From Ochromonas danica (lineage: Eukaryota > Sar > Chrysophyceae > Chromulinales > Chromulinaceae): 64,000 nt of DNA. The notes beneath the pieces were generated by a model, which was given only the letters and a program-made list of their open reading frames with translations, did not search any database and was not told the DNA's origin. This document shows, piece after piece, positions 1 to 64,000 of this stretch. Position 1 is the first letter of the stretch; the number at the start of each line of letters is the position of its first letter. The translations under genes were made by a program, and so were the position numbers. The stretch spans positions 161,005 to 225,004 of the forward strand of contig VKHL01000033.1 in assembly GCA_015146655.1 (NCBI GenBank), in the 5' to 3' direction.

Positions 1-1620
1 CCAATGTGGAAAGGTCGAATACTTGGTAATGGATGGTCAAATGCACCAAATATGAGTGCTTGGGCGGAAATCAGCATAGGCCTTTTGCCTTACGAAATGG
101 TGAAAGAGGTGAGGCGAAGTAAATACACTGCCATCTAATCCATTCTGTTTGTATTGATTGCAAGCATTGCATGTCTTAACTCATTCAACAGGCGTACAAA
201 GTAGTCAAGATTGTGGTGGACGATGCTAACCATGTGACTGGTCCCTGGGGAAGTGTGAACTCACGTGTGTTCGACGCCTTAGCTGCGGGAGCATTGGTTG
301 TTTCGAACGGAGCATTTGGGATATACGAGCTGTTTGGAGAAGCTCTCGAAGAAGCCGATCTGCCTATGCCCATCTATACGTCTGGACAAGAGTTGGCTGC
401 GACCATTGACTTCTTCCTTCGAAATGAGAATATCCGCTTGCGCGTGGTGGAGGTGATGAAGAAGGTTGTGGTGGAGAAGCACTCCTATTCGATACGAGCT
501 GAGCAGTTGGCGGGAATTCTCAAGCGATCATTCCGTCTTGATCTTGTTCCAAGAGTTGAAAGTCATCGAGCCACCACAACAGATCATTCACTCCATGGAG
601 AATCGGAAACCTTCTCAAGCATTCCAGAATCTACTTCAGGTGATTATCCATGACGCTGTTTCCATCTGCATGGCCCATGGAGATAGTTCTCACTCTTTGC
701 ATGTTTGAAACACAGGATCCAAAGACCATGACATTGTTCACGGTCCTGACGATTCCGCTCTGTTTGGCAATGCTTCTTTGCAAGCCTTGAATGGACCCAA
801 CTCCACTTATTCGGAAAGTGAAGAGACTCGCAGTAGTCTTTGTGTGGGAGTTCGAACCATGCCAAGTCAAATGGACTGGCTTTACATCTTTGTCAAATCT
901 CTGCTTGTACAATATCAGAAATCTGTTTGGAGGTCGAGAATCGACTTGAATATCCTATTGGTAGACACTGAGGCCAATAGCACTTTCATCGAACCTCTCT
1001 TTCAGCTCGTGGATCGACTTAACCGGGAAGGCGGAGGCGAAAAGCCATTGGTGGAAGCTCTCGCCTCTTCTCAGACGAGCAAGTACCAAAATCCTTTCTA
1101 TGGATATGACTTCACTGATCGATTGTTGAAGTTCATGTTGATGCGTTATCAACTCCATGAGGCTGTTTATCCCAATCCCAGCACCAATGATGGCAATATG
1201 CCGAAGAAGTCGCGACGCTCGAAAAGTGCTTCCCTTCGAGTGCCGCCATGTAGTTGGATCATGTTCACAAATGGAGATAATATGTACCATACAACATGGT
1301 TCGATAAGGTGGCGCCTGCTATGCTAGATAAGCAACTGGAAATCATAGGATGGGACTTTATTACACATCATCCTCGTGGTCCTCAGAATGATATTCCAAG
1401 CCACCACATTAGTATGGAATTGAAGCGTGGTTTTGTTGACCTGGCCAGTGTGATGGTTCGCGCTGACCAGTATCTTAAACGAAGCACAGTATTCTTACCA
1501 GATGCCATGATAACGGATGATCTCCATGCCCGTGACTACTTTGTGGTTAAGCAGCTCGCAGCTTGTCTACCACCACATAGTGTTAAGATCATTCATCAAT
1601 GCCTGTTATTTCAACATTGA
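1..1620 (+). CDS. Glycosyltransferase-like protein, 3' part (5' end outside window)
   Basis: Three exons can be joined: 1-108, 192-639 and 716-1620, with introns GTGAGG...AACAG (phase 0) and GTGATT...CACAG (phase 1). The second exon (VVDDANHVTGPWGSVNSR, then a DALAAGALVVSN-type stretch) resembles the C-terminal nucleotide-sugar-binding half of group-1 glycosyltransferases (Glyco_trans_1_2 type), where a loop and an acidic residue bind the sugar donor. The last exon looks like a second, GT-A-like domain: a 'LLVDTE' strand, 'MFTNGDNMYH' as a possible DxD-like metal site, and a 'GWDFITHHPRG' segment. The protein may therefore carry two transferase modules and could act in surface polysaccharide or glycoprotein synthesis. 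The start lies upstream of the window, so length and any signal peptide are unknown. Donor and acceptor cannot be inferred. Confidence 0.7.
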
Positions 1621-2652
1621 TTTGATCTCATAGAAGAGTATGAGTTGTGAGGAATTGGATGACTTATTGAAAAGGAATCCTAGGAGAGAGAAACTGAATG
1701 AAGATCGAGGGACAAGATAAGAGACCTGTGTGGGTCTAAAACATGCTGCATTTATCAGAAAAGATGTTTTTTTAACTGTTTTTGATAATGTAATAGGTTG
1801 CATAATATTGTACTACTAGTATGTAGTTAGTTGCTGTCAGGTGTATTTTTTGCATTATTTTTCCAATAAATTATTGTTATAGTCAATATAAACTGCTAAT
1901 TGTTAATGCATTCTGCAATCTCAACTAAAGATTGGGTAGTTAACAGTCTGGTAAAAGATCATGGAACTCTCTCAGGCGACTGGTATATAAAGTAATTGAA
2001 TGTGAAAGATATGAATTGATAATGTGTCTGAGTGAATTAGAGCAACCAACTCTTCACCAACATCACTTAGTCTGCAGCGAATATATTATTATTATGAGCT
2101 TTCATCGCTTTCCAAGCCAGCTATCAATATTTACAGCAGATGCTCTTAGATGTTAAAATAGCAATTATGACGAAGGAAAAGGAGGTAGAAGCAATAGTAT
2201 ACTTCAGGCACAAACCGTAGCTGCAGCGATAAGAGGCAAATTAAATCAGCAGTGTTAGTAGAGACTATGCAAGGCCCGCTTCAGCTAAAAGCAACCAAAT
2301 AATAGCGTAGTCTAGTATGATACTGAGGTTGGTATGGGAGAAGCGGGTGGTCATTTACGGAAGTTCACAAGGGAAAATTAACTTTCAACACTATATGATT
2401 CTATTGCTAATTGAGATTTTTCCGCGTTATACTATCGGAAATATATCGTTATATTATACTTCTGACCCGAATTTACAATTTACATTGACTCACAAATTAG
2501 CAGGAAGCAAGTTGTTCTCTCTTGGATAAGAGGATGGAAAAGAGATCAATCCCTTCCATTACTATTCCCTCTCAACAAATAACAGAAGGTAGAGGTATGC
2601 TTTAGCAACCAGTCTAGAATGATTTGTTTTTGACAAGGGGTTGTCTTTATTG
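1621..2652. other. Intergenic, convergent 3' flanks
   Basis: AT-rich spacer between a plus-strand and a minus-strand gene. An AATAAA polyadenylation-type hexamer at about 1865 could serve the upstream gene. The open frames here are short and have no recognisable protein features. Confidence 0.6.
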
Positions 2653-5600
2653 TTACATTTTCTGACTTCTTATCCTTGTCCAAATTTGATCTGCGGCTTG
2701 CGAGACCACCTTATCTAATTTGATGTCCTCATGAGGAGCATCGCGATGACCTGATTGCACATGAGATACCAGGACAGATCTACCAGCTTCTGAGTTCACT
2801 ATTGAAGCAGGCCTGGTAAAAGTAGAAGCTCCCTGATTTCCCTCCTCTGGTCCAGTCTTTCCTTTCTCTTGTCTCTTATGATTATGTTTCTTCCATTTCT
2901 CACATGTAACATTGTTGTGACTGTTATTATGAGAAGAATGGTAAGATCCAGCATCGGTTGTCTTTGCTGGTGCACTCAATCTTGCAAAAACAGAAGTTCT
3001 TCGTAGAGGAATCTTGTCTTCATTTTGAGATATTACTGGTGATGTATTTCTCTCCTGTGGCTTATCAATCTCTTCTTTATTATCGGTGCAGTTGTTTTGG
3101 AGGCCAACCACACAATCATTGCCATCACCATTGTTGGTGATAATGTCCACGGTAACATTGTCAACGTTTTGGACGGAAGTACTAGTAGTATTTTCATCCG
3201 CTGCAACAGCAGATATTGTAGGACTCTTGTGGTTCTCTTCGGAATTCAATTCAGAAGAAATTACTACATTCTTAGAATAGGAGACCTCAGTATTCACAGG
3301 CTCCGCCACATTATCGCAAGGTTGACTATTAGCGGCGGCGGTGTTGCTGCCCGCACCCAGTGTTCGATAAGAAGCGCCATAGATTTCCGACTCATTCCGA
3401 TTCATCCCACCAGACCAACAATCCACCACACTATCGTGAGGTTGACTATTAGTGGTAGTGATGTTGCCTTCACAACCAGAATTCTCAGCCATAGTCTGTT
3501 GACTAGGTTGGCTAACATCTTTCAAAGATTCATTGCTTTGGTAATTTGTCGTCTTCTCTTCTTTGTGAATCTCACCCAGTGTTCGATAAGAAGCACCATA
3601 GATTTCCGACTCATTCAGACGCATCCCACCAGACCATCTCCTTTCATTCTCCATTCTTTTTCCTCTTTTCCAGTCCTGATAGTGACCATCTCGTGATCCC
3701 ATTCTACCATCTACTTTATTGTCATGGTAGCTGCCACCGCCATAACTGTTCCGTCCATTAACTCTGTCCCGACTATTACTACGACTACGACTTCGACGCT
3801 TACGTGTTGTATTGTTATTGGAATGATTATCTCGAAAATGATCATTATTTATTGACTGACCATAATAGTGTTGGGCCTGGTGAGGAGCATTCGGGTGATA
3901 ACGATTGCTTTCCTGTGGGCGATAAATATCAGCTTTTCCCCAACTACCGCCACTATTTCTTCCTTCCCCCATTCCACGACCACCGTATCTACCTCTTCCT
4001 CCCCCTGTTGAGCTGGGAGCATTGTAAACGTTGTCATCATACTTACGGCCACGATCCCTTGAATCACGACTGTCTCCTCTATCTCTACTTCTACCTCTAT
4101 CTCCAGTGCCTCTCCCATCGCGACCACCACTTCGACTTCTTCTACTTCTGTTATTCTCAGAAAGGGGAGCGGGGATAGAAAGAGGAGGAGGAGGAGGAGG
4201 AGAGAAAGGGAGAGGAGGGTGAGCATCATTTCCATTATAGGCATTCTGAGCAACAGGAAAGGAGACCATTGATTGTGGTGGAAGAACAGGAATAAATGGT
4301 GGCCGTGGCTGTGACGGGGGTGGCGGGGGAGGTGGCGGCGGCGGCGGCGGTGGAAGATAAGTAGGAATAGGTGGAGGCAATGGTTGATGGAGAGGGAAAG
4401 AAGGAAAGTCGCGATTAACTGCTGTGAGTATTTCGCCTGGTTCACACTCTTCATCAATTTGTTGCATCTGTTGGGACGGAATGTAAGGAGGCGATGGTGG
4501 TCCAGGTAGAGGAGGAGAAGAGGGTGGTCCAAGGTTAGCAACATTCACCAGCTTTGATGTATCATAAGATAAAGATAAACTGCTTCTTTCTGCCAGGTTA
4601 TTGACATCCAGTACAGTTGAAGTAATGACATTACTTTCACCACCAAGAGAAAGCACTGTTTGATGAACAATATTATCAGTCGTTGCTTCAGCAGTGGATC
4701 GATCAGCAGCACGGCCATTGTCATTATTGTTTTCATCTACCACAGATGGGCTAACATCTTCTGCAGTCTCTAAGATTGCCTCTTCTTGTATCCTCTCTGC
4801 CATAGCATTGTCATTATTTCCAATATCATTATTCCCTTCCTCATTACTACCACCACTACCACTACGACTAACTGTAGGCATTATACTGTTATCATCAGAT
4901 AGTTGAGCTTGTCGTTCAGCTCGACTAACTGCAAAGATTCGATTTAAGAGAGCTATCAATGTTTGATGGAAAGTATGCAAGTTCTTGTTAGATGTGCCAT
5001 TCTTCTTATCCAGATACCCTGCCAAACCTATCCAAACACATCACATCATCAATCAGTCTCACAAAAAACGATTAGGAGTCTATAAGAGTACAGGTAATTA
5101 TTACCTTTTAATCCACGTAATACATCAGCAGATTTGAAAAGAGGTAACCAAAGAAACTTCTTCATACGGGATTCAATTTCTCCCATCTTCTCTTGTCCTC
5201 CTCCTCCCACATCATCGATGCCACCACCACCACCCATACTACTACTATTACTATCACCTGCTTCATCATGAGATGTATTAACTCCCACTATACCTATCTC
5301 ACTATCCTCTAAATATTGAGCTAATAAAATATGATAACAAGTTAATGCTATGTTACCAAAAGCCCATGCTTGACTATCTTGTAATATTGCCAATTGACTG
5401 AGTAATTCCAATGCTCTATTTAAAACATGTGGTCTTACTCCAGGTACTCTTAATAAAAGCTTAATTGGATTGGTAAGTTGATTAAAGTCAAAGGCAATAC
5501 TCTGTAATAGCTTCATTTCATAAGTAAAGATCTTATCATCACTTGGTAAGGAATCCTTTCCAAATAAATCAAATGCAGCCTTTCGACTTATCGGAATATT

Positions 5601-6677
5601 ACGTATCTTATCCAATTTCAAAAAGCAATATTCTACTTTCCCTGCAAGAAAGATACAAGCCATTGCTAAAGCAAGGAAATCATCTTCTATCTCCATTTCA
5701 TTGCGAATATCATGTAACAGTGCAAAGGCAGTTTGTAAGAGAATCTTATAGATTACGATCTCATTCTTGGATATCTTCAATGAGAGAAAATGTTGGAAGA
5801 TACGATAGATATATTGACCTGTAGCAACACAGAGATCTTCTGTTTTTATTGATTGTTGCTGTTGTTCTAGTCGTTCTATCTCATCTAATGTAGGGATATA
5901 ATAGTCCACAGAAGGACTAGTTGCAATTCCAGATGGAAGAGTTGTTGGGCTATGATGGTTTACAAGAGTGAGTTGTGCATAGAGATCATACGGACTAGGT
6001 AAACCCATAGGATGATATGAGGAAGATGGCCGTTGTTTTCGATCAGTATGAGGAGTCGTACCCCGGCTTGTACCCATTGAATGGTTTCCAGTATTAGGCA
6101 GAGAGGGGGGTTGTTGATTCTGCTGCTGTTTCTGTGGCAGTCGCTGTTGCTCATGTTGCTTATGCTGTTCTTTTATCTCAGCAATAGTCTGCTTCCAGAT
6201 TTCGAGCGTATCTCGAGGAAAGATTTCACCCTTTTCCCAATTAGAGACAATTTTAGCAGCATGATCAAAATCCTTTCCTGGCGGTAAAATTTTCAAAAAT
6301 GCTTGGAAATGGCGTTTTAATAATGGAAACCATGATGTCTTCATCTCATTCTTTAAATTAATGGTCTTGCTAATAAGAAAAATCAAGAAAATTCCCAAGG
6401 AAATGGTATGTGTTGTTGTTGATAATGACGACGAAGATGGTACAGTAGTGGTAGTAGGAGAGAGTCCTGTTCCTGTTGTAGAAGGTGTTGTTGTCAAAGC
6501 AAGGAAGATGTCTTGTATCTTAGCTTGACAATCTTCGAACCAAGTTGACGTTGAAGAGATAATCTGATGCGCATTTTGTTCGACAATAGGTTTACTAAGC
6601 TTTTTTGATTGTTGTGCACAACTTCGTAGAAAATCATCTACTGAGTTACTATCACTATAATTTATATTCTTCATCAT
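2653..6677 (-). CDS. Cyclin (T/K/L type) with probable N-terminal CID and C-terminal RS/Pro-rich region
   Basis: Two exons, 6677-5105 and 5027-2653, join across a 77-nt phase-1 intron to give about 1315 residues. Residues about 278-460 form a transcription-type cyclin box (VATGQYIYRIF, LALAMACIFLAGKVEY, KLLQSIAFDF), closest in style to cyclins T, K and L, which activate kinases of the RNA polymerase II CTD. Residues about 1-170 look like a CTD-interacting domain, ending in HAAKIVSNWEKGEIFP, which resembles the final CID helix. A Gln-rich linker joins the two. After the cyclin box come polyproline runs, an Arg-Ser/Arg-Gly-rich segment like SR splicing proteins, and an acidic Ser/Asn-rich tail. 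A 21-residue segment (SGG-M, then NESEIYGASYRTLG) occurs twice, encoded at 3574-3636 and 3355-3417. The cyclin call is firm; the CID call is pattern-based and weaker. Confidence 0.78.
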
Positions 6678-7135
6678 TCACTTTCTTTTTTCTCACAATC
6701 ATTAAAATAATAACCTAATCTCTTATTTCTTTTGTATCTTTCTTTTTAATTCCTTCTGTCAAAATCAAATCAAATCAAATCAAATCAATGAATGGACAAG
6801 ACTTGTCATGAGAGTTCCTTTGAGAGGAAGCTTGCTCCTTGTCCTGTTGTGCTGTGCTGTGCTGTGTGGGTGCTGTTGCTTGTTTTCGTGCTGTTTTCGT
6901 GCGTTTGTGCGGGTTGTGGTGGTGGCAGTTGGTGGTGGCATGACGACCAGCAGAAGAAAAAGCGCGTTTTTAATCAGTATTAACTTAATAGGATTTTGAT
7001 TCGGGGGGATGAAACGCCGTTTGATTTGTTGTCCTCCTTCTGTCTTGCACTATAAATAGACAATATCATTGATTGGATAAAAATCCCTTGAATTAATATC
7101 CTTTTAATCTAAAGAAGTACAACGTAGAGAAAAAC
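6678..7135. other. Divergent intergenic promoter region
   Basis: Lies between the minus-strand cyclin gene and the plus-strand MYCBP gene, so it probably holds both promoters. It contains a short (AAATC)n run at about 6764-6786 and a G/T-rich stretch. No gene seen. Confidence 0.6.
7051..7058 (+). promoter_or_regulatory. TATA box for MYCBP-like gene
   Basis: TATAAATA lies 78 bp before the chosen ATG, a plausible distance for a core promoter with a short 5' leader. Confidence 0.5.
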
Positions 7136-7715
7136 ATGTCGAACTATCAAGTCAGTCTTAATCTCATTCTCTCTTCTATAATATCTTTGTCAGTTTCTCT
7201 CACTAATAACAGAATCATCACTTCTCTTCCAAATAGACACCTGAATCCAAGAAACAAGAATTTAGAAAATACTTGGAAAAGAGTGGTGTTATTGATGCTC
7301 TTACTAAAGGTAAAACAGATCCTATTTATTTGTTTGCTTGAACAACAAAAATGTATCTTCTTCTTCGTATGTTCTATTGAATTTCTTTTTGTTTTCTTTC
7401 TTTATTCACATTTTTATCATATCTGATAACATTTTTCTGACTTTCTTTTATATTAGTATTGGTGGGTCTCTATGAAGAACCTGAACGTCCAGCAAATGCT
7501 GTAGATTATATCAAGAGATATATGGGTGCTCCTGCAGGCATTGATGTGGAAGCTTTACGAGCAGAAGTGGAGCAATTACGAGCGGACAAAGCCGCCCTTG
7601 AGGCGACGATAAAAGAGATGAATGCTAAAGTAAGATATTTTATTCCATACGCATATCTACTTTATGATCTTAACTAATCTGTTGGGTGTTTGTGTATAAT
7701 TAGGTGAATGGTTAA
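7136..7715 (+). CDS. MYCBP: c-Myc-binding protein homologue (MYCBP/AMY-1)
   Basis: Four exons join cleanly: 7136-7150, 7237-7309, 7457-7629 and 7704-7715, giving 90 residues. The first exon encodes only five residues and the last only three plus the stop, so single-frame ORF finding misses the gene. The product has the MYCBP signature: FRKYLEKSGVIDALTK, then VLVGLYEEPERPANAVDY, then a C-terminal heptad coiled coil (LRAEVEQLRADKAALEA). Human MYCBP is about 103 residues with the same layout. The family binds AKAPs and Myc in animals and is associated with cilia and flagella in many eukaryotes; a flagellar role here is an inference. All four splice junctions are GT-AG and keep frame. Confidence 0.93.
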
Positions 7716-7858
7716 ATTTGATAAGAAAGGTCGGCGGATATGTTAATATTTAATGATAGTCCACAGACATGCACTTTCATCCTCTTCCTTCTTCGACTAT
7801 GTATACCACTGTTGTTTCAACTAAACCACGACTGCTAATAGGGCAGAGCTGTGGCAGA

Positions 7859-8505
7859 CTACATTGCCGCTTTTTCTACCACCGGCTCATCCATCCATTT
7901 ATGCCCACATTGACAGCAGATGTATACTAATGTGAGCGCTACACTCTTAGCTGTTTGTTCAGCCTATAGGTAGAACGAGTCATCAGCACCATCAACAAGA
8001 CAATAGTATGGAAACCTTCGGTACACCTACCTGGAAGAAAACGGCTTCATTATGACCACATGTAGAGCAAACAATATTGCGAGCTCGTTGAAGAGTAGGA
8101 TCCTAACAGCCATAAATAAACGCTATTAGATCATGAATGGATTCTACAATATTATCATATTGTCAGCCATTCTTTACCTTGTTCAGATCTGAGACAACTA
8201 CTTCAAGGCGTGTACTAAAGATCACAAGAACGAATCATTAGCATCACATATCCACATAATCATCATTGTTGTTGTTGTTATCGTGTTATCACAGTCTAAA
8301 ATAATTGTTCGACAAAAGAAAAAGGGGGATGTTGTCTTCATTACCTGGAATCCTTTATTAACTCATTCACAAAAACACAAGAATTTTGAATATTTCGTTC
8401 AACATAATGACAATCTGATTGCTTGCAATAGTATTCCAATCTTTTCTCCATACGATTCTCACGTGGATAAAGCATATTATTACACAGTTGACAAAAGCGC
8501 ATCAT
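7859..8505 (-). CDS. RPB9: RNA polymerase II subunit RPB9
   Basis: Four exons: 8505-8345, 8214-8178, 8102-8031 and 7963-7859, giving 124 residues (human RPB9 has 125). The N terminus carries the first zinc ribbon, RFCQLCNNMLYP then YYCKQSDCHY. A linker reads SCVFVNELIKD...DPTLQRARN. The C-terminal zinc ribbon is CSTCGHNEAVFFQ...YICCQCGHKW. RPB9 sits at the Pol II jaw and helps start-site choice, fidelity and TFIIS-stimulated cleavage. The start is one of two consecutive ATGs (8505 or 8502); a longer upstream frame begins only with TTG. One oddity: the second cysteine pair of the first ribbon is C-x4-C, whereas human has C-x2-C. The 37-nt second exon hides the gene from simple ORF scans. Confidence 0.94.
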
Positions 8506-8991
8506 TTTTTCCTTCTTTTCAATTGGCAAATGACTTCCTCAAGAAAATATCAAAACCTTTAAGTAAAACAAAGGTTCACAATGGCCTTATCAAGTCAGTA
8601 ACCTGGCAGACGTTTAATGAAGAAGGGAAGAAAGTTCGATTGTCTTTCCATTCTTCCCCATGAAGGCAAAAACCAGACCACGTGTTTTTATTACAAAAGT
8701 CGTTTTTCAATCGGCTTGTTAGGCAAGACCCAACTCGTCGCCACCGAATCTGAAAGCACAAGTTTATCAAGAGCGGCTTGTATTGAAGCTGATAAATAAC
8801 TCATTAATGAGATTATTAGTCCCAATGATTAGCCACAGCCTCACGATAAGCGCGCAGGCTTAATTTCCAACATTTGAGGAATTACATATTTACAATTGCA
8901 GCATTGATTTACAATGCTATTAGCTACACTCTATTCAATGAGATCGTATTGGCATGTATAAGCTTTATCAAATTGACATGTATATGCTTTC
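8506..8991. other. Intergenic between RPB9 start and methyltransferase 3' end
   Basis: Probable RPB9 promoter plus the 3' flank of the methyltransferase gene. Short frames exist on both strands, but none carries a recognisable domain. Confidence 0.5.
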
Positions 8992-10005
8992 TTATAATAG
9001 TTGACAATGCTCACAAATCTTGATGATATGCCCAATATCAGTTCCGCAACAACCTGACAGCACTCGCATCTGTGGGAACTCCTTTGTCAATACACCATAA
9101 CAGCTCGCGAAATCATCAACATCATCTTCATCTAATACTTTACTCGCTTCCAACTCAGCATGGCTTTTGGTGGAGGCATTGCCTTTCAAACCGAGTAATC
9201 GTTCAACCCACTTTGCCTCCCGATCACTTTCTCTCAGAACTTGCAAGAAATGAATGGGATGAACACAGTTCACTAAATATCCAACAGGGTAGCTGTCAGT
9301 TTGTTCGTCAATTGCAGAGATGCATTCGCCTAAACTCTGCCCCGAGGGCAGTTTTCCATCTAATTCCAACGTAAAGGATACAAGCACTGGCATAGCCAAC
9401 CATTGGGCAGCTAGTACAATTCCTAAAGCTTCTTCAAAATAGCACAAAGTATTGGCTAAGATCAGATCAGCTCCAGCATCTTGGTACACTTTCATCTGGT
9501 GGGAATGATAGTCCTTGGCCTCAGTAGACGACATCTGTTTCTGAGGTCGATAGCCATCATCTCTCCCGCCTACTGTTCCTGCAATAAGAATATTGGTAGT
9601 TTTTGTTGCTTTTTCATCCCGGATAGTCTTTTGTAAGGTAATAGATTGACGATTAAACTCATCTAATTCCTCTTGTGTAAACTCTAATTTCTCGCCCCAA
9701 TCATGATTAGCTCTCCATCCAACACCACCAAAAAGAAATCCACAATGATGATCAATAGCAATTTGGATATGATCTTCATAGTAGGTTTTCAATTTGTGAT
9801 AGGTATCATGATGTTGTAAAAGTGGGAAAGTTGCAAAATATGGCAAAGTTATGCCATCTTTGTAGATTAAAGTAGTTTCAAGACCTGAGTCGCCAAGAAA
9901 GATATTTTCTTTCAGACATGTTCTAATTTGATCAGTGTTCATCCTTTTCTTCAACTCTGACATTCTTGGGCTGATTTCTCCATTGAGACAACAAAACAAA
10001 ATCAT
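8992..10005 (-). CDS. Homocysteine S-methyltransferase family protein
   Basis: Single-exon gene of 337 residues from the ATG at 10005; later in-frame ATGs (codons 15 and 22) are alternative starts. The family fold is a TIM barrel that transfers a methyl group from S-methylmethionine or a betaine to homocysteine, making methionine, with zinc held by three cysteines. The pieces are visible: GDSGLETTLIYKDG near the N terminus, AGTVGGRDDGY, DAGADLILANTLCYFEEA, VNCVHP (first zinc cysteine) and LSGCCGTDIGHI (the paired zinc cysteines) near the C terminus. Length matches plant and bacterial MmuM/HMT enzymes. No targeting peptide is obvious, which suggests the cytosol. The methyl donor cannot be told from sequence. 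Confidence 0.92.
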   Translation of the reverse strand: MILFCCLNGEISPRMSELKKRMNTDQIRTCLKENIFLGDSGLETTLIYKDGITLPYFATFPLLQHHDTYHKLKTYYEDHIQIAIDHHCGFLFGGVGWRANHDWGEKLEFTQEELDEFNRQSITLQKTIRDEKATKTTNILIAGTVGGRDDGYRPQKQMSSTEAKDYHSHQMKVYQDAGADLILANTLCYFEEALGIVLAAQWLAMPVLVSFTLELDGKLPSGQSLGECISAIDEQTDSYPVGYLVNCVHPIHFLQVLRESDREAKWVERLLGLKGNASTKSHAELEASKVLDEDDVDDFASCYGVLTKEFPQMRVLSGCCGTDIGHIIKICEHCQLL

Positions 10006-10374
10006 ATGTCATCCATGGAACCCGACTTGGGTGATAAAGAAAGTCGACTTTTGCGAGTTAAAACTCACATATAGGGCTCGGCTAAGATTAGAAGTGGAAA
10101 GAAGAATATAGTAGTGGAAGAATTCTAATCAGAGATAAACAATTTCATTCTCTCCTGACAAATGCGAATACATAACAAAGATTAGTTGAACCAGTGCTTG
10201 CTAATTATGTCAATGTAGCAGTATGTGAAGTAGTAAGTCATATTATGTATGACCCCTCATCGTGGTGAATATGAGGTCACACATCATTGAATTACACTGA
10301 GGTCAAGGTCATCATCCATCATCTGTCCATTTATTATTCGTCTATTTTCCATTACAAACAAGAAATTTGTGGAA
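10006..10374. other. Divergent intergenic region
   Basis: Separates two divergently transcribed genes and should contain both promoters. A TGAGGTCA-type repeat occurs at about 10272 and 10300 (GAGGTCACAC, GAGGTCAAGG). Nothing else stands out. Confidence 0.4.
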
Positions 10375-12015
10375 ATGGCTGATATGAAGATTCGTCGTGT
10401 TGCTATTATTGGAAGTGGTATTGGTGGACTGGCTGTGGCAGCTTGTTTCAAAGCTATCCCAAGTGGTGTAGAAGAAGTTGTTCTATTTGATCCTTTTGAC
10501 TCATCTTCTATGAAAGAAAGTGGTGGGGCTATTGGATTAACAGGAGGTGTTACTATTTTGCAAAAAATTGGTTGTGGTGAGCAATTACAACAAGTTGGTA
10601 GTAAACTGGAACAAATTCAATATGTTTCCACCTTTGAAGATCCTATCTTACAAGTTAGTCTGAAAGATGCACATCTTTGGGGTCAACCAAAGGAGGAAGA
10701 GCCTTGTTCTGCTTTAGGGTATACAATTCGTTGGAGTGCGTTGAGAAAGATTCTGTTTGATCGAGCATTTCCTTCTGATTTGCAACCCCATCACCGACAA
10801 CAAGAAGAAGAAACGAAAGAGCCTGTCACTCAATCAACAAGATTTATTTATCGGCCATATCATCGCTTCTTGCATCTTGAAGAAAATCAGACAAGTGGGA
10901 AGGTGACATTACAATTTGGTCAAGGTGTTGGGGCTGAAGGAGAGTTTGATTTGGTGATTGGTGCAGATGGTGTGCAGTCCACGGTTCGAAATTTTACAAG
11001 CCACCCTAATGAGACTGTCTTAACATATCTACCTTTTGGTAAGTGGCTTCCTGGAGCCTATGGTGTGTTCCCAACAGGCTTGCGTGTGGCTCAATGCATC
11101 CTCCCTCTTGCAGCTCCAACTGGTGGAAGAGAGAAGATTAACTATGACGAGCAAAGCACTAATAAACTCTGTGAGAGCTTTCGTCAACACCTCGGCGATG
11201 GATGCAATTTGATAACTCTCATCATTGGCGAACAAGATCGTGCATACAAGGTGTTAGTTGTGATATATCCCCAGGATAGCAATATTGTCACTTCTTCACA
11301 AGATCGAAGAGATCGATGGCATCCACGTGGAGCTGAGATAATTCCTGAGCTTTCTAAACGCATTCAGAAAGGTGGATTTGGTCGGCAATCTACTTTACAA
11401 TATTTTCTTCAACAATGTAGTAAACAAGACGGTTTAGTGTTTGATCTCTCCATCCGGGATCAACTTCTTCCCCTGCGTAGTTGGTCCTCAGAATCAGGTC
11501 GAATCGTTTTGGTAGGCGATAGTGCCCATACAACTTCTCCATTCTTAGGCCAAGGGGCTAACCAGGCAATTCAGGATGCTTTTTGTCTCGTATCCATGAT
11601 TTTCAAAGTGAATAATGCCACATTATCATGGCCAGATCGCGATTCTCTTGTTAATCAAAGTTTGATGCGCGACTCTACCTCACTGAATCTCTTTAATTCG
11701 TGTGTGGTCTTCCTGAAGTGGATGTTATATTTGACCACAGCTCCTCTTCGTCCGATATATTCTTTGTGGATGTTCGGGTTGGCCCTTCTTTCCAGGAAGA
11801 ATGTGCCGAACAGACTACAAGAAGCAGTGCAGGAATATGAACGCATTCGGAAACAGCATTGTTTTGTCCTCACTTTGGGGGCACGTCTCGTGGGCTACTT
11901 CGATGTTTTGGGTGGGAAATTGGGATACTTGCTGAAGACGTTGTTTTTTGCAATGCTGCAATGGACAGGACTTGGAAAATGGATCTTTCTTGCTCCCATT
12001 CGTCCGGTTGTCTAA
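10375..12015 (+). CDS. FAD-dependent monooxygenase (UbiH/zeaxanthin epoxidase-like group)
   Basis: Single-exon gene of 546 residues. The ATG at 10375 is preferred; an in-frame GTG six bases earlier is unlikely in a eukaryote. The N terminus has the FAD dinucleotide-binding motif VAIIGSGIGGLAVAACF. The middle has the conserved GADGVQSTVR segment (DG motif), and GRIVLVGDSAHTTSPFLGQG is the second FAD motif (GD). This trio defines the class A flavoprotein hydroxylases that oxygenate aromatic or isoprenoid substrates using NAD(P)H and O2. A C-terminal hydrophobic stretch (about residues 440-475 and again near the end) may attach it to a membrane. No clear plastid leader is seen. The substrate is unknown; carotenoid or quinone metabolism is possible, not shown. 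Confidence 0.88.
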   Translation: MADMKIRRVAIIGSGIGGLAVAACFKAIPSGVEEVVLFDPFDSSSMKESGGAIGLTGGVTILQKIGCGEQLQQVGSKLEQIQYVSTFEDPILQVSLKDAHLWGQPKEEEPCSALGYTIRWSALRKILFDRAFPSDLQPHHRQQEEETKEPVTQSTRFIYRPYHRFLHLEENQTSGKVTLQFGQGVGAEGEFDLVIGADGVQSTVRNFTSHPNETVLTYLPFGKWLPGAYGVFPTGLRVAQCILPLAAPTGGREKINYDEQSTNKLCESFRQHLGDGCNLITLIIGEQDRAYKVLVVIYPQDSNIVTSSQDRRDRWHPRGAEIIPELSKRIQKGGFGRQSTLQYFLQQCSKQDGLVFDLSIRDQLLPLRSWSSESGRIVLVGDSAHTTSPFLGQGANQAIQDAFCLVSMIFKVNNATLSWPDRDSLVNQSLMRDSTSLNLFNSCVVFLKWMLYLTTAPLRPIYSLWMFGLALLSRKNVPNRLQEAVQEYERIRKQHCFVLTLGARLVGYFDVLGGKLGYLLKTLFFAMLQWTGLGKWIFLAPIRPVV

Positions 12016-12408
12016 GGCTTTGTTTCTCGTTATGTTGGAGGTTATCATTCCTGTTGATATGCTACTGTTGATAGTCTGTTATATATGTGCCATGTACTAA
12101 ATGTTACGATGCATGTCCATCAGAGGCCTTGCGTGAAAATTACTCCACATTCTTTCGTTCCACATCATGGTTTCCATTACCTAAATTTAATTTACCTTTC
12201 GAGTGGAGGACGCAGTCCAGTTCGGAGTTCCGGTGAGGCAAGAGGCAAGGGCCAGGTGATATGGTTTCTAACTCTCAATTTGCTGCTTTGTTTGGTGTAC
12301 AACCGCCTCCCCCCTTCCTCTTCCTTTCCGCTTTGCCCACCACCGCCGCACTTTTGACGATTGAATTAACAGATCAACACAGAACAGAAGACTTGATCAC
12401 CTAATATA
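12016..12408. other. Intergenic
   Basis: Spacer between the monooxygenase and the first kinase, with a pyrimidine-rich CCTCC stretch at about 12307-12345. Probable promoter of the downstream kinase. Confidence 0.4.
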
Positions 12409-14982
12409 ATGCCTCATGACTACAGGAAAGGCAGTTCTTCTTGGATTTGCACTCCCTTGTCTTCCATATCTCGTTTTTTCTGGGGTGATTCCTATAGTGC
12501 TAATACATGGAATGGTTTATCCAAAGAAGTTGCCCATGAACTCACTACCTTCAATGAAGAGAATAGTTCTTTGGGAACTATGTTAGGAACATCTATTACA
12601 GTGACTGTTGGTCAAATTCCTTCCTATTTCTTATTGACAAAGTTACATGAAAGGATGGTAATACGTCGTAGTCTGATCATCATTTGTGCTTTGGGTATGT
12701 TCTTCATCTTATTAGCAGTATGGTTCAACTTTTATTATCACTATATGCTTCGTAGAAGTAATAATACTAATAGTGCATTGAAAGATAAAGGACGTAGGAT
12801 GATTCCAGTTTTGCAAACTTATGCTTCCTTGGCGATTATTATCACTTACAGTATTCGTCTGTTTTTACGTGTCACGAGTGCTCCTTGCCACGATGATGAT
12901 GTTTCTGAAAGATCTCAAGTTTCATGGGGTGATAATTGGGATTGTAATCCTTATGATAATCTAGATACCATTCCTGAAGAGACCATGTATGCACTCATGC
13001 TCTTTCCCATTCTTCTTGCAGTCACATTGAAAGAAGTTAGTCTCAAAGTTATGATGATTTGTTGGTCAGGAGCAGTATGTTCATTAATTGCAGCAACTGT
13101 TTATAAGCATGCATATCGTTCTTTGAGTTTGGTATTAGTATATATCCTCCCAAGTCTCATAATTATATTCGAAAACAAGAGACATAACTTTGCTCTCTTT
13201 CTATTGGCACGAGAGTTGAAAATGATGCTCAAAGAAAAAGATGAGAATGCTGACCAAGTCCACGCTGCTGAGATGCGGCACATGATCGCTAATGTTGCTC
13301 ATGACCTCAAAACAGTAAGCCATCCTACTCTTTCCTGTCTTACACTTTCTCCTCCTGACGATGTCTGTGTATAGCCTTTGACTTCGTTCTTAAGTGGTAT
13401 CGAGCTCATCTCAGATATTGCCTTGGAATGTCAGAACCATATTTCTGAGAACTCTATGAGTCCAGTACAACTGCACGATAATGTGATCTCTATATTGAAC
13501 TGTCTCGCCAACATTCGCAATACGAACTCCTTCATGTTGATGACGATCAATCGTTGCATTGACTACACGAAGGCATCGAAAGGTCTGAAGCTGGTTCCGA
13601 AATATGAGACGATTGACTTGATGGAGACATTGTCTCTTCCTTTGAACTGCATGAAGGATATCCAGCAACGAGTTTCGATCGTATTGGAGCCTTTGTCAAG
13701 AGACATTTGTTCTCATGTGATCACAGACAAGCAATGGCTGCAAGAGAATGTGTTATGTTTGTTGAGCAATGCAGTGAAATATTCAAGTGAAGGAGAGGTG
13801 AAAGTGATGTTGAGATTGATTAATGGAGATGAAGATAGTGTGAAAATGTCGAGATTCCGCAATGTCTTGGGGAATGTTTCATTCAACAAATGGAAGCCAA
13901 AGTTGTCAATTGTTCCTGTTAATGATGATGAACGTATTTCTGGAGAGGACGACTCGTCTGTCGTCAGCAGGTTTCGTGTGGACACAGGTGAATCGGATGG
14001 CAAGCATGGTGCTGAATGCTCAGATCACATTCAAAGTTCTCCAATTTCGTCTTTCTTATGTATTGAAATTGAAGACAATGGCATCGGTCTCTCTGAAGAG
14101 GCCATGGGCAATTTGTTCAACCCTTTCAAACAAGCACAACGCCTCGCCGGTGGCACTGGATTGGGTCTATATAGCTTGGCTCGTCGTGTGGAAGCTCTGA
14201 ATGGCCAATATGGTGTGAGTAATCGTCGAGATGGAGAACAAGGATGTATGTTTTGGTTTTCGATTCCTTATCGACCAGATAGTGTATCTGCTGAATCTAC
14301 GCATAAATCTATTTTCCCGCGGCGACAAGGCACTATGTCCCGTATAACTGGTTCAACTGATATAACCCCTGCAGTATCACCTTCAAGATCTTCTATGGAT
14401 GGGAGATTTCCGCGAAATAATAAGACTCGAAAGGTGGATCCCGAGAGTGAGGTGTTAGATGAGGTTGTCTTGTTCACTGAGCTGTCAAAGCCTAATTCCG
14501 CGACGGTTTCCGTTTGTAAACTACATGACGTTGAAGATGATGTATCTATGGATATCCTTCTCGTTGATGATTCTCCTGCTATTGTCAAGATGACTTCTAT
14601 GATGTTGAAGAGATTAGGACATCGTATCACTTGTGCTGAGAATGGAGATGTAGCATTGAAGAAGATTTGGGAGAAGTTAGAATCAAGTAAAAGACCTTTT
14701 GATGTGGTATTGATGGATTTACAGATGCCTGTGATGGATGGATTAGAAGCTACTCGTCGTTTAAGAAGTGGTGAAGCTTCAAAGAGGATTTTATCAAACA
14801 GCAATATTGAAGGAATAAATTCTGTACATCAGTTAGTCATCGGAGTTTCAGCCAATTCAGATTATGAGACAATGCAAGATGCTCTTGATGCTGGTGCGGA
14901 CGCGTTTATGTCGAAACCTTTTTCTATAGAAACATTCTATGATACTTATGAAAAACTAAAAGATTCTTTGCTTCGAACTTAG
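12409..14982 (+). CDS. Membrane hybrid sensor histidine kinase, copy A
   Basis: Two exons, 12409-13314 and 13375-14982, join across a 60-nt intron to give 837 residues. The N-terminal 270 residues are hydrophobic with about five or six predicted membrane spans, probably the sensor. The DHp helix follows with NVAHDLKT|PLTSF; the phospho-accepting His298 is four codons before the splice site. The ATPase part has an N box (CLLSNAVKYS), a G1 box (DNGIGL), an F box (NPFKQAQ) and a G2 box (GGTGLGL). The C terminus is a response-regulator receiver with acidic pocket LLVDDS, phospho-acceptor Asp750 (LMDLQMPVMDG) and conserved Lys (MSKPFS). Such proteins relay phosphate internally from His to Asp. It shares nearly identical DNA blocks with copy B, 3.9 kb downstream. 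Confidence 0.93.
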
Positions 14983-16233
14983 TTATAGATTAATATACAT
15001 TTCAGTTCACTCGATATTATTATGAAAAGTTTTATGTTATAATATATGTAAGTTGCTTTGTAGATAGTTTAACATGTGTATTATACTGCTCGTCTTTGTT
15101 GATGTGAAGAGGCAATGCGATCAGGTACTGTATTTTTGCCTTTCTATTAACAGTACTGATGGTGAAGATTGGATGCTACCAATGATCTTGCACAACTAAG
15201 AGATCAAAATGATACGATTCGAACTTCAATTCTCCTTTCTTCGACAACATGTCCCTTCGATATCATTACACATTAACTAGAATACCATTAGAGGAAACCC
15301 ATTATTGTATAGTTAGATCATTAACGACTCGTTTTGTAAATAATAACCCTTATCACATTGCTTGTATTATGACTTTTTTCTAACTGTTTGCCTGTTGAAT
15401 TTCCTGTTGAATTTACTAGAATAATGTAGCTTGTTTTTGGTAACGTGATGAGACAATGTAATCAGATACTGTATTTTCTTCCTTCAATTAGTAGCACTGG
15501 CGGTGAAGAGAATGATTAAATGTTACAACTGATTTCACAAACAATCGCCTTCCATTAGACATAGTAGTCTCAGCAATATCACACATTCGATGTCAAAGCA
15601 AAGGGGCAGTTCGGAGAAGAGAGCAGCAATGCTGTACCACCCGTGACGATCTCAATTCTGAGACATGGCATTTGAATCGTCACCTCTGTTCGAACCGACG
15701 AGGTAAAATGTCTCTTCAGTGGCAAATTCAACTCTTTCGCGTTGGCTCAGTTGAAGTGTTGAGAAGCATGTGGGAAAACGTTGGTGGTGGGGTTTTATAA
15801 GTGGTTGATGTTTCTGGCGGCTGTGGAATTGGCTGATCAAAATTAATTTGAGTATTCTCTTATTCAATTTCAATCATTTCATTTTCATCATTGCCGTTTC
15901 TTTTGTGAATTCTCATAAGGTAATTGCATCGATTTCTCTTTTATAGTCTTTCCTGTGGACCTCTAAACCTACCCCAGGAAAAATAAATTCCTCAAACCTG
16001 CTAATTTAGGAATAGACTGATTAGTCAGTAATTCTGAATTTGATCTCCGCCGTCCGAAATGTGGAAATCCGGAAATCCGGAAATCAATGCTCTCTCCGGT
16101 GGCGGTCAATGCGCGGTTTGAGGGAGTGAGAGGAAGGAGCTGCTGTTGGAAGTTTCGATTGCCTCTGTCATTAGGAGCCTTTTTATTGAGGTTCATCTTG
16201 TTTTTAACTCTTTGAAGAGAATAATAATATCCT

Positions 16234-16265
<32 letters not shown>

Positions 16266-16293
16266 TCAATGAGAAGAAAAGAATAGAAGGAAG
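14983..16293. other. Intergenic between tandem kinases
   Basis: AT-rich region with two related segments (about 15103-15140 and 15445-15495: TGATGNNNAGGCAATGNNATCAG-like followed by TACTGTATTTT), i.e. a diverged direct duplication. An (ATC)n microsatellite lies at about 16237-16265, just before copy B. No coding region is supported. Confidence 0.45.
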
Positions 16294-19011
16294 ATGAGCT
16301 GTTCTGAGTTAAAACAACATCTATCATCGGCACGTGATATTAGTGGTGGTTCATCATCACGTTCTAAAGAATACTTATCTTTAAATGAATTTATTTGGGG
16401 TAGGCAGTTTGTTCTTTTACGTAAAGAGCATTTTGATATTTCTTTACAAGAAGATTTCTGGTCATTAAATAATGAAAATGAGTCCTTGGGGGCTTTACTT
16501 CTTGCCTATGTTGTTAATACTGGCATCCAAGCACCAACCTATTATGATGCACATGAGAACTGTCATAACGTCTTGTTTATTATCCCTGCTATTGGTATGG
16601 CCACGGTATTGATGTCCATGTGGATCTCGCTCTTCTATCAGTGCTTTGGACGTCTTCTACCATCTACTGGTTGGCATCAATTCTGGCGAAGATCAGTTCC
16701 ATCCATGAGAATCTATACAGCTATTGGAAGTTCTGTATTTTTCGTCTTTCGATTAATTGTCAAATCGATGATGAATAATTGTCAGAAAAATCTGTTTGCA
16801 AAGAAAGATTGGAATTGTGTGTCAAATCGCTATAATTTTGGTATGCCAGCTGAAACTCAGGTGGGACTATTACTCTTTCCGCTGCTTTTCAGTGGACTAT
16901 ATCGAGAGATTGATGTGAGGGTCTTTTTATGTCTCTGGGCTATGACAATAATATCCAATTTCGTTGCAATCAAGCTATCAAATGCAGATATATATTACCC
17001 TACAATCTCTATTTATATCATCCCAAGCTTATTAATCATATTTGAATCCTATCGATATAATCGTTGCATTGCTATGACTACAATAGCCTTAAAGCAGGCA
17101 ATGCGAGAAAAGGATGAGAATGCTGACCAAGTCCACGCTGCTGAGATGCGGCACATGATCGCTAATGTTGCTCATGACCTCAAAACAGTAAGCCATCCTA
17201 CTCTTTCCTGTCTTACACTTTCTCCTCCTGACGATGTCTGTGTATAGCCTTTGACTTCGTTCTTAAGTGGTATCGAGCTCATCTCAGATATTGCCTTGGA
17301 ATGTCAGAACCATATTTCTGAGAACTCTATGAGTCCAGTACAACTGCACGATAATGTGATCTCTATATTGAACTGTCTCGCCAACATTCGCAATACGAAC
17401 TCCTTCATGTTGATGACGATCAATCGTTGCATTGACTACACGAAGGCATCGAAAGGTCTGAAGCTGGTTCCGAAATATGAGACGATTGACTTGATGGAGA
17501 CATTGTCTCTTCCTTTGAACTGCATGAAGGATATCCAGCAACGAGTTTCGATCGTATTGGAGCCTTTGTCAAGAGACATTTGTTCTCATGTGATCACAGA
17601 CAAGCAATGGCTGCAAGAGAATGTGTTATGTTTGCTGAGCAATGCAGTGAAATATTCAAGTGAAGGAGAGGTGAAAGTGATGTTGAGATTGATTGGCGAG
17701 GAGGAGGCCAATCCTGTGAAGGCAAAGGATAATTTTCTTTCCCTTTCGTTCAAAGAGAAGCCTCCTATTTTCCCTGTCAAGAAGCGAGCTGCGGCTTATC
17801 AAGTATTCCCAGTTGCGGAAAATTCATTGATAGCAGATGATAGTACAGGTGTTTTGGAGAGTAGCAAAGAATCAGGAGATCAGTTTCCCACCTCCATCGA
17901 TCAAATGGACTGTGGCGAGAAAGATCCGAAAAACAAAACTATCAAAACTTTCCTTCTCATTGAGATTGAAGACAATGGCATCGGTCTCTCTGAAGAGGCC
18001 ATGAGCAATTTGTTCAACCCTTTCAAACAAGCACAACGCCTCGCCGGTGGCACTGGATTGGGTCTATATAGCTTGGCTCGTCGTGTGGAAGCTCTGAATG
18101 GCCAATATGGTGTGAGTAATCGTCGAGATGGAGAACAAGGATGTATGTTTTGGTTTTCGATTCCTTATCGACCAGATAGTGTATCTGCTGGATCTATTCG
18201 CAGGAGTATTTTCCCAAGGCGGCAGGATGGGTTGATTTCTTCCATTAGTGCCATAAGTGAAGCTGAGGTTAAAGCTCATGTTGAAAGTGGTGAGCATGGT
18301 TCAATTCATGGAGAACAGTCTGTTTTGTCGGATGGAAACGCTATTCCTCCCTCCTTAACTCACGATCGAGCTGCAGGCACTCCAACTTCCGCGTCTCTCA
18401 GGATGATAACGAAATCTTCGCAAGCAGATCTTGTAGTAGACACAACTTGTAATAATCCTGATATTCATTTGGAGATACTTGTGGCTGATGATGCTCCTGC
18501 TATTGTCAAGATGACTTCTATGATGTTGAAGAGATTAGGACATCGTATTACTTGTGCTGAGAATGGAGATGTAGCATTGAAGAAGATTTGGGAGAAGTTA
18601 GAATCAAGTAAAAGACCTTTTGATGTGGTATTGATGGATTTACAGATGCCTGTGATGGATGGATTAGAAGCTACTCGTCGTTTAAGAGCTTTTGAATTAG
18701 CTATTAACTCCTCCTCTTCAGATAACAGTACCGTCTTCCCTAAACGTAATCTTGGTCTAAGGAAGATCTCTATAGAAATGGATCGATCTTCCTTTTTGAC
18801 AAGTTCATCTGGAGCTAATCCATCTTCAGTAGGAAACAGCTCACAAAGTCAGGCAGTATTACGTCAATTAGTTATCGGAGTTTCAGCCAATTCAGATTAT
18901 GAGACAATGCAAGATGCTCTTAATGCTGGTGTGGATGCGTTTATGGCGAAACCTTTTTCTATAGAAACATTCTATGATACTTATGAAAAGCTAAAAGACA
19001 ATAGAGTGTGA
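16294..19011 (+). CDS. Membrane hybrid sensor histidine kinase, copy B
   Basis: Two exons, 16294-17187 and 17248-19011, give 885 residues. The order matches copy A: membrane sensor, DHp with NVAHDLKT|PLTSF (His294), N box, DNGIGL, GGTGLGL, a linker, then a receiver with Asp762 (LMDLQMPVMDG) and Lys (MAKPFS). The first acidic-pocket residues read LVADDA rather than LLVDDS. A Ser-rich insertion of about 50 residues lies inside the receiver (encoded about 18688-18860), between the LEATRRLR helix and the LVIGVSANS strand; copy A has only about 20 residues there. The sensor is homologous to copy A but strongly diverged, while the DHp/N-box DNA differs at one base in 582, intron included. Recent conversion or domain-level exchange is likely. 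Confidence 0.93.
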
Positions 19012-20389
19012 TATGGAACAAAGCAATATTTAATCAATTCATAGCCGTTTTAGGCTATACTAATATGGTGAAGATATATCATGTCTAACCATTTAAATCT
19101 TGTTCATAACTCTTTGTATTATGTATATATCGAATAAAGTGAAGATAGAACAGGAAATGTTGAGATTGGTGGCAATGCTGTTTGTTATGAAAGAAAGAAT
19201 ATGCTTGTTCATTGTTTGTCTTTCTACCTTATCATCATCATCATCACTAGAGACGCCTCTTTGTTGTCATTGTTACTTTTTCGTCTTAGTCTTAATAAGC
19301 ATTGTGAGTTGATATTGTATTGATATATTTGGGAGTTATTTTGCTCTCTCTTTGTTGCAATTATCGGCGTGAATGCTTCCTTTTCTTTGTTGCTTCTTTG
19401 CTATCACTTATGTTATTGTTGTTGCTGCATGGTTGTTGCCCCCTGCTGCTCTCTCCTTATGCGACGATTAAATGAAATGATCAACACTTCCCTTCGTACT
19501 TAACCACTCCAAATAATCAGTAAAACCAGAATGCCGAATTCTATACTATTCTATTCTATTCCCAGTTCTGTCTACATTCTTCTTCCTTTACCCTCTGGAT
19601 CCAGAAGTATACCAAGCCAGGTTTCTTCTACTTCAATTTCTGCTTCTGCTTCCACTTCTTCTACTACTTTTGTAGTATGTTGTGTTATGATCTGTGATAT
19701 GCATGCGATGATCCTAATAGTATGACAATGATAAATGTTCTATTGTTTTGTAAGTCCTAAAAGGCCACCTCATTTCTTTCCTGTTAGATAGATAGCTATC
19801 TGATCGTCTTAGTAAAACATGTCTTATTTTGTGGCTTTATTCAATTTATTAAGAATAGCTATCTTCCTCTCTTAACTTTATGAAATGCACAAGATTAATA
19901 GAAAGCACGGTTAGGGTTAGGGTTAGTTATACTACAAGTAGTAAGACACAATAGTTGGTAACGATATGTTTGATATCAGTGAATTAGTCGAAGAAGATGA
20001 ACACCAGTAGTCTATGTTTCTACTTCCTACTGCTTGGCCCTTTGTTCTGTAGAATCAATGTGGTGGAGGGAATGATCTTTAGACATCATTCAAGTGAAGT
20101 GAAGTGTATGAATACAAAGGAAATCCAACCAATTCGTAAGTAACGTCGAAATTATATTAATCGATTACCTTCTTATTGGATTGAAATAGTCAAATCCACA
20201 ACAATTAATCATATATCATTTATCATGTCTATATATCATGTTATCTCACCTAATAACTTAGGATGATGATTAAGGAATACTAACTTATCATAGTATCTAA
20301 ATTAGTGCGTATTGCAAAAGTTATAGTAGAAGGAAAGGAACGAAATGCTCATGCTATGGGGCAGGTTCGTGTCTTCTTATAGTAGTCTG
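19012..20389. other. Intergenic, low-complexity
   Basis: No coding region supported. It contains T/C-rich runs, a short telomere-type repeat at 19909-19926, and AT-rich DNA toward the next gene. Confidence 0.5.
19909..19926 (+). repeat. Interstitial telomere-type repeat (GGTTAG)3
   Basis: Three perfect GGTTAG units, a permutation of TTAGGG, lie in intergenic DNA. The tract is short enough to arise by chance or by double-strand-break repair. Confidence 0.6.
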
Positions 20390-21112
20390 TTAGGCAGTGC
20401 TTTGAGCCTTAGGTTCCTTCCTGGAGCGAAGATGAACATGAGAATGAGCACGAGTGGTCTTGGAGGACGTCTGGCTGGTCTTTGCCTTCGTTGCCACGGC
20501 ATTCACCGTATTAGAACCTTCAGCATAATCATCCGTGGCGTTAGGATCATTGTTGTTGTTGGTATTGGTGTTGTCATCATCGCTAGTAGCAGGAGGGGAA
20601 GGGTCATTTTGGTCAGCTGACCCACCAGTTGCCGGAGGATTGTTGGTGGTGTTGTCATCATTGCTAGTAGCAGGAGGGGAAGGGTCATTTTGGTCAGCTG
20701 ACCCACCAGTTGCCGGAGGATTGTTGGTGGTGTTGTCATCATTGCTAGTAGCAGGAGGGGAAGGGTCATTTTGGTCAGCTGACCCACCAGTTGCCGGAGG
20801 ATTGTTGGTGGTGTTGTCATCATTGCTAGTAGCAGGAGGGGAAGGGTCATTTTGGTCAGCTGACCCACCAGTTGCCGGAGGATTGTTGGTGGTGTTGTCA
20901 TCATTGCCGGGATTAGGCACGGGATTAGCTGAGCCACCAGATGGTGGATTGCCATTAATCTCATCGTCACTAGGATTGGCAGCAGAAGGAGGGTCATTGG
21001 AACCACCAGTAACAAACCCATCATCATCTGACAGTACCACCACCACACCAGAATGGACAACTAGTACATGGAAAAGAAGACAAAGGAAGAAAAGAAGAAA
21101 GAAAGTTTTCAT
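20390..21112 (-). CDS. Secreted repeat protein, DDD/LR-tail family, member 1
   Basis: 240 residues from the ATG at 21112 (an in-frame GTG lies just upstream). A strong signal peptide (KTFFLLFFLCLLFHVLVV) is followed at once by GVVVVLSDDDG, the hydrophobic-then-DDD motif shared by other small secreted proteins in this window. The centre is four near-identical 27-residue repeats (DDNTTNNPPATGGSADQN plus a short DPSPPATS-type spacer) with one N-x-T glycosylation sequon each. The C terminus is basic and His/Arg-rich with HVHLRSRKEPK, a variant of the family's LR tail. Composition (Pro, Asn, Asp, Thr, Gly) suggests an extracellular, wall or scale-associated glycoprotein. No known enzyme domain is present; function is unknown. 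Confidence 0.7.
   Translation of the reverse strand: MKTFFLLFFLCLLFHVLVVHSGVVVVLSDDDGFVTGGSNDPPSAANPSDDEINGNPPSGGSANPVPNPGNDDNTTNNPPATGGSADQNDPSPPATSNDDNTTNNPPATGGSADQNDPSPPATSNDDNTTNNPPATGGSADQNDPSPPATSNDDNTTNNPPATGGSADQNDPSPPATSDDDNTNTNNNNDPNATDDYAEGSNTVNAVATKAKTSQTSSKTTRAHSHVHLRSRKEPKAQSTA
20567..20905. repeat. 81-bp coding tandem repeat, about four units
   Basis: Units repeat every 81 bp (for example GTCAGCTGACCC at 20612 and 20693) and are almost base-identical, so the array is recently homogenised. The unit length is a multiple of three and keeps the reading frame. Confidence 0.9.
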
Positions 21113-22030
21113 TCTAGGCACTAAATAGAATAAAGTAATAGCGAAGAAGCAATGCGAAACCTTGACTAGACGGCAGATTGAGCTGATACCAGGGATAGTG
21201 AGGGTCGGAACTCAAAACTGCTGAACGGTCGCTCCTGACCCGACCGTTCGGATTTCAGATTTTCCTCCAAAAACAAAACGAAACCGCTCTGCACTCTTTC
21301 GAAAAATGCGTTTTTGTTGTTGCCGCTCTAAACAGACGATTTGATCCAAAAAAAAATGAAATCCGCTGGGAGATGGATAGAAACGAAAGATGAAACTTCT
21401 TGGTAATCTATCTGCTTTATGGATATCATCTGAGCTTTATGTTGTAAATGATGGTGAATCATCATCCAATGATGTTGCTAATCACCCTCCCAGTACTGTA
21501 ATAGCAGACGGGCTGCTTGACCAGTGCTAAGAAATCGATCACAGTAAAATGATAAAAACTACTAAAAAATTACATCCCTTGGGGTGAACAAAGGCATGTT
21601 AATTTCTTGTCAAGAAGCGGAGCTCTTGTTTACAGCACTATTTATGAGTTAGGTACCAATAATTCATTGGTTCTGTGGAAGTTTCAAGACAATTATAGTT
21701 TTCTTTGCTTACACGAATTGAGAGCAAGTATATTTAACATCAAAAAATTGATCTCACAAGAGCAAGCACATCTAACTCGCTCATACATTTAACTTTGTCT
21801 CGACGGTTGGCCACGCGGAATGTTAACTTTCACATCAAATTGACAAACAATCTCATCAAATTGATCAACATATATAGAATTACGCAACCACAGGCATAAC
21901 AAACACATATAAACTACATTTGAAGACACACGCACACATATATGAATTGCTTGATATGAAAGAAGTATGCTTGTTGTTACTCTCTATAGGTTATCGTAAT
22001 TGCTTATAAACCTTAGAATATCGTTGTCCT
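21113..22030. other. Intergenic
   Basis: Holds the probable promoter of member 1, with a palindromic CGGTCGC...GACCGTTCGG patch near 21226-21250. The rest is AT-rich with no supported gene. Confidence 0.4.
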
Positions 22031-22408
22031 TTATGGTCCACGAAGATACTTAGGGGAATTGTCAGTAGGTCCTGTAATAGTGGAGGACTTCTCCTCTTTC
22101 TCTTCCTCACTGCTCTCACTGAAACGGAGAGAAATCTTGGAAATGCTTTCTCGTTTTTGCTCCTCTCCATACACAATTTCATCATCAGAAGGCGTAGGGC
22201 TAGAATGAGACCAATCGTCATCATCCCCGGCAATATCATAAACTAATCCTCTGTCTGGAGGTAGAGCAGATTTTCCCTGATCATGAGAGGGATCACCAAA
22301 ATCATTATCATCATCTACTATAAATAATACTAAGGAGGAGTTCACTTTGTCAACGAAATGAAGAAGAATCAGACAAGAAAACAACAGAAGAAGGAAGAAC
22401 GGCTTCAT
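22031..22408 (-). CDS. Small secreted acidic protein, DDD/LRG-tail family, member 2
   Basis: 125 residues, single exon. A signal peptide (FFLLLLFSCLILLHF) ends near VNS, followed by SLVLFIVDDDNDF, the family's hydrophobic-plus-DDD motif. The middle is Asp/Glu/Ser-rich and probably disordered. The protein ends SPKYLRGP, the C-terminal family motif, close to NAPKYLRG in the paralogue at 42070-42567. No cysteine framework or enzyme domain is visible. Shared DNA near the 3' end (CCACGAAGATA) also links it to that paralogue. Function is unknown; a secreted structural or mineral-binding role is possible from the acidity alone. Confidence 0.7.
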   Translation of the reverse strand: MKPFFLLLLFSCLILLHFVDKVNSSLVLFIVDDDNDFGDPSHDQGKSALPPDRGLVYDIAGDDDDWSHSSPTPSDDEIVYGEEQKRESISKISLRFSESSEEEKEEKSSTITGPTDNSPKYLRGP

Positions 22409-23223
22409 GATGAATCAATAATGTTTTTGATATAGAAAGTCAAAGTCAAAAGACAAGAAAATGATAAGATTATAAAAAAATGGTCAAAAAATTAGTCTAG
22501 TAGTTATATATTGATTCTTCCTTTTATATAATAGTCTGTCAACTATTTAATAATACTTTGACAATCGACCACAAGAATGTGCTTCTATATGAAAATGATC
22601 GTTCCATTGAACAACTCTCCCTTCCATGCCACTTCTGTTCTTCTTCTCTGGTTTTCAACCGTTCGACTCCAATCATAACCACCTAAATAGTGACTTTTAA
22701 ATCTATATTTCAATCTTTTGGCGGTTGCCGAATTTTGGTTGGTCCCAAACAAATTCTTGCTAACATTATCTCAACATCCCTCACGAACCTTCCTGAACTT
22801 ATTTACATCATGCTTGATTCAATTATTTTCTGTATTCTCCAATGCTTTCGCTTCTTTTTGAACTTCATTGTGAAGTCTTAGGACTACATACACTATAGTA
22901 AACTATTACGTCAATAAAAAATGCAATCTCCTAAGATTATGGATAGGTTATTTTTTACATCTCTTGATCAGCTTAATGAAAACTACATTTTAACGATTAA
23001 TACGTGACTACAGTTCACAACTATTGAAAAAAAATATTTTAAAAAAAGGATTAACGTTCATCTAACAACCGAGTAGGATCAAATGTAACGTAATTCATTG
23101 TCAAACAGTAGTGGTATAATGACAATGAGCGATTTATATAGCGCAAACTATTATAGAATGTCCGAATTCCATAAGACACTCTTCCAAATGGAAAAGAATA
23201 TTTTGTTCTCTTACTTCGGACCA
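22409..23223. other. Intergenic
   Basis: AT-rich spacer including poly-A runs near 23020-23050. No gene supported. Confidence 0.4.
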
Positions 23224-23700
23224 TTATTCTGATCCGCGAAGAAAATATCTGGGGGCTCTTCTAACGAATCTATCTTTATTTTTCCAATATTCTTCTTCTT
23301 TATCCTCTTCTAGAGCCTCTTCAATATTTTCCCATATCTTCTCATCATCATCGTCCTTGTCCTCATCCTCCTCAGCATCCTCAAGAAATGTGTAGACATC
23401 ATCATCCTCCTCTTCTAGTGTCTTATCAACATTCTCCCTTATCTTCTTATCGCCTTTGCCCTCATCCTCATCAACATCATCAAGGTAATAGAATGTGTAG
23501 ACATCATCATCCACTGTAACTAATGGCATAGGAGGAGTCAAAGAACAAGGTTTTGTTGCAGGTAGACTAGTGGGTTGTTGACTCTTTGCATCACCACCAC
23601 CAAAAAGAATATGTTCACCATAAAGAAGAAATTGCACAGCACGAAGAACTAGAAGAAGAACGAAGAAAGATCTTGTCGACTCAAAAGTAAACACAGTCAT
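23224..23700 (-). CDS. Acidic protein with N-terminal hydrophobic segment, DDD/LRG-tail family, member 3
   Basis: 158 residues from the ATG at 23700; the open frame continues upstream to a GTG but without another ATG. The N terminus has a hydrophobic stretch (FFVLLLVLRAVQFLLYG) that could be a signal peptide or anchor. It is followed by PLVTVDDDVYTF, a displaced form of the family motif, with DDDVYTF repeated about 40 residues later in a second acidic block. The C terminus reads RRAPRYFLRGSE, matching the family tail. Upstream in the same frame (about 23720-23880) lies another hydrophobic run, so an unrecognised upstream exon is possible. Confidence 0.6.
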   Translation of the reverse strand: MTVFTFESTRSFFVLLLVLRAVQFLLYGEHILFGGGDAKSQQPTSLPATKPCSLTPPMPLVTVDDDVYTFYYLDDVDEDEGKGDKKIRENVDKTLEEEDDDVYTFLEDAEEDEDKDDDDEKIWENIEEALEEDKEEEYWKNKDRFVRRAPRYFLRGSE

Positions 23701-24361
23701 TTGTACTGTATTGTCTAAAGGAAAAATAAAAGCTATGCAAATAATAAAAATATGAAATAGAGAGGAGAACAATTGATGCAAATCTTTCCAAGGAGGTCCT
23801 TTTATTTTAATAATAGTTACTTCTGGTGGCAGTTGCAACAAGAAGGATGGGATAACTATTTGACTGTTCTTGGTTACTTCCTTCACTTCACCGAAGCAAC
23901 AGCATGTCAGATGTGCCGGCGGATCTGTTTATTAAGTTAACAAGCTGTGGAAGGTTCGGCGAGTACTTCTGTGTGGATTTGAAACTCACACTTTTAGACT
24001 TTGTTGCGAGAATTTAATTCGAATATTATTCGTAAATTCGGGAATTCGTAAATTCGGGAATATTCCTGAGTACTCGAAATCCCAGAACTCGGGACTTGGG
24101 ACTCACCACTGGGACTCATCTGGAAGTCGAGTCCCCGGAAGTCGAGTCCGCGAGTCCGGGACTCGACTCATGCGGGGTGTGCCGCCAATGTCGGCGGAAT
24201 TCCACTTTGGGGATTTCGTGTTTTCGTGTTTTCGAGTGTTGTCGAAGATAAAAACAGTGAAAAGTCGAGTTTTTTCTCGTCTCTCTTATCTCGCACTCGC
24301 GAATTGTCAGTTCACGGCAAACTCGCCCCACTCAGAGCTGGAAAGTCACCCCTGGTACAAA

Positions 24362-24467
24362 ATTTTCGTTTTCGGTTTTCGGAGTTGTGATGACTCGGAG
24401 TTGAATGGCTGTTATAACTCGCTTTTTATGACTTTTCTTCAGGATTTTCGTTTTCGGTTTTCGGAGT
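24362..24467. repeat. Direct repeat, 24 bp, two copies 82 bp apart
   Basis: Copies at 24362-24385 and 24444-24467 are identical (core TTTTCGTTTTCGGTTTTC). A similar word also occurs near 24213, so a degenerate array is likely. Confidence 0.7.
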
Positions 24468-24732
24468 CTGCTGATGACCATCCCGAAAAGACCGTTTATG
24501 CTGCCAAAAAACAGACTTTTTCCCAACGAAAACGAAAAAAACGTTACAGGGGTGACTTGCCGGGCCAAACTGTCGTGAGTCAATGATAACGACTTTTGAG
24601 AAACGAGTTTGTAACTCTTGTGAAAATCCGAATTCCCGAAAGTGGCGCGATTCCGCGATCGCGCCAGTCCTCTCCACTGGTGATGGTGAAGTTGCTTGGA
24701 GATCTTTGGCAGTGTAGGTCTTTGGTGATCAA

Positions 24733-24848
24733 GTCTTAAAGTTGAAATTGTAATCGTAAATTATAATTACTATCATTGGAGATCCGATCAGTCTTAAAGT
24801 TGAAATTGTAATCGTAAATTATAATTACTATCATTGGAGATCCAATCA
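24733..24848. repeat. 58-bp tandem duplication
   Basis: Units 24733-24790 and 24791-24848 are almost identical (start GTCTTAAAGTTGAAATTG), pointing to a recent tandem duplication. Confidence 0.85.
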
Positions 24849-25371
24849 ACACTGTGCCTCACACTTTTGTTCTCTCCCCGAAAATATAGGAAAGGAGTGA
24901 TGGAATAGATGGAATTTGCGTGGAATTATCTGGAATGATCGACAATGACAAAAAAAGCATGGCTTTGTTATAGTACTTTCTCTCTCTTCGTCGTTGTTTC
25001 TATTTCTCTTCTTTCTCTTATATTAATTATTGTATTTCTTTGGCAACTATCAATGGTAAATAATCTTCTAAGCTCTGTCTTTCCCAGTTGTTAGAAGCAT
25101 GCCTTCCAACCACTACATGTACTTCATACTAGAACCTATTAAGCTCTACAAAAGGTGAAAGAAGGCAATGGTGGCGACATTTAACAAACTCTTACACAAC
25201 CATTGTGTGGAGACTCTCATACTATTATTAAACATACAATTCCAGCATTCTCCTTTACGATCTTGGGATTCTTTAATAGCCAATCAAAGCGAATTCACAA
25301 TCTTTATATATCCTATCTTTCTCGTGAAGAGCTATTGAAATCAAAAGCTCATCCATTGGTAAGAAGTTGTC

Positions 25372-26800
25372 TTACTTGCCTCGAAGATGCCTTTGCTTAC
25401 TCCTTGCCACGAAATCAGAAATTCGGTTGATGACCTGATTGAAGAGCTGGTCAACCAATTCAGCACTTCCGAATTGATTAGTGTCAAGATCTTTCTCGTT
25501 AAAAGAAGGTTGTGACATCCATTTTCCATCTGATGTAGCACCAAAGGATTCATCGGAAGACACTCCTTCAGGGGAATGGGCAGGATAAGGAGGTGTATCG
25601 TTGAATTCACCGTTGTCTGAAGAACTGTTGAATTCAGGAGGTGGGGGAGGAGGGTTACCTCCAAATGGAGGTGGAGGAGGAAGAGGGAAGTTTTCATCAA
25701 AGCCATCAGAAGACCCATTGAAGTCAGGAGGTGGCGGAGGTGGAGGAGGAGGATTACCTCCAAATGAAGGAGGAGGAGGGAAGTCACCATCAAAGCCATC
25801 AGAAGACCCATTGAAGTCAGGAGGTGGCGGAGGTGGAGGAGGAGGGTTACCTCCAAATGAAGGAGGAGGAGGGAAGTCACCATCAAAGCCATCAGAAGAC
25901 CCATTGAAGTCAGGAGGTGGCGGAGGTGGAGGAGGAGGATTACCTCCAGGAGGACCACGAGGACCACCACTTCCTCCTCTGCCCCCAGGTGGTCCACCAA
26001 CTTGGCCTGATGGTCTATTACCATGAGGCTGCTCTAATCGACGAGCAGAAGAGGTCAAGTCCGTTGACTGGCTGTCAGCGGCAGGTGGTGGCGGAGGAGG
26101 TGGAGGGAAACCACTGTTGTTAAAACTACCAACAGAAGCATTGAAATCAGGAGGAGGAGGTGGAGGATTTCCTCCTGGAGGACCACGAGGACCACCACTT
26201 CCTTCTCCTCCAGGGGGTCCTGAAGAACCTCCATTACGGCCATGATCGCCTTGGCCAACCAGTTGACGAGGAAGAGAAGATAAGTCCATTGGCTTGTTAT
26301 CCACGGCAGAATGGGTTGGAGGGCCCGGAGGATGATTGCTGTTGTTAAAACTGCCAGCAGACCCATTGAAATCAGAAGGAGGGGGTGGGGGATGACTTCT
26401 TCCAGGTGATCCACCTCCCTGACCCTGACCTGGCCCATCATGGCGATCGTTTTGGTCTAATTGACGAGCAGAAGCACCATTCATCTTATTCCCATTCCTA
26501 TTGGGAGGACGAGGAGGTTTGCCTCCTCTGCCACTCTCTCCAGGAGTGGCTGTCTTGACATTATGGTGTTGAATACCTGTATCGAATGTGGTAAAAGGTG
26601 AGAGGAGTCGATGAGAGAAGAAAAGAGGACTTTCTACAGTCCCTACCTGGTGGGCCATGTACATTACTTCGCAAGTGATAGTCACGAAGTCTTTTCTCTC
26701 TGTCTACCACACCAGCTGGCACAGCAGCAGACACAGAAGAGATCACAGCGAGACTGACAACAAGTAAAAGGATCAGACAACGCAAAGAAGAGCTTTTCAT
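25372..26800 (-). CDS. Secreted proline/glycine-rich repeat protein, LRG-tail family, member 4
   Basis: Two exons, 26800-26647 and 26576-25372, join in phase 1 across a 70-nt intron to give 452 residues. Exon 1 encodes a clear signal peptide (CLILLLVVSLAVISSVSA) and an Arg-rich stretch, KRLRDYHLRSNV. Exon 2 is Pro/Gly/Asn/Ser-rich, with three near-identical 31-residue repeats (polyproline, DFNGSSDGFD, then FPPPPSFGGN) and earlier diverged copies. The protein ends in ARSKQRHLRGK, resembling the LRG tails of its neighbours. It lacks the hydrophobic-DDD motif, so membership rests on the leader, low complexity and tail. It resembles extensin-like wall proteins in composition only. Confidence 0.7.
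25714..25992. repeat. 93-bp coding tandem repeat, three units
   Basis: The word ACCCATTGAAGTCAGGAGG recurs with 93-bp spacing (CCC at 25714, 25807, 25900). The units are nearly base-identical and in frame. Confidence 0.9.
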
Positions 26801-27690
26801 CCAAGCAGTGTGAGCTTGATCAATAATGAATGAAAAGAGTTTAGGTCAATAGGACTAAGTTATTTCAAGGAAAGCGAATGATTGGCAACAAGAGTTGTTG
26901 ATTTGATTCTGTTGAGGATGGGTCATAATGCAAGCTTCTTTCCCAGTCATGACAGCAAGAAGAGGCGAAAGGAGGAGAGGAACGTGAAATGTACCCGCAA
27001 TGGGTCGTCACACGCATCACAATAATAGTTCACACTCGTAAGGCGCATATCACACGGAAACGACACTTTCAGAAGTAAAAATTGCAGTTTCCAAAATTTT
27101 CACTTTTGGTGTCGTTTTCGATGTCACACGTCGCGACCAAATCGCATTTTCACTTTCCCAGAATTTCACTTTTCGGTGTCGTTTTCTGTGTCACACGTCA
27201 ACAAATTGTCGAATTTCATCCTCATCATCATCTCACAATTGATTGATTTTGTCCTTTCGCGACGCTTTCTTCGAGCCAATCCTCTTCTGAGCCTACCCCT
27301 TCATCATCTCCATTGGTAGACGTCAACGGGTAGCCGCTACAGTCCTGGAGGACAATACGAGACAAGCCATAACAATGAAACATGATGAGGCCAGGATTCT
27401 TCGTCTTCCTGCTGATCCTGGTGCCATGTCCAACTGGACAGCTGCCTTGCGTGACAAGATCAGGGCTCAGCTAGATACTGATGCTGCCGGCGCTGGAACC
27501 GTCTTGCTGAGAAGTTTAATGAGTACAACTATCAGTATACTAACGCATGCATTATTCTAGGTCGTCTCGATGCTAATGGATGTTTGTCCCGGTAGCTGAG
27601 AGGGAAGCTATCGCTATGTTTTGCCATGATATCACTCCTTCTGCAACGGGTCGACCGGCTTCGCACTCATTACCGCGATCTTGTGGATGT

Positions 27691-27764
27691 AATTGAAACT
27701 GGTCTCCGTATTCAGAACAAATTAGCAGCTTCATTTGTTCTGAATACGGAGACCAGTTTCAATT
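27691..27764. repeat. Perfect 32-bp hairpin
   Basis: Arms 27691-27722 and 27733-27764 are exact reverse complements with a 10-nt loop (TAGCAGCTTC). It lies within the putative inverted-repeat element. Confidence 0.95.
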
Positions 27765-28233
27765 CGACTCATTTTGAGGTGAGCTCACAGGAAGAAAAAC
27801 AAGAAGCGCTAAAACAACTTAAAGAGATTGTGGTCTCTAATGTACTACCTGTATATTGCTTCATTTACATTTTACATGTACTACTACTACATTTACATTT
27901 ACGTGTATATATAACAAGTTAAGCTCTCGAGTTCATTGCTGCACAATAAATGAGACAAGCACGCAACCCAGTCATCATTGGAACCTTGCACCTCAATAGC
28001 CACCTCATTGTATGTCTGAATAGCTTCACATACACGTGTTTGAGTTGTGGACATTGTTCAAAGAGATGAAACAGATTCTCTGCACTGCATATACTAGTAT
28101 CGGAGGTTTCCAAGCTGTCAAGTTTGGATAGAATGTAGACAATCTGACCACTAAATGATCTATGTCAGAACTGCCCTCCTCTTCGTCGCATCCAACCTTC
28201 GATCACTTCTGTAGGACAGGAAAGCAGTATCTT

Positions 28234-28327
28234 ATCTTATTTCATGTCCAATCTCTCATTAGTAGGAGAATTGTTGGCGTCTCCAACAATTCTCCTACTA
28301 ATGATCAGATTAGACATGAAATAAGAT
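28234..28327. repeat. Near-perfect 44-bp hairpin
   Basis: Arms 28234-28277 and 28283-28327 pair with only a few mismatches and one gap, around a 5-nt loop (CGTCT). Confidence 0.92.
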
Positions 28328-28603
28328 CAGCGTTCCAAACATTATCTTCCAATAGAAGTGTTCCAGACATTCTAAATATCATCAAAAAGTATTTATCACT
28401 AAGTTGTTGAGCTTCTCTGAGTGCATAGCCTCGATCGCACTCTCGATTTAGGCGTGCCCTAGTGGTTCGTCTTATATTGTATGCGATTTCGTCTTCTTCT
28501 TCCCATAAATTTATGCTGATAGTATCAAACATGATTATATTAGAGGGATTATTAAGAAAATTACCCATTATATAGCAAGAATGAAGAGAAAAGGGATGGT
28601 TTG

Positions 28604-28743
28604 AAAAAAAGTTTGGCCGAAGCAAGAAATGCTCTTTGGCTGTCGCAGCCAAACTTTTTTTGGTTTCTGAAATTCTCCTTTTGGTGTCTTTTGGTGTCAA
28701 GCCAAAACGACACGGGGCAAAGTGGAATTTCAGAAACCAAAAT
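28604..28743. repeat. Two overlapping hairpins
   Basis: AAAAAAAGTTTGGC at 28604-28617 pairs with 28649-28662, and an 18-bp arm at 28659-28676 (TTTTGGTTTCTGAAATTC) pairs with 28726-28743. The two structures share bases and would be alternatives. Confidence 0.85.
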
Positions 28744-28792
28744 CCCAGTTTCAGAAATTTCCCCCCGTGTGAGATGGGCCTAAGTGTGAGAA

Positions 28793-29104
28793 ATGACGGC
28801 AGTTCTGGAGTTCAAAAGTCTAGAAGTTTAGTTGTTACTAAATTAGAAAAATTAAAGTATCATTGATTCTTCGTGAAAAGCAATCAACTATATAATTCCA
28901 CTATCGATTCATCTGCAACATTCAACCAGCACACTGAATTAGGAGACAATTTGTTCTGATGTCAAGGAGGCGTCACAGATCAATCCTATAAAAACTGTAG
29001 ATATAAGAAGACTAGACTGTCCTTCATGTAGGCATGGTGGTGTTTAAAAACACCGTGGTTGTTGATTTTTCTGGATTTTTAAGGACGCATAGGACTCCAT
29101 CACT
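28793..29104. other. Intergenic, 3' flank of histone H1
   Basis: Just downstream of the H1 stop, GGTGTTTAAAAACACC at about 29039-29054 is a perfect palindrome, possibly a 3'-end stem. No gene seen. Confidence 0.4.
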
Positions 29105-29941
29105 TTACTTGGCAGCCTTCTTACCGCCAGCCTTCTTCTTAGGAGTGGTCTTCTTAGGAGAAGCCTTTGCTTTTGTCTCCTTAGCAGCCTTGACGGCTTT
29201 TGTCTCCTTAGCAGCCTTGACGGCTTTAGTCTCTTTCTTAGGAGCTGCTTTCTTAGCAGCTGGGGCGGCCTTGGTCTTCTTCTCGGCAGTGGCTTCCTTA
29301 GCCTTCTTTGGGGCTGCCTTGGTCTTCTTCTCAGTAGTCTCTTCAGCCTTAGGAGCAGCCTTCTTAGGAGCAGCTCTCTTCTTTCCTTCAGTCTTGGCTT
29401 TAGGTTCAGCCTTGGCCTTAGGTTCAGCCTTGGCCTTAGGTTCAGCCTTCTCCTTCTTGGCGGCAGTTTTCTTGGCCTTGGGAGCTGCCTTCTTCTCCTC
29501 TTTCTCAGCTGCAGCCTTCTTGGTCTTAGGAGCAGCAGACCTCTTGGTAGTCTTCTTCTTCTCCTCAGCTTCTTTCTCCTCAGCCTCTTCTTCCTTCTTG
29601 GCCTTCTTCTCGGCAGTCTTCTTCCCAGCAATTAAAGCAGCTTTAACATCCTTGTTGATCTTAAAAGATGCCTTAACCTTCTCCAATTGATTGGTCTCTA
29701 CACCTCTTCTCAAAGCAGTTCTCAAGTGGTGCTATAGGACAGAGTGGAGGAGTGAAGGATTAGGAATTCAACTGGCTGAGAGAAAGCAGAAAGGGAGAAG
29801 ATATCTTACAGGAGCGAATTCCAAGTCAGGGTACTCCTTGATGATATAGCCTTTGATGGCAGGGAGGGAAGAACCAGTACGATCCTTCAAAGTGATGATC
29901 GCTTCTTTCACAAGGTCCAGATAGCTCTTCTTGGCGGACAT
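29105..29941 (-). CDS. Linker histone H1
   Basis: Two exons, 29941-29810 and 29731-29105, give 252 residues. The N terminus forms a winged-helix linker-histone globular domain: KKSYLDLVKEAIITLKDRTG, SLPAIKGYIIKEYP, then across the splice HHLRTALRRGVETNQLEKVK and ASFKINKDVKA. The C-terminal 150 residues are almost only Lys, Ala, Pro and Glu, with short internal repeats (AEPKAK three times, KAVKAAKETKA twice), as in H1 tails that bind linker DNA. The ATG at 29941 is the natural start with a very short N-terminal tail. The KA-rich tail reads open in other frames, which are shadows. Unlike many animal H1 genes it carries an intron. Confidence 0.93.
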
Positions 29942-30533
29942 TCCAATTTTCTGTTTTTGTTGATTTGTAATAGCTTTGATGCTACTTCTAACTAAAAGAC
30001 AATAGTAAAGAGAAAGATGATAAGAAAGGATATTCGCTGTAATCAGTTATAGATGTGCAAGATCTTTCTTACCAATCCAATGAGATGATGGATGATGAAT
30101 TTGAAATTTATCCTCTTGTCTCTCTCGCTGACAGACAGCACGCCGGCAGTGGGGTGGGCGTTTTTCAGTTTTTGCTGTATGATTCAACCCTTGTCTCGTC
30201 AAGATGTTGTTTCTTCTTCCCATTTTTCTCTTGCGTGGGAGGAAGATGTCAACGTAACAAACGGCACAACGCAACGGCACAGAAATGCAATACAGCAGCA
30301 GCTGTTCCAGTTCTTGTACAGTTTCTTTGGTATGGAAATTTTGTGAAGCCCAGCCAGCGCCAGGTCTTCTCAAAGTTTGTCTGCCACTTCTCAAACTTTG
30401 TCTTTGAGAAAGAATGGAAGAACAATGAAGTCATTATTAATCACTCAAGTTTGATCTTTTTCTTGATCCATCTTGAGTTATTGTTATTATTGATAATTAT
30501 TGTTATTTCTACAGTACCTAGTAGTAAATAATC
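29942..30533. other. Divergent promoter region (H1 / P-type ATPase)
   Basis: Lies between the H1 start and the ATPase start. It contains CTCAAAGTTTG-like repeats near 30368-30402 (CTTCTCAAAGTTTG and CTTCTCAAACTTTG). No gene seen. Confidence 0.4.
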
Positions 30534-33488
30534 ATGGAAACCAGCGCAAAGCAAAAGCAATCAACTCTTGTCTTTCATTCTCTCTCACCCGAGGTCTTAT
30601 ATCAAGAACTTCGTACTGACGTGGTGAAAGGTCTAACCTCAGATGAAGCACATCATCGTCTGTTAGAAGATGGTCCAAATCTTCTCCCTGCTGCTAAATC
30701 CAAGAGCATGTGGGAGATGCTATGGGCTCAGATTAACTCTGTACTAATCTACGTACTTCTCATAGGAGCTGCCTTGTCCTTTGGCTTCAACCATCTAGCT
30801 GATGGTATTGTCATTCTTTGTGTGATCGTAGTAAATGTCTTCGTGGGTTACTACATGGAAGGCAAAGCAGCTAATACCACAAAGAAGTTGATGAGCATGA
30901 TGAGTCCCAATGCTCTAGTTCTTCGTGATGAAGAACGCAAGCAGATTACTTCTGATCAAGTCGTTGTTGGGGATATCTTCTTCCTACAACCTGGTGATGT
31001 TGTTCCAGCGGATGGGAGAGTATTAGCTTGTACAGATTTACAAGTTCTGGAAGCTGCGCTAACTGGGGAATCGCACCCTATCATCAAAACCGCTTCAGCA
31101 ATGACGTTAGATGACGTTCCTTTAGCAGAGCGATTCTGTATGGTCTATTCCGGTACACAAGTTCTGAAAGGCAGTGCTACCTGTCTGGCTGTACAAATTG
31201 GTAGTCAATGTGAAATCGGTCGAATTAGTGGTCTCTTACAAGAAGTGGAAGATTTGAAGACTCCGCTGGTGATTCAGTTAGAAAAGTTCGGAGGTTATCT
31301 ATCAATTGCGATTGTCCTTATTGCAATTGTTGCTTTGGGAGCTGCTTTGGGAAGGTCATACAGTATTGATGAAGCCTTCTCCTTTGCTATTGGTATCGCA
31401 GTTGCTGCGATTCCGGAAGGATTGCCCTCATGTGTTACGATTACCTTTGCTATTGGTGTCTATAACATGGCACAGAAACGAGCTATTGTGAAATCCTTAC
31501 CAGCTGTTGAGACATTGGGAAGTGTGAGTGTGATTTGCTCTGATAAGACGGGAACATTGACTGTCAACATTATGACTGTAAAGGCATTATGCTCTTCATC
31601 TCTAGGGATTTATGAGGTAAGTTTTGGTCTTACTACTTGGTTGACATCTTTTGTTAGTTTTAATGCATCCCGTTAATTGTTTATCTAGGTGGACGATCAT
31701 GGATATGCTAGCAATGAAAATGAAGGACCTCTTCCCAGTGTGATGAGTTGCGTCTTTGCAGGAGTATTTTGCAATGACAGTTCACTTATTTTATCTAATG
31801 CAGCTATCTCTCCTCTCAGTGCTGACGATATGGAAAATGGTGATAAAGAAGAGGATTTGTTCACTGTTCAAGGCGATCCTACAGAATCCTGCTTACTATC
31901 CTTGGCAGCCAAGAACTACCCTCCAGTTGAAGTGAAGGAGTGGACGAAGAAGTATACACGTATAGCTGAGGTGCCTTTTGATAGCGCCACGAAATTTATG
32001 GCAACTATGCATATCTTTCCTTTGGAACAATTCCGTCAATGGTTACCCAATACCACCATCACTTCTGCAGATGGCAGTGATAGTGTAACAGTCATTTGTG
32101 TGAAAGGTGCACCTGAGAAGATCTTATCCTTCTGTGTCTCATCCACAGGCGCCACTCAAGAAGCCTGGTTAGGCAAAGCAGCCAAATTGGCAAGCAGGGG
32201 CATGAGAGTATTGGGTTTGGCTTACACTGTGGTGGCTAAAGATACCAATCTAGCAGACTTTATGTCAAACAATCCAACCAACTTCATAATGCTCTCTTTG
32301 GCAGGTATCATGGACCCTCCTCGAACCGAAGCTATTGCGGCCGTCAAAAGCGCTCAACAAGCGGGCATTACCGTGAAAATGATCACAGGGGATCATCCAA
32401 TCACCGCAACTGCTATTGGTAAAATGCTTGGTTTGCATTTGCCAAACAACTCTTCCGCTATTACAGGCGCTGATTTGGATCGCATGGCATCCGATCAAGA
32501 TGAGTTCGATCAGACTGTCCTAGCTAATGATATCTTCGCTCGAACCACTCCAGAGCATAAATTGCGCATTGTTCAGAGTCTTCAACGCCAAAATCGCGTC
32601 TGTTCCATGACTGGAGATGGTGTGAATGATGCACCAGCTTTAAAGGCTGCCAATATTGGTGTTGCCATGGGAATCACTGGTACTGAAGTCGCCAAAGATG
32701 CTGCCAATATGATCATTACCGATGATAACTTCGCGACAATTGTGCATGCTATCCGTGTTGGTAGATGCACTTACAATAATCTTGTCAAGATCTTAGCTTT
32801 TGTATTACCCACCAATGGCGGTCAAGCCTTCTCTATTATTATGGCATTGATTATTGGTATTGATGTTCCCATCACTGCATTGCAAATCTTATGGGTAAAT
32901 ATGGTGACCTCCATCACTTTGGGTTTGGTTCTGGCTTTCGAGCCTCCACATGATGAAATTATGACTTTTTCTCCTCGTCGATCTGGCAAAGCAATCTTTG
33001 GTCGCTTCCTCTCTTGGCGTGTCTTGTTTGTTTCCGTGGTCTTGGTTTGCATCGTATTGGGCAACTTTCAATGGGAGAAGCGACGCATATCAGATATAAA
33101 GGAGTTACGCACTATTGCTGTCAACACACTGTCTGCTGGACAGGTGGGATACTTATTCAACTGTCGTTTCTTGAGAAGCAATGCAACTATCTATTCCATC
33201 TTGACGGGCAATTATATCATCTACGTGGGGATCTTCTTTGTTGCGGCATTTCAAGCTGTTTTCACATATGCATCACCTTTCCAATACCTCTTTGCTACAG
33301 CAGCATTGGACGGAGAAGCATGGGGCAAGATCATCATGTGGGGTGTTATTGTCTTCTTCGTAGTAGAGATTGAGAAAGTTCTGGCTCAGTGGAAGGCTTC
33401 CACATGCTCGAAGAGATCTGATTACCTTCCTACCGCTGTGACACAAATTGTACTGGAAGAAGAAGAGAAAGGCTTTGAAGAGCTTTAA
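30534..33488 (+). CDS. P-type cation-transporting ATPase (P2-like, bacterial type)
   Basis: Two exons, 30534-31616 and 31689-33488, give 960 residues. The N-terminal cation-ATPase domain is followed by the actuator with ALTGESH (TGES), a membrane helix with AAIPEGLPS, the phosphorylation site ICSDKTGTLT, then nucleotide-domain KGAPEK, and MTGDGVNDAPALKAA. About ten membrane spans are visible. In place of two Ca2+ ligands of SERCA (Glu771 and Asp800 by alignment from memory), this protein has Gln in PTNGGQ and Ser in WVNMVTSI, so Ca2+ transport is doubtful. The sequence LPTNGG...ILWVNMVT...LAFEPP is very like proteobacterial cation ATPases, which suggests an ancient transfer or bacterial-like lineage. 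The substrate ion is unknown; Na+ or K+ is possible. Confidence 0.92.
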
Positions 33489-33912
33489 TCAATGCATTGC
33501 CAGGACTGGTCAAGGTGGGGTATTTGATAGGCATTGATCGCTTATATGTAGTTATGCGCTCCTTCTTTCTGAGTGAGAGGGTGTTATCTTGCTTTCATGT
33601 TAAAAGTTTGGTTGTAGTAGTGGTCTAATATAAATCATACTAGTATACTCTAAGCTATCTTGCTTTTTTGAGTCTGCTATAACTCCATTTGGAGTTACTC
33701 TTTCTTTATCAACTCTTTCTGATGGTTTGATTCTAGCATAACATCATCATACACAAAACGATGATTTGGCAACATTTTACCGATTTTCCCTGGTTTTACC
33801 GCTTTTGTCCTGCTGTTTTGACCAACAGACGAAACCGACCATATGAGATTGGCTCAAGCCCAAGCAACTTGGACTTTGTTTTTTTGTTTTTGGTATCGCT
33901 ATTGATGGGAAG
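33489..33912. other. Intergenic
   Basis: 3' flank of the ATPase and probable promoter of the next gene. A T-rich CCGATTTTCCCTGGTTTTACCG stretch occurs near 33780. No gene seen. Confidence 0.35.
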
Positions 33913-36162
33913 ATGTCACAAGAGGTTATTTCTCAGAGAAGAGCAATGAGTCTAGGCCCTAGTCAGACACAATCTTCACATTTCCTTCCTAGCTATCCTT
34001 CTCAACACTCTATCCTATCTAATAAATTACAACATGCTGGAGTGAGTGTTTTGACTTCTCTTACTAATACTACCTCTTCTGTCATCTCTATCCATTCTTT
34101 ACCACCACCACCTATATCAGATTCAGGGGTAGGAGCAGGTACAGGAGGGGGTACAGGAGGTAGTGCAACAACAACTACTACTGCCAATGCCAATGAAACT
34201 CTATTTCAACCCATTACAGCAGAAGATCAACGTTTAGCAATGTTAGGATATAAAGATCTAAATAAAGTGTGTGGTACAGATGGTCTCTCTTATTATCGTG
34301 AAGAACTATGTGGTGCTTGTGGAATGCTTCATAGTAATCCTGATGTTTTAGATACTTATCATCATTGTGATCGTTGTCATGCTGTTATACGTCCTATTGA
34401 GACATTACAAAAACGATATAATACAGATAGTAAACAAGTCTCAAAACCAGGTTTAGAAGTCTTATTTGCTTCATATGGAGATCCCTATTCTGCTAAAACA
34501 GCTAAAGAGGTTACAAGACAAATGAAACGTCGCTTAAGAAGAAAGAAGATTAATAATCGTAACATTCAACAACAGCCGCAGCAGCAGCAACCAATAGCAG
34601 AAGTGGATAGTGATGATGAGGATAATGAACTAGGAGATTCAATATTATTTACAAAATCAGACAATGCAAATGAAATTTTCGGATTTGATCCATCACCAGG
34701 AGAAAATAAACAATTACGATTACGTTATCGTCTTTCACAAACTCATTTTGCTATGTTAATATTAGATTTTAATCCACAAGGACGTCTACCCCAAACCTTT
34801 CTATTAACTATTCCAAAAGTACAATATTTACGTATTTATAAAGCAAAATATGGACATCCAAAAGGATTTTCTTCAACAGGTAGAATGAGTTTTAATGTAC
34901 AAGAAATCTTACAATCTTTAGTAGATCAAAATAATGGTTATTATTTATCAATTTCATGTTATCAATCATTAAAACGTATATTTGGTGATCCATGTCCAGG
35001 ATATACAAAAGATTTAACAATACAATATGAAATATTAGGAAAATCAGGTGAAGGTCATTATGATGTCATTGAAGATTGCTTAACAAAGAAAGTCTATTTA
35101 GCTTCTATACCAAGAATTGCACCTATTTTATTTGTGAAAAAAGCAATTTATGGTATGACACCAAGAACCAGAAAAGAACAATTAGATAAATTAAATAAAG
35201 AAATACATCAAATTGAAAGATTAGAACATTTACAATCACAAGGTATTATTTTAGAAAGTTCAGATTATAAATTATTATTATCAAAAAATAAATTAATGGA
35301 AATGAAAAATGAAATTTTACAAACACCCTGTCGTTTTTATGATATTACCAAGAAAATTCAAGAAATTATTGATATTCAACAAAAAGCTAAAAATCAAAGT
35401 CAATTAATTTTATTATCATATCAATTTGATCCAAATTTTAATTTTGGTAATCCATGTCCAGGATATCCAAAAATCATAGAAATTGAATTAGATTGTCCAG
35501 GTCATGATAGTGAGAAATTAACAAAAAGTGAAGATATGACAGAGACAGGATATTCAACCAATTCGATTACTATTAAACAAGGATATTTTAATGTTTTAGT
35601 TTATGATGAGATTGAAACAGGGAAAGGAAAGATGCAAGAATCAATTGAATTTCAAAGTCATTATGTTTATCCACGTATTATTATTACTCGTGCTATCTAT
35701 GGGGAATTCCCTCCATCACCTACTACTAGTGGTAATGGTAGTGGTGCTAGTCGCGGTAGTGGTGGTACTGGTGGTACTAGTGCTAGTCGTGTTGGGACTA
35801 CCAGTGGTAGTGGTAGTGGTACCAGAGGTGGTGGTGTCAGTGGTAGTGGTTCAAGTCGCTATGATGAAGTTAATAGTGATAATACAAGATATATCATGGA
35901 TGTCACTGCTAATATACAAGCCTTAACACATGGCGAAGCCTTAACTATTCCTAAAGGAACTAATCTAACCAAATTGTTTCGAAATGATCCAAGTCCAGGG
36001 AGAAAGAAACAACTTCGTATTTCCTATATCTCCAGAGGATATCGTGGTAATCTTCGTATTCGAGAGAAAGATGACTACTTGGTAGCAGGATTAGAATTAG
36101 GGTATCCACCACAAGCAACAGTCAATGATGATGATGCTAATCATCGCTCTGGAACTCTCTAG
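33913..36162 (+). CDS. Four-module beta-rich protein with C4 zinc motif, unknown function
   Basis: Single-exon gene of 749 residues. A low-complexity leader (1-100) is followed by a C-x2-C-x15-C-x2-C motif at Cys133, 136, 152 and 155 (CGAC...HHCDRC), probably a zinc knuckle. The rest holds four diverged copies of one module: a strand ending A-x-YG (LEVLFASYG, RIYKAKYG, VKKAIYG, ITRAIYG), a variable insert, then (G/N)-(D/N)-P-(S/C)-PG followed by K-x-L-x-(I/L)-x-Y (DPSPGENKQLRLRY, DPCPGYTKDLTIQY, NPCPGYPKIIEIEL, DPSPGRKKQLRISY). Modules lie near residues 187-275, 305-375, 405-530 and 590-705; a Gly/Ser/Thr insert splits the last. The codons of modules 2-3 are markedly AT-rich. I do not recognise a named family with certainty. 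Confidence 0.72.
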   Translation: MSQEVISQRRAMSLGPSQTQSSHFLPSYPSQHSILSNKLQHAGVSVLTSLTNTTSSVISIHSLPPPPISDSGVGAGTGGGTGGSATTTTTANANETLFQPITAEDQRLAMLGYKDLNKVCGTDGLSYYREELCGACGMLHSNPDVLDTYHHCDRCHAVIRPIETLQKRYNTDSKQVSKPGLEVLFASYGDPYSAKTAKEVTRQMKRRLRRKKINNRNIQQQPQQQQPIAEVDSDDEDNELGDSILFTKSDNANEIFGFDPSPGENKQLRLRYRLSQTHFAMLILDFNPQGRLPQTFLLTIPKVQYLRIYKAKYGHPKGFSSTGRMSFNVQEILQSLVDQNNGYYLSISCYQSLKRIFGDPCPGYTKDLTIQYEILGKSGEGHYDVIEDCLTKKVYLASIPRIAPILFVKKAIYGMTPRTRKEQLDKLNKEIHQIERLEHLQSQGIILESSDYKLLLSKNKLMEMKNEILQTPCRFYDITKKIQEIIDIQQKAKNQSQLILLSYQFDPNFNFGNPCPGYPKIIEIELDCPGHDSEKLTKSEDMTETGYSTNSITIKQGYFNVLVYDEIETGKGKMQESIEFQSHYVYPRIIITRAIYGEFPPSPTTSGNGSGASRGSGGTGGTSASRVGTTSGSGSGTRGGGVSGSGSSRYDEVNSDNTRYIMDVTANIQALTHGEALTIPKGTNLTKLFRNDPSPGRKKQLRISYISRGYRGNLRIREKDDYLVAGLELGYPPQATVNDDDANHRSGTL

Positions 36163-36165
36163 ATC

Positions 36166-36166
<1 letters not shown>

Positions 36167-36235
<69 letters not shown>
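36167..36235. repeat. (CA)n microsatellite
   Basis: Uninterrupted AC dinucleotide tract of about 69 bp, starting a few bases after the stop codon of the preceding gene. Confidence 0.97.
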
Positions 36236-36237
<2 letters not shown>

Positions 36238-36989
36238 GTATATATACTGTATATATTAGAAAGATTGTGTGTTTGTGAAGATGATTATCTTTGTCATAGT
36301 CATATGATATAGTTGCACCTATTACTACTATGTTAGTATAGTAGTATTGGTAGTAGTCATAAGGATGACAAGGTCTTGATATCATGGTCTACTATGCTAG
36401 AACCAATGTCTATGTGCAATGGTAGAGTTGAAAACTGAATGACGACTACTTCAACTTCTCTCAACGAGAACGTCAACCTCAACTTCATACATTATCCGCT
36501 TTAGACAATTTTGTCATTTGGGATAGCAGAGGAAGTAGTTAGTTGTGTTATAGTGTATGGTGTACTGTACACTAGGCTACAGTAAGTAGTTGTAGTATAC
36601 TACCCTAGACCATGGTAGGCTGTGCTGTAGTATCAGATTGCTACAGTGGTATGCTACACTATACTATAGGTAGTACTACTAGTAGTATAGTGTGATGTGA
36701 TGTTTATGTGATGACATCTGATTTACTACTAGTATATAGTGTAGACCAGGATAGGATATGATGAGGTCTTCTAGTAGGTGTAGGAGATGCATCACCTTGT
36801 GTTTTGTCCTTCAGTAAATAGGTCAGCAAGTAGTACTTGGGGAGGAGTGGTTCAGCTATCTCAGACTTGATTAGATACCATTCTTAATTATCATGCAATA
36901 CTTGTATGTTGTATGATAATGATGTGGTAGCGGTGAATGAAGAGAAGCCCATAGTTTAAGTGCTATCCCTGAATGCGATAGCTACAGGG

Positions 36990-37640
36990 GTAAGTTTAAG
37001 TGCTACAGGTGTAACAGTAGCTGTAACTGTAACTATAGCTGTAGTGGTTGTGTTCTAGTAGTAGCTGTAACAGTAGCTGTAACTATAGCTGTAGTGGTTG
37101 TGTTCTAGTAGCAGGTGTAACAGTAACTGTAGCTGTAACTATAGCTGTAGTGGTTGTGTTCTAGTAGCAGGTGTAACAGTAACAGTAGCTGTAACTATAG
37201 CTGTAGTGGTTGTGTTCTAGTAGCAGGTGTAACAGTAACAGTAGCTGTAACTATAGCTGTAGTGGTTGTGTTCTAGTAGCAGGTGTAACAGTAACAGTAG
37301 CTGTAACTATAGCTGTAGTGGTTGTGTTCTAGTAGCAGGTGTAACAGTAACAGTAGCTGTAACTATAGCTGTAGTGGTTGTGTTCTAGTAGCAGGTGTAA
37401 CAGTAACAGTANNNNNNNNNNGCAGGTGTAACAGTAACAGTAGCTGTAACTATAGCTGTAGTGGTTGTGTTCTAGTAGCAGGTGTAACAGTAACAGTAGC
37501 TGTAACTATAGCTGTAGTGGTTGTGTTCTAGTAGTAGCTGTAACTGTAGCTGTAACTATAGCTGCAGTGGTTGTGTTCTAGTAGCAGGTGTAACAGTAGC
37601 TGTAACTCTAACAGTAGCTGTAACTGTAGTGTTGTAGGGG
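36990..37640. repeat. 56-bp minisatellite array, with sequence gap
   Basis: The word GTGGTTGTGTTCTAG recurs at 37094, 37150, 37206, 37262 and 37318, a period of 56 bp, with a shorter 50-bp spacing at the left edge. The unit is itself built from GTAACAGTA / GTAACTATAGCTGTA sub-repeats. Ten Ns at 37412-37421 interrupt the array, so its true length is not known from this assembly. Flanking DNA on both sides (36240-36990, 37640-37870) is non-coding, rich in TAGTAG/CTACTA words. Confidence 0.95.
37412..37421. other. Assembly gap (10 N)
   Basis: Ten undetermined bases inside the minisatellite; probably a collapsed or unresolved repeat junction. Confidence 0.98.
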
Positions 37641-37874
37641 CAGGTGTCAGTTGTTGGTGGGGATACTTGCTCTTTACTCTCTATCTCTTCCTAGCTGAGA
37701 GGAAGAGAAAGAGTAGGTGTACTTGATTATCTTATTAACTTAACCTACCCTATCTTCCTCCTCCTCCTGCTACTACTATCATACAAAGCACACATCGTTC
37801 AGTCCAGCACTATACCACACACACTCACTCACTCACACTACCCTCCCCACTCTCTTTGTCCATGCGACTCATAC

Positions 37875-38384
37875 TCACCTGCTAGTCATCATACCTGGTA
37901 GTCCACCTGTGGAGGTAGAAGACGAGGTAGTGGAGGAGGTGGTAGTAGTGGTAGTAGTAGGGAGAGGTCGTTTATTGCTAGGACCTTGACTCATCGCTAC
38001 AAAAAACATACCCAACATAATCATCAAGGAGCCTGAGATCCATGAGCTAGTCAAGTCTTCTCCTAGTATGAGGTAGCCACACAGTCCACTTGTCAAGAAA
38101 TTAGTGGCCGAGGTGATGACAATGACGACTACAGTATGATTTTGTTCCATGCCTTGCATGAAGAAGTTGACTACAGCACCATTTAAGAGTAAAGTTAATA
38201 ATAAGAGAAAGAAACGAAATGTCCAAGCAGCATATCCACAGAATTCATGTGACCATGACCAAGCAGGATGAGTTATACATAACGTTTGGAAATGATCTAA
38301 GAGAATTGAAGAGGAGGTAAAAGCTATCTTAGCAAAGACTGTAGCTAATCCACCACAGACACCACATAATAATAATGGTATCAT
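37875..38384 (-). CDS. TMEM42-like membrane protein (EamA/DMT superfamily)
   Basis: 169 residues with four or five hydrophobic spans. GVCGGLATVFAKIAF at the N terminus, GAVVNFFMQGMEQNHTVVV in the middle, and SATNFLTSGLCGYLILGEDL followed by a last span match the TMEM42 half-size drug/metabolite transporter fold. The Thr/Ser-rich C-terminal tail is low complexity. The stop falls at AGCAGG|TGA, but AGCAG|GTGAGTATG is also a strong splice donor. An acceptor at about 37696 (TCTCTCAG|C TAG) would replace the last residue Arg with Ser and stop at once, so the true end may be a two-exon form. Function of the family is poorly known; transport of a small metabolite is inferred. Confidence 0.72.
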   Translation of the reverse strand: MIPLLLCGVCGGLATVFAKIAFTSSSILLDHFQTLCITHPAWSWSHEFCGYAAWTFRFFLLLLTLLLNGAVVNFFMQGMEQNHTVVVIVITSATNFLTSGLCGYLILGEDLTSSWISGSLMIMLGMFFVAMSQGPSNKRPLPTTTTTTTSSTTSSSTSTGGLPGMMTSR

Positions 38385-38460
38385 TACTAATTAATTTCGC
38401 TTTATTTTTACTTTTTGCAGAGGTGGAAGAAAGAAAGAAAGCTGAAAGCTATTCTCAAGC

Positions 38461-38473
38461 TTTCTATATGATG
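38461..38473 (+). promoter_or_regulatory. TATA-like element upstream of tRNA-Ser copy 1
   Basis: TTTCTATATGATG begins 46 bp before the tRNA. The second copy has TTTCTATATAATG 43 bp upstream, and both have GGTCCACC just before the gene. Conservation in otherwise different flanks suggests a Pol III upstream promoter. Confidence 0.5.
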
Positions 38474-38506
38474 CTTGACAAAGCGGTGTTATGGTCCACC
38501 ACACAA

Positions 38507-38622
38507 GGCTGTTTGTCCGAGTGGTTAAGGAGTCAGTCTCGAAATGAGTTAGGGAAATCCTTAATTCAATACGTGACAACTGATGGGAAATTCCCGCGCA
38601 GGTTCGAATCCTGCAGCAGTCG
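38507..38622 (+). tRNA. tRNA-Ser(CGA) with 34-nt intron, copy 1
   Basis: A full cloverleaf folds. The acceptor GGCTGTT pairs with AGCAGTC, discriminator G, as usual for serine. The D arm is TCC/GGA and the anticodon stem TCAGT pairs with ACTGA. The loop CTCGAAA gives anticodon CGA. A long variable arm GGGAAATTCCC marks a class II tRNA, and the T arm GCAGG-TTCGAAT-CCTGC contains a perfect B box. A 34-nt intron at 38544-38577 sits at the canonical position between 37 and 38; mature length is about 82 nt plus CCA. It decodes UCG. The exons are identical in copy 2. Confidence 0.96.
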
Positions 38623-38966
38623 GACCAAAATTACTTTTTTGTGTTTTAGCTTGTTGTCGAAGGAATTGGTGGTGAAGGGTGAATGAAACTAATAGCATAC
38701 TATCAACCTATTGGGTAAATGCTTTTGTTTCCCTATGAGTTGATGATCATGCTCCAAGAGCAACAACAACAACTTAGATCTAGTTATTTTCACTCTGCTG
38801 CTGCTGTTGTGTGTGATTTGGCAGGGGGATAAAAAAACGCGTTGTTTTTGATTCTGACAGCAGCAGAAGGCGAAGGGTGGATCCATTCCATTGGATAAGA
38901 TCCATCATCTTGTCTATCGACATCTAATAGTAGTATCTGTCCTAGTCCAGTCAGTCAGTGGTGATC
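38623..38966. other. Intergenic between tRNA and ENT gene
   Basis: Contains the Pol III terminator and, at 38882-38895, CCATTCCATTGGAT, a weak match to the TTCCATGGAA palindrome, about 75 bp before the ENT start codon. Confidence 0.4.
38635..38640 (+). terminator. RNA polymerase III terminator (T6)
   Basis: A run of six T residues 12 nt after the tRNA end, the usual Pol III stop. Confidence 0.8.
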
Positions 38967-40727
38967 ATGTCTCATCCTTCACATAAGGAAGACTCTGAAC
39001 AACCACCACTACCACCATCACAATCACAATCTAGAAAAGGAGGAGGAGGAGAATGGAGAGGTAGTCGAGAAGAAATCATCGCTTATTTCATTTTCTTCTT
39101 CCTTGGTGTAGGCAATCTCTTTCCATGGAATGCCTTCATTACAGCTGCTTCCTATTATCAATCTGCCTTTTGTCAAACTTCATATGAAAATACATTTTTG
39201 TCATTTTTCTCCACTTTATACACTTTCTCTCAACCTGTAGCATTAATTGTGAATATCCTCTATAATCGTGTCTTTACGATACAATCTCTTGTCCTCTATC
39301 CACTCATTCTCTTCACTATTGTCTTCTCTATAACTACCCTCTTTGTCCTCTTACCTGATATCTCCGCTTCTACCTTATTTGCTACAACATTAGTCTCACT
39401 CTTTCTATGTGGATTTGCTGGTTCTGTTATGAATGGTGGACTCTTTGCTTTAACAAGTATTCTACCACCTTGTCATACTGCTTCCATTATGAATGGACAA
39501 GCATTAGCAGGATTAATTGTATCCATTGTTAGTCTTATAGTAACGGCTAGTAGTCCATCTGACTGTGGAGGAGATGATGATAGTAATGATGATGATGGTG
39601 ATTCGTGTTCGTCAACAACTTCCTCAGCTAATCGCTATGGTGACTTTGCTTATTTCCTTGTCGCTTGTATTGTCTTAGGTGGATGTATTTGGTTCTTCCT
39701 TTATTTGATTCATATGCCATGGATTGTACAAGAAATGCATGCAAAGTTACGTCATGCTATACATGAACAACAACATGAAGTACTTAATGCTCTTCATAGT
39801 AGAGAGAAACAAGAAGAAGCAGAGGAGAGGAGGAGGAAGAAGAAGCAGCAGAAGGAAGTAGAGGATCTACCTGTCTTACCAAAGAGTAGTATTGATGGAG
39901 AAGAATTTTTGGATGTTAACATTTCTTCTAGAGAGTCTTCCATCGAACACCAACACAAGCAGCAGCAGCATCATCAACAACAACCACCACCTGCTGAGAA
40001 AGAATATCATCAACGATCATCTTTATCTATTACAACTATAGCAGCTGTAGTAGATAGTCATTATGAGCCTTCTCCTAGTAGTACTAGTACTTCTTCCTAT
40101 CATCCTAACCCTTCAACTTCTCTCTCTTCAACTTCCTATCTTACTACATTATCATCTCATAACTTTGATATTCATCATACTTATGAAGTCATTTGTGAGA
40201 TTAAAATAGCAGCTTATTCTGTCTTTATCACCTATTGTGGATCATTAATGGTCTTCCCAAGTGTTATGATTCAAATTACACCATTGTCATCCTGTCATAC
40301 TTCTCGCTTCTTTGGTGATCTTTGGTTACCTGTTCTGTATCTTCTTTTCAATGGTGGAGATTTTACAGGTCGTGTACTAGCACAACATGTTAAACATTGG
40401 TCATGTTTTGATGTTGAACGATTACATTGGGTAGCAACAATACGATTAATTCTACCTCTTCTCTTCTTGTTTTGTCATATTGATGGAGGAAATCAATTAG
40501 TTACACTCTTTCCAACTGATGTCATTCCTCCTATTCTTGCTTGGTCAGTAGGTATATCAAATGGTTTGCTTGCGAATACCTCTATGATGCTTGGACCGAC
40601 CTTAGTCGATGAGAAGAATGCTGGTTTAGCAGGAACAATCATGAACTTCTGGTTAACCTTTGGTCTGTTAGTTGGATCAATGATCTCCTTCTTTTGTCTC
40701 TATTTGGTCACAGGTAGTGCAGGTTAA
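38967..40727 (+). CDS. Equilibrative nucleoside transporter (ENT/SLC29 family)
   Basis: 586 residues, single exon, from the ATG at 38967 (an upstream in-frame GTG is not used). The first membrane segment, IAYFIFFFLGVGNLFPWNAFITA, is the family hallmark: the GxGxLxPWNxF signature. About eleven hydrophobic spans follow, six before and five after a long cytoplasmic loop (about residues 255-405) that is Lys/Glu-, Gln/His- and Ser-rich. Late spans include FGDLWLPVLYLLFNGGDFTGR and the terminal LAGTIMNFWLTFGLLVGS, both typical. ENTs carry nucleosides or nucleobases down their gradient across plasma or organelle membranes. The loop expansion is lineage-specific low complexity. Confidence 0.93.
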   Translation: MSHPSHKEDSEQPPLPPSQSQSRKGGGGEWRGSREEIIAYFIFFFLGVGNLFPWNAFITAASYYQSAFCQTSYENTFLSFFSTLYTFSQPVALIVNILYNRVFTIQSLVLYPLILFTIVFSITTLFVLLPDISASTLFATTLVSLFLCGFAGSVMNGGLFALTSILPPCHTASIMNGQALAGLIVSIVSLIVTASSPSDCGGDDDSNDDDGDSCSSTTSSANRYGDFAYFLVACIVLGGCIWFFLYLIHMPWIVQEMHAKLRHAIHEQQHEVLNALHSREKQEEAEERRRKKKQQKEVEDLPVLPKSSIDGEEFLDVNISSRESSIEHQHKQQQHHQQQPPPAEKEYHQRSSLSITTIAAVVDSHYEPSPSSTSTSSYHPNPSTSLSSTSYLTTLSSHNFDIHHTYEVICEIKIAAYSVFITYCGSLMVFPSVMIQITPLSSCHTSRFFGDLWLPVLYLLFNGGDFTGRVLAQHVKHWSCFDVERLHWVATIRLILPLLFLFCHIDGGNQLVTLFPTDVIPPILAWSVGISNGLLANTSMMLGPTLVDEKNAGLAGTIMNFWLTFGLLVGSMISFFCLYLVTGSAG

Positions 40728-40732
40728 AGCAG

Positions 40733-40795
40733 CAGTGGTAGCGGTAGTGGTAGCGGTAGTGGTAGTGGTAGTGGTAGTCGCGGTGGTGGTGGTGA
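40733..40795. repeat. (GGTAGT)n / GGTAGC simple repeat
   Basis: Hexamer-based tract right after the ENT stop codon. Confidence 0.85.
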
Positions 40796-40883
40796 GGGTA
40801 GTAGGAGCACCCGGGACCTACTGCCGTCTCTGTCTCTCTTGATTGATGACGAGGAAACAAGGATCGTCGTCGTCTTGTTCTTG

Positions 40884-40937
40884 TTCTTCTTCTTCTTCTT
40901 CTTCTTCTTCTTCTTCTTCTTCTTCTTCTTCTTCTTC
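40884..40937. repeat. (TTC)n microsatellite
   Basis: About 18 TTC units. Confidence 0.95.
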
Positions 40938-41575
40938 ACACTTGGTGTGATGACTATTCTGTTCTATAGTATTCTATTCTCTATAACAATACTATTATTG
41001 TTCCGTGGTTTGGGTGAGTAGTGTGGTACAGGACTAGTTGCTTTAGCATGGAGTAGTGGTAGTGGTAGTGGTGGTGAATAGTTGATAATGATGATGTGGT
41101 TATTGACCTCTTCACCCACTACTACTACTCACTCGAACTTTTGGAGGGATAGGCAATGAATGGGAACAGCATGTGGTAATGATAGACTAGTGGTAGCTGT
41201 GGTGATTATGTTGGAGGATTGATGACGATGCTATGAATAATCGTAAACTCATCTGTTCTTAGCAAACAAAGTATCGCATTTATTTCGAGACTTTGTAACT
41301 TGACTAAGAGATTCACTTGATATTCTTAATGAATGACTCTTTCTTTTCTTTCCTTTCTGACTGATCTTAATCACTTAGCATGGGTTGGATACCCTAGTGT
41401 CTGTTGTCTTGTCATGTGGTACAGTACTATAACCAATCTGTCTAGTAGGGTATTTATAACAGATTCTGATGAATTGTATAGGTAGTCCAATTACTATAGG
41501 GGTTATCACTTTACTATTTAAATAGTATCAGTGATACTATTCGGCGGAACCCGTTAGTTATCATCCTATAGGTGG
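40938..41575. other. Intergenic with a MITE-like element
   Basis: Non-coding, with GGTAGTGGTAGT words near 41055 and the inverted-repeat element at 41458-41555. No gene supported. Confidence 0.4.
41458..41555. mobile_element. MITE-like element, copy 1
   Basis: The left end (AACAGATTCTGATGAATTG) pairs with the right end, whose reverse complement begins AACGGGTTCCGCCGAATAG. A related element with the same kind of ends lies at 59359-59432. TATA/GTTA flanks would fit insertion at TA. Length is 98 bp, with no coding capacity. Confidence 0.6.
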
Positions 41576-42690
41576 AATGCAAGAAGACAAAATCTACACT
41601 CAATGAGATTATAAACTATTCTTAATAGAGTTACCAAAATCGGAAATGTTCTTCATCATAACCAATCAAAGTCATTACATCAATCCAAAGCACATATAAA
41701 CATGTAGCACAGCACAGTAGATTACAGAAAAGCATAGAATAGAGTAAGTAGTGGTTCTTGTGCGATTTCACCATCAGAGAAGGGACTATGGAGAATTCCA
41801 TCTCTTTGCAGTAGTAGTAAACAGCACAACAACATATGTACAGTACAGTATAGGAATCATGTTATTATCTGAAGTATGTTTTGAGATCATGAACATCGAA
41901 CATGCTCGTTTAGAAAGCACGACAATTTTTAGGTTCCATAATGATAGTAATAGTGATATGTAGCACATGTAGTGATTGTTATGGGGGTTGTGGTAGCACT
42001 GTTAGAGTTTGTAAGTTAGTTAACATCGAAAGATTGCTGATTGTTTGTTGTTAGTCAGCAGGAAATTGTTCAGAAGGTCTTGTAATGAACTTTTCCTCGT
42101 TTGGTTCCACGAAGATATTTTGGAGCATTATTGTCAGATGGCTTTACTCTCACAGATGCTTTTTTGTTTTCACTCAAAGCATTGGCATTGGCATTATCTT
42201 CTGCTTCTTGTGAGCCTTTGCTATTAAGACCTCCATCTTCTTCTTCTTCTTCTTCATCAGTAGTAGTAGAAGCAAGGATGTCATTGTTATTATCATCATC
42301 TTTATCGTCACTATAACTCTCATAATAATAATAATAATAATAATCATCTTCATAGTCATCAGTATTATAGTTATCATCATCTCCATTGATGATGTCATGC
42401 ATCGAGTAACTATCTGCAGAAGAAGAAAAAGAAGAAGAAGAACGTTGAAGTTTATCACCTACATGATCATCATCTACTACAGTGAAGACAATCCATGAAG
42501 CTTGGACAGTATAAAAGGAAACGATAAGAGCAAATGAAAACAGAACAAGAAAGTAAGAAATCTGCATTTGTTGTTATAATATTATTTGACTTGTGTTGAG
42601 GAGGAGGTAATGAGAAATGACAGAGAGAGAGAGATAATGACCACAGAATAAGTTCCCAGCTTAGAGACTACCTGTAAGACTAGGAGAGAT
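41576..42690. repeat. Segmental duplication, copy 1
   Basis: Similar over about 1.1 kb to 43067-44130, including the gene (42070-42567), its downstream flank (shared CGACAATTTTTAGGTTCCAT) and upstream flank (GACTTGTGTTGAG, AATGACCACAGAATAAGTTC). Confidence 0.85.
42070..42567 (-). CDS. Small secreted acidic protein, DDD/LRG-tail family, member 5
   Basis: 165 residues, single exon. A signal peptide (ISYFLVLFSFALIVSFY, then VQA) is followed by SWIVFTVVDDDH, the family motif. The middle is dominated by Asp, Tyr, Ser and Glu runs (a seven-Tyr block and a six-Glu block). The C terminus reads NAPKYLRGTKRGK, then a short VHYKTF extension. The paralogue at 43670-44038 shares the leader almost exactly but has a shorter middle and ends right after its LR motif, so this one has gained length by microsatellite-like expansion (TCATCA, AATAAT, TTCTTC tracts in the DNA). 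Acidic/tyrosine composition hints at mineral or matrix binding, but function is unknown. Confidence 0.75.
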   Translation of the reverse strand: MQISYFLVLFSFALIVSFYTVQASWIVFTVVDDDHVGDKLQRSSSSFSSSADSYSMHDIINGDDDNYNTDDYEDDYYYYYYYESYSDDKDDDNNNDILASTTTDEEEEEEDGGLNSKGSQEAEDNANANALSENKKASVRVKPSDNNAPKYLRGTKRGKVHYKTF

Positions 42691-43066
42691 GTTTGACAAC
42701 ATTGTTTGTTTGGCTCATCTTCTCTTGGCACTTCTGCATCCACTGCTCATGCTATGGTGTCATTGTCACCAAAAAACAGCAGCCGGCAACAAGATTTTCG
42801 TTGGGACGTGACCGTTCAACTCTTGGGAAGAGGGTTTAAAACTCCACTTTTATGCCTTTTTCCAACTGATTGTTCTTGTTTTTGGTCGATGGGGATTTTG
42901 ATTGGATTTTGTAGTTTTGAGGCAAAAGTGGCAAAAGACGGGAAATTTGGCAAAATCTGAGAATCGCACTGCGATTGTCAATTGTCCAAAGTCGAATCGA
43001 ATGACAACTATACCTTACATGCCTAGAAGGGTGTTTGTAGTATTATCCTATTAAATCATAGGCGAA
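42691..43066. other. Unique spacer between duplicated segments
   Basis: Non-coding; no gene supported. Not shared between the two copies of the segmental duplication. Confidence 0.4.
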
Positions 43067-44130
43067 AAGAAGACAAGAAAACAAACCCTCCCCAATGCGA
43101 TTATAAAATAGTCTTAATAGAGTTACGAGATTGAGATCGTCATAGCAATCAAAGGAAGCATCACGACAATCAAAAGTCATTACATTGATCAAAAGCACAC
43201 TTAAACATATAGACTAGTATAGAAGTAGAGTATAGTAGATTACAATATAGTATATTTCAGAGTGACATAGAATAGAACAAGAGTAATACCATCAGAGAAG
43301 GGAAGATGGAGAATTTCATCTCTTTACAGTAAAACAGTAGAACACCATATGTACAGTATACAGTAAAATAGGAATTATATTATTATCTGAAGTATGCACC
43401 GAGATCATAAATATCGAAGATGCTCTTTATAATAGAACAAAACTCGACAATTTTTAGGTTCCATAATGGCATTGATAAGGATAATAATAACGATAGTGAT
43501 AATCATAGTAGTAGTGATTGTTGTTTGTGATTTGTGGTAGAACTACTAGACCTAGAGGTAGTAAGTTAGTTAATGATGCAAGTTGTTATAGAAAGTTGAT
43601 TGTTATTGTTGATTGCTATTGCTGATTGTTACTCTTCGAAGCTCCATGAAAAATTGTCAGAAGGTCTCGTTAGGTACTGCGAAGAAATCTCGGAGCACGA
43701 TGAACTTCTTCTTCTTTTTGTGGGTCTTTGTCACTAATAAATGGTTCATCATCATCGTCATCAGTAGAATCGGTCAGGAAGTCATAATATTCATTATCAT
43801 CATCATCACTCTCATAATCATCATCATTGTCATCGTCATCAATATTATAGGTATCATCATCATCATCATCGACGATGCCATAAATAGAATTGTCCTCTTG
43901 AGTAGGAGAAGAAGATCGAAGGTCAACACCTGTACGATCATCATCTGTTACAGTGAACACAATCCATGAGGCTTGGATAGTAGAAAAGGAAAGAACAAGA
44001 GCAAGAGCAAAGAGAAGAAGAAAGTAAGAAATTTGCATTTGTTGTTATAATATTATTTGACTTGTGTTGAGAGGAGAGGTAATAGCTAACAGAGCAAGAT
44101 AATGACCACAGAATAAGTTCCTAGCAGAGA
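43067..44130. repeat. Segmental duplication, copy 2
   Basis: Diverged partner of 41576-42690, about 1.45 kb away in the same orientation. Confidence 0.85.
43670..44038 (-). CDS. Small secreted acidic protein, DDD/LRG-tail family, member 6
   Basis: 122 residues, single exon, paralogue of the 42070-42567 gene. The leader ISYFLLLFALALVLSFSTIQA is followed by SWIVFTVTDDDR. The body is very acidic (repeated DDDD, YNIDDDDND) and the protein ends HRAPRFLRST. Conservation of both ends while the middle changes freely suggests that the ends carry the function, for example sorting or processing, with the middle a variable acidic spacer. Confidence 0.75.
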   Translation of the reverse strand: MQISYFLLLFALALVLSFSTIQASWIVFTVTDDDRTGVDLRSSSPTQEDNSIYGIVDDDDDDTYNIDDDDNDDDYESDDDDNEYYDFLTDSTDDDDDEPFISDKDPQKEEEVHRAPRFLRST

Positions 44131-45051
44131 CTCTTGTTAAGAGTGTGACCAGCAGACCAAAAGGAGGATAAGGTTTACCACAGAGACTAGTTTAATTCAC
44201 CAATTACCAATTCATTCCCCTCACCACCAAAGAAGCAGAGAGAAGAGAGTAGCTCACCTTTCCCCGCACTTCTGCAAGATTTTCCGTTCAGTGCTAAATT
44301 TGCGGATTAAATCTCCACTTTTCAGACTTTTCGGGGGAATTTCCACTGGCAGATTTTGGTTGGATGGTTGGGTTTGTTGGGGTTGATGCACTTAACTGTT
44401 GAGAGTGGACAGGGATTGTATACGAAGTGTTTGTTAGTATGTTGTATGTTATAGAATCATGGATCATGGTGACAAGCGGAAGACAGAAGAAAACCTTTCC
44501 ACGACAATACATCTCAATATATCTCAATAGCAACATCTCATATCATTCAAAGCACCTGAAACTACTATTGCAAAGGTGTCTCGAAAGGTGAGATGAAACA
44601 AGAATGATAGATGGTCCAAGCACATCAACAGCTTATGCAAGAACGAGATCTTCATTAATTCTCATCTATTCACAACAGTGCATGTGTGGACTCTGTTTCA
44701 TCATTTGTTATTCCAGGCCACAGCTAGTACCAAGGAAGAAGATCCTCTCCGGGAGAAGTCTTATCACAGGGAAATAAAAAATGGATAGGCAAGGGAGAAA
44801 GAGTAGAGCGAGGTGTCAGGTGAAAAGTGTATGCCAGGAGTCCATGTTTGTGGATATGCTGCCCGCACTGTGTACTATATGTTATAGTGTGCAATAATAG
44901 CAAATGCAATAATAGGTGCTCTGACGAGATGAGACCTGTGCTACGCCGCTGGCCGACATCAAAGGGTAACAACAATGCATGCTTTGACCAGACGGAACAC
45001 ACCAGGTCTTTCTATATAATGTTTTCTCCCCTACAGCGAGGTCCACCGCAA
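44131..45051. other. Intergenic upstream of tRNA copy 2
   Basis: Open frames on both strands lack recognisable features. A TATA-like TTTCTATATAATG lies at 45009-45021, 43 bp before the tRNA. Confidence 0.4.
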
Positions 45052-45167
45052 GGCTGTTTGTCCGAGTGGTTAAGGAGTCAGTCTCGAAATGAGTTAGGGA
45101 AATCCTTAACTCTATACGTGACAACTGATGGGAAATTCCCGCGCAGGTTCGAATCCTGCAGCAGTCG
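45052..45167 (+). tRNA. tRNA-Ser(CGA) with 34-nt intron, copy 2
   Basis: Exon sequence is identical to the copy at 38507-38622: class II cloverleaf, anticodon CGA, discriminator G. The intron at 45089-45122 has the same length and differs at two positions (AACTCTAT instead of AATTCAAT). A T-run at 45180-45185 should terminate Pol III. A protein frame reads through this tRNA but has no support there; the likely protein start is downstream at 45208. Confidence 0.96.
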
Positions 45168-45179
45168 GACCAAAATTAC

Positions 45180-45185
45180 TTTTTT
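45180..45185 (+). terminator. RNA polymerase III terminator (T6)
   Basis: Six T residues 13 nt after the tRNA 3' end, same context as copy 1 (ACCAAAATTACTTTTTTG). Confidence 0.8.
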
Positions 45186-45207
45186 GTTTTTGCCACACGC
45201 ATTTCTG

Positions 45208-45801
45208 ATGATGATGGCAGGCAATGCAACACTCACACTATCCAACTCTTCTACAGCAAATCTCAGTCAGACTTTACTTCATCAACTATGGAAGACTGAG
45301 TCAATCTGGATGCGACAGGCTATCTTAGGTGGTCTGTATATCTTGGCATTAGGACAAGCTGCCCTTGGCCCATTGCTCACGACTGCTCTTACTCTATTAG
45401 GAAGAGCTGCAACACGTCCTGTTTCTAACTTTCTGTCCTCCCTTTCTACCTCATCTACTGTTACCAACCCTTCATGGTTGGCAGAGGGCAGCGAGAGGGA
45501 AGATGGCGTGGTGTCGACGTCGTCTGCTGGTGGACCGGTTCCTGCAGTAGCAACCTTTGAAGAAGATCGTAAATCAGCGCGGGCTAGTAAACAAGACATT
45601 GCGTTCCTACACAACCGAGGATATAACCGTTATCGGTTTGTGTCGAAGAACTTTATTCGTCGTAATAAATTGCAGGAAGAACAACAAGCACCTTTGGAGC
45701 AGGAAGATGAACAAGAAGAGCAGGAAGAAGAGAAGAAAGATCAAAAAGTTGCAGTGGGAGAGAGAAAGAGAAGGAGAAAGCCAGGCAAAGGTGCAAAGTG
45801 A
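45208..45801 (+). CDS. Unknown protein with hydrophobic N-terminal half and basic C terminus
   Basis: 197 residues from the first of three consecutive ATGs (45208, 45211, 45214). I do not recognise it. It has a hydrophobic stretch (IWMRQAILGGLYILALGQAALGPLLTTALTLLG split over about 35 residues), a Ser/Thr-rich linker, then a conserved-looking segment DIAFLHNRGYNRYRFVSKNFIRRN. It ends in Gln/Glu- then Lys/Arg-rich low complexity (KRRRKPGKGAK). The start lies 25 bp after the tRNA terminator, so its promoter overlaps the tRNA gene, unless an upstream exon exists. It could be a small membrane protein. Confidence 0.55.
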   Translation: MMMAGNATLTLSNSSTANLSQTLLHQLWKTESIWMRQAILGGLYILALGQAALGPLLTTALTLLGRAATRPVSNFLSSLSTSSTVTNPSWLAEGSEREDGVVSTSSAGGPVPAVATFEEDRKSARASKQDIAFLHNRGYNRYRFVSKNFIRRNKLQEEQQAPLEQEDEQEEQEEEKKDQKVAVGERKRRRKPGKGAK

Positions 45802-46059
45802 TCTATTTATGAAGATGTCAAGAGAAGTGAGGCAGACAGTTGATTGCCTTACCTTGTTTGCAGCTGCTATGGTGTAGTTTGCTCTCAGTGGCTTCTCTTC
45901 TTCAATGGATAAATACTGGCTGCGGAGTCGTTTAGCTATTTTCATTCAAGGTACTGATAAACATGTCTTGCTTCTCAAAACCCTTTGTTCCTGTAGCTTA
46001 TCGAATAGTTTAAATTCAATTGTACACTATCTACACAATCTATCTCAAATCTCTTGGTC

Positions 46060-49000
46060 TCAAAGCATCCAGCCATCTCGCTGAAGAATCTCGATCGTGT
46101 CCTCCATTGTCTGCTGGTCACGCAGCCATTCACCGAGTTCCTCCATAGCTAGCTGGTCTTCACGCAGCGCCTCCGCAGTTGTGACACCTAACAAGCCGCC
46201 ACGATTGGAGGCTTTACCAGTGGAAGAATTCGAGGCATTCGAAGAAGAGCTCCCAGCCACCAAGCCTCCAACACCGCTGCTTTGAAAACTATTGAAACTC
46301 GTTGCTAAGCCACCAATAGGAGCCGAAGTAGTTGGAGAAGTCGCAATGGGAATTGAAAGACTATCACGCCCTCCTACCCCACCTGAAGTTGATCCTAAAC
46401 CTCGGCTTTGCATGAATGATTCATATAGTTGCTCTGCCTCTGAAGGCAAGGTGAAGCCCATTATGCACATAATACTCCCCTCTAGAGATGCAATATTATA
46501 AGATACATCTCCCTGTTCTTCATAGTCACCGTAGCGAGTCAAAAGGAGCAAAAGGAGGTGCGCATGAGGGATGGTGGCATGGATGAGTGCAAGTGTAAAC
46601 AGAGGAACCATTAAGTCCGCACCAATAATACTTCGACTCCCTGCAATTCGTAAAAGCCGTCAAGCACTAAAACTGTCACCACAAGGAGTAGAACTTACCT
46701 GATATCTCAATGGCATCCCGCAAAATCCACTTACAGGCAAGGGTAAGATAGAAGATCATTTCCTGAAAACAACACATGAGTTTTGTAAGTCGCCTTTTTA
46801 CCGACTGCAACGAAGATAAAGCTCACCCTAGGCACCACTGTTGAAGCTATCCAAGATAACACACGACTAGCACGGCGGTAGGCCTCACCATAGGACTTCC
46901 CCAAATTGAGCGGCAGCGGCGAGACCGAAGGAAAGTCTCGCATACGAGCGAACAATGTCATCTGTTGGCAAGTCGAGCAAGTACAAACTGAAGAAAACGG
47001 ACTCGGCGAACCGAATATATTACTCAATGAACGACCACGATGACTCGCATGGTGCGAAAGAAGACGGTGCCTTGGCTTTGTCTGCCTGGGTGGAATCGGC
47101 TCTTCATCTTCTTCTTCATCTTCTTCTTCCTCCTCCTCGCCATCTTCTTCTTCTTCCGAATCATCACCATCTTCATCATTTCCCTCAATATCCCCTTCCA
47201 CTTCCTCTCCAATGTTCAGTTTGGATATAGGCGACTGATGTGAGAAATCAATTATCTCACCTATGTCATCAGCTCGCACGTTCATGCCGGAATCAGTTTT
47301 ATCGAGTGGAGTTGGAGATAAAATAGACTGTTTATCATTTTCTCCTTCAAGCTGTTGTGCAGGTAAATTCTCGTATCCACCACCGTGGAGTTCTGCATCT
47401 GCTCCATCAGAGCCAGAGAGAAACAATTCATTCCTTGGTATTGTGAACTGATGCAGAAGCTTTTGATAACTTTGCTGCACTATGGCCTCGTCAATGAAAA
47501 GACTGTTTCTTTCCATATCAGCTAGTGGCGAAGACGGAGGGCTGGTGAGAGCTGGAGGAGGGGGAGGGGGAGGTGAAGGAGATCGATCTGATTCCGATTC
47601 TTCTTCCTCATCAACCTCTTTCAGCTCAATCTCTTGATGCTCCTTGCCAAGATAATACGCTGAAGGCACATGGTAGAGCGCTGGATCTAAGAAACGACAG
47701 CGATGGCTCTGTAACTGCCACATTTGATCTTGTCCTCGTAAATAATAGCACCCTCCAGCTGCAACACCATTACCCCCACCATTATGATAATGAAAGATGG
47801 CATGACCAATCCTTTTGAAGAACAAAAATTCAGTGAGAGCAATGTTGGCAGCCATGTAGTCACGAGGAAGCGTATATTGTACACCAATTATGTCGGTAGC
47901 GAAGTATCGGATGAAAGCTTTAATACTGCCTGGTGTCACGCGCAACACTATTCCACGAAAAATCATCAAATCCAAAAATGGCATGATAAGGGATCGTCAT
48001 AATATGCTCACCCGATGATTTCTTCGGTAGTGGACTGGACACCCCAGGCACGGCTCCTCCGGCAGGAGAGGTTGGAATCTGACTTTGGCTATCAACACTT
48101 GGAGTAACCAAAGGGACAGAAGAAAGGCTGTCAATGGAATCAGCTGGGCGATGATGATGATGGTCTGGATCACTCGATCCCATCATCGAGGCATAGATTG
48201 CAGCTTTCCAACGGTAGAAGAGCCGACCTTCCTTTTCTCTTTGATCCTCAATAAAATCAGAAAACTCTTCTTCCAGCTCTCTATGAACGATTGTACGCTG
48301 ACTCAACCTATAAGACACAAATAGATGCTCTTAGTCTAATTCATACCAGTATAAAAAGGAAGCAGAGAAGTATACCATGTACAAAATTCCTCCCACGAGA
48401 GAGTAGTTTCAATATCATCCAGATCTTGGGCAGAGGGCAGCTCAGCATAACGTCGAAGAATACCATAAAGAGTTTCTTTGCGCTTTTCCGACGTCGGGTA
48501 AACAAATTTGTAATCCAGTTGCCTTTAATAAAGGAATAAAATTACTAAACAAGAAAGTTCAGACTGTTAGATGAGAGAAATCACTCACGCGAACTGTCTT
48601 GATGTTACTGAGCACGTTATTTCAAGCCGTTGGAATCGTTCCAATAAAGACAAAGTTGTATAATCTTGTAAAGCTAACATATCTGGTGCCTATGAAGAAA
48701 TGTAAGATCAGTACTTAATAACAAACAAAACCACAAAAACCTAACGCAGATTTTCCAACCTTGCAAAATTCTTCAATTGCCTTCAAAGAAAACTTCTCTT
48801 TCCGATTAGAACTTTCTTCAAAGAGTTGCAGATAGACTGAGACTTTTCTCTGCCTCTCGGATATCAAACTAATAAGAATATACCATATTTATGTAAATAT
48901 CAGAAGGAGGTGTATATGAAGCATATTCTTGTTTCACTTACTTCTCCATCTCAACTGAGAGCTGCTCTTGTAAGCGAGTTCTAGCTAAACGACACCACGC

Positions 49001-49816
49001 CTAAGAAACCCATCAACAAACAACATCGATGATATCTATCTGTTTCAAACAGCTCATGAGGAACTACTTTACTCACCTGAATACGAAACCGACTCAACGT
49101 TGTCTTTAATCCCCATGCAATCAATTGCTTCTCTTGTTTATCATGTTCAAGAATAAGATCAACAAGTCTTTTACGATGACGATTAATAGCTTTTGTAACA
49201 ATTTGTTGTTCTGCTAATAGATTTGATCTATAGGTCTTTAAAAGAAGTCGTACAGCTCGTTCCTAAAGAATTCATCATTTTATTTCATAGATGGTAATAA
49301 GAAATGAGAGGATCGGAGAGGATTAGAGAGGGTTTGACAGAAGAGAGACAGAGAGAAGAGATGAAGAATATCTATCTTTCAGTTTTTAAAATACAGACAA
49401 AACTGAAGAAGAGATATCTTTCATAGAACTTAACTTACTTCTGGTGACTCACGACTAAACCAATTAGCTAAGGTTGATCCCACTGATTGACGATGAGCAG
49501 GCTTTTGTAAGTTATTAATAGAGAAAACAGATCCTTTCCCAACAATTCGTTCATAAAGTGCCTTTGGTTTAATTACCGCATTTACTTTGCGTACTTGTTG
49601 AGAAGAATCAGGATAAGGTGAAACATTTGATGAAGGTTGATTACGATCCGATGGTGTAGTTTTTACAGGTAAGATTGTCTGGTGCATGTCATGCTGAGGA
49701 TGATGAGGATGACGGGGAGGATGAGTGGAGACTGGATTGTCATGCCCATTCCCTTCCTTCAATTGACTAACGGAGTTTTCTTTCCGTGGAGACCGAGAAC
49801 TCATAGCCTTTTTCAT
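46060..49816 (-). CDS. VPS9-domain protein (predicted Rab5-type GEF)
   Basis: Ten exons join in frame: 49816-49439, 49262-49077, 49000-48942, 48868-48760, 48689-48589, 48522-48376, 48307-48012, 47929-46827, 46762-46699, 46640-46060; about 1007 residues. The C-terminal part matches a VPS9 domain: EMIFYLTLACKWILRDAIEIS, then GADLMVPLFTLALIHA and YNIASLEGSIMCIMGF. The Asp of GAD and the Tyr before NIASLE fit the catalytic Asp/Tyr pair of Rabex-5. VPS9 proteins load GTP onto Rab5-family GTPases on early endosomes. The rest includes an alpha-helical region (exons 2-6), a Ser/Pro/His-rich linker, and a long acidic tract encoded near 47100-47200. No other named domain is recognised. The intron 48011-47930 (GTGAGC...CCAG) resolves an apparent frameshift. 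Confidence 0.78.
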
Positions 49817-50122
49817 CAATAGACTCAAGTGTAAACAGCAGAGCAATCTTGCCCGCTTTCTTCATGGCGCCTCAAAGATCGTCCCTACAGTATCACAATT
49901 TACCTCCGAAATTAAGGTTTATAACTCGAGAATTTAGAGTTCAGCCACGGTTAGCTCCACATCCAAAATGGCTTTTCCATATTAGATGGATGAGATAGAT
50001 ATATTGCTCTCAAGAACGGAATTCTTATTGACACTCTGAACCATCGACATTGTTAACCAAACCACCTCACTTTACAAGACCACAACTAACATTTTCTACC
50101 AATGAATGAATGAATGAATTTA
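49817..50122. other. Intergenic
   Basis: Promoter side of the VPS9 gene and 3' flank of POLR1C; a short (AATG)n run lies at about 50101-50118. Confidence 0.4.
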
Positions 50123-51402
50123 TTAATTACTTTCCAGATATTCATCCACCAGACCTTGAAATCTGGTTGCCTTGTCTTTCAACACTCTTATTCCCTATTA
50201 TTGACACAATCAATATCAACTATTAGTATTGGTACATGGGCATCATTCATATGAGGATGGTGACAAAGACTTACCTCTCGCACAATGGTCTCCGGGGCTA
50301 AGACACCTGTAGATTCCACACTGAAGAGGAAGTGATCATTCTTCCGTGCTAACTTGACCTTCTCATCCCATCCTTCATGGCGGATACATTCTCGACACAT
50401 TGTACAATCTCGTGGACGACCAACTTTTGCCTGAGTATTCTTGCCTAACTCTTCAATATCAAATACATCCATTGGGCACATATTCTATACACAGACAGAC
50501 AAATAGAGATCAGTTAACAGGTTAGTTAACCGACAACACATTGTGATGGATAATATAACCTACCTTAAGAGTAACAGCATCCTCGCCAGTTATAGGCTGT
50601 AATAAGGTAATCTCAGGTAACAAACGATAGGATGCAGTGGCCACAGGACTAAACTTAGTATGATCCTTTCCTACACCTTTACGACAATGTGCTTCAAATT
50701 CAATTCTTTGTCCAGGTCTTAACTTGGCAATAACAATATCATCATGGACAGGCTTGACTCCCTCAGGGAACATCTCGCTTTGACTGCCTTGAGGCAACCA
50801 AGTCAATGCACTGGACAATGCGCTCTCATTGACATATTCTTCTTTACCATTAGCCTTGGTCACTCTCTCTGCCTTACATTCTACATCATAATGAAAGACA
50901 ATAGTGTCTCGATCTGTCTCTTCTTCTCCAACCACATAGTCTAGTTTGGAAGGATCTACTTTAATAGGAATGAGACCAATACGATGAGCTAAGACCTCAT
51001 CATGAATGATGGAGTTGTTAATAGCAATCCAGACATGCTCTACAGCAACTGTAGGAACCTGAGTATTCAAACAGAGGAAGAAGAAGAAGGTTAGTCAGTC
51101 AGTTAGGACTAGCAGGTAGAGGTGGTGGTAGAAGAGGTAGAAGTGGTGGTGGATGTGATAGTAGGTAGTGAAGGGTGCTCACTCACCTCAGACAAGAAGA
51201 TCCTTCGTAAAGCATTAGCAATAGAGGCATCAACACCAATGAGGTCAAACTCAATCGACTCTTCATCCAAATGAGTGATAACAATATTGAGTTGACTGAT
51301 TAATCTCTCCAGATAACTCTTTCCATCTGGAACAACCAAATCTGAGGTAATCTCAGGGATTTGACGATCTGAATGAACACGATAATGTGTAAATTGTGAC
51401 AT
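50123..51402 (-). CDS. POLR1C: RNA polymerase I and III subunit RPAC1 (POLR1C, AC40)
   Basis: Four exons, 51402-51187, 51058-50564, 50484-50275 and 50194-50123, give 330 residues (human has about 346). The alpha-like dimerisation motif is clear: ESIEFDLIGVDASIANALRRIFLSE, then VPTVAVEHVWI..IHDEVLAHRIGLIPI. The family-specific stretch KGVGKDHTKFSPVATASYRL distinguishes AC40 from RPB3. After it come CTMCRECIRHEGWDEKVKL, FSVESTGVLAPETIVRE and a short C-terminal helix. RPAC1 pairs with RPAC2 to nucleate assembly of RNA polymerases I and III. All junctions are GT-AG and in frame. A palindromic TTCCATGGAA pair lies about 145 bp upstream, shared with the divergent DUF4050-like gene. Confidence 0.95.
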
Positions 51403-51544
51403 TTATTTTATTATAATTATTTTATTTTTCGTATTATCAGATCAAAAGCAGAGCTAAAAGCTCAAAAGCAATCAATGGTCAGTGATGAGGTTCGAAGAAG
51501 AAAAGACCGTTTCTCCATAAGAACCGCGTTTGAATAGTCCCAGT

Positions 51545-51566
51545 ATTCCATGGAAATTCCATGGAA
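51545..51566. promoter_or_regulatory. Double TTCCATGGAA palindrome
   Basis: Two copies of ATTCCATGGAA adjoin, in the divergent promoter between POLR1C (143 bp to its ATG) and the DUF4050-like gene (about 50 bp to its ATG). The same element occurs upstream of the METTL16-like and GNAT genes. Confidence 0.55.
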
Positions 51567-51616
51567 GTTTTAATCACTGGATTGATGTGGTTTCACTGTG
51601 AGGTAAAATAGAGAAG

Positions 51617-52042
51617 ATGTCTTCCTCATCAGCACGTCGAGTTAATTCACAATATGACTCAAAAGATTCTTTAGAACAGAGTCATCGTCGAAGAGATTTT
51701 CTAGGACAATCAAGATCTCGTACTGATCCACGAGAACAAAAAGAAGATGAAGAAAGAGAGAAGAAGGATCACTATGTCAATGCTGGTTATGAACGATGGT
51801 TGACTCTACGACAACAATGGAGGACAGGAGGGTTAGCAGTAGGAGTAGCAGTAGGTGGAGGTGGGGGAGGGGGCAGAGCTAGTCCTCTTCCTCAACGGAC
51901 ACGTCCCATTGACCCAGACGAGATCGCCGAACGGATCTTTCGCGTGACTAACGGTCCTATTCATCTACCTTATCCTGTACCTCTACCTGATATGGTAGAG
52001 ATTCTTACTGAAGCCTGGGAGGCTGAGGGACTGTCCGCCTAG
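51617..52042 (+). CDS. Small protein with DUF4050-like C terminus
   Basis: 141 residues, single exon. The N terminus is Arg/Ser/Glu-rich and low complexity. A middle motif YERWLTLRQQWRTGG and the C-terminal LPYPVPLPDMVEILTEAWEAEGL resemble plant and fungal DUF4050 proteins, which have an R-x-x-W motif and end in (P)-x-PLPxMVxxLxxxWExEGL. A Gly-rich insert separates the two motifs. Biochemical function of the family is not known. The family match is from memory of the pattern and needs a profile search. Confidence 0.62.
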   Translation: MSSSSARRVNSQYDSKDSLEQSHRRRDFLGQSRSRTDPREQKEDEEREKKDHYVNAGYERWLTLRQQWRTGGLAVGVAVGGGGGGGRASPLPQRTRPIDPDEIAERIFRVTNGPIHLPYPVPLPDMVEILTEAWEAEGLSA

Positions 52043-52716
52043 TGCATCTCCCCCACCTCATGACTGCCTAACTACCTGACTTACAGTATCTAACACTACT
52101 GACTTACCTGACCTACAGTGCTGACTTACACTGCGTAGCTTACTTGCTCACTACCGAACATGACTTACACTACTCACTACCTGACTTACACTGCAGCCTT
52201 ACACTATGTAACTTACAGTACTGACTCACTACCTAACCTGTCTTACACTATCTAGCACTATTGACTTACACTACTAGTTCACTACCTGACTGACTGACTG
52301 ACTGACTGACTGATCAACTGTTAGCCTACCTACATGCCTACCTGCCTAACTATTGACTACCTACAGTAACAAACTGTCTGCTGACTAGCTACCCAACTGT
52401 TTGACTACCAACCTACTGTACTGTACTATACCATACTGTAGTGTACTGTTCTAGCTGTGTTCTATATGACATATACTAACCCTCTCTCTCTATATATATA
52501 TGACAACAGAGCAGTCTTCTTAATTAAGATAATGTATGTTTTAAGTAGAAAGAAAAAGTTTCAGTCTATCCACTAGATCTTCAACTCTCTTTGCAGTGCT
52601 CTTCTCCACCTACAATAACAATAATAACAATAACATTAATAATAACAATATTAATAACATTAATAACAATATTAATAATAATGATAATATGGAGACAAGG
52701 AAGAAGAAGAGGATGA
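52043..52716. other. Intergenic low-complexity region
   Basis: Rich in degenerate ACTACCTGACTTAC words and a (CTGA)n run at about 52288-52312, then a (TA)n run and an (AAT)n tract at about 52615-52685. No gene seen. Confidence 0.6.
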
Positions 52717-55143
52717 CTACCTTCGATTACTTCGTAAGAATTCTGCTTCAACATACTCTCTCACACGAGAGAAAATACGACTAACACACACACACACACA
52801 CACAGACGAGTTAATGGGTAATAGAAGATATTGAAGGGAAGGGAAGGGAGGTACCTGACTAAACTTCCTTCACAACGACTTCTAGCTAATACAACTTCAA
52901 CTTCAGCTATTAAAGGATATGCTCCTCCAACTTCTTTCATATCAACTGGCATAGTCTGTTCAGATGTAGTAGGACGACAACTTAACTTGACAACGAACGT
53001 GAGTAATCGTGTTGTATGCATTTCATTCGTTGAGCTTGATGTAGCTGATGGGATAGTGAAGACTGCGTTAACATGACATCTCCATCGTACAATAGGTATA
53101 CCTTCTACTACCACTCCTCCTCCTCCTCCACCACTACTACTACCACCATCATCATTGTCTAGGGTTTCCAAAACAACTTCAACCTCCCAAGGCATAGTCT
53201 TTACTACACCAATAGGTAAGACAAAAGAGGCTTCTGTTAACTTAGTAAGATGACCATGATAGTAATGTTGTCCTCTTAATACCTCTTGTAAAGAAGATAA
53301 GATAGTTACCACTCGTTGCCAAGCAAGTAGGAAGTAGTAATAAGGTCTAGGTATTGTGCTAACAACAGCTTCTCTTGTAGCACGTGCTATCTCTTCTATA
53401 AGAGAAGTTGTTTTCAATGTTTCAGATGATAGTTCTAGTAGAAACTGTAACTGTGGTAATGGTAATGCTGATGATGATGATGATGGAGTGTCATCAGATA
53501 TACTACCCTCTCCTCCTAATGGTAGTGGTCGTGGTGGTGGTAAGGATGATACCACACTGAGGTTACCACCACCACTACCACCACCACTACCACTACCTCG
53601 ATCACTACCTCTACCACTACCTTCACTAGTAGTAGTAGCAGCAGTGGTAGTAGTAACACCATTCCCTAATAACATAGCCTTAATCTGATATAATCGTGCA
53701 GCAGGACGAAGGAATGTCCAAGCAATCACCCATCGATAGGTTACACCTTGTGTTAATGTGAAGATAACAATCTGTTCTTCATCTAATCCTTCAGCTAATA
53801 AGATAGACTTTAACACTGAAATAGAAGCTTTCTTACCTACCATAGCGGTATACCATAGGATAGATCCTCGTAATAGAAGAGAGTCTACAATGAAAGCAGT
53901 TAGGAAGGATAGTTCTCCACCTGTTGTTCTCATTTCTTCTAGTGTACCAGGTAGTTGTTGCCCTCCTCCTCCTCCTCCTGCTATACCTTCTACCTCCTCC
54001 TCCATTACTATCTTACTGTCAATACTTTCATGAATGTCATAGAAAGGAGGATTGGTCATAACAGCAGTGATCAGAGGAGTGTAGTTAGGTAGCTCCTCCT
54101 CCTCCTCCTCCTGCTCCTCCTCCTCGTCATCGTGGTAGTGCAAGTCTTGTCCACGTCTCTTACCTGGTCTCTCTTCAGTACTAGCACGCTTTCTTCTCTG
54201 ATGTTCACGAAGAAGACGTGTGAAGTGAAGGTGTTCTACATCGACTAGTCTGTGTGCAATGATCTCATTCATGGCTGCCATGGCCATTCGAATAGGTCCG
54301 CGCTGCTGCTCTTTCATCAACCACTCTACACCTCCTCCTCCTTCTCTTTCTCCATAGCAGGTGAGGTAGTTCAACAAGGTGGTAGGTATACTACCCTCCT
54401 CCTCCTGCTCCTGCTCCATCACATCATTATCTTCTTCTTCTTCCATTACTACATCTCCTTCCAGACTATCACGACTAGTCTTGCTTCTATCTCGTCTATT
54501 GACTACTATCTGGATATAGTGAGACAAGGCACACTGTAAGGAGTGGCTAGGAGGGACAGCGGGTAACAGGTTGATGTGGTGGGCGAGGCGAGGGTTAGCC
54601 TGCACATTCTCTGTAGCATGTCTCAATGCTGTGGGGTTGACATCACTCCCTGAGAATTGCCAGTTAGTATAGAGACGTGTACCAAGTAATGGATAGATGA
54701 CATTTGCTCCTGTACCAATATCAAGGATATGTACAGCAGCAGGGAAGGTAGAAGGTAGACTCTGTCCTCCCTCTGAGATAGGAGGAGCAGGAGCAGGAGC
54801 AGGAGGAGGAGGGTAGAGGAAGGCAGTAGTAGTAATAAGATCATAGAGATAACAAAGGTAGTTCAAACGATTAGGTAAAGGAGGAGAAAGAAATCCAGGT
54901 AGACCTTTCCAAAGGATTTGAAAGTCATGGTGGAGGAGAGTCTTTGTGACTGCTTCTACAGTCTCTGGGTGAGACCAATTGATAGACAATCCTCCACTGT
55001 CATTAGTGAGGATAGTAGAGGATAACCACTCAGGATAATGTATTCGTAAAGTATGGAAATCAGGTGGATGTTGATAATAAGGATTATTAGGATGAAGTTG
55101 ATGATAGGAAGAATGATGTATAGGATGATGGTTTGTTGTCGTG

Positions 55144-55176
<33 letters not shown>

Positions 55177-55182
55177 AAGGTC

Positions 55183-55184
<2 letters not shown>
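52717..55184 (-). CDS. METTL16-like RNA N6-adenosine methyltransferase
   Basis: Two exons, 55184-52855 and 52780-52717, give 797 residues; the intron carries a (GT)n tract. The start is the ATG at 55184, just before a polyThr run; the longer frame begins only with a TTG. PNRLNYLCYLYDLI, then the SAM-binding ILDIGTGANVIYPLLG (about 152-167) and the catalytic TNPPFYD (NPPF at 378-381) match METTL16/YbiN-type enzymes. These methylate adenosine in structured RNAs such as U6 snRNA and the MAT2A hairpin in animals. The catalytic core is split by a long acidic/polybasic insert (about 240-370). The C-terminal half has Gly/Ser/Thr insertions, and the final exon encodes a short basic helix. The target RNA here is unknown. 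Confidence 0.87.
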
Positions 55185-55213
<29 letters not shown>

Positions 55214-55265
55214 CACAAGATTGGATGACCAATAGACTAAATTGGATGATGATCTCAACAGAATT

Positions 55266-55288
55266 ATTCCATGGAATTCCATGGAATT
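55266..55288. promoter_or_regulatory. Double TTCCATGGAA palindrome
   Basis: ATTCCATGGAAT repeated in tandem, 82 bp upstream of the METTL16-like start codon. Confidence 0.55.
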
Positions 55289-55515
55289 GGACAAGACACA
55301 GCAACCGAACCGCCAAAAACCCCAAAACGATTTTCGCTCAGCAAAACAAAATCGGCTTTTAAAAGCCATTTTCACGAGTTTGGTGTTGGTGTTTTGTGGG
55401 TTTCTTTTGTTCTAACAACAACTCACTCATCATTATCATTATGATCACCTAAGCATAAACAGTAGCAATGCTCATCATCATGGGTGTGATAGAGTGTTAA
55501 AAACAATGTTATTGT

Positions 55516-55815
55516 TTATTTCCTGCCTCCGAAAATACCTCCAAAGAGTTGTCCTAACAGATTCTGAGCTCCTCCTCCTCCTCCTCCTCCACCTGAGCTA
55601 TCAAGTCGTTTGAAGAGACAGAGGTTAGTGACCTGGGCAGTGGTCAAACCAGTTATTGTTGAGCCAACAGCGGTAGCAAAGCGATCGACAAAGAGTTCTC
55701 GATAGCCTCGACTGCGATAGAGTGACTGGGCAGGTAGATTGCTCTCCTCCACTAGCAGAAAGATCTCTTTGAATCCCCACTCCTACTCATACACACACCA
55801 TAACATAACATCAAT

Positions 55816-55853
<38 letters not shown>

Positions 55854-55856
55854 ACA

Positions 55857-55939
<83 letters not shown>

Positions 55940-56662
55940 ACACACACACACACACACACAACGTCTAAACCGAATAGTCTAATCCGACACTACCTGTGCA
56001 ATGGCTTCAGCAGCCTTGAGGAGGAATTTGGCTAATCCTCTCTTGCGTTTGGTGGACTTGATGGCGAGGTTGCTGAGCACAACGACTACCTCCATCTCTC
56101 CTTTCATCTCCTCATACTTCCTTATCTTACGCAATTGCTTAGCTTTACGATCTAGAAACTGGCAATCTAGACCTACTGCCCTGTTATACCACCACACCTT
56201 GTGAGTGGTAGTGGTAGGAGGAGGAGGAGGAGGAGGAGGTGGTGGTGGTGGGGTATATGTCGCTTACCCGACCAACTCTCTGCCTTCTTCTAGAATGAGA
56301 AGGCTTGCTGGTAGCTTTCTCTTGCCCACTTTCTCCCCATAGCGATCATAGAGGTCAGTCTGCTCTAGATAGGCTAACTCCCTTCTCTGCCCTGCAGGGA
56401 GGTCACCATAGAGGTACTGAGCTAGGAACTGCGCTACCTTGGGGATATCCTCATTGGTGCATTCTCGGATAGTAGCAGGTGTACTAGCAGAGGAGGAGGA
56501 GGAGGAGGAGGAGAGATGAGAGGAAGTGCGACTGGTAGGCTTCAGAAGGAAGGTTTGACCAGGTGGAATGAAGATAGAGAGGAGTAAGAGTAGAACTAGG
56601 AACATGAAGGAGGAGGAGGAGGAGGAGGAGGAGGAGGACCACTGCCACCTCATTCTCATCAT
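55516..56662 (-). CDS. GNAT-family N-acetyltransferase with probable plastid leader
   Basis: Three exons, 56662-56268, 56180-55994 and 55782-55516, give 282 residues. A Ser run and a hydrophobic signal segment (FMFLVLLLLLSIFIPP) end at GQTF-LLKP, followed by Ser/Thr-rich SRTSSHLSSSS: the arrangement of a bipartite leader for a secondary plastid, with Phe near the cleavage site. The enzyme core has STPATIRECTNEDIPKVAQF (strand 1), VVVVLSNLAIKSTKRKRGLAKFLL (strand 4 plus an acetyl-CoA loop, RKRGLAK resembling RxxGxG/A) and EIFLLVEESNLPAQSLYRSRGY (strand 5/helix 4). Substrate unknown; plant plastid GNATs acetylate protein N termini and lysines. The Gly-rich tail is low complexity. The last intron holds a large CA tract. 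Confidence 0.83.
55818..55961. repeat. (CA)n microsatellite with CAGA interruptions
   Basis: About 144 bp of ACAC with a few AGAC interruptions, inside an intron of the GNAT gene (minus strand). Confidence 0.97.
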
Positions 56663-57016
56663 TGATGCTGTTGTTGGCAGGGGAAGATAAGAAACAGCTT
56701 CTTGTCATGAAAAACAGTTTGTAGATCTTTCACAGTTCAATGCTCTGCATTCCATGGAATTTCATTGGAATACCTTTTGGATTAGCTCATGCTTGATCAA
56801 GTATGAATAGTTGCACCATCCTTGCCTTATTAATAATATTAAAGATAAGACTAACAATGCTACGTGTACCCTTTGCATTAGCTATGAATCTAAATGATCA
56901 CTATGAATGAGATCTAATCTACGGTACTGGTACTGTAACTTCTTCCATCAAAACCCAGCAGTCACAAGCTAACAGTGTCAATACAATTGTCAAGCCCTCT
57001 ACTGCTTCTCTTCTTA
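56663..57016. other. Intergenic
   Basis: Promoter of the GNAT gene plus the 3' flank of the next minus-strand gene. Confidence 0.45.
56749..56760. promoter_or_regulatory. TTCCATGGAA palindrome
   Basis: ATTCCATGGAAT with an imperfect second half (TTCATTGGAATA) directly after, 87 bp upstream of the GNAT start codon. Confidence 0.5.
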
Positions 57017-59125
57017 CTAACGTTCCATAGTAGCAGCACGAGGAGCTGCAAGAGGATTCGTTTGTGGTGGTCGACTCTGATGTCCACAATGTTCACCATG
57101 ATCATGATCATGACCATGGCCATGGCTATGAGAGTGATCGTGACCATGTCCTGCTGCTCCATGAGAATGCTGAGGTTGGCGGATAGTAGCCAAAGAGCTC
57201 ATGACTGTAGCAACAGTATGCATCCATTTCATCGTCTCTTCATCACCTCCCAACCAATTGCCATTATCAGATCCTTCACCCAGAGGTGTAGAGGAAGACA
57301 ACTTCTGTCTCAAAGCTTGTAAGCGAGCACCTTGATCTTCTGTTAACAAGGCTAATAAGGTCATAGCAGCATCCATCTGCTCATCAGGCATAGTCATGAA
57401 GATACCCATCTTCTGCATTGCTTTCACACCATCTTCTTTCGTCAGAACTTCCTCAGACGATGTCGTCGTTGTATTAGCAGCACTAGTACCACTAGATTCA
57501 TCAGTCTCTCTCAATAAAGACAGTAAAGGTTGTTCAGAGAAATGTAGTAAGAAGTCATCCTTCTTCTCTTCATTCCAAGTATTCACAGATTGGAAGACTC
57601 GTTCTCTACTCTCTTGTACACGTTGAGATAGTTGTTGCACTCTTGTACGTCCATCAGGTGTAGTTAATAAACTCAGTAGACCTGATTGTTTTAATGCTTC
57701 GATCTCTGCTTCACGACCAGGCATTCCATTCCCTACCCCACCACCCGGCATACCCCCAGCTCGTTGTTGTGCTTGCATAGCTTGCATCTGTTGATGTAAC
57801 ACAAACATCTGAGGGAATGGTCTCATTAATGGTGGCATCTGACCATAGAAAATCTGCTTTTGTTCAGCTGACATCTCTGCTACTTGACAAGCAATTTGAG
57901 CACTTAATCCAAAGGACTGCATCTTCATCATTAATGGAGAGTCATTGGCATAATCTCGATTAATACGATTCAATGATTGAATACCATGATCTGGATCATA
58001 GCCTAACCATGAGATCACTTCTCTTTGTAACTCAATCACACGTTTATTAACGGATTGTTTAGTGCGTTGATGGAGTTTGGCAAGTTCATCAGCTGTCTCT
58101 GGCAAGATCACTATCAAGACAGAGAATGGAGAGAAGAATAAGGGATGATGATAAGGAACGTGAGAAGGAGGAGGAGGAGAAGGAGAGAGGTAACTTACTC
58201 AAAGCAGTACATCCTTCAAAGAACTCTAAGATAGAAGTTCGTCCCATTGGTTGACCTGACTCTGGACCTCGAATATCTCCTATTACACATATAGTCATCA
58301 TACAGTAGTTATAGCAATGATTACAACAAAATGACTTGTGGTTACTAACTAACCTTTACGATATAGTTTTAATCGTAACTTTAATGCTTCCACATAACTT
58401 TGTTGACAAGCATACATAAATGTTTGTGCTATTTCAATTAATTCTTTATCTTCTGGAAATTTATCCCCTAAAGTTGATAAATAACGACAACCAAAATTTC
58501 GTTCAATATGGAAATTATATTCCATAACATCTCTTTGAAAATTAACCATAATATGATCTAATCCAATGCCTTGTTGTATACTTTCATGAATAAGCATTAA
58601 TAAGTTTCCTTCATCTAATAACATCTTAACACACGTTTCTAAGAAATTGATTAAAATAGGACGTGGGATAGTTACTGTATTCGTATCATATTGGATATGA
58701 GATGATGATGAAGGTGGTAATGCACGACGTAAAAGTGGATTAGAGGATCCTTCTAGAATATCTCCTGTAATGGTACTGTCATCATCTGATTTCACCTATT
58801 AGAACAGTAACAAAACAACAACAACAATACCAACGACAACAGAGTTAGTGACCATCCAAACAGACTCCAACTATTTAGTAAAGGATATCACATGGTAATG
58901 ATAACATGACGATGATATTGATGATCCATGTAGTGTATGTGAGGGGAGAGGGAGTATGTGTGAAATGATGATGACATGAATCACCACAATATCCAAACAT
59001 CATCATCATCATCATATCTACTAGACTACATAGCAGAAGAATATAAACAAACATACCTTATTCTTTTTATCAGAAGCTTTTCTTGCTTTTCTTTCTGATG
59101 CTGTAGATAAATTATTAAGAAACAT
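57017..59125 (-). CDS. Conserved-looking protein with His-rich C terminus, unknown function
   Basis: Four exons, 59125-59057, 58795-58354, 58279-58199 and 58110-57017, give about 561 residues. The first exon is 23 codons of basic residues (SERKARKASDKKNK). Exon 2 encodes helical sequence (NFLETCVKMLLDEGNLLMLIHESIQQG, and a Cys-containing FMYACQQSYVEALKLRLKLYRKG). Exon 4 continues with LPETADELAKLHQRTKQS, a Gln/Met-rich stretch, and VKAMQKMGIFMTMPDEQMDAAMTLL. The C terminus has about 14 His in GHGHDHSHSHGHGHDHDHGEH, a likely metal-binding low-complexity run. I do not recognise a family. The GHDH repeats resemble those of zinc or nickel transporters and chaperones, but no transmembrane spans are present. 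Confidence 0.65.
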
Positions 59126-59782
59126 GATATCTTTCTATATCAATAGAATAGAATATAATATAATTCCTATTCTTATTCTTATATTATTTAAATGTTGATA
59201 TTCTTCTCAACAACTATCAAATGATAGTAAACACACAGAAGAAGAGCGAAAGATTGGCTGAAAACCAGTCCAATTAGTACAAATTGCGTGGGATTTGAAT
59301 AGTTAACATGTCAAAACATGTGAAAATTCAATACGACAGTTTGATACTTGTATATATAACGGATTCTGTTGAATGGTATAGTGACGGACCCCTATACTAT
59401 TTGGTCTACCTATACAATTCGGCGGTATCCGTTTTAATGGCGTACAAGTATAATCGATCGAGTCTGAATGATTATCTAATTATTTTAGTAGCTTTGGTCT
59501 TACAAGAATAAAGAAAATGTTTACATATGACCGGGCACTGTATTGTACACCAAAATTTGTTCTTAAGATTAATATTTCGTTTCTTTTACCAACCAACTCT
59601 CTTTTGATGAGACAAGACATCCAGAGATGAAGTAACAAATGTAGGCAAAGACAGACATTAACAGAACACTTAAAATATACATTTTGACTATGACGGCAGT
59701 TCCAGCAACTCCACAGCAGCTCTTCTCAAGAATACAATGTCAACATACTCTAACAGTGGAGATTAATACTAAGCAAGTCGTG
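59126..59782. other. Intergenic with a MITE-like element
   Basis: Promoter of the His-rich protein gene and 3' flank of the coiled-coil gene; contains the inverted-repeat element at 59359-59432. Confidence 0.45.
59359..59432. mobile_element. MITE-like element, copy 2
   Basis: Ends ACGGATTCTGTTGAATGG and the reverse complement of the right end (ACGGATACCGCCGAATTG) match, with TATAG following in both arms. The ends also match those of the element at 41458-41555; the interior is shorter and differs. Confidence 0.6.
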
Positions 59783-62464
59783 TTACTTCTTCACAATGTT
59801 GTTACGCTTGGACATCGAATCTAGCAGTTGTTGCGTAGCTTGTGGACTAAGCATTTCAGGGAAGACGACCTCCTTGTTGTTCCCAAAGACTGACTTTGAG
59901 GCATCCAGCACTGAGAAGGAAGAAGATGCAGAACCTCGACTTGCATTCAGCCTCTCCGCTGAGGAAAACGAAGAAGACATGGTAGTATTAGCTGCAGTAG
60001 TAGTAGTGGTAGTAGTTGCAGTATGTCTCACACTGCTACGAGGCAGAGAGCTCGGGGGTGTGAGCGTATTTGTCGCATAATATCTTCGACTTTCCACAAT
60101 ATGTCCCGGTAGAGCACTACCTCTGTTAGTAAATGGTGGTGTTGATGGAACAGGATCACCAATACTACTACTGCTTGAATAACGACCAAGAGGTTGTTGA
60201 GGTAGAGCAGGTGGCTCAGTTGAAGGAAAGGGAGGCATTGTTGTCATTTTGGTTGATCCTTCCATAATAACAGTTTGTTTACTAGGTAGAGTATGAACTT
60301 CATCAACTTGTTGATGTAATTTACGAATAATATCTTCCATATCTTGATCAAGAGAAGAAGTTACACTTGGACTTCGATTATTCTTCCAACTCTCAGAACT
60401 TTCAGTAGATTGTCGTAATCGATCTTGTACAGAGTCTCTTAATTCATTGAGAGAGTTTCTCAATGAAGGCATATGACCCAACATAGGAGATAACTTGCTA
60501 TCAATCTGCATTAATACAACAAGAAGTTGTTGTTGTTGTGCATGTACTTCTTTCTTCGTTTGAACGAGTTGTTGTGTTTCACGAATAAGTGATTCACATT
60601 CTCTTCGAACTAATTGCATTATCTCTTCCTTTTCTTTAATATAGATAGCTTGTTGCTTCTCTAGCTTATGTTGATACTTAGCACTTAGTTTAGCCTTTTG
60701 CTAGAAAACAAATGACATCATTACAAAGTTAAATTCAATTGCATCCATAAGGTTGGTATAAGAATGAAGAAGATACACTGTTACCTGTTCTAGTTTGGCT
60801 TGAACTTCATTTGCTGGTATCATATCTACTGTTAATAACCCTGTATTCTGTCCTTTCTCAAGTCGTAATGTCCAGTGGCTTTGTTCTAAAGCAGTGGTTG
60901 ATATTCGTACTTGTTGTTGTTGTTCTTCGCGTTCTATTGGAGTTGTTGTTTGTGATCCTTGGGACAACATAGTAGCCACACGTTGTCGCTTCTCTTCACT
61001 GTTACCACCACTACCACCACCACCGCCACTACTACCACTAGGGGTAACCATAGGAGTAGATGACGGAGAATTGGATGTCTTTGGTATAGGAGAAGAAGCC
61101 GTTGCTGCTGCTGCGGACGCAAGAGGAGGAGAAGGAGAAGATGGAGAAGTTATCCCCCAGGATTCCTCTGTTTGTATATGACGATGATATTTATTGACAC
61201 GTTGTTGTTGAATCAAAGTATCATGTTCATTATATAACTGTTGATAATGTTCTTGTAAATCATCATATTGATTTTGTAACATTTGTTGTGAATTTGTTAA
61301 AATTTGTATTTTCCGTTGATTACTTTCAATTTCTTGTTGTTTTTCATTGTATTCTCTATATAATTGATCATATTTATCTCTTGTTTGTGTTAATTGACTT
61401 TCTAAACTATCTATTTCTTTAAGTTGACCATCATTCTCTTTCTTCCATTCTTCTCTTAATGTTGTTAAAGCATGACGTGCATGTTGAATATCTTCTTGTG
61501 CTATTTCATATTCTTTTATACCTTTTGTTAGACGATCTAATAGATGTTGTTTCTCTTGTTGTAAAATTGATACTTGTTCTTGTAGAAGATGATATTTTTG
61601 TTGTTCATTAACATCATTACTATTATCATCATCATTACGATAAAGTTGTTGTGGTATGATAGTAGTAGAATGATGATCATGATGAATCTGCTGTGTTGTC
61701 TTGTAAGTTTTTTCTAGCTTTTGTAAAGCTTGTTGATGATCTTCTTGTAATGCTTCGATTAGCTTTTGTCTTTCTCGTTGTTGATAATCCATTTCTTTCT
61801 TAAATTGTCTTCGTAATGTCTTCTTTAATAATGACATTTCTTCATGATGTTTTGTTTTTAATTCATCTAATGCTTCTTCTGTTTCTTGTTGTTGTTGGAA
61901 TAAAGATTCTTGTAATTCTCTCATCATCTTCTGCCAACCTTCTCCCTCCATATAACCAATACTATTAACACTACCACTACCTTTACCACTACCTGCAGCA
62001 GTAACACTAGCAGTAACACCAATACCACTACTACTCATAGTAGCATGGGATGACAAAGTACCAGCAGTAGTAGCACTACTACCACCGCCAGCACCAGCAC
62101 CAGTCGTAGTACCAGCAGTAGTAGTTCCCATCATCAACTTCTTCACTCTTTCTTTCTCTAATATCAATTGATTCTCTATTTCCTTTATTTCATTTTTCGA
62201 TTGTAAAAGAGATTCTTCTAATTGATGATTCTTTTCAATTAGTCGTTGAGACTGTGATTGAAAAGTTAATTTTAAATCTTGTACAAGTATTTCATATTCA
62301 TTTTTCTCTTTTGTACATTCTTGTAATATTATTTGATTTTCTTTAATCGAATTTTGAAGATTTTGATATAATACTAATAGATGTTGATTACGTCTTTCTT
62401 CTTCTTGTAATAACTCTTTCATATGTTGTAATTCCTTTTCTTTCTCATTATAGTAGATTGTCTT

Positions 62465-62505
<41 letters not shown>

Positions 62506-64000
62506 CTTCTTCTTCTTTCTTCTTCTCTAATGTTATTGTTGTCACTTCAGTTATAAGATGATCATAATAAGATTGTTTTTCAATAATTTCCTTTTGTAAT
62601 TTATTAATCACTTTTTGTAAAATTTCTTCTTCTTTTTGATTTAATTGAATATTTTCTTGTAGAGTATTTAACTTCTTCTCTTCATTATTAATTAACTTTT
62701 CTAAATCATTATAAGTATTTCTCATCAAATCTATTGTATGACTAATTTCATCATATGTCATCTTATAAGATTGAATAGATTCTTTCATTTCTTCTTGTTC
62801 TTCATATACTTTTGTTGATTCTTCTGTTATATTTTCTATTGTATGAAATAAAGTTGTTAATGCTATTTCTTTTAATTCATATTGTTTTTCAATATTAAAG
62901 AATTTTTCTTGTATTTCATTGGATTGTTTTTGTATTGTTTGTTGTTTTATTAACATTTTCATTATATCAATATCACGTTGACTAATTTCTTGTTGACATA
63001 ATGATAAATGATGTTGTATATCTCTTTTCATTGATAGTAAATGATTATATTCTTCTTTTTCTGTTATTAAAAGAGAAGATAGTTGACTACGCGTAACATT
63101 CAATTCATCGCATGTCAGTGATAAGGACTTAACTTCATCCTTCTTATTCACCAATAACACTTCCATTTGATTTAATTCTTCTTCTAATAAGACCTTCTGT
63201 TGTTTAAGATCTTCTAGATGATCATCTAAAACATAAAGAGTATGTCGAGTTTGATACAGGTTTCTCTTCTCTACAACATAGCGTATATCTAATTGACTAA
63301 TTTGCCATTGTAAACGATCTTGAATATGATCTTTAGATCGTTTTAATACCTCAGAAAGATCTGTCATTTCTTCCACAAGATATCTTTCTTGAAGATCAGC
63401 TAATTGGCGGATATCTTCCTCATGACATGTCTTCATCTCCTCCAACTGATTCCTCCACACTGACAACTCTTCCTCTCTGGCTGACACCTTCTTCGACAGA
63501 CTCTCTACTTCCACCTCCAACTCTTCCCTCTTCCTCTCCATTGACTCCTTGTACGACAACATCTCTCCCTCTGCTTCACACAGTTTCTCCTCCAACAACG
63601 CCTTCTCGCCCTCCAACACCGCCTGCTGACCACGAGCTGCTTCCAACTGAATAGACAACTTCGTCGTCGTGCCCGTCAACTCGCTTCGTTCTTGCATGTA
63701 TTGTCTCTCTTTCTCTTCTGCATCTTCCAACTCTTTGCGATAGCGGCTAATCTGCTGTCTCAACTCGTCCAATTCACCCTCTACAGACTCATGCTTTGCT
63801 GCTGCCTCAGCACTTTCCTCCAACAACTGCAGTCGACTAGTGAGGGAAGACACAGTATCATTCAAGGTCGATTTCTCCTCCGAAACAGTTGACAATTGCT
63901 GGGTAAGTTGCTGGGTAAGCTCTGCTAATTGGCGGATATCTTCCTCATGACATGTCTTCATCTCCTCCAACTGATTCCTCCACACTGACAACTCTTCCTC
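59783..64000 (-). CDS. Large coiled-coil protein, 3' part (5' end outside window)
   Basis: Two exons, >64000-60785 and 60700-59783, encode at least about 1377 residues. Nearly the whole length is heptad-rich coiled coil (Glu, Gln, Leu, Lys, with a 14-Gln run). It is interrupted by Gly/Ala/Thr-rich and Ser/Pro-rich spacers (near codons at 62100-61950 and 61000-61130). A 175-residue repeat begins with SVWRNQLEEMKTCHEEDIRQLA; its second copy runs into the window edge, so more copies probably follow outside. The last exon starts QKAKLSAKYQHKLEKQQ and ends in a Ser/Thr-rich tail. Such proteins are typically centrosomal, basal-body, Golgi-tether or cytoskeletal, but coiled coils give no specific assignment. 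Confidence 0.85.
63399..64000. repeat. 525-bp direct repeat in coiled-coil gene
   Basis: 77 bases at 63399-63475 (starting GCTAATTGGCGGATATC) recur identically at 63924-64000, the window end. The period is 525 bp (175 codons). Confidence 0.9.

What the first reader, a model, noticed from the sequence alone, without database searches (positions are those of the whole stretch)
20390..44038. A family of six clustered secreted proteins defined only by their two ends
Six minus-strand genes (20390-21112, 22031-22408, 23224-23700, 25372-26800, 42070-42567, 43670-44038) each have a signal peptide or N-terminal hydrophobic segment, a low-complexity middle and a short C-terminal basic tail with LR(G): KYLRG, KYLRG, RFLRS, RYFLRG, RHLRG, VHLRS. 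Five also share a hydrophobic stretch followed by DDD (VVVLSDDDG, LFIVDDDND, VFTVVDDDH, VFTVTDDDR, LVTVDDDVY). The middles differ completely (acidic, Asn/Thr repeats, polyproline), so selection seems to act on the ends, as expected for sorting or processing signals. Diatom silaffins and oomycete RxLR effectors also combine leader peptides and short Arg/Leu motifs, but the position and sequence differ here. This looks like an undescribed secreted or matrix protein family.
Basis: partly seen in the sequence, partly recalled or inferred. Interest (0 to 1): 0.85.

Follow-up and report, generated by a model that had tools for sequence, protein, structure and literature searches.

The report
Local cluster of secreted acidic proteins
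In an unnamed alga, a handful of neighbouring genes make small, probably secreted, acidic proteins that share short motifs at both ends around fast-changing repetitive middles; it looks like a small family born by local gene duplication rather than a genome-wide sorting signal.

Summary
Five minus-strand genes (20390, 22031, 23224, 42070, 43670) carry a signal-peptide-like start, a hydrophobic stretch followed by DDD, and an LR tail. The sixth (25372-26800) needs a 70-nt intron, lacks the DDD head and is a proline-rich protein. 42070 and 43670 are tandem duplicates. 22031 is a distant homologue matching 42070 at both ends; 23224 and 20390 are tentative members. The genome is a 31 Mb photosynthetic eukaryote, probably an ochrophyte. 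Three whole-genome tail patterns were near or modestly above control level; every strict match I inspected outside the cluster lay in a short or out-of-frame stretch. Protein searches with four of the five found no convincing member elsewhere, and 160 kb more of the contig added none. In the duplicate pair the N-terminal coding DNA is about as conserved as the flanks, so selection on the ends is not shown there; the synonymous-only PKYLRG difference between 22031 and 42070 points that way. Best reading: secreted, cysteine-poor, acidic, disordered extracellular proteins with slippage-prone triplet-repeat middles. Boldest open reading: precursors of a C-terminal [AS]P[KR][YF]LR[GS] peptide.

The parts
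43670..44038 (-). 122-aa acidic protein with signal-peptide-like start; head SWIVFTVTDDD, GAT-repeat middle, tail APRFLRST at the stop; tandem paralogue of 42070-42567
42070..42567 (-). 165-aa paralogue; head SWIVFTVVDDD, Asp/Tyr/Glu-rich middle, APKYLRGT followed by a 10-aa extension that aligns with DNA beyond the stop of 43670 (probable stop loss)
22031..22408 (-). 125-aa distant homologue; head SLVLFIVDDD, tail SPKYLRGP at the stop; last 20 aligned positions 55% identical to the matching part of 42070
23224..23700 (-). 158-aa probable member; LVTVDDDVYTF with a second DDDVYTF inside, acidic middle, tail RRAPRYFLRGSE
   Evidence: no significant whole-protein match
20390..21112 (-). 240-aa possible member; head GVVVVLSDDD, four copies of an NDDNTTNNPPATGGSADQNDPSPPATS-like repeat, tail HVHLRSRKEPKAQSTA
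   Evidence: no significant match elsewhere
26577..26800 (-). First exon (26800-26647, signal-peptide-like) and 70-nt GT-AG intron (26646-26577) of the proline-rich neighbour
25372..26576 (-). Second exon of the proline-rich protein ending RHLRGK; not counted as a family member (no DDD head)
42568..42687 (-). 5' flank shared with 43670 (at least the last 26 nt before ATG identical; 78.6% over 112 aligned positions)
41670..42069 (-). 3' flank shared with that of 43670 (76.4% over 313 aligned positions)

Best explanation
A small, apparently lineage-specific family that arose by local duplication on one contig and encodes secreted, cysteine-poor, strongly acidic and presumably disordered extracellular proteins. 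Shown: tandem duplication of 42070/43670 with shared flanks; weak but two-ended similarity of 22031; acidic composition; triplet-repeat middles whose lengths differ between duplicates while both frames stay open; no convincing member elsewhere in the searches made. Inferred: signal peptide cleavage just before the hydrophobic strand (-3,-1 residues VxA/IxA/VxS; rule recalled); export to the surface or matrix, where the Asp/Glu/Tyr/Asn/Pro middle acts as a flexible cation-binding polyelectrolyte; the short beta-prone head and the basic-aromatic tail dock the chain to partners or to neighbouring acidic chains. The middles change fast because GAT/GAA/TAT triplets slip; the ends look constant mainly because they are not repetitive, with some added constraint on the tail.
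For: Paralogue pair E=9.9e-18, 49% identity; 22031 E=0.0065 and 0.0139; 23224 only 0.28. Shared flanks. 22031 vs 42070: N-terminal 35 aa E=0.007 and C-terminal 20 positions E=0.011 in a five-protein comparison without low-complexity filter. PKYLRG in 22031 and 42070 differs by two synonymous changes only. Net charge -15 to -31 and 0-1 Cys in the five mature chains. No Pfam family at its cut-off for any of the six. Other 160 kb fetched of the contig: none. Whole-genome patterns and protein searches: none convincing outside the cluster.
Against: Secretion rests on a crude hydrophobicity rule and a recalled -3,-1 rule; 23224 fails the filter. 20390 and 23224 have no significant alignment to the others. 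The genome patterns miss serine TCN codons, the YFLRG form, motifs at other distances from the stop and, in two of three patterns, all Leu codons but CTT. 42070 itself was not used as a genome query. The matches at C203 and C82 were not examined. Disorder and the docking role of the ends are not tested.
Confidence: 0.5

Rival explanations
1. Secreted peptide precursors: signal peptide, variable acidic pro-region, and a short C-terminal peptide [AS]P[KR][YF]LR[GS]x released by proteolysis that acts as an extracellular signal, as in plant post-translationally modified peptide precursors.
For: Architecture fits the hallmarks quoted for prePIPs: signal peptide, variable middle, conserved cysteine-poor C-terminus (passage). 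Conserved block of about 8 residues with Pro; basic residues precede it in 23224 (VRR|APRYFLRGSE) and 43670 (VHR|APRFLRST). Probable ancestral terminal position. Synonymous-only change of PKYLRG between 22031 and 42070.
Against: The N-terminal hydrophobic-DDD head is shared too, which a pro-region need not be. No basic residue directly precedes the block in 22031 or 42070. 20390's tail diverges. No receptor or protease was searched. Few members.
Confidence: 0.17
2. RXL-type processed matrix proteins like diatom silaffins, silacidins and cingulins: K/R-x-L sites mark cleavage by an RXL endopeptidase, in an organism with a silicon-transporter-like gene.
For: RXL motifs after the signal peptide or at repeat ends are described for diatom biosilica proteins (passages). 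43670 has RFL; 25372 has RHL plus three internal RXL: 4 against 0.67 expected, p=0.003. One silicon-transporter match, 46.1 bits over a cut-off of 26.8.
Against: In the five family members R-x(1,2)-L is not in excess (p 0.26-1.0); 22031 and 42070 have K, 20390 has V. The RXL in 25372 lie partly in internally repeated units, so they are not independent. Silica formation in this organism is not shown.
Confidence: 0.1
3. Chance: unrelated secreted acidic proteins in which GAT repeats give DDD and common residues give LR; only 42070/43670 are related.
For: Post hoc patterns; DDD frequent in acidic chains (43670: N pattern in 10% of shuffles); whole-genome tail patterns near control; 20390 and 23224 without significant alignments.
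Against: Leave-one-out p-values and joint-end shuffles of 0-0.12%; 22031/42070 match at both ends; five on one strand within 24 kb.
Confidence: 0.18
4. RxLR-like translocation effectors.
For: RFLR and RHLR match R-x-L-R.
Against: Motif is C-terminal, not after the signal peptide; no RxLR Pfam match at E<=1; the organism carries many light-harvesting matches.
Confidence: 0.02

Closest known systems
Plant post-translationally modified peptide precursors (prePIP, CLE, CEP)
   Same: Signal peptide, variable middle, short conserved cysteine-poor C-terminus with Pro (hallmarks from a passage)
   Different: No sequence relationship shown; extra conserved N-terminal head; basic flank only in some; no receptor shown; distant lineage
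Diatom silacidins, silaffins, cingulins and the RXL domain of Sin1
   Same: Secreted, low-complexity, acidic (silacidins), Arg/Leu motifs; the genome has a silicon-transporter-like match
   Different: RXL not in excess in the five; motif at the terminus rather than after the signal peptide; silica association untested
Oomycete RxLR effectors
   Same: RxLR-type string in one member (RFLR) and in the proline-rich neighbour (RHLR)
   Different: Wrong end of the protein, no Pfam match, photosynthetic organism
Lineage-specific secreted acidic disordered proteins (matrix or wall polyelectrolytes in general; recalled)
   Same: Composition, probable secretion, triplet-repeat middles, local duplication
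   Different: The two end motifs as such

Membership tests
Post-translationally modified secreted peptide precursor (prePIP/CLE type) | N-terminal signal peptide | tested here: inconclusive
   Crude hydrophobicity filter passes 4 of 5; 23224 fails because of an early Glu; no SignalP available
Post-translationally modified secreted peptide precursor (prePIP/CLE type) | Highly conserved cysteine-poor C-terminal block | tested here: inconclusive
   [AS]P[KR][YF]LR[GS] in 22031, 42070, 43670 and, with one extra residue, 23224; not 20390; 0-1 Cys
Post-translationally modified secreted peptide precursor (prePIP/CLE type) | Variable region between the two | tested here: met
Post-translationally modified secreted peptide precursor (prePIP/CLE type) | Cleaved, active peptide with a receptor | not testable with these tools
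   needs peptidomics and assays
Diatom RXL-processed biosilica proteins | RXL motif after the signal peptide or at repeat ends, more often than chance | tested here: not met
   five members: R-x(1,2)-L counts p 0.26-1.0; met only by the neighbour 25372 (p=0.003, partly repeats)
Diatom RXL-processed biosilica proteins | Association with biosilica | not testable with these tools
   only a divergent silicon-transporter match, 46.1 bits, in the genome
Oomycete RxLR effectors | RxLR within about 60 aa after the signal peptide (recalled) | tested here: not met
   motifs are C-terminal; no Pfam RxLR match at E<=1

The most novel reading that the evidence does not exclude
The genes are precursors of a C-terminal peptide [AS]P[KR][YF]LR[GS], released from an acidic pro-region and acting as an extracellular signal or pheromone in a photosynthetic stramenopile, with tandem copies diversifying the ligand.
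Probability: 0.1. Interest if true: 0.75.

Novelty: new member of a known kind. Interest (0 to 1): 0.33.

Why it matters
If real and expressed, it is a neat example of how secreted disordered proteins may evolve in algae: triplet slippage rewrites the middle, a lost stop adds a tail, and only short ends persist. If the tail proves to be a released peptide, it would open peptide signalling in this group of algae to direct test. As it stands it warns against reading a genome-wide targeting code into one local cluster of duplicates.

Tried and rejected
Rejected: general sorting or processing signal (genome patterns near or modestly above the reversed control: 22 vs 18, of which 7 of the 22 are one tandem array on C19; 28 vs 20; 10 vs 11). 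The 25372 matches on C60, which are proline-codon repeats. The C16 match, PRHLRG directly before a stop in a 44-residue frame with a Leu run: it overlaps a long open frame that looks like the real gene there. The C142 match PRFLRGS*, whose frame opens directly after a stop and overlaps another open frame. C30, C113, C175, C162 and C48, frames open for only 11-36 residues before the stop. The idea that the shared CTT codon of the tails proves descent, since CTT makes up 62% of 53 Leu codons in the five genes against 17% of 872 in 16 neighbouring ORFs. The idea that this bias marks high expression, since three light-harvesting genes use mostly CTC and CTG. A profile search of solved structures gave 10 matches at E<=1, the best E=0.0018 to a chain named P11, then 8 HSP90-beta chains and one splicing-factor chain at 0.73-0.92; I read these as composition and did not test that. 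The organism could not be named: 18S was not reached. I did not follow the silicon-transporter match.

Literature seen: PMC5525289, PMC4557024 and PMC4154866, passages found by term only; all other papers, search listings only (and one search listed none). The string PKYLRG is in no paper of that library; searches listed nothing like this family, and this is the only basis for saying that I found it nowhere in print.
Full report
Setting. The window is the last 64 kb of contig C33 (225 kb) of a 31.19 Mb, 337-contig genome. It is a photosynthetic eukaryote: 47 matches to the light-harvesting family PF00504. Apart from long multi-domain chains of one entry (9vfj), the best solved-structure match of one of these proteins is 9m4f chain t (light-harvesting protein XLH12, 100 bits), followed by VCPI-1 (90.5 bits) and fucoxanthin-chlorophyll proteins (60 of 406 matches shown). 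I infer an ochrophyte; the source organisms of those entries are recalled, not looked up. A divergent silicon transporter match (46.1 bits) lies on C2. The species is not identified.

Observation. The five DDD genes are real ORFs at the stated places; the sixth needs an intron of 70 nt (26646-26577) and lacks the DDD head. All are on the minus strand, in two groups, 20.4-26.8 kb and 42.1-44.0 kb, with plus-strand genes between them (a P-type ATPase, a DnaJ-C11-like protein and a nucleoside transporter).

How they are related. 43670 and 42070: E=9.9e-18, 49% identity, with shared 5' and 3' flanks. 22031: E=0.0065 and 0.0139 in genome searches; in a five-protein comparison without low-complexity filter it aligns with 42070 over the first 35 residues (E=0.007) and over a C-terminal stretch of 20 (KSSTITGPTDN-SPKYLRGP against KASVRVKPSDNNAPKYLRGT, E=0.011). 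23224: 0.28 at best in the genome search, but its tail RAPRYFLRGSE (p=0.0065) and head LVTVDDD (p=0.001) score above shuffles. 20390: no significant alignment, head p=0.0005, tail p=0.0145. I therefore rank membership: secure 42070, 43670; likely 22031; probable 23224; possible 20390; not 25372.

What changes and what stays. Between 42070 and 43670 the middle differs by insertions and deletions in triplet tracts, while both frames stay open and the two ends remain in frame. The extra ten residues of 42070 match DNA beyond the TAA of 43670; the simplest reading is a lost stop, which puts the ancestral LR[GS]T at the very end. N-terminal coding identity is 99/120 (82.5%), 5' flank 88/112 (78.6%; 83% over about 105 nt), 3' flank 239/313 (76.4%). 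dN and dS are 0.185 and 0.247 for codons 1-40, 0.148 and 0.378 for the signal peptide alone, 0.186 and 0.125 for codons 24-36 and 0.233 and 0.539 for the eight tail codons; the site numbers are small. The pair thus gives little sign of selection on the ends. The deeper pair 22031/42070 does at the tail: PKYLRG is kept with two third-position changes only (sequence).

Whole-genome tests. Pattern 1, P[KR][YFH]LR[GS]-like with codon CTT: 22 matches against 18 for the reversed pattern; three of the 22 (22031, 42070, 43670) end a frame of more than 100 residues within 17 codons of the stop. Of the other 19, one (C16) reads PRHLRG-stop in a 44-residue frame; it overlaps a long open frame on the same strand that looks like the real gene. 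Pattern 2, [KR][YFH]LR[GS]x-stop-like with CTT: 28 against 20; by reading the listed letters, 6 of 28 satisfy the strict motif and a true stop: three in this cluster (22031, 25372, 43670) and three elsewhere (C30, C113, C175). I fetched these three and two near-misses (C162, C48), and in 5 of 5 the frame is open for only 11-36 residues. Pattern 3, with all Leu codons and a preceding Pro: 10 against 11; two are in this cluster (22031, 43670); C142 is the only other strict match and its frame opens directly after a stop; C203 and C82 (PRYLRRG and PRFLRRC before a stop) were not examined; the other five fail the strict motif or lack a stop by reading the letters and were not fetched. These patterns do not cover TCN serine, YFLRG or other distances to the stop. 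Protein searches with 43670, 22031, 23224 and 20390 returned, outside the cluster, only C42 (E=7.6, an acidic stretch of a 758-residue frame) and C9 (E=0.23, a 471-residue frame that I did not read). 42070 was not used as a query.

Local background.

Mechanism. The common features are a signal-peptide-like start, strong negative charge (-15 to -31), almost no cysteine, repetitive middles, and a short hydrophobic head and basic-aromatic tail. I commit to extracellular acidic polyelectrolytes held by their ends (about 0.5); the docking role of the ends is inference. The peptide-precursor reading is second: it matches hallmarks stated for prePIPs (passage), but the head is conserved too and basic cleavage residues are not constant. 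The RXL reading fits the proline-rich neighbour 25372 (4 RXL against 0.67 expected, p=0.003, partly from internal repeats) better than the family.

Verdict. Interest is modest because function, expression and relatives are missing.

Noticed in passing
window 12409-14982 and 16294-19011 (+): Tandem pair of membrane histidine kinase / response regulator genes with long identical stretches (for example MIANVAHDLKTVSHPTLSCLTLSPPDDVCV) inside otherwise diverged proteins, suggesting gene conversion; each is interrupted at the same place, perhaps by a short intron.
   Followed up: no
window 25372-26800 (-): Proline-rich protein with signal-peptide-like start and repeated RXL motifs (RQL, RQL, RRL, RHL; p=0.003 by shuffling), reminiscent of diatom RXL processing sites.
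   Followed up: partly
G000:C2:248999-250126 (-): Divergent silicon-transporter match (PF03842, 46.1 and 32.2 bits, two stretches) in a genome that looks ochrophyte.
   Followed up: no
G000:C224:8673-16382: Four light-harvesting matches in head-to-tail array at exact 2407-base spacing.
   Followed up: no
G000:C19:208811-212238: Tandem array with units of 561 or 576 bases, seven copies seen through one pattern.
   Followed up: no
window 33913-36162 (+): Protein with three DnaJ-C11 C-terminal stretches and a SUEL lectin match below its cut-off, an odd repeat architecture.
   Followed up: no
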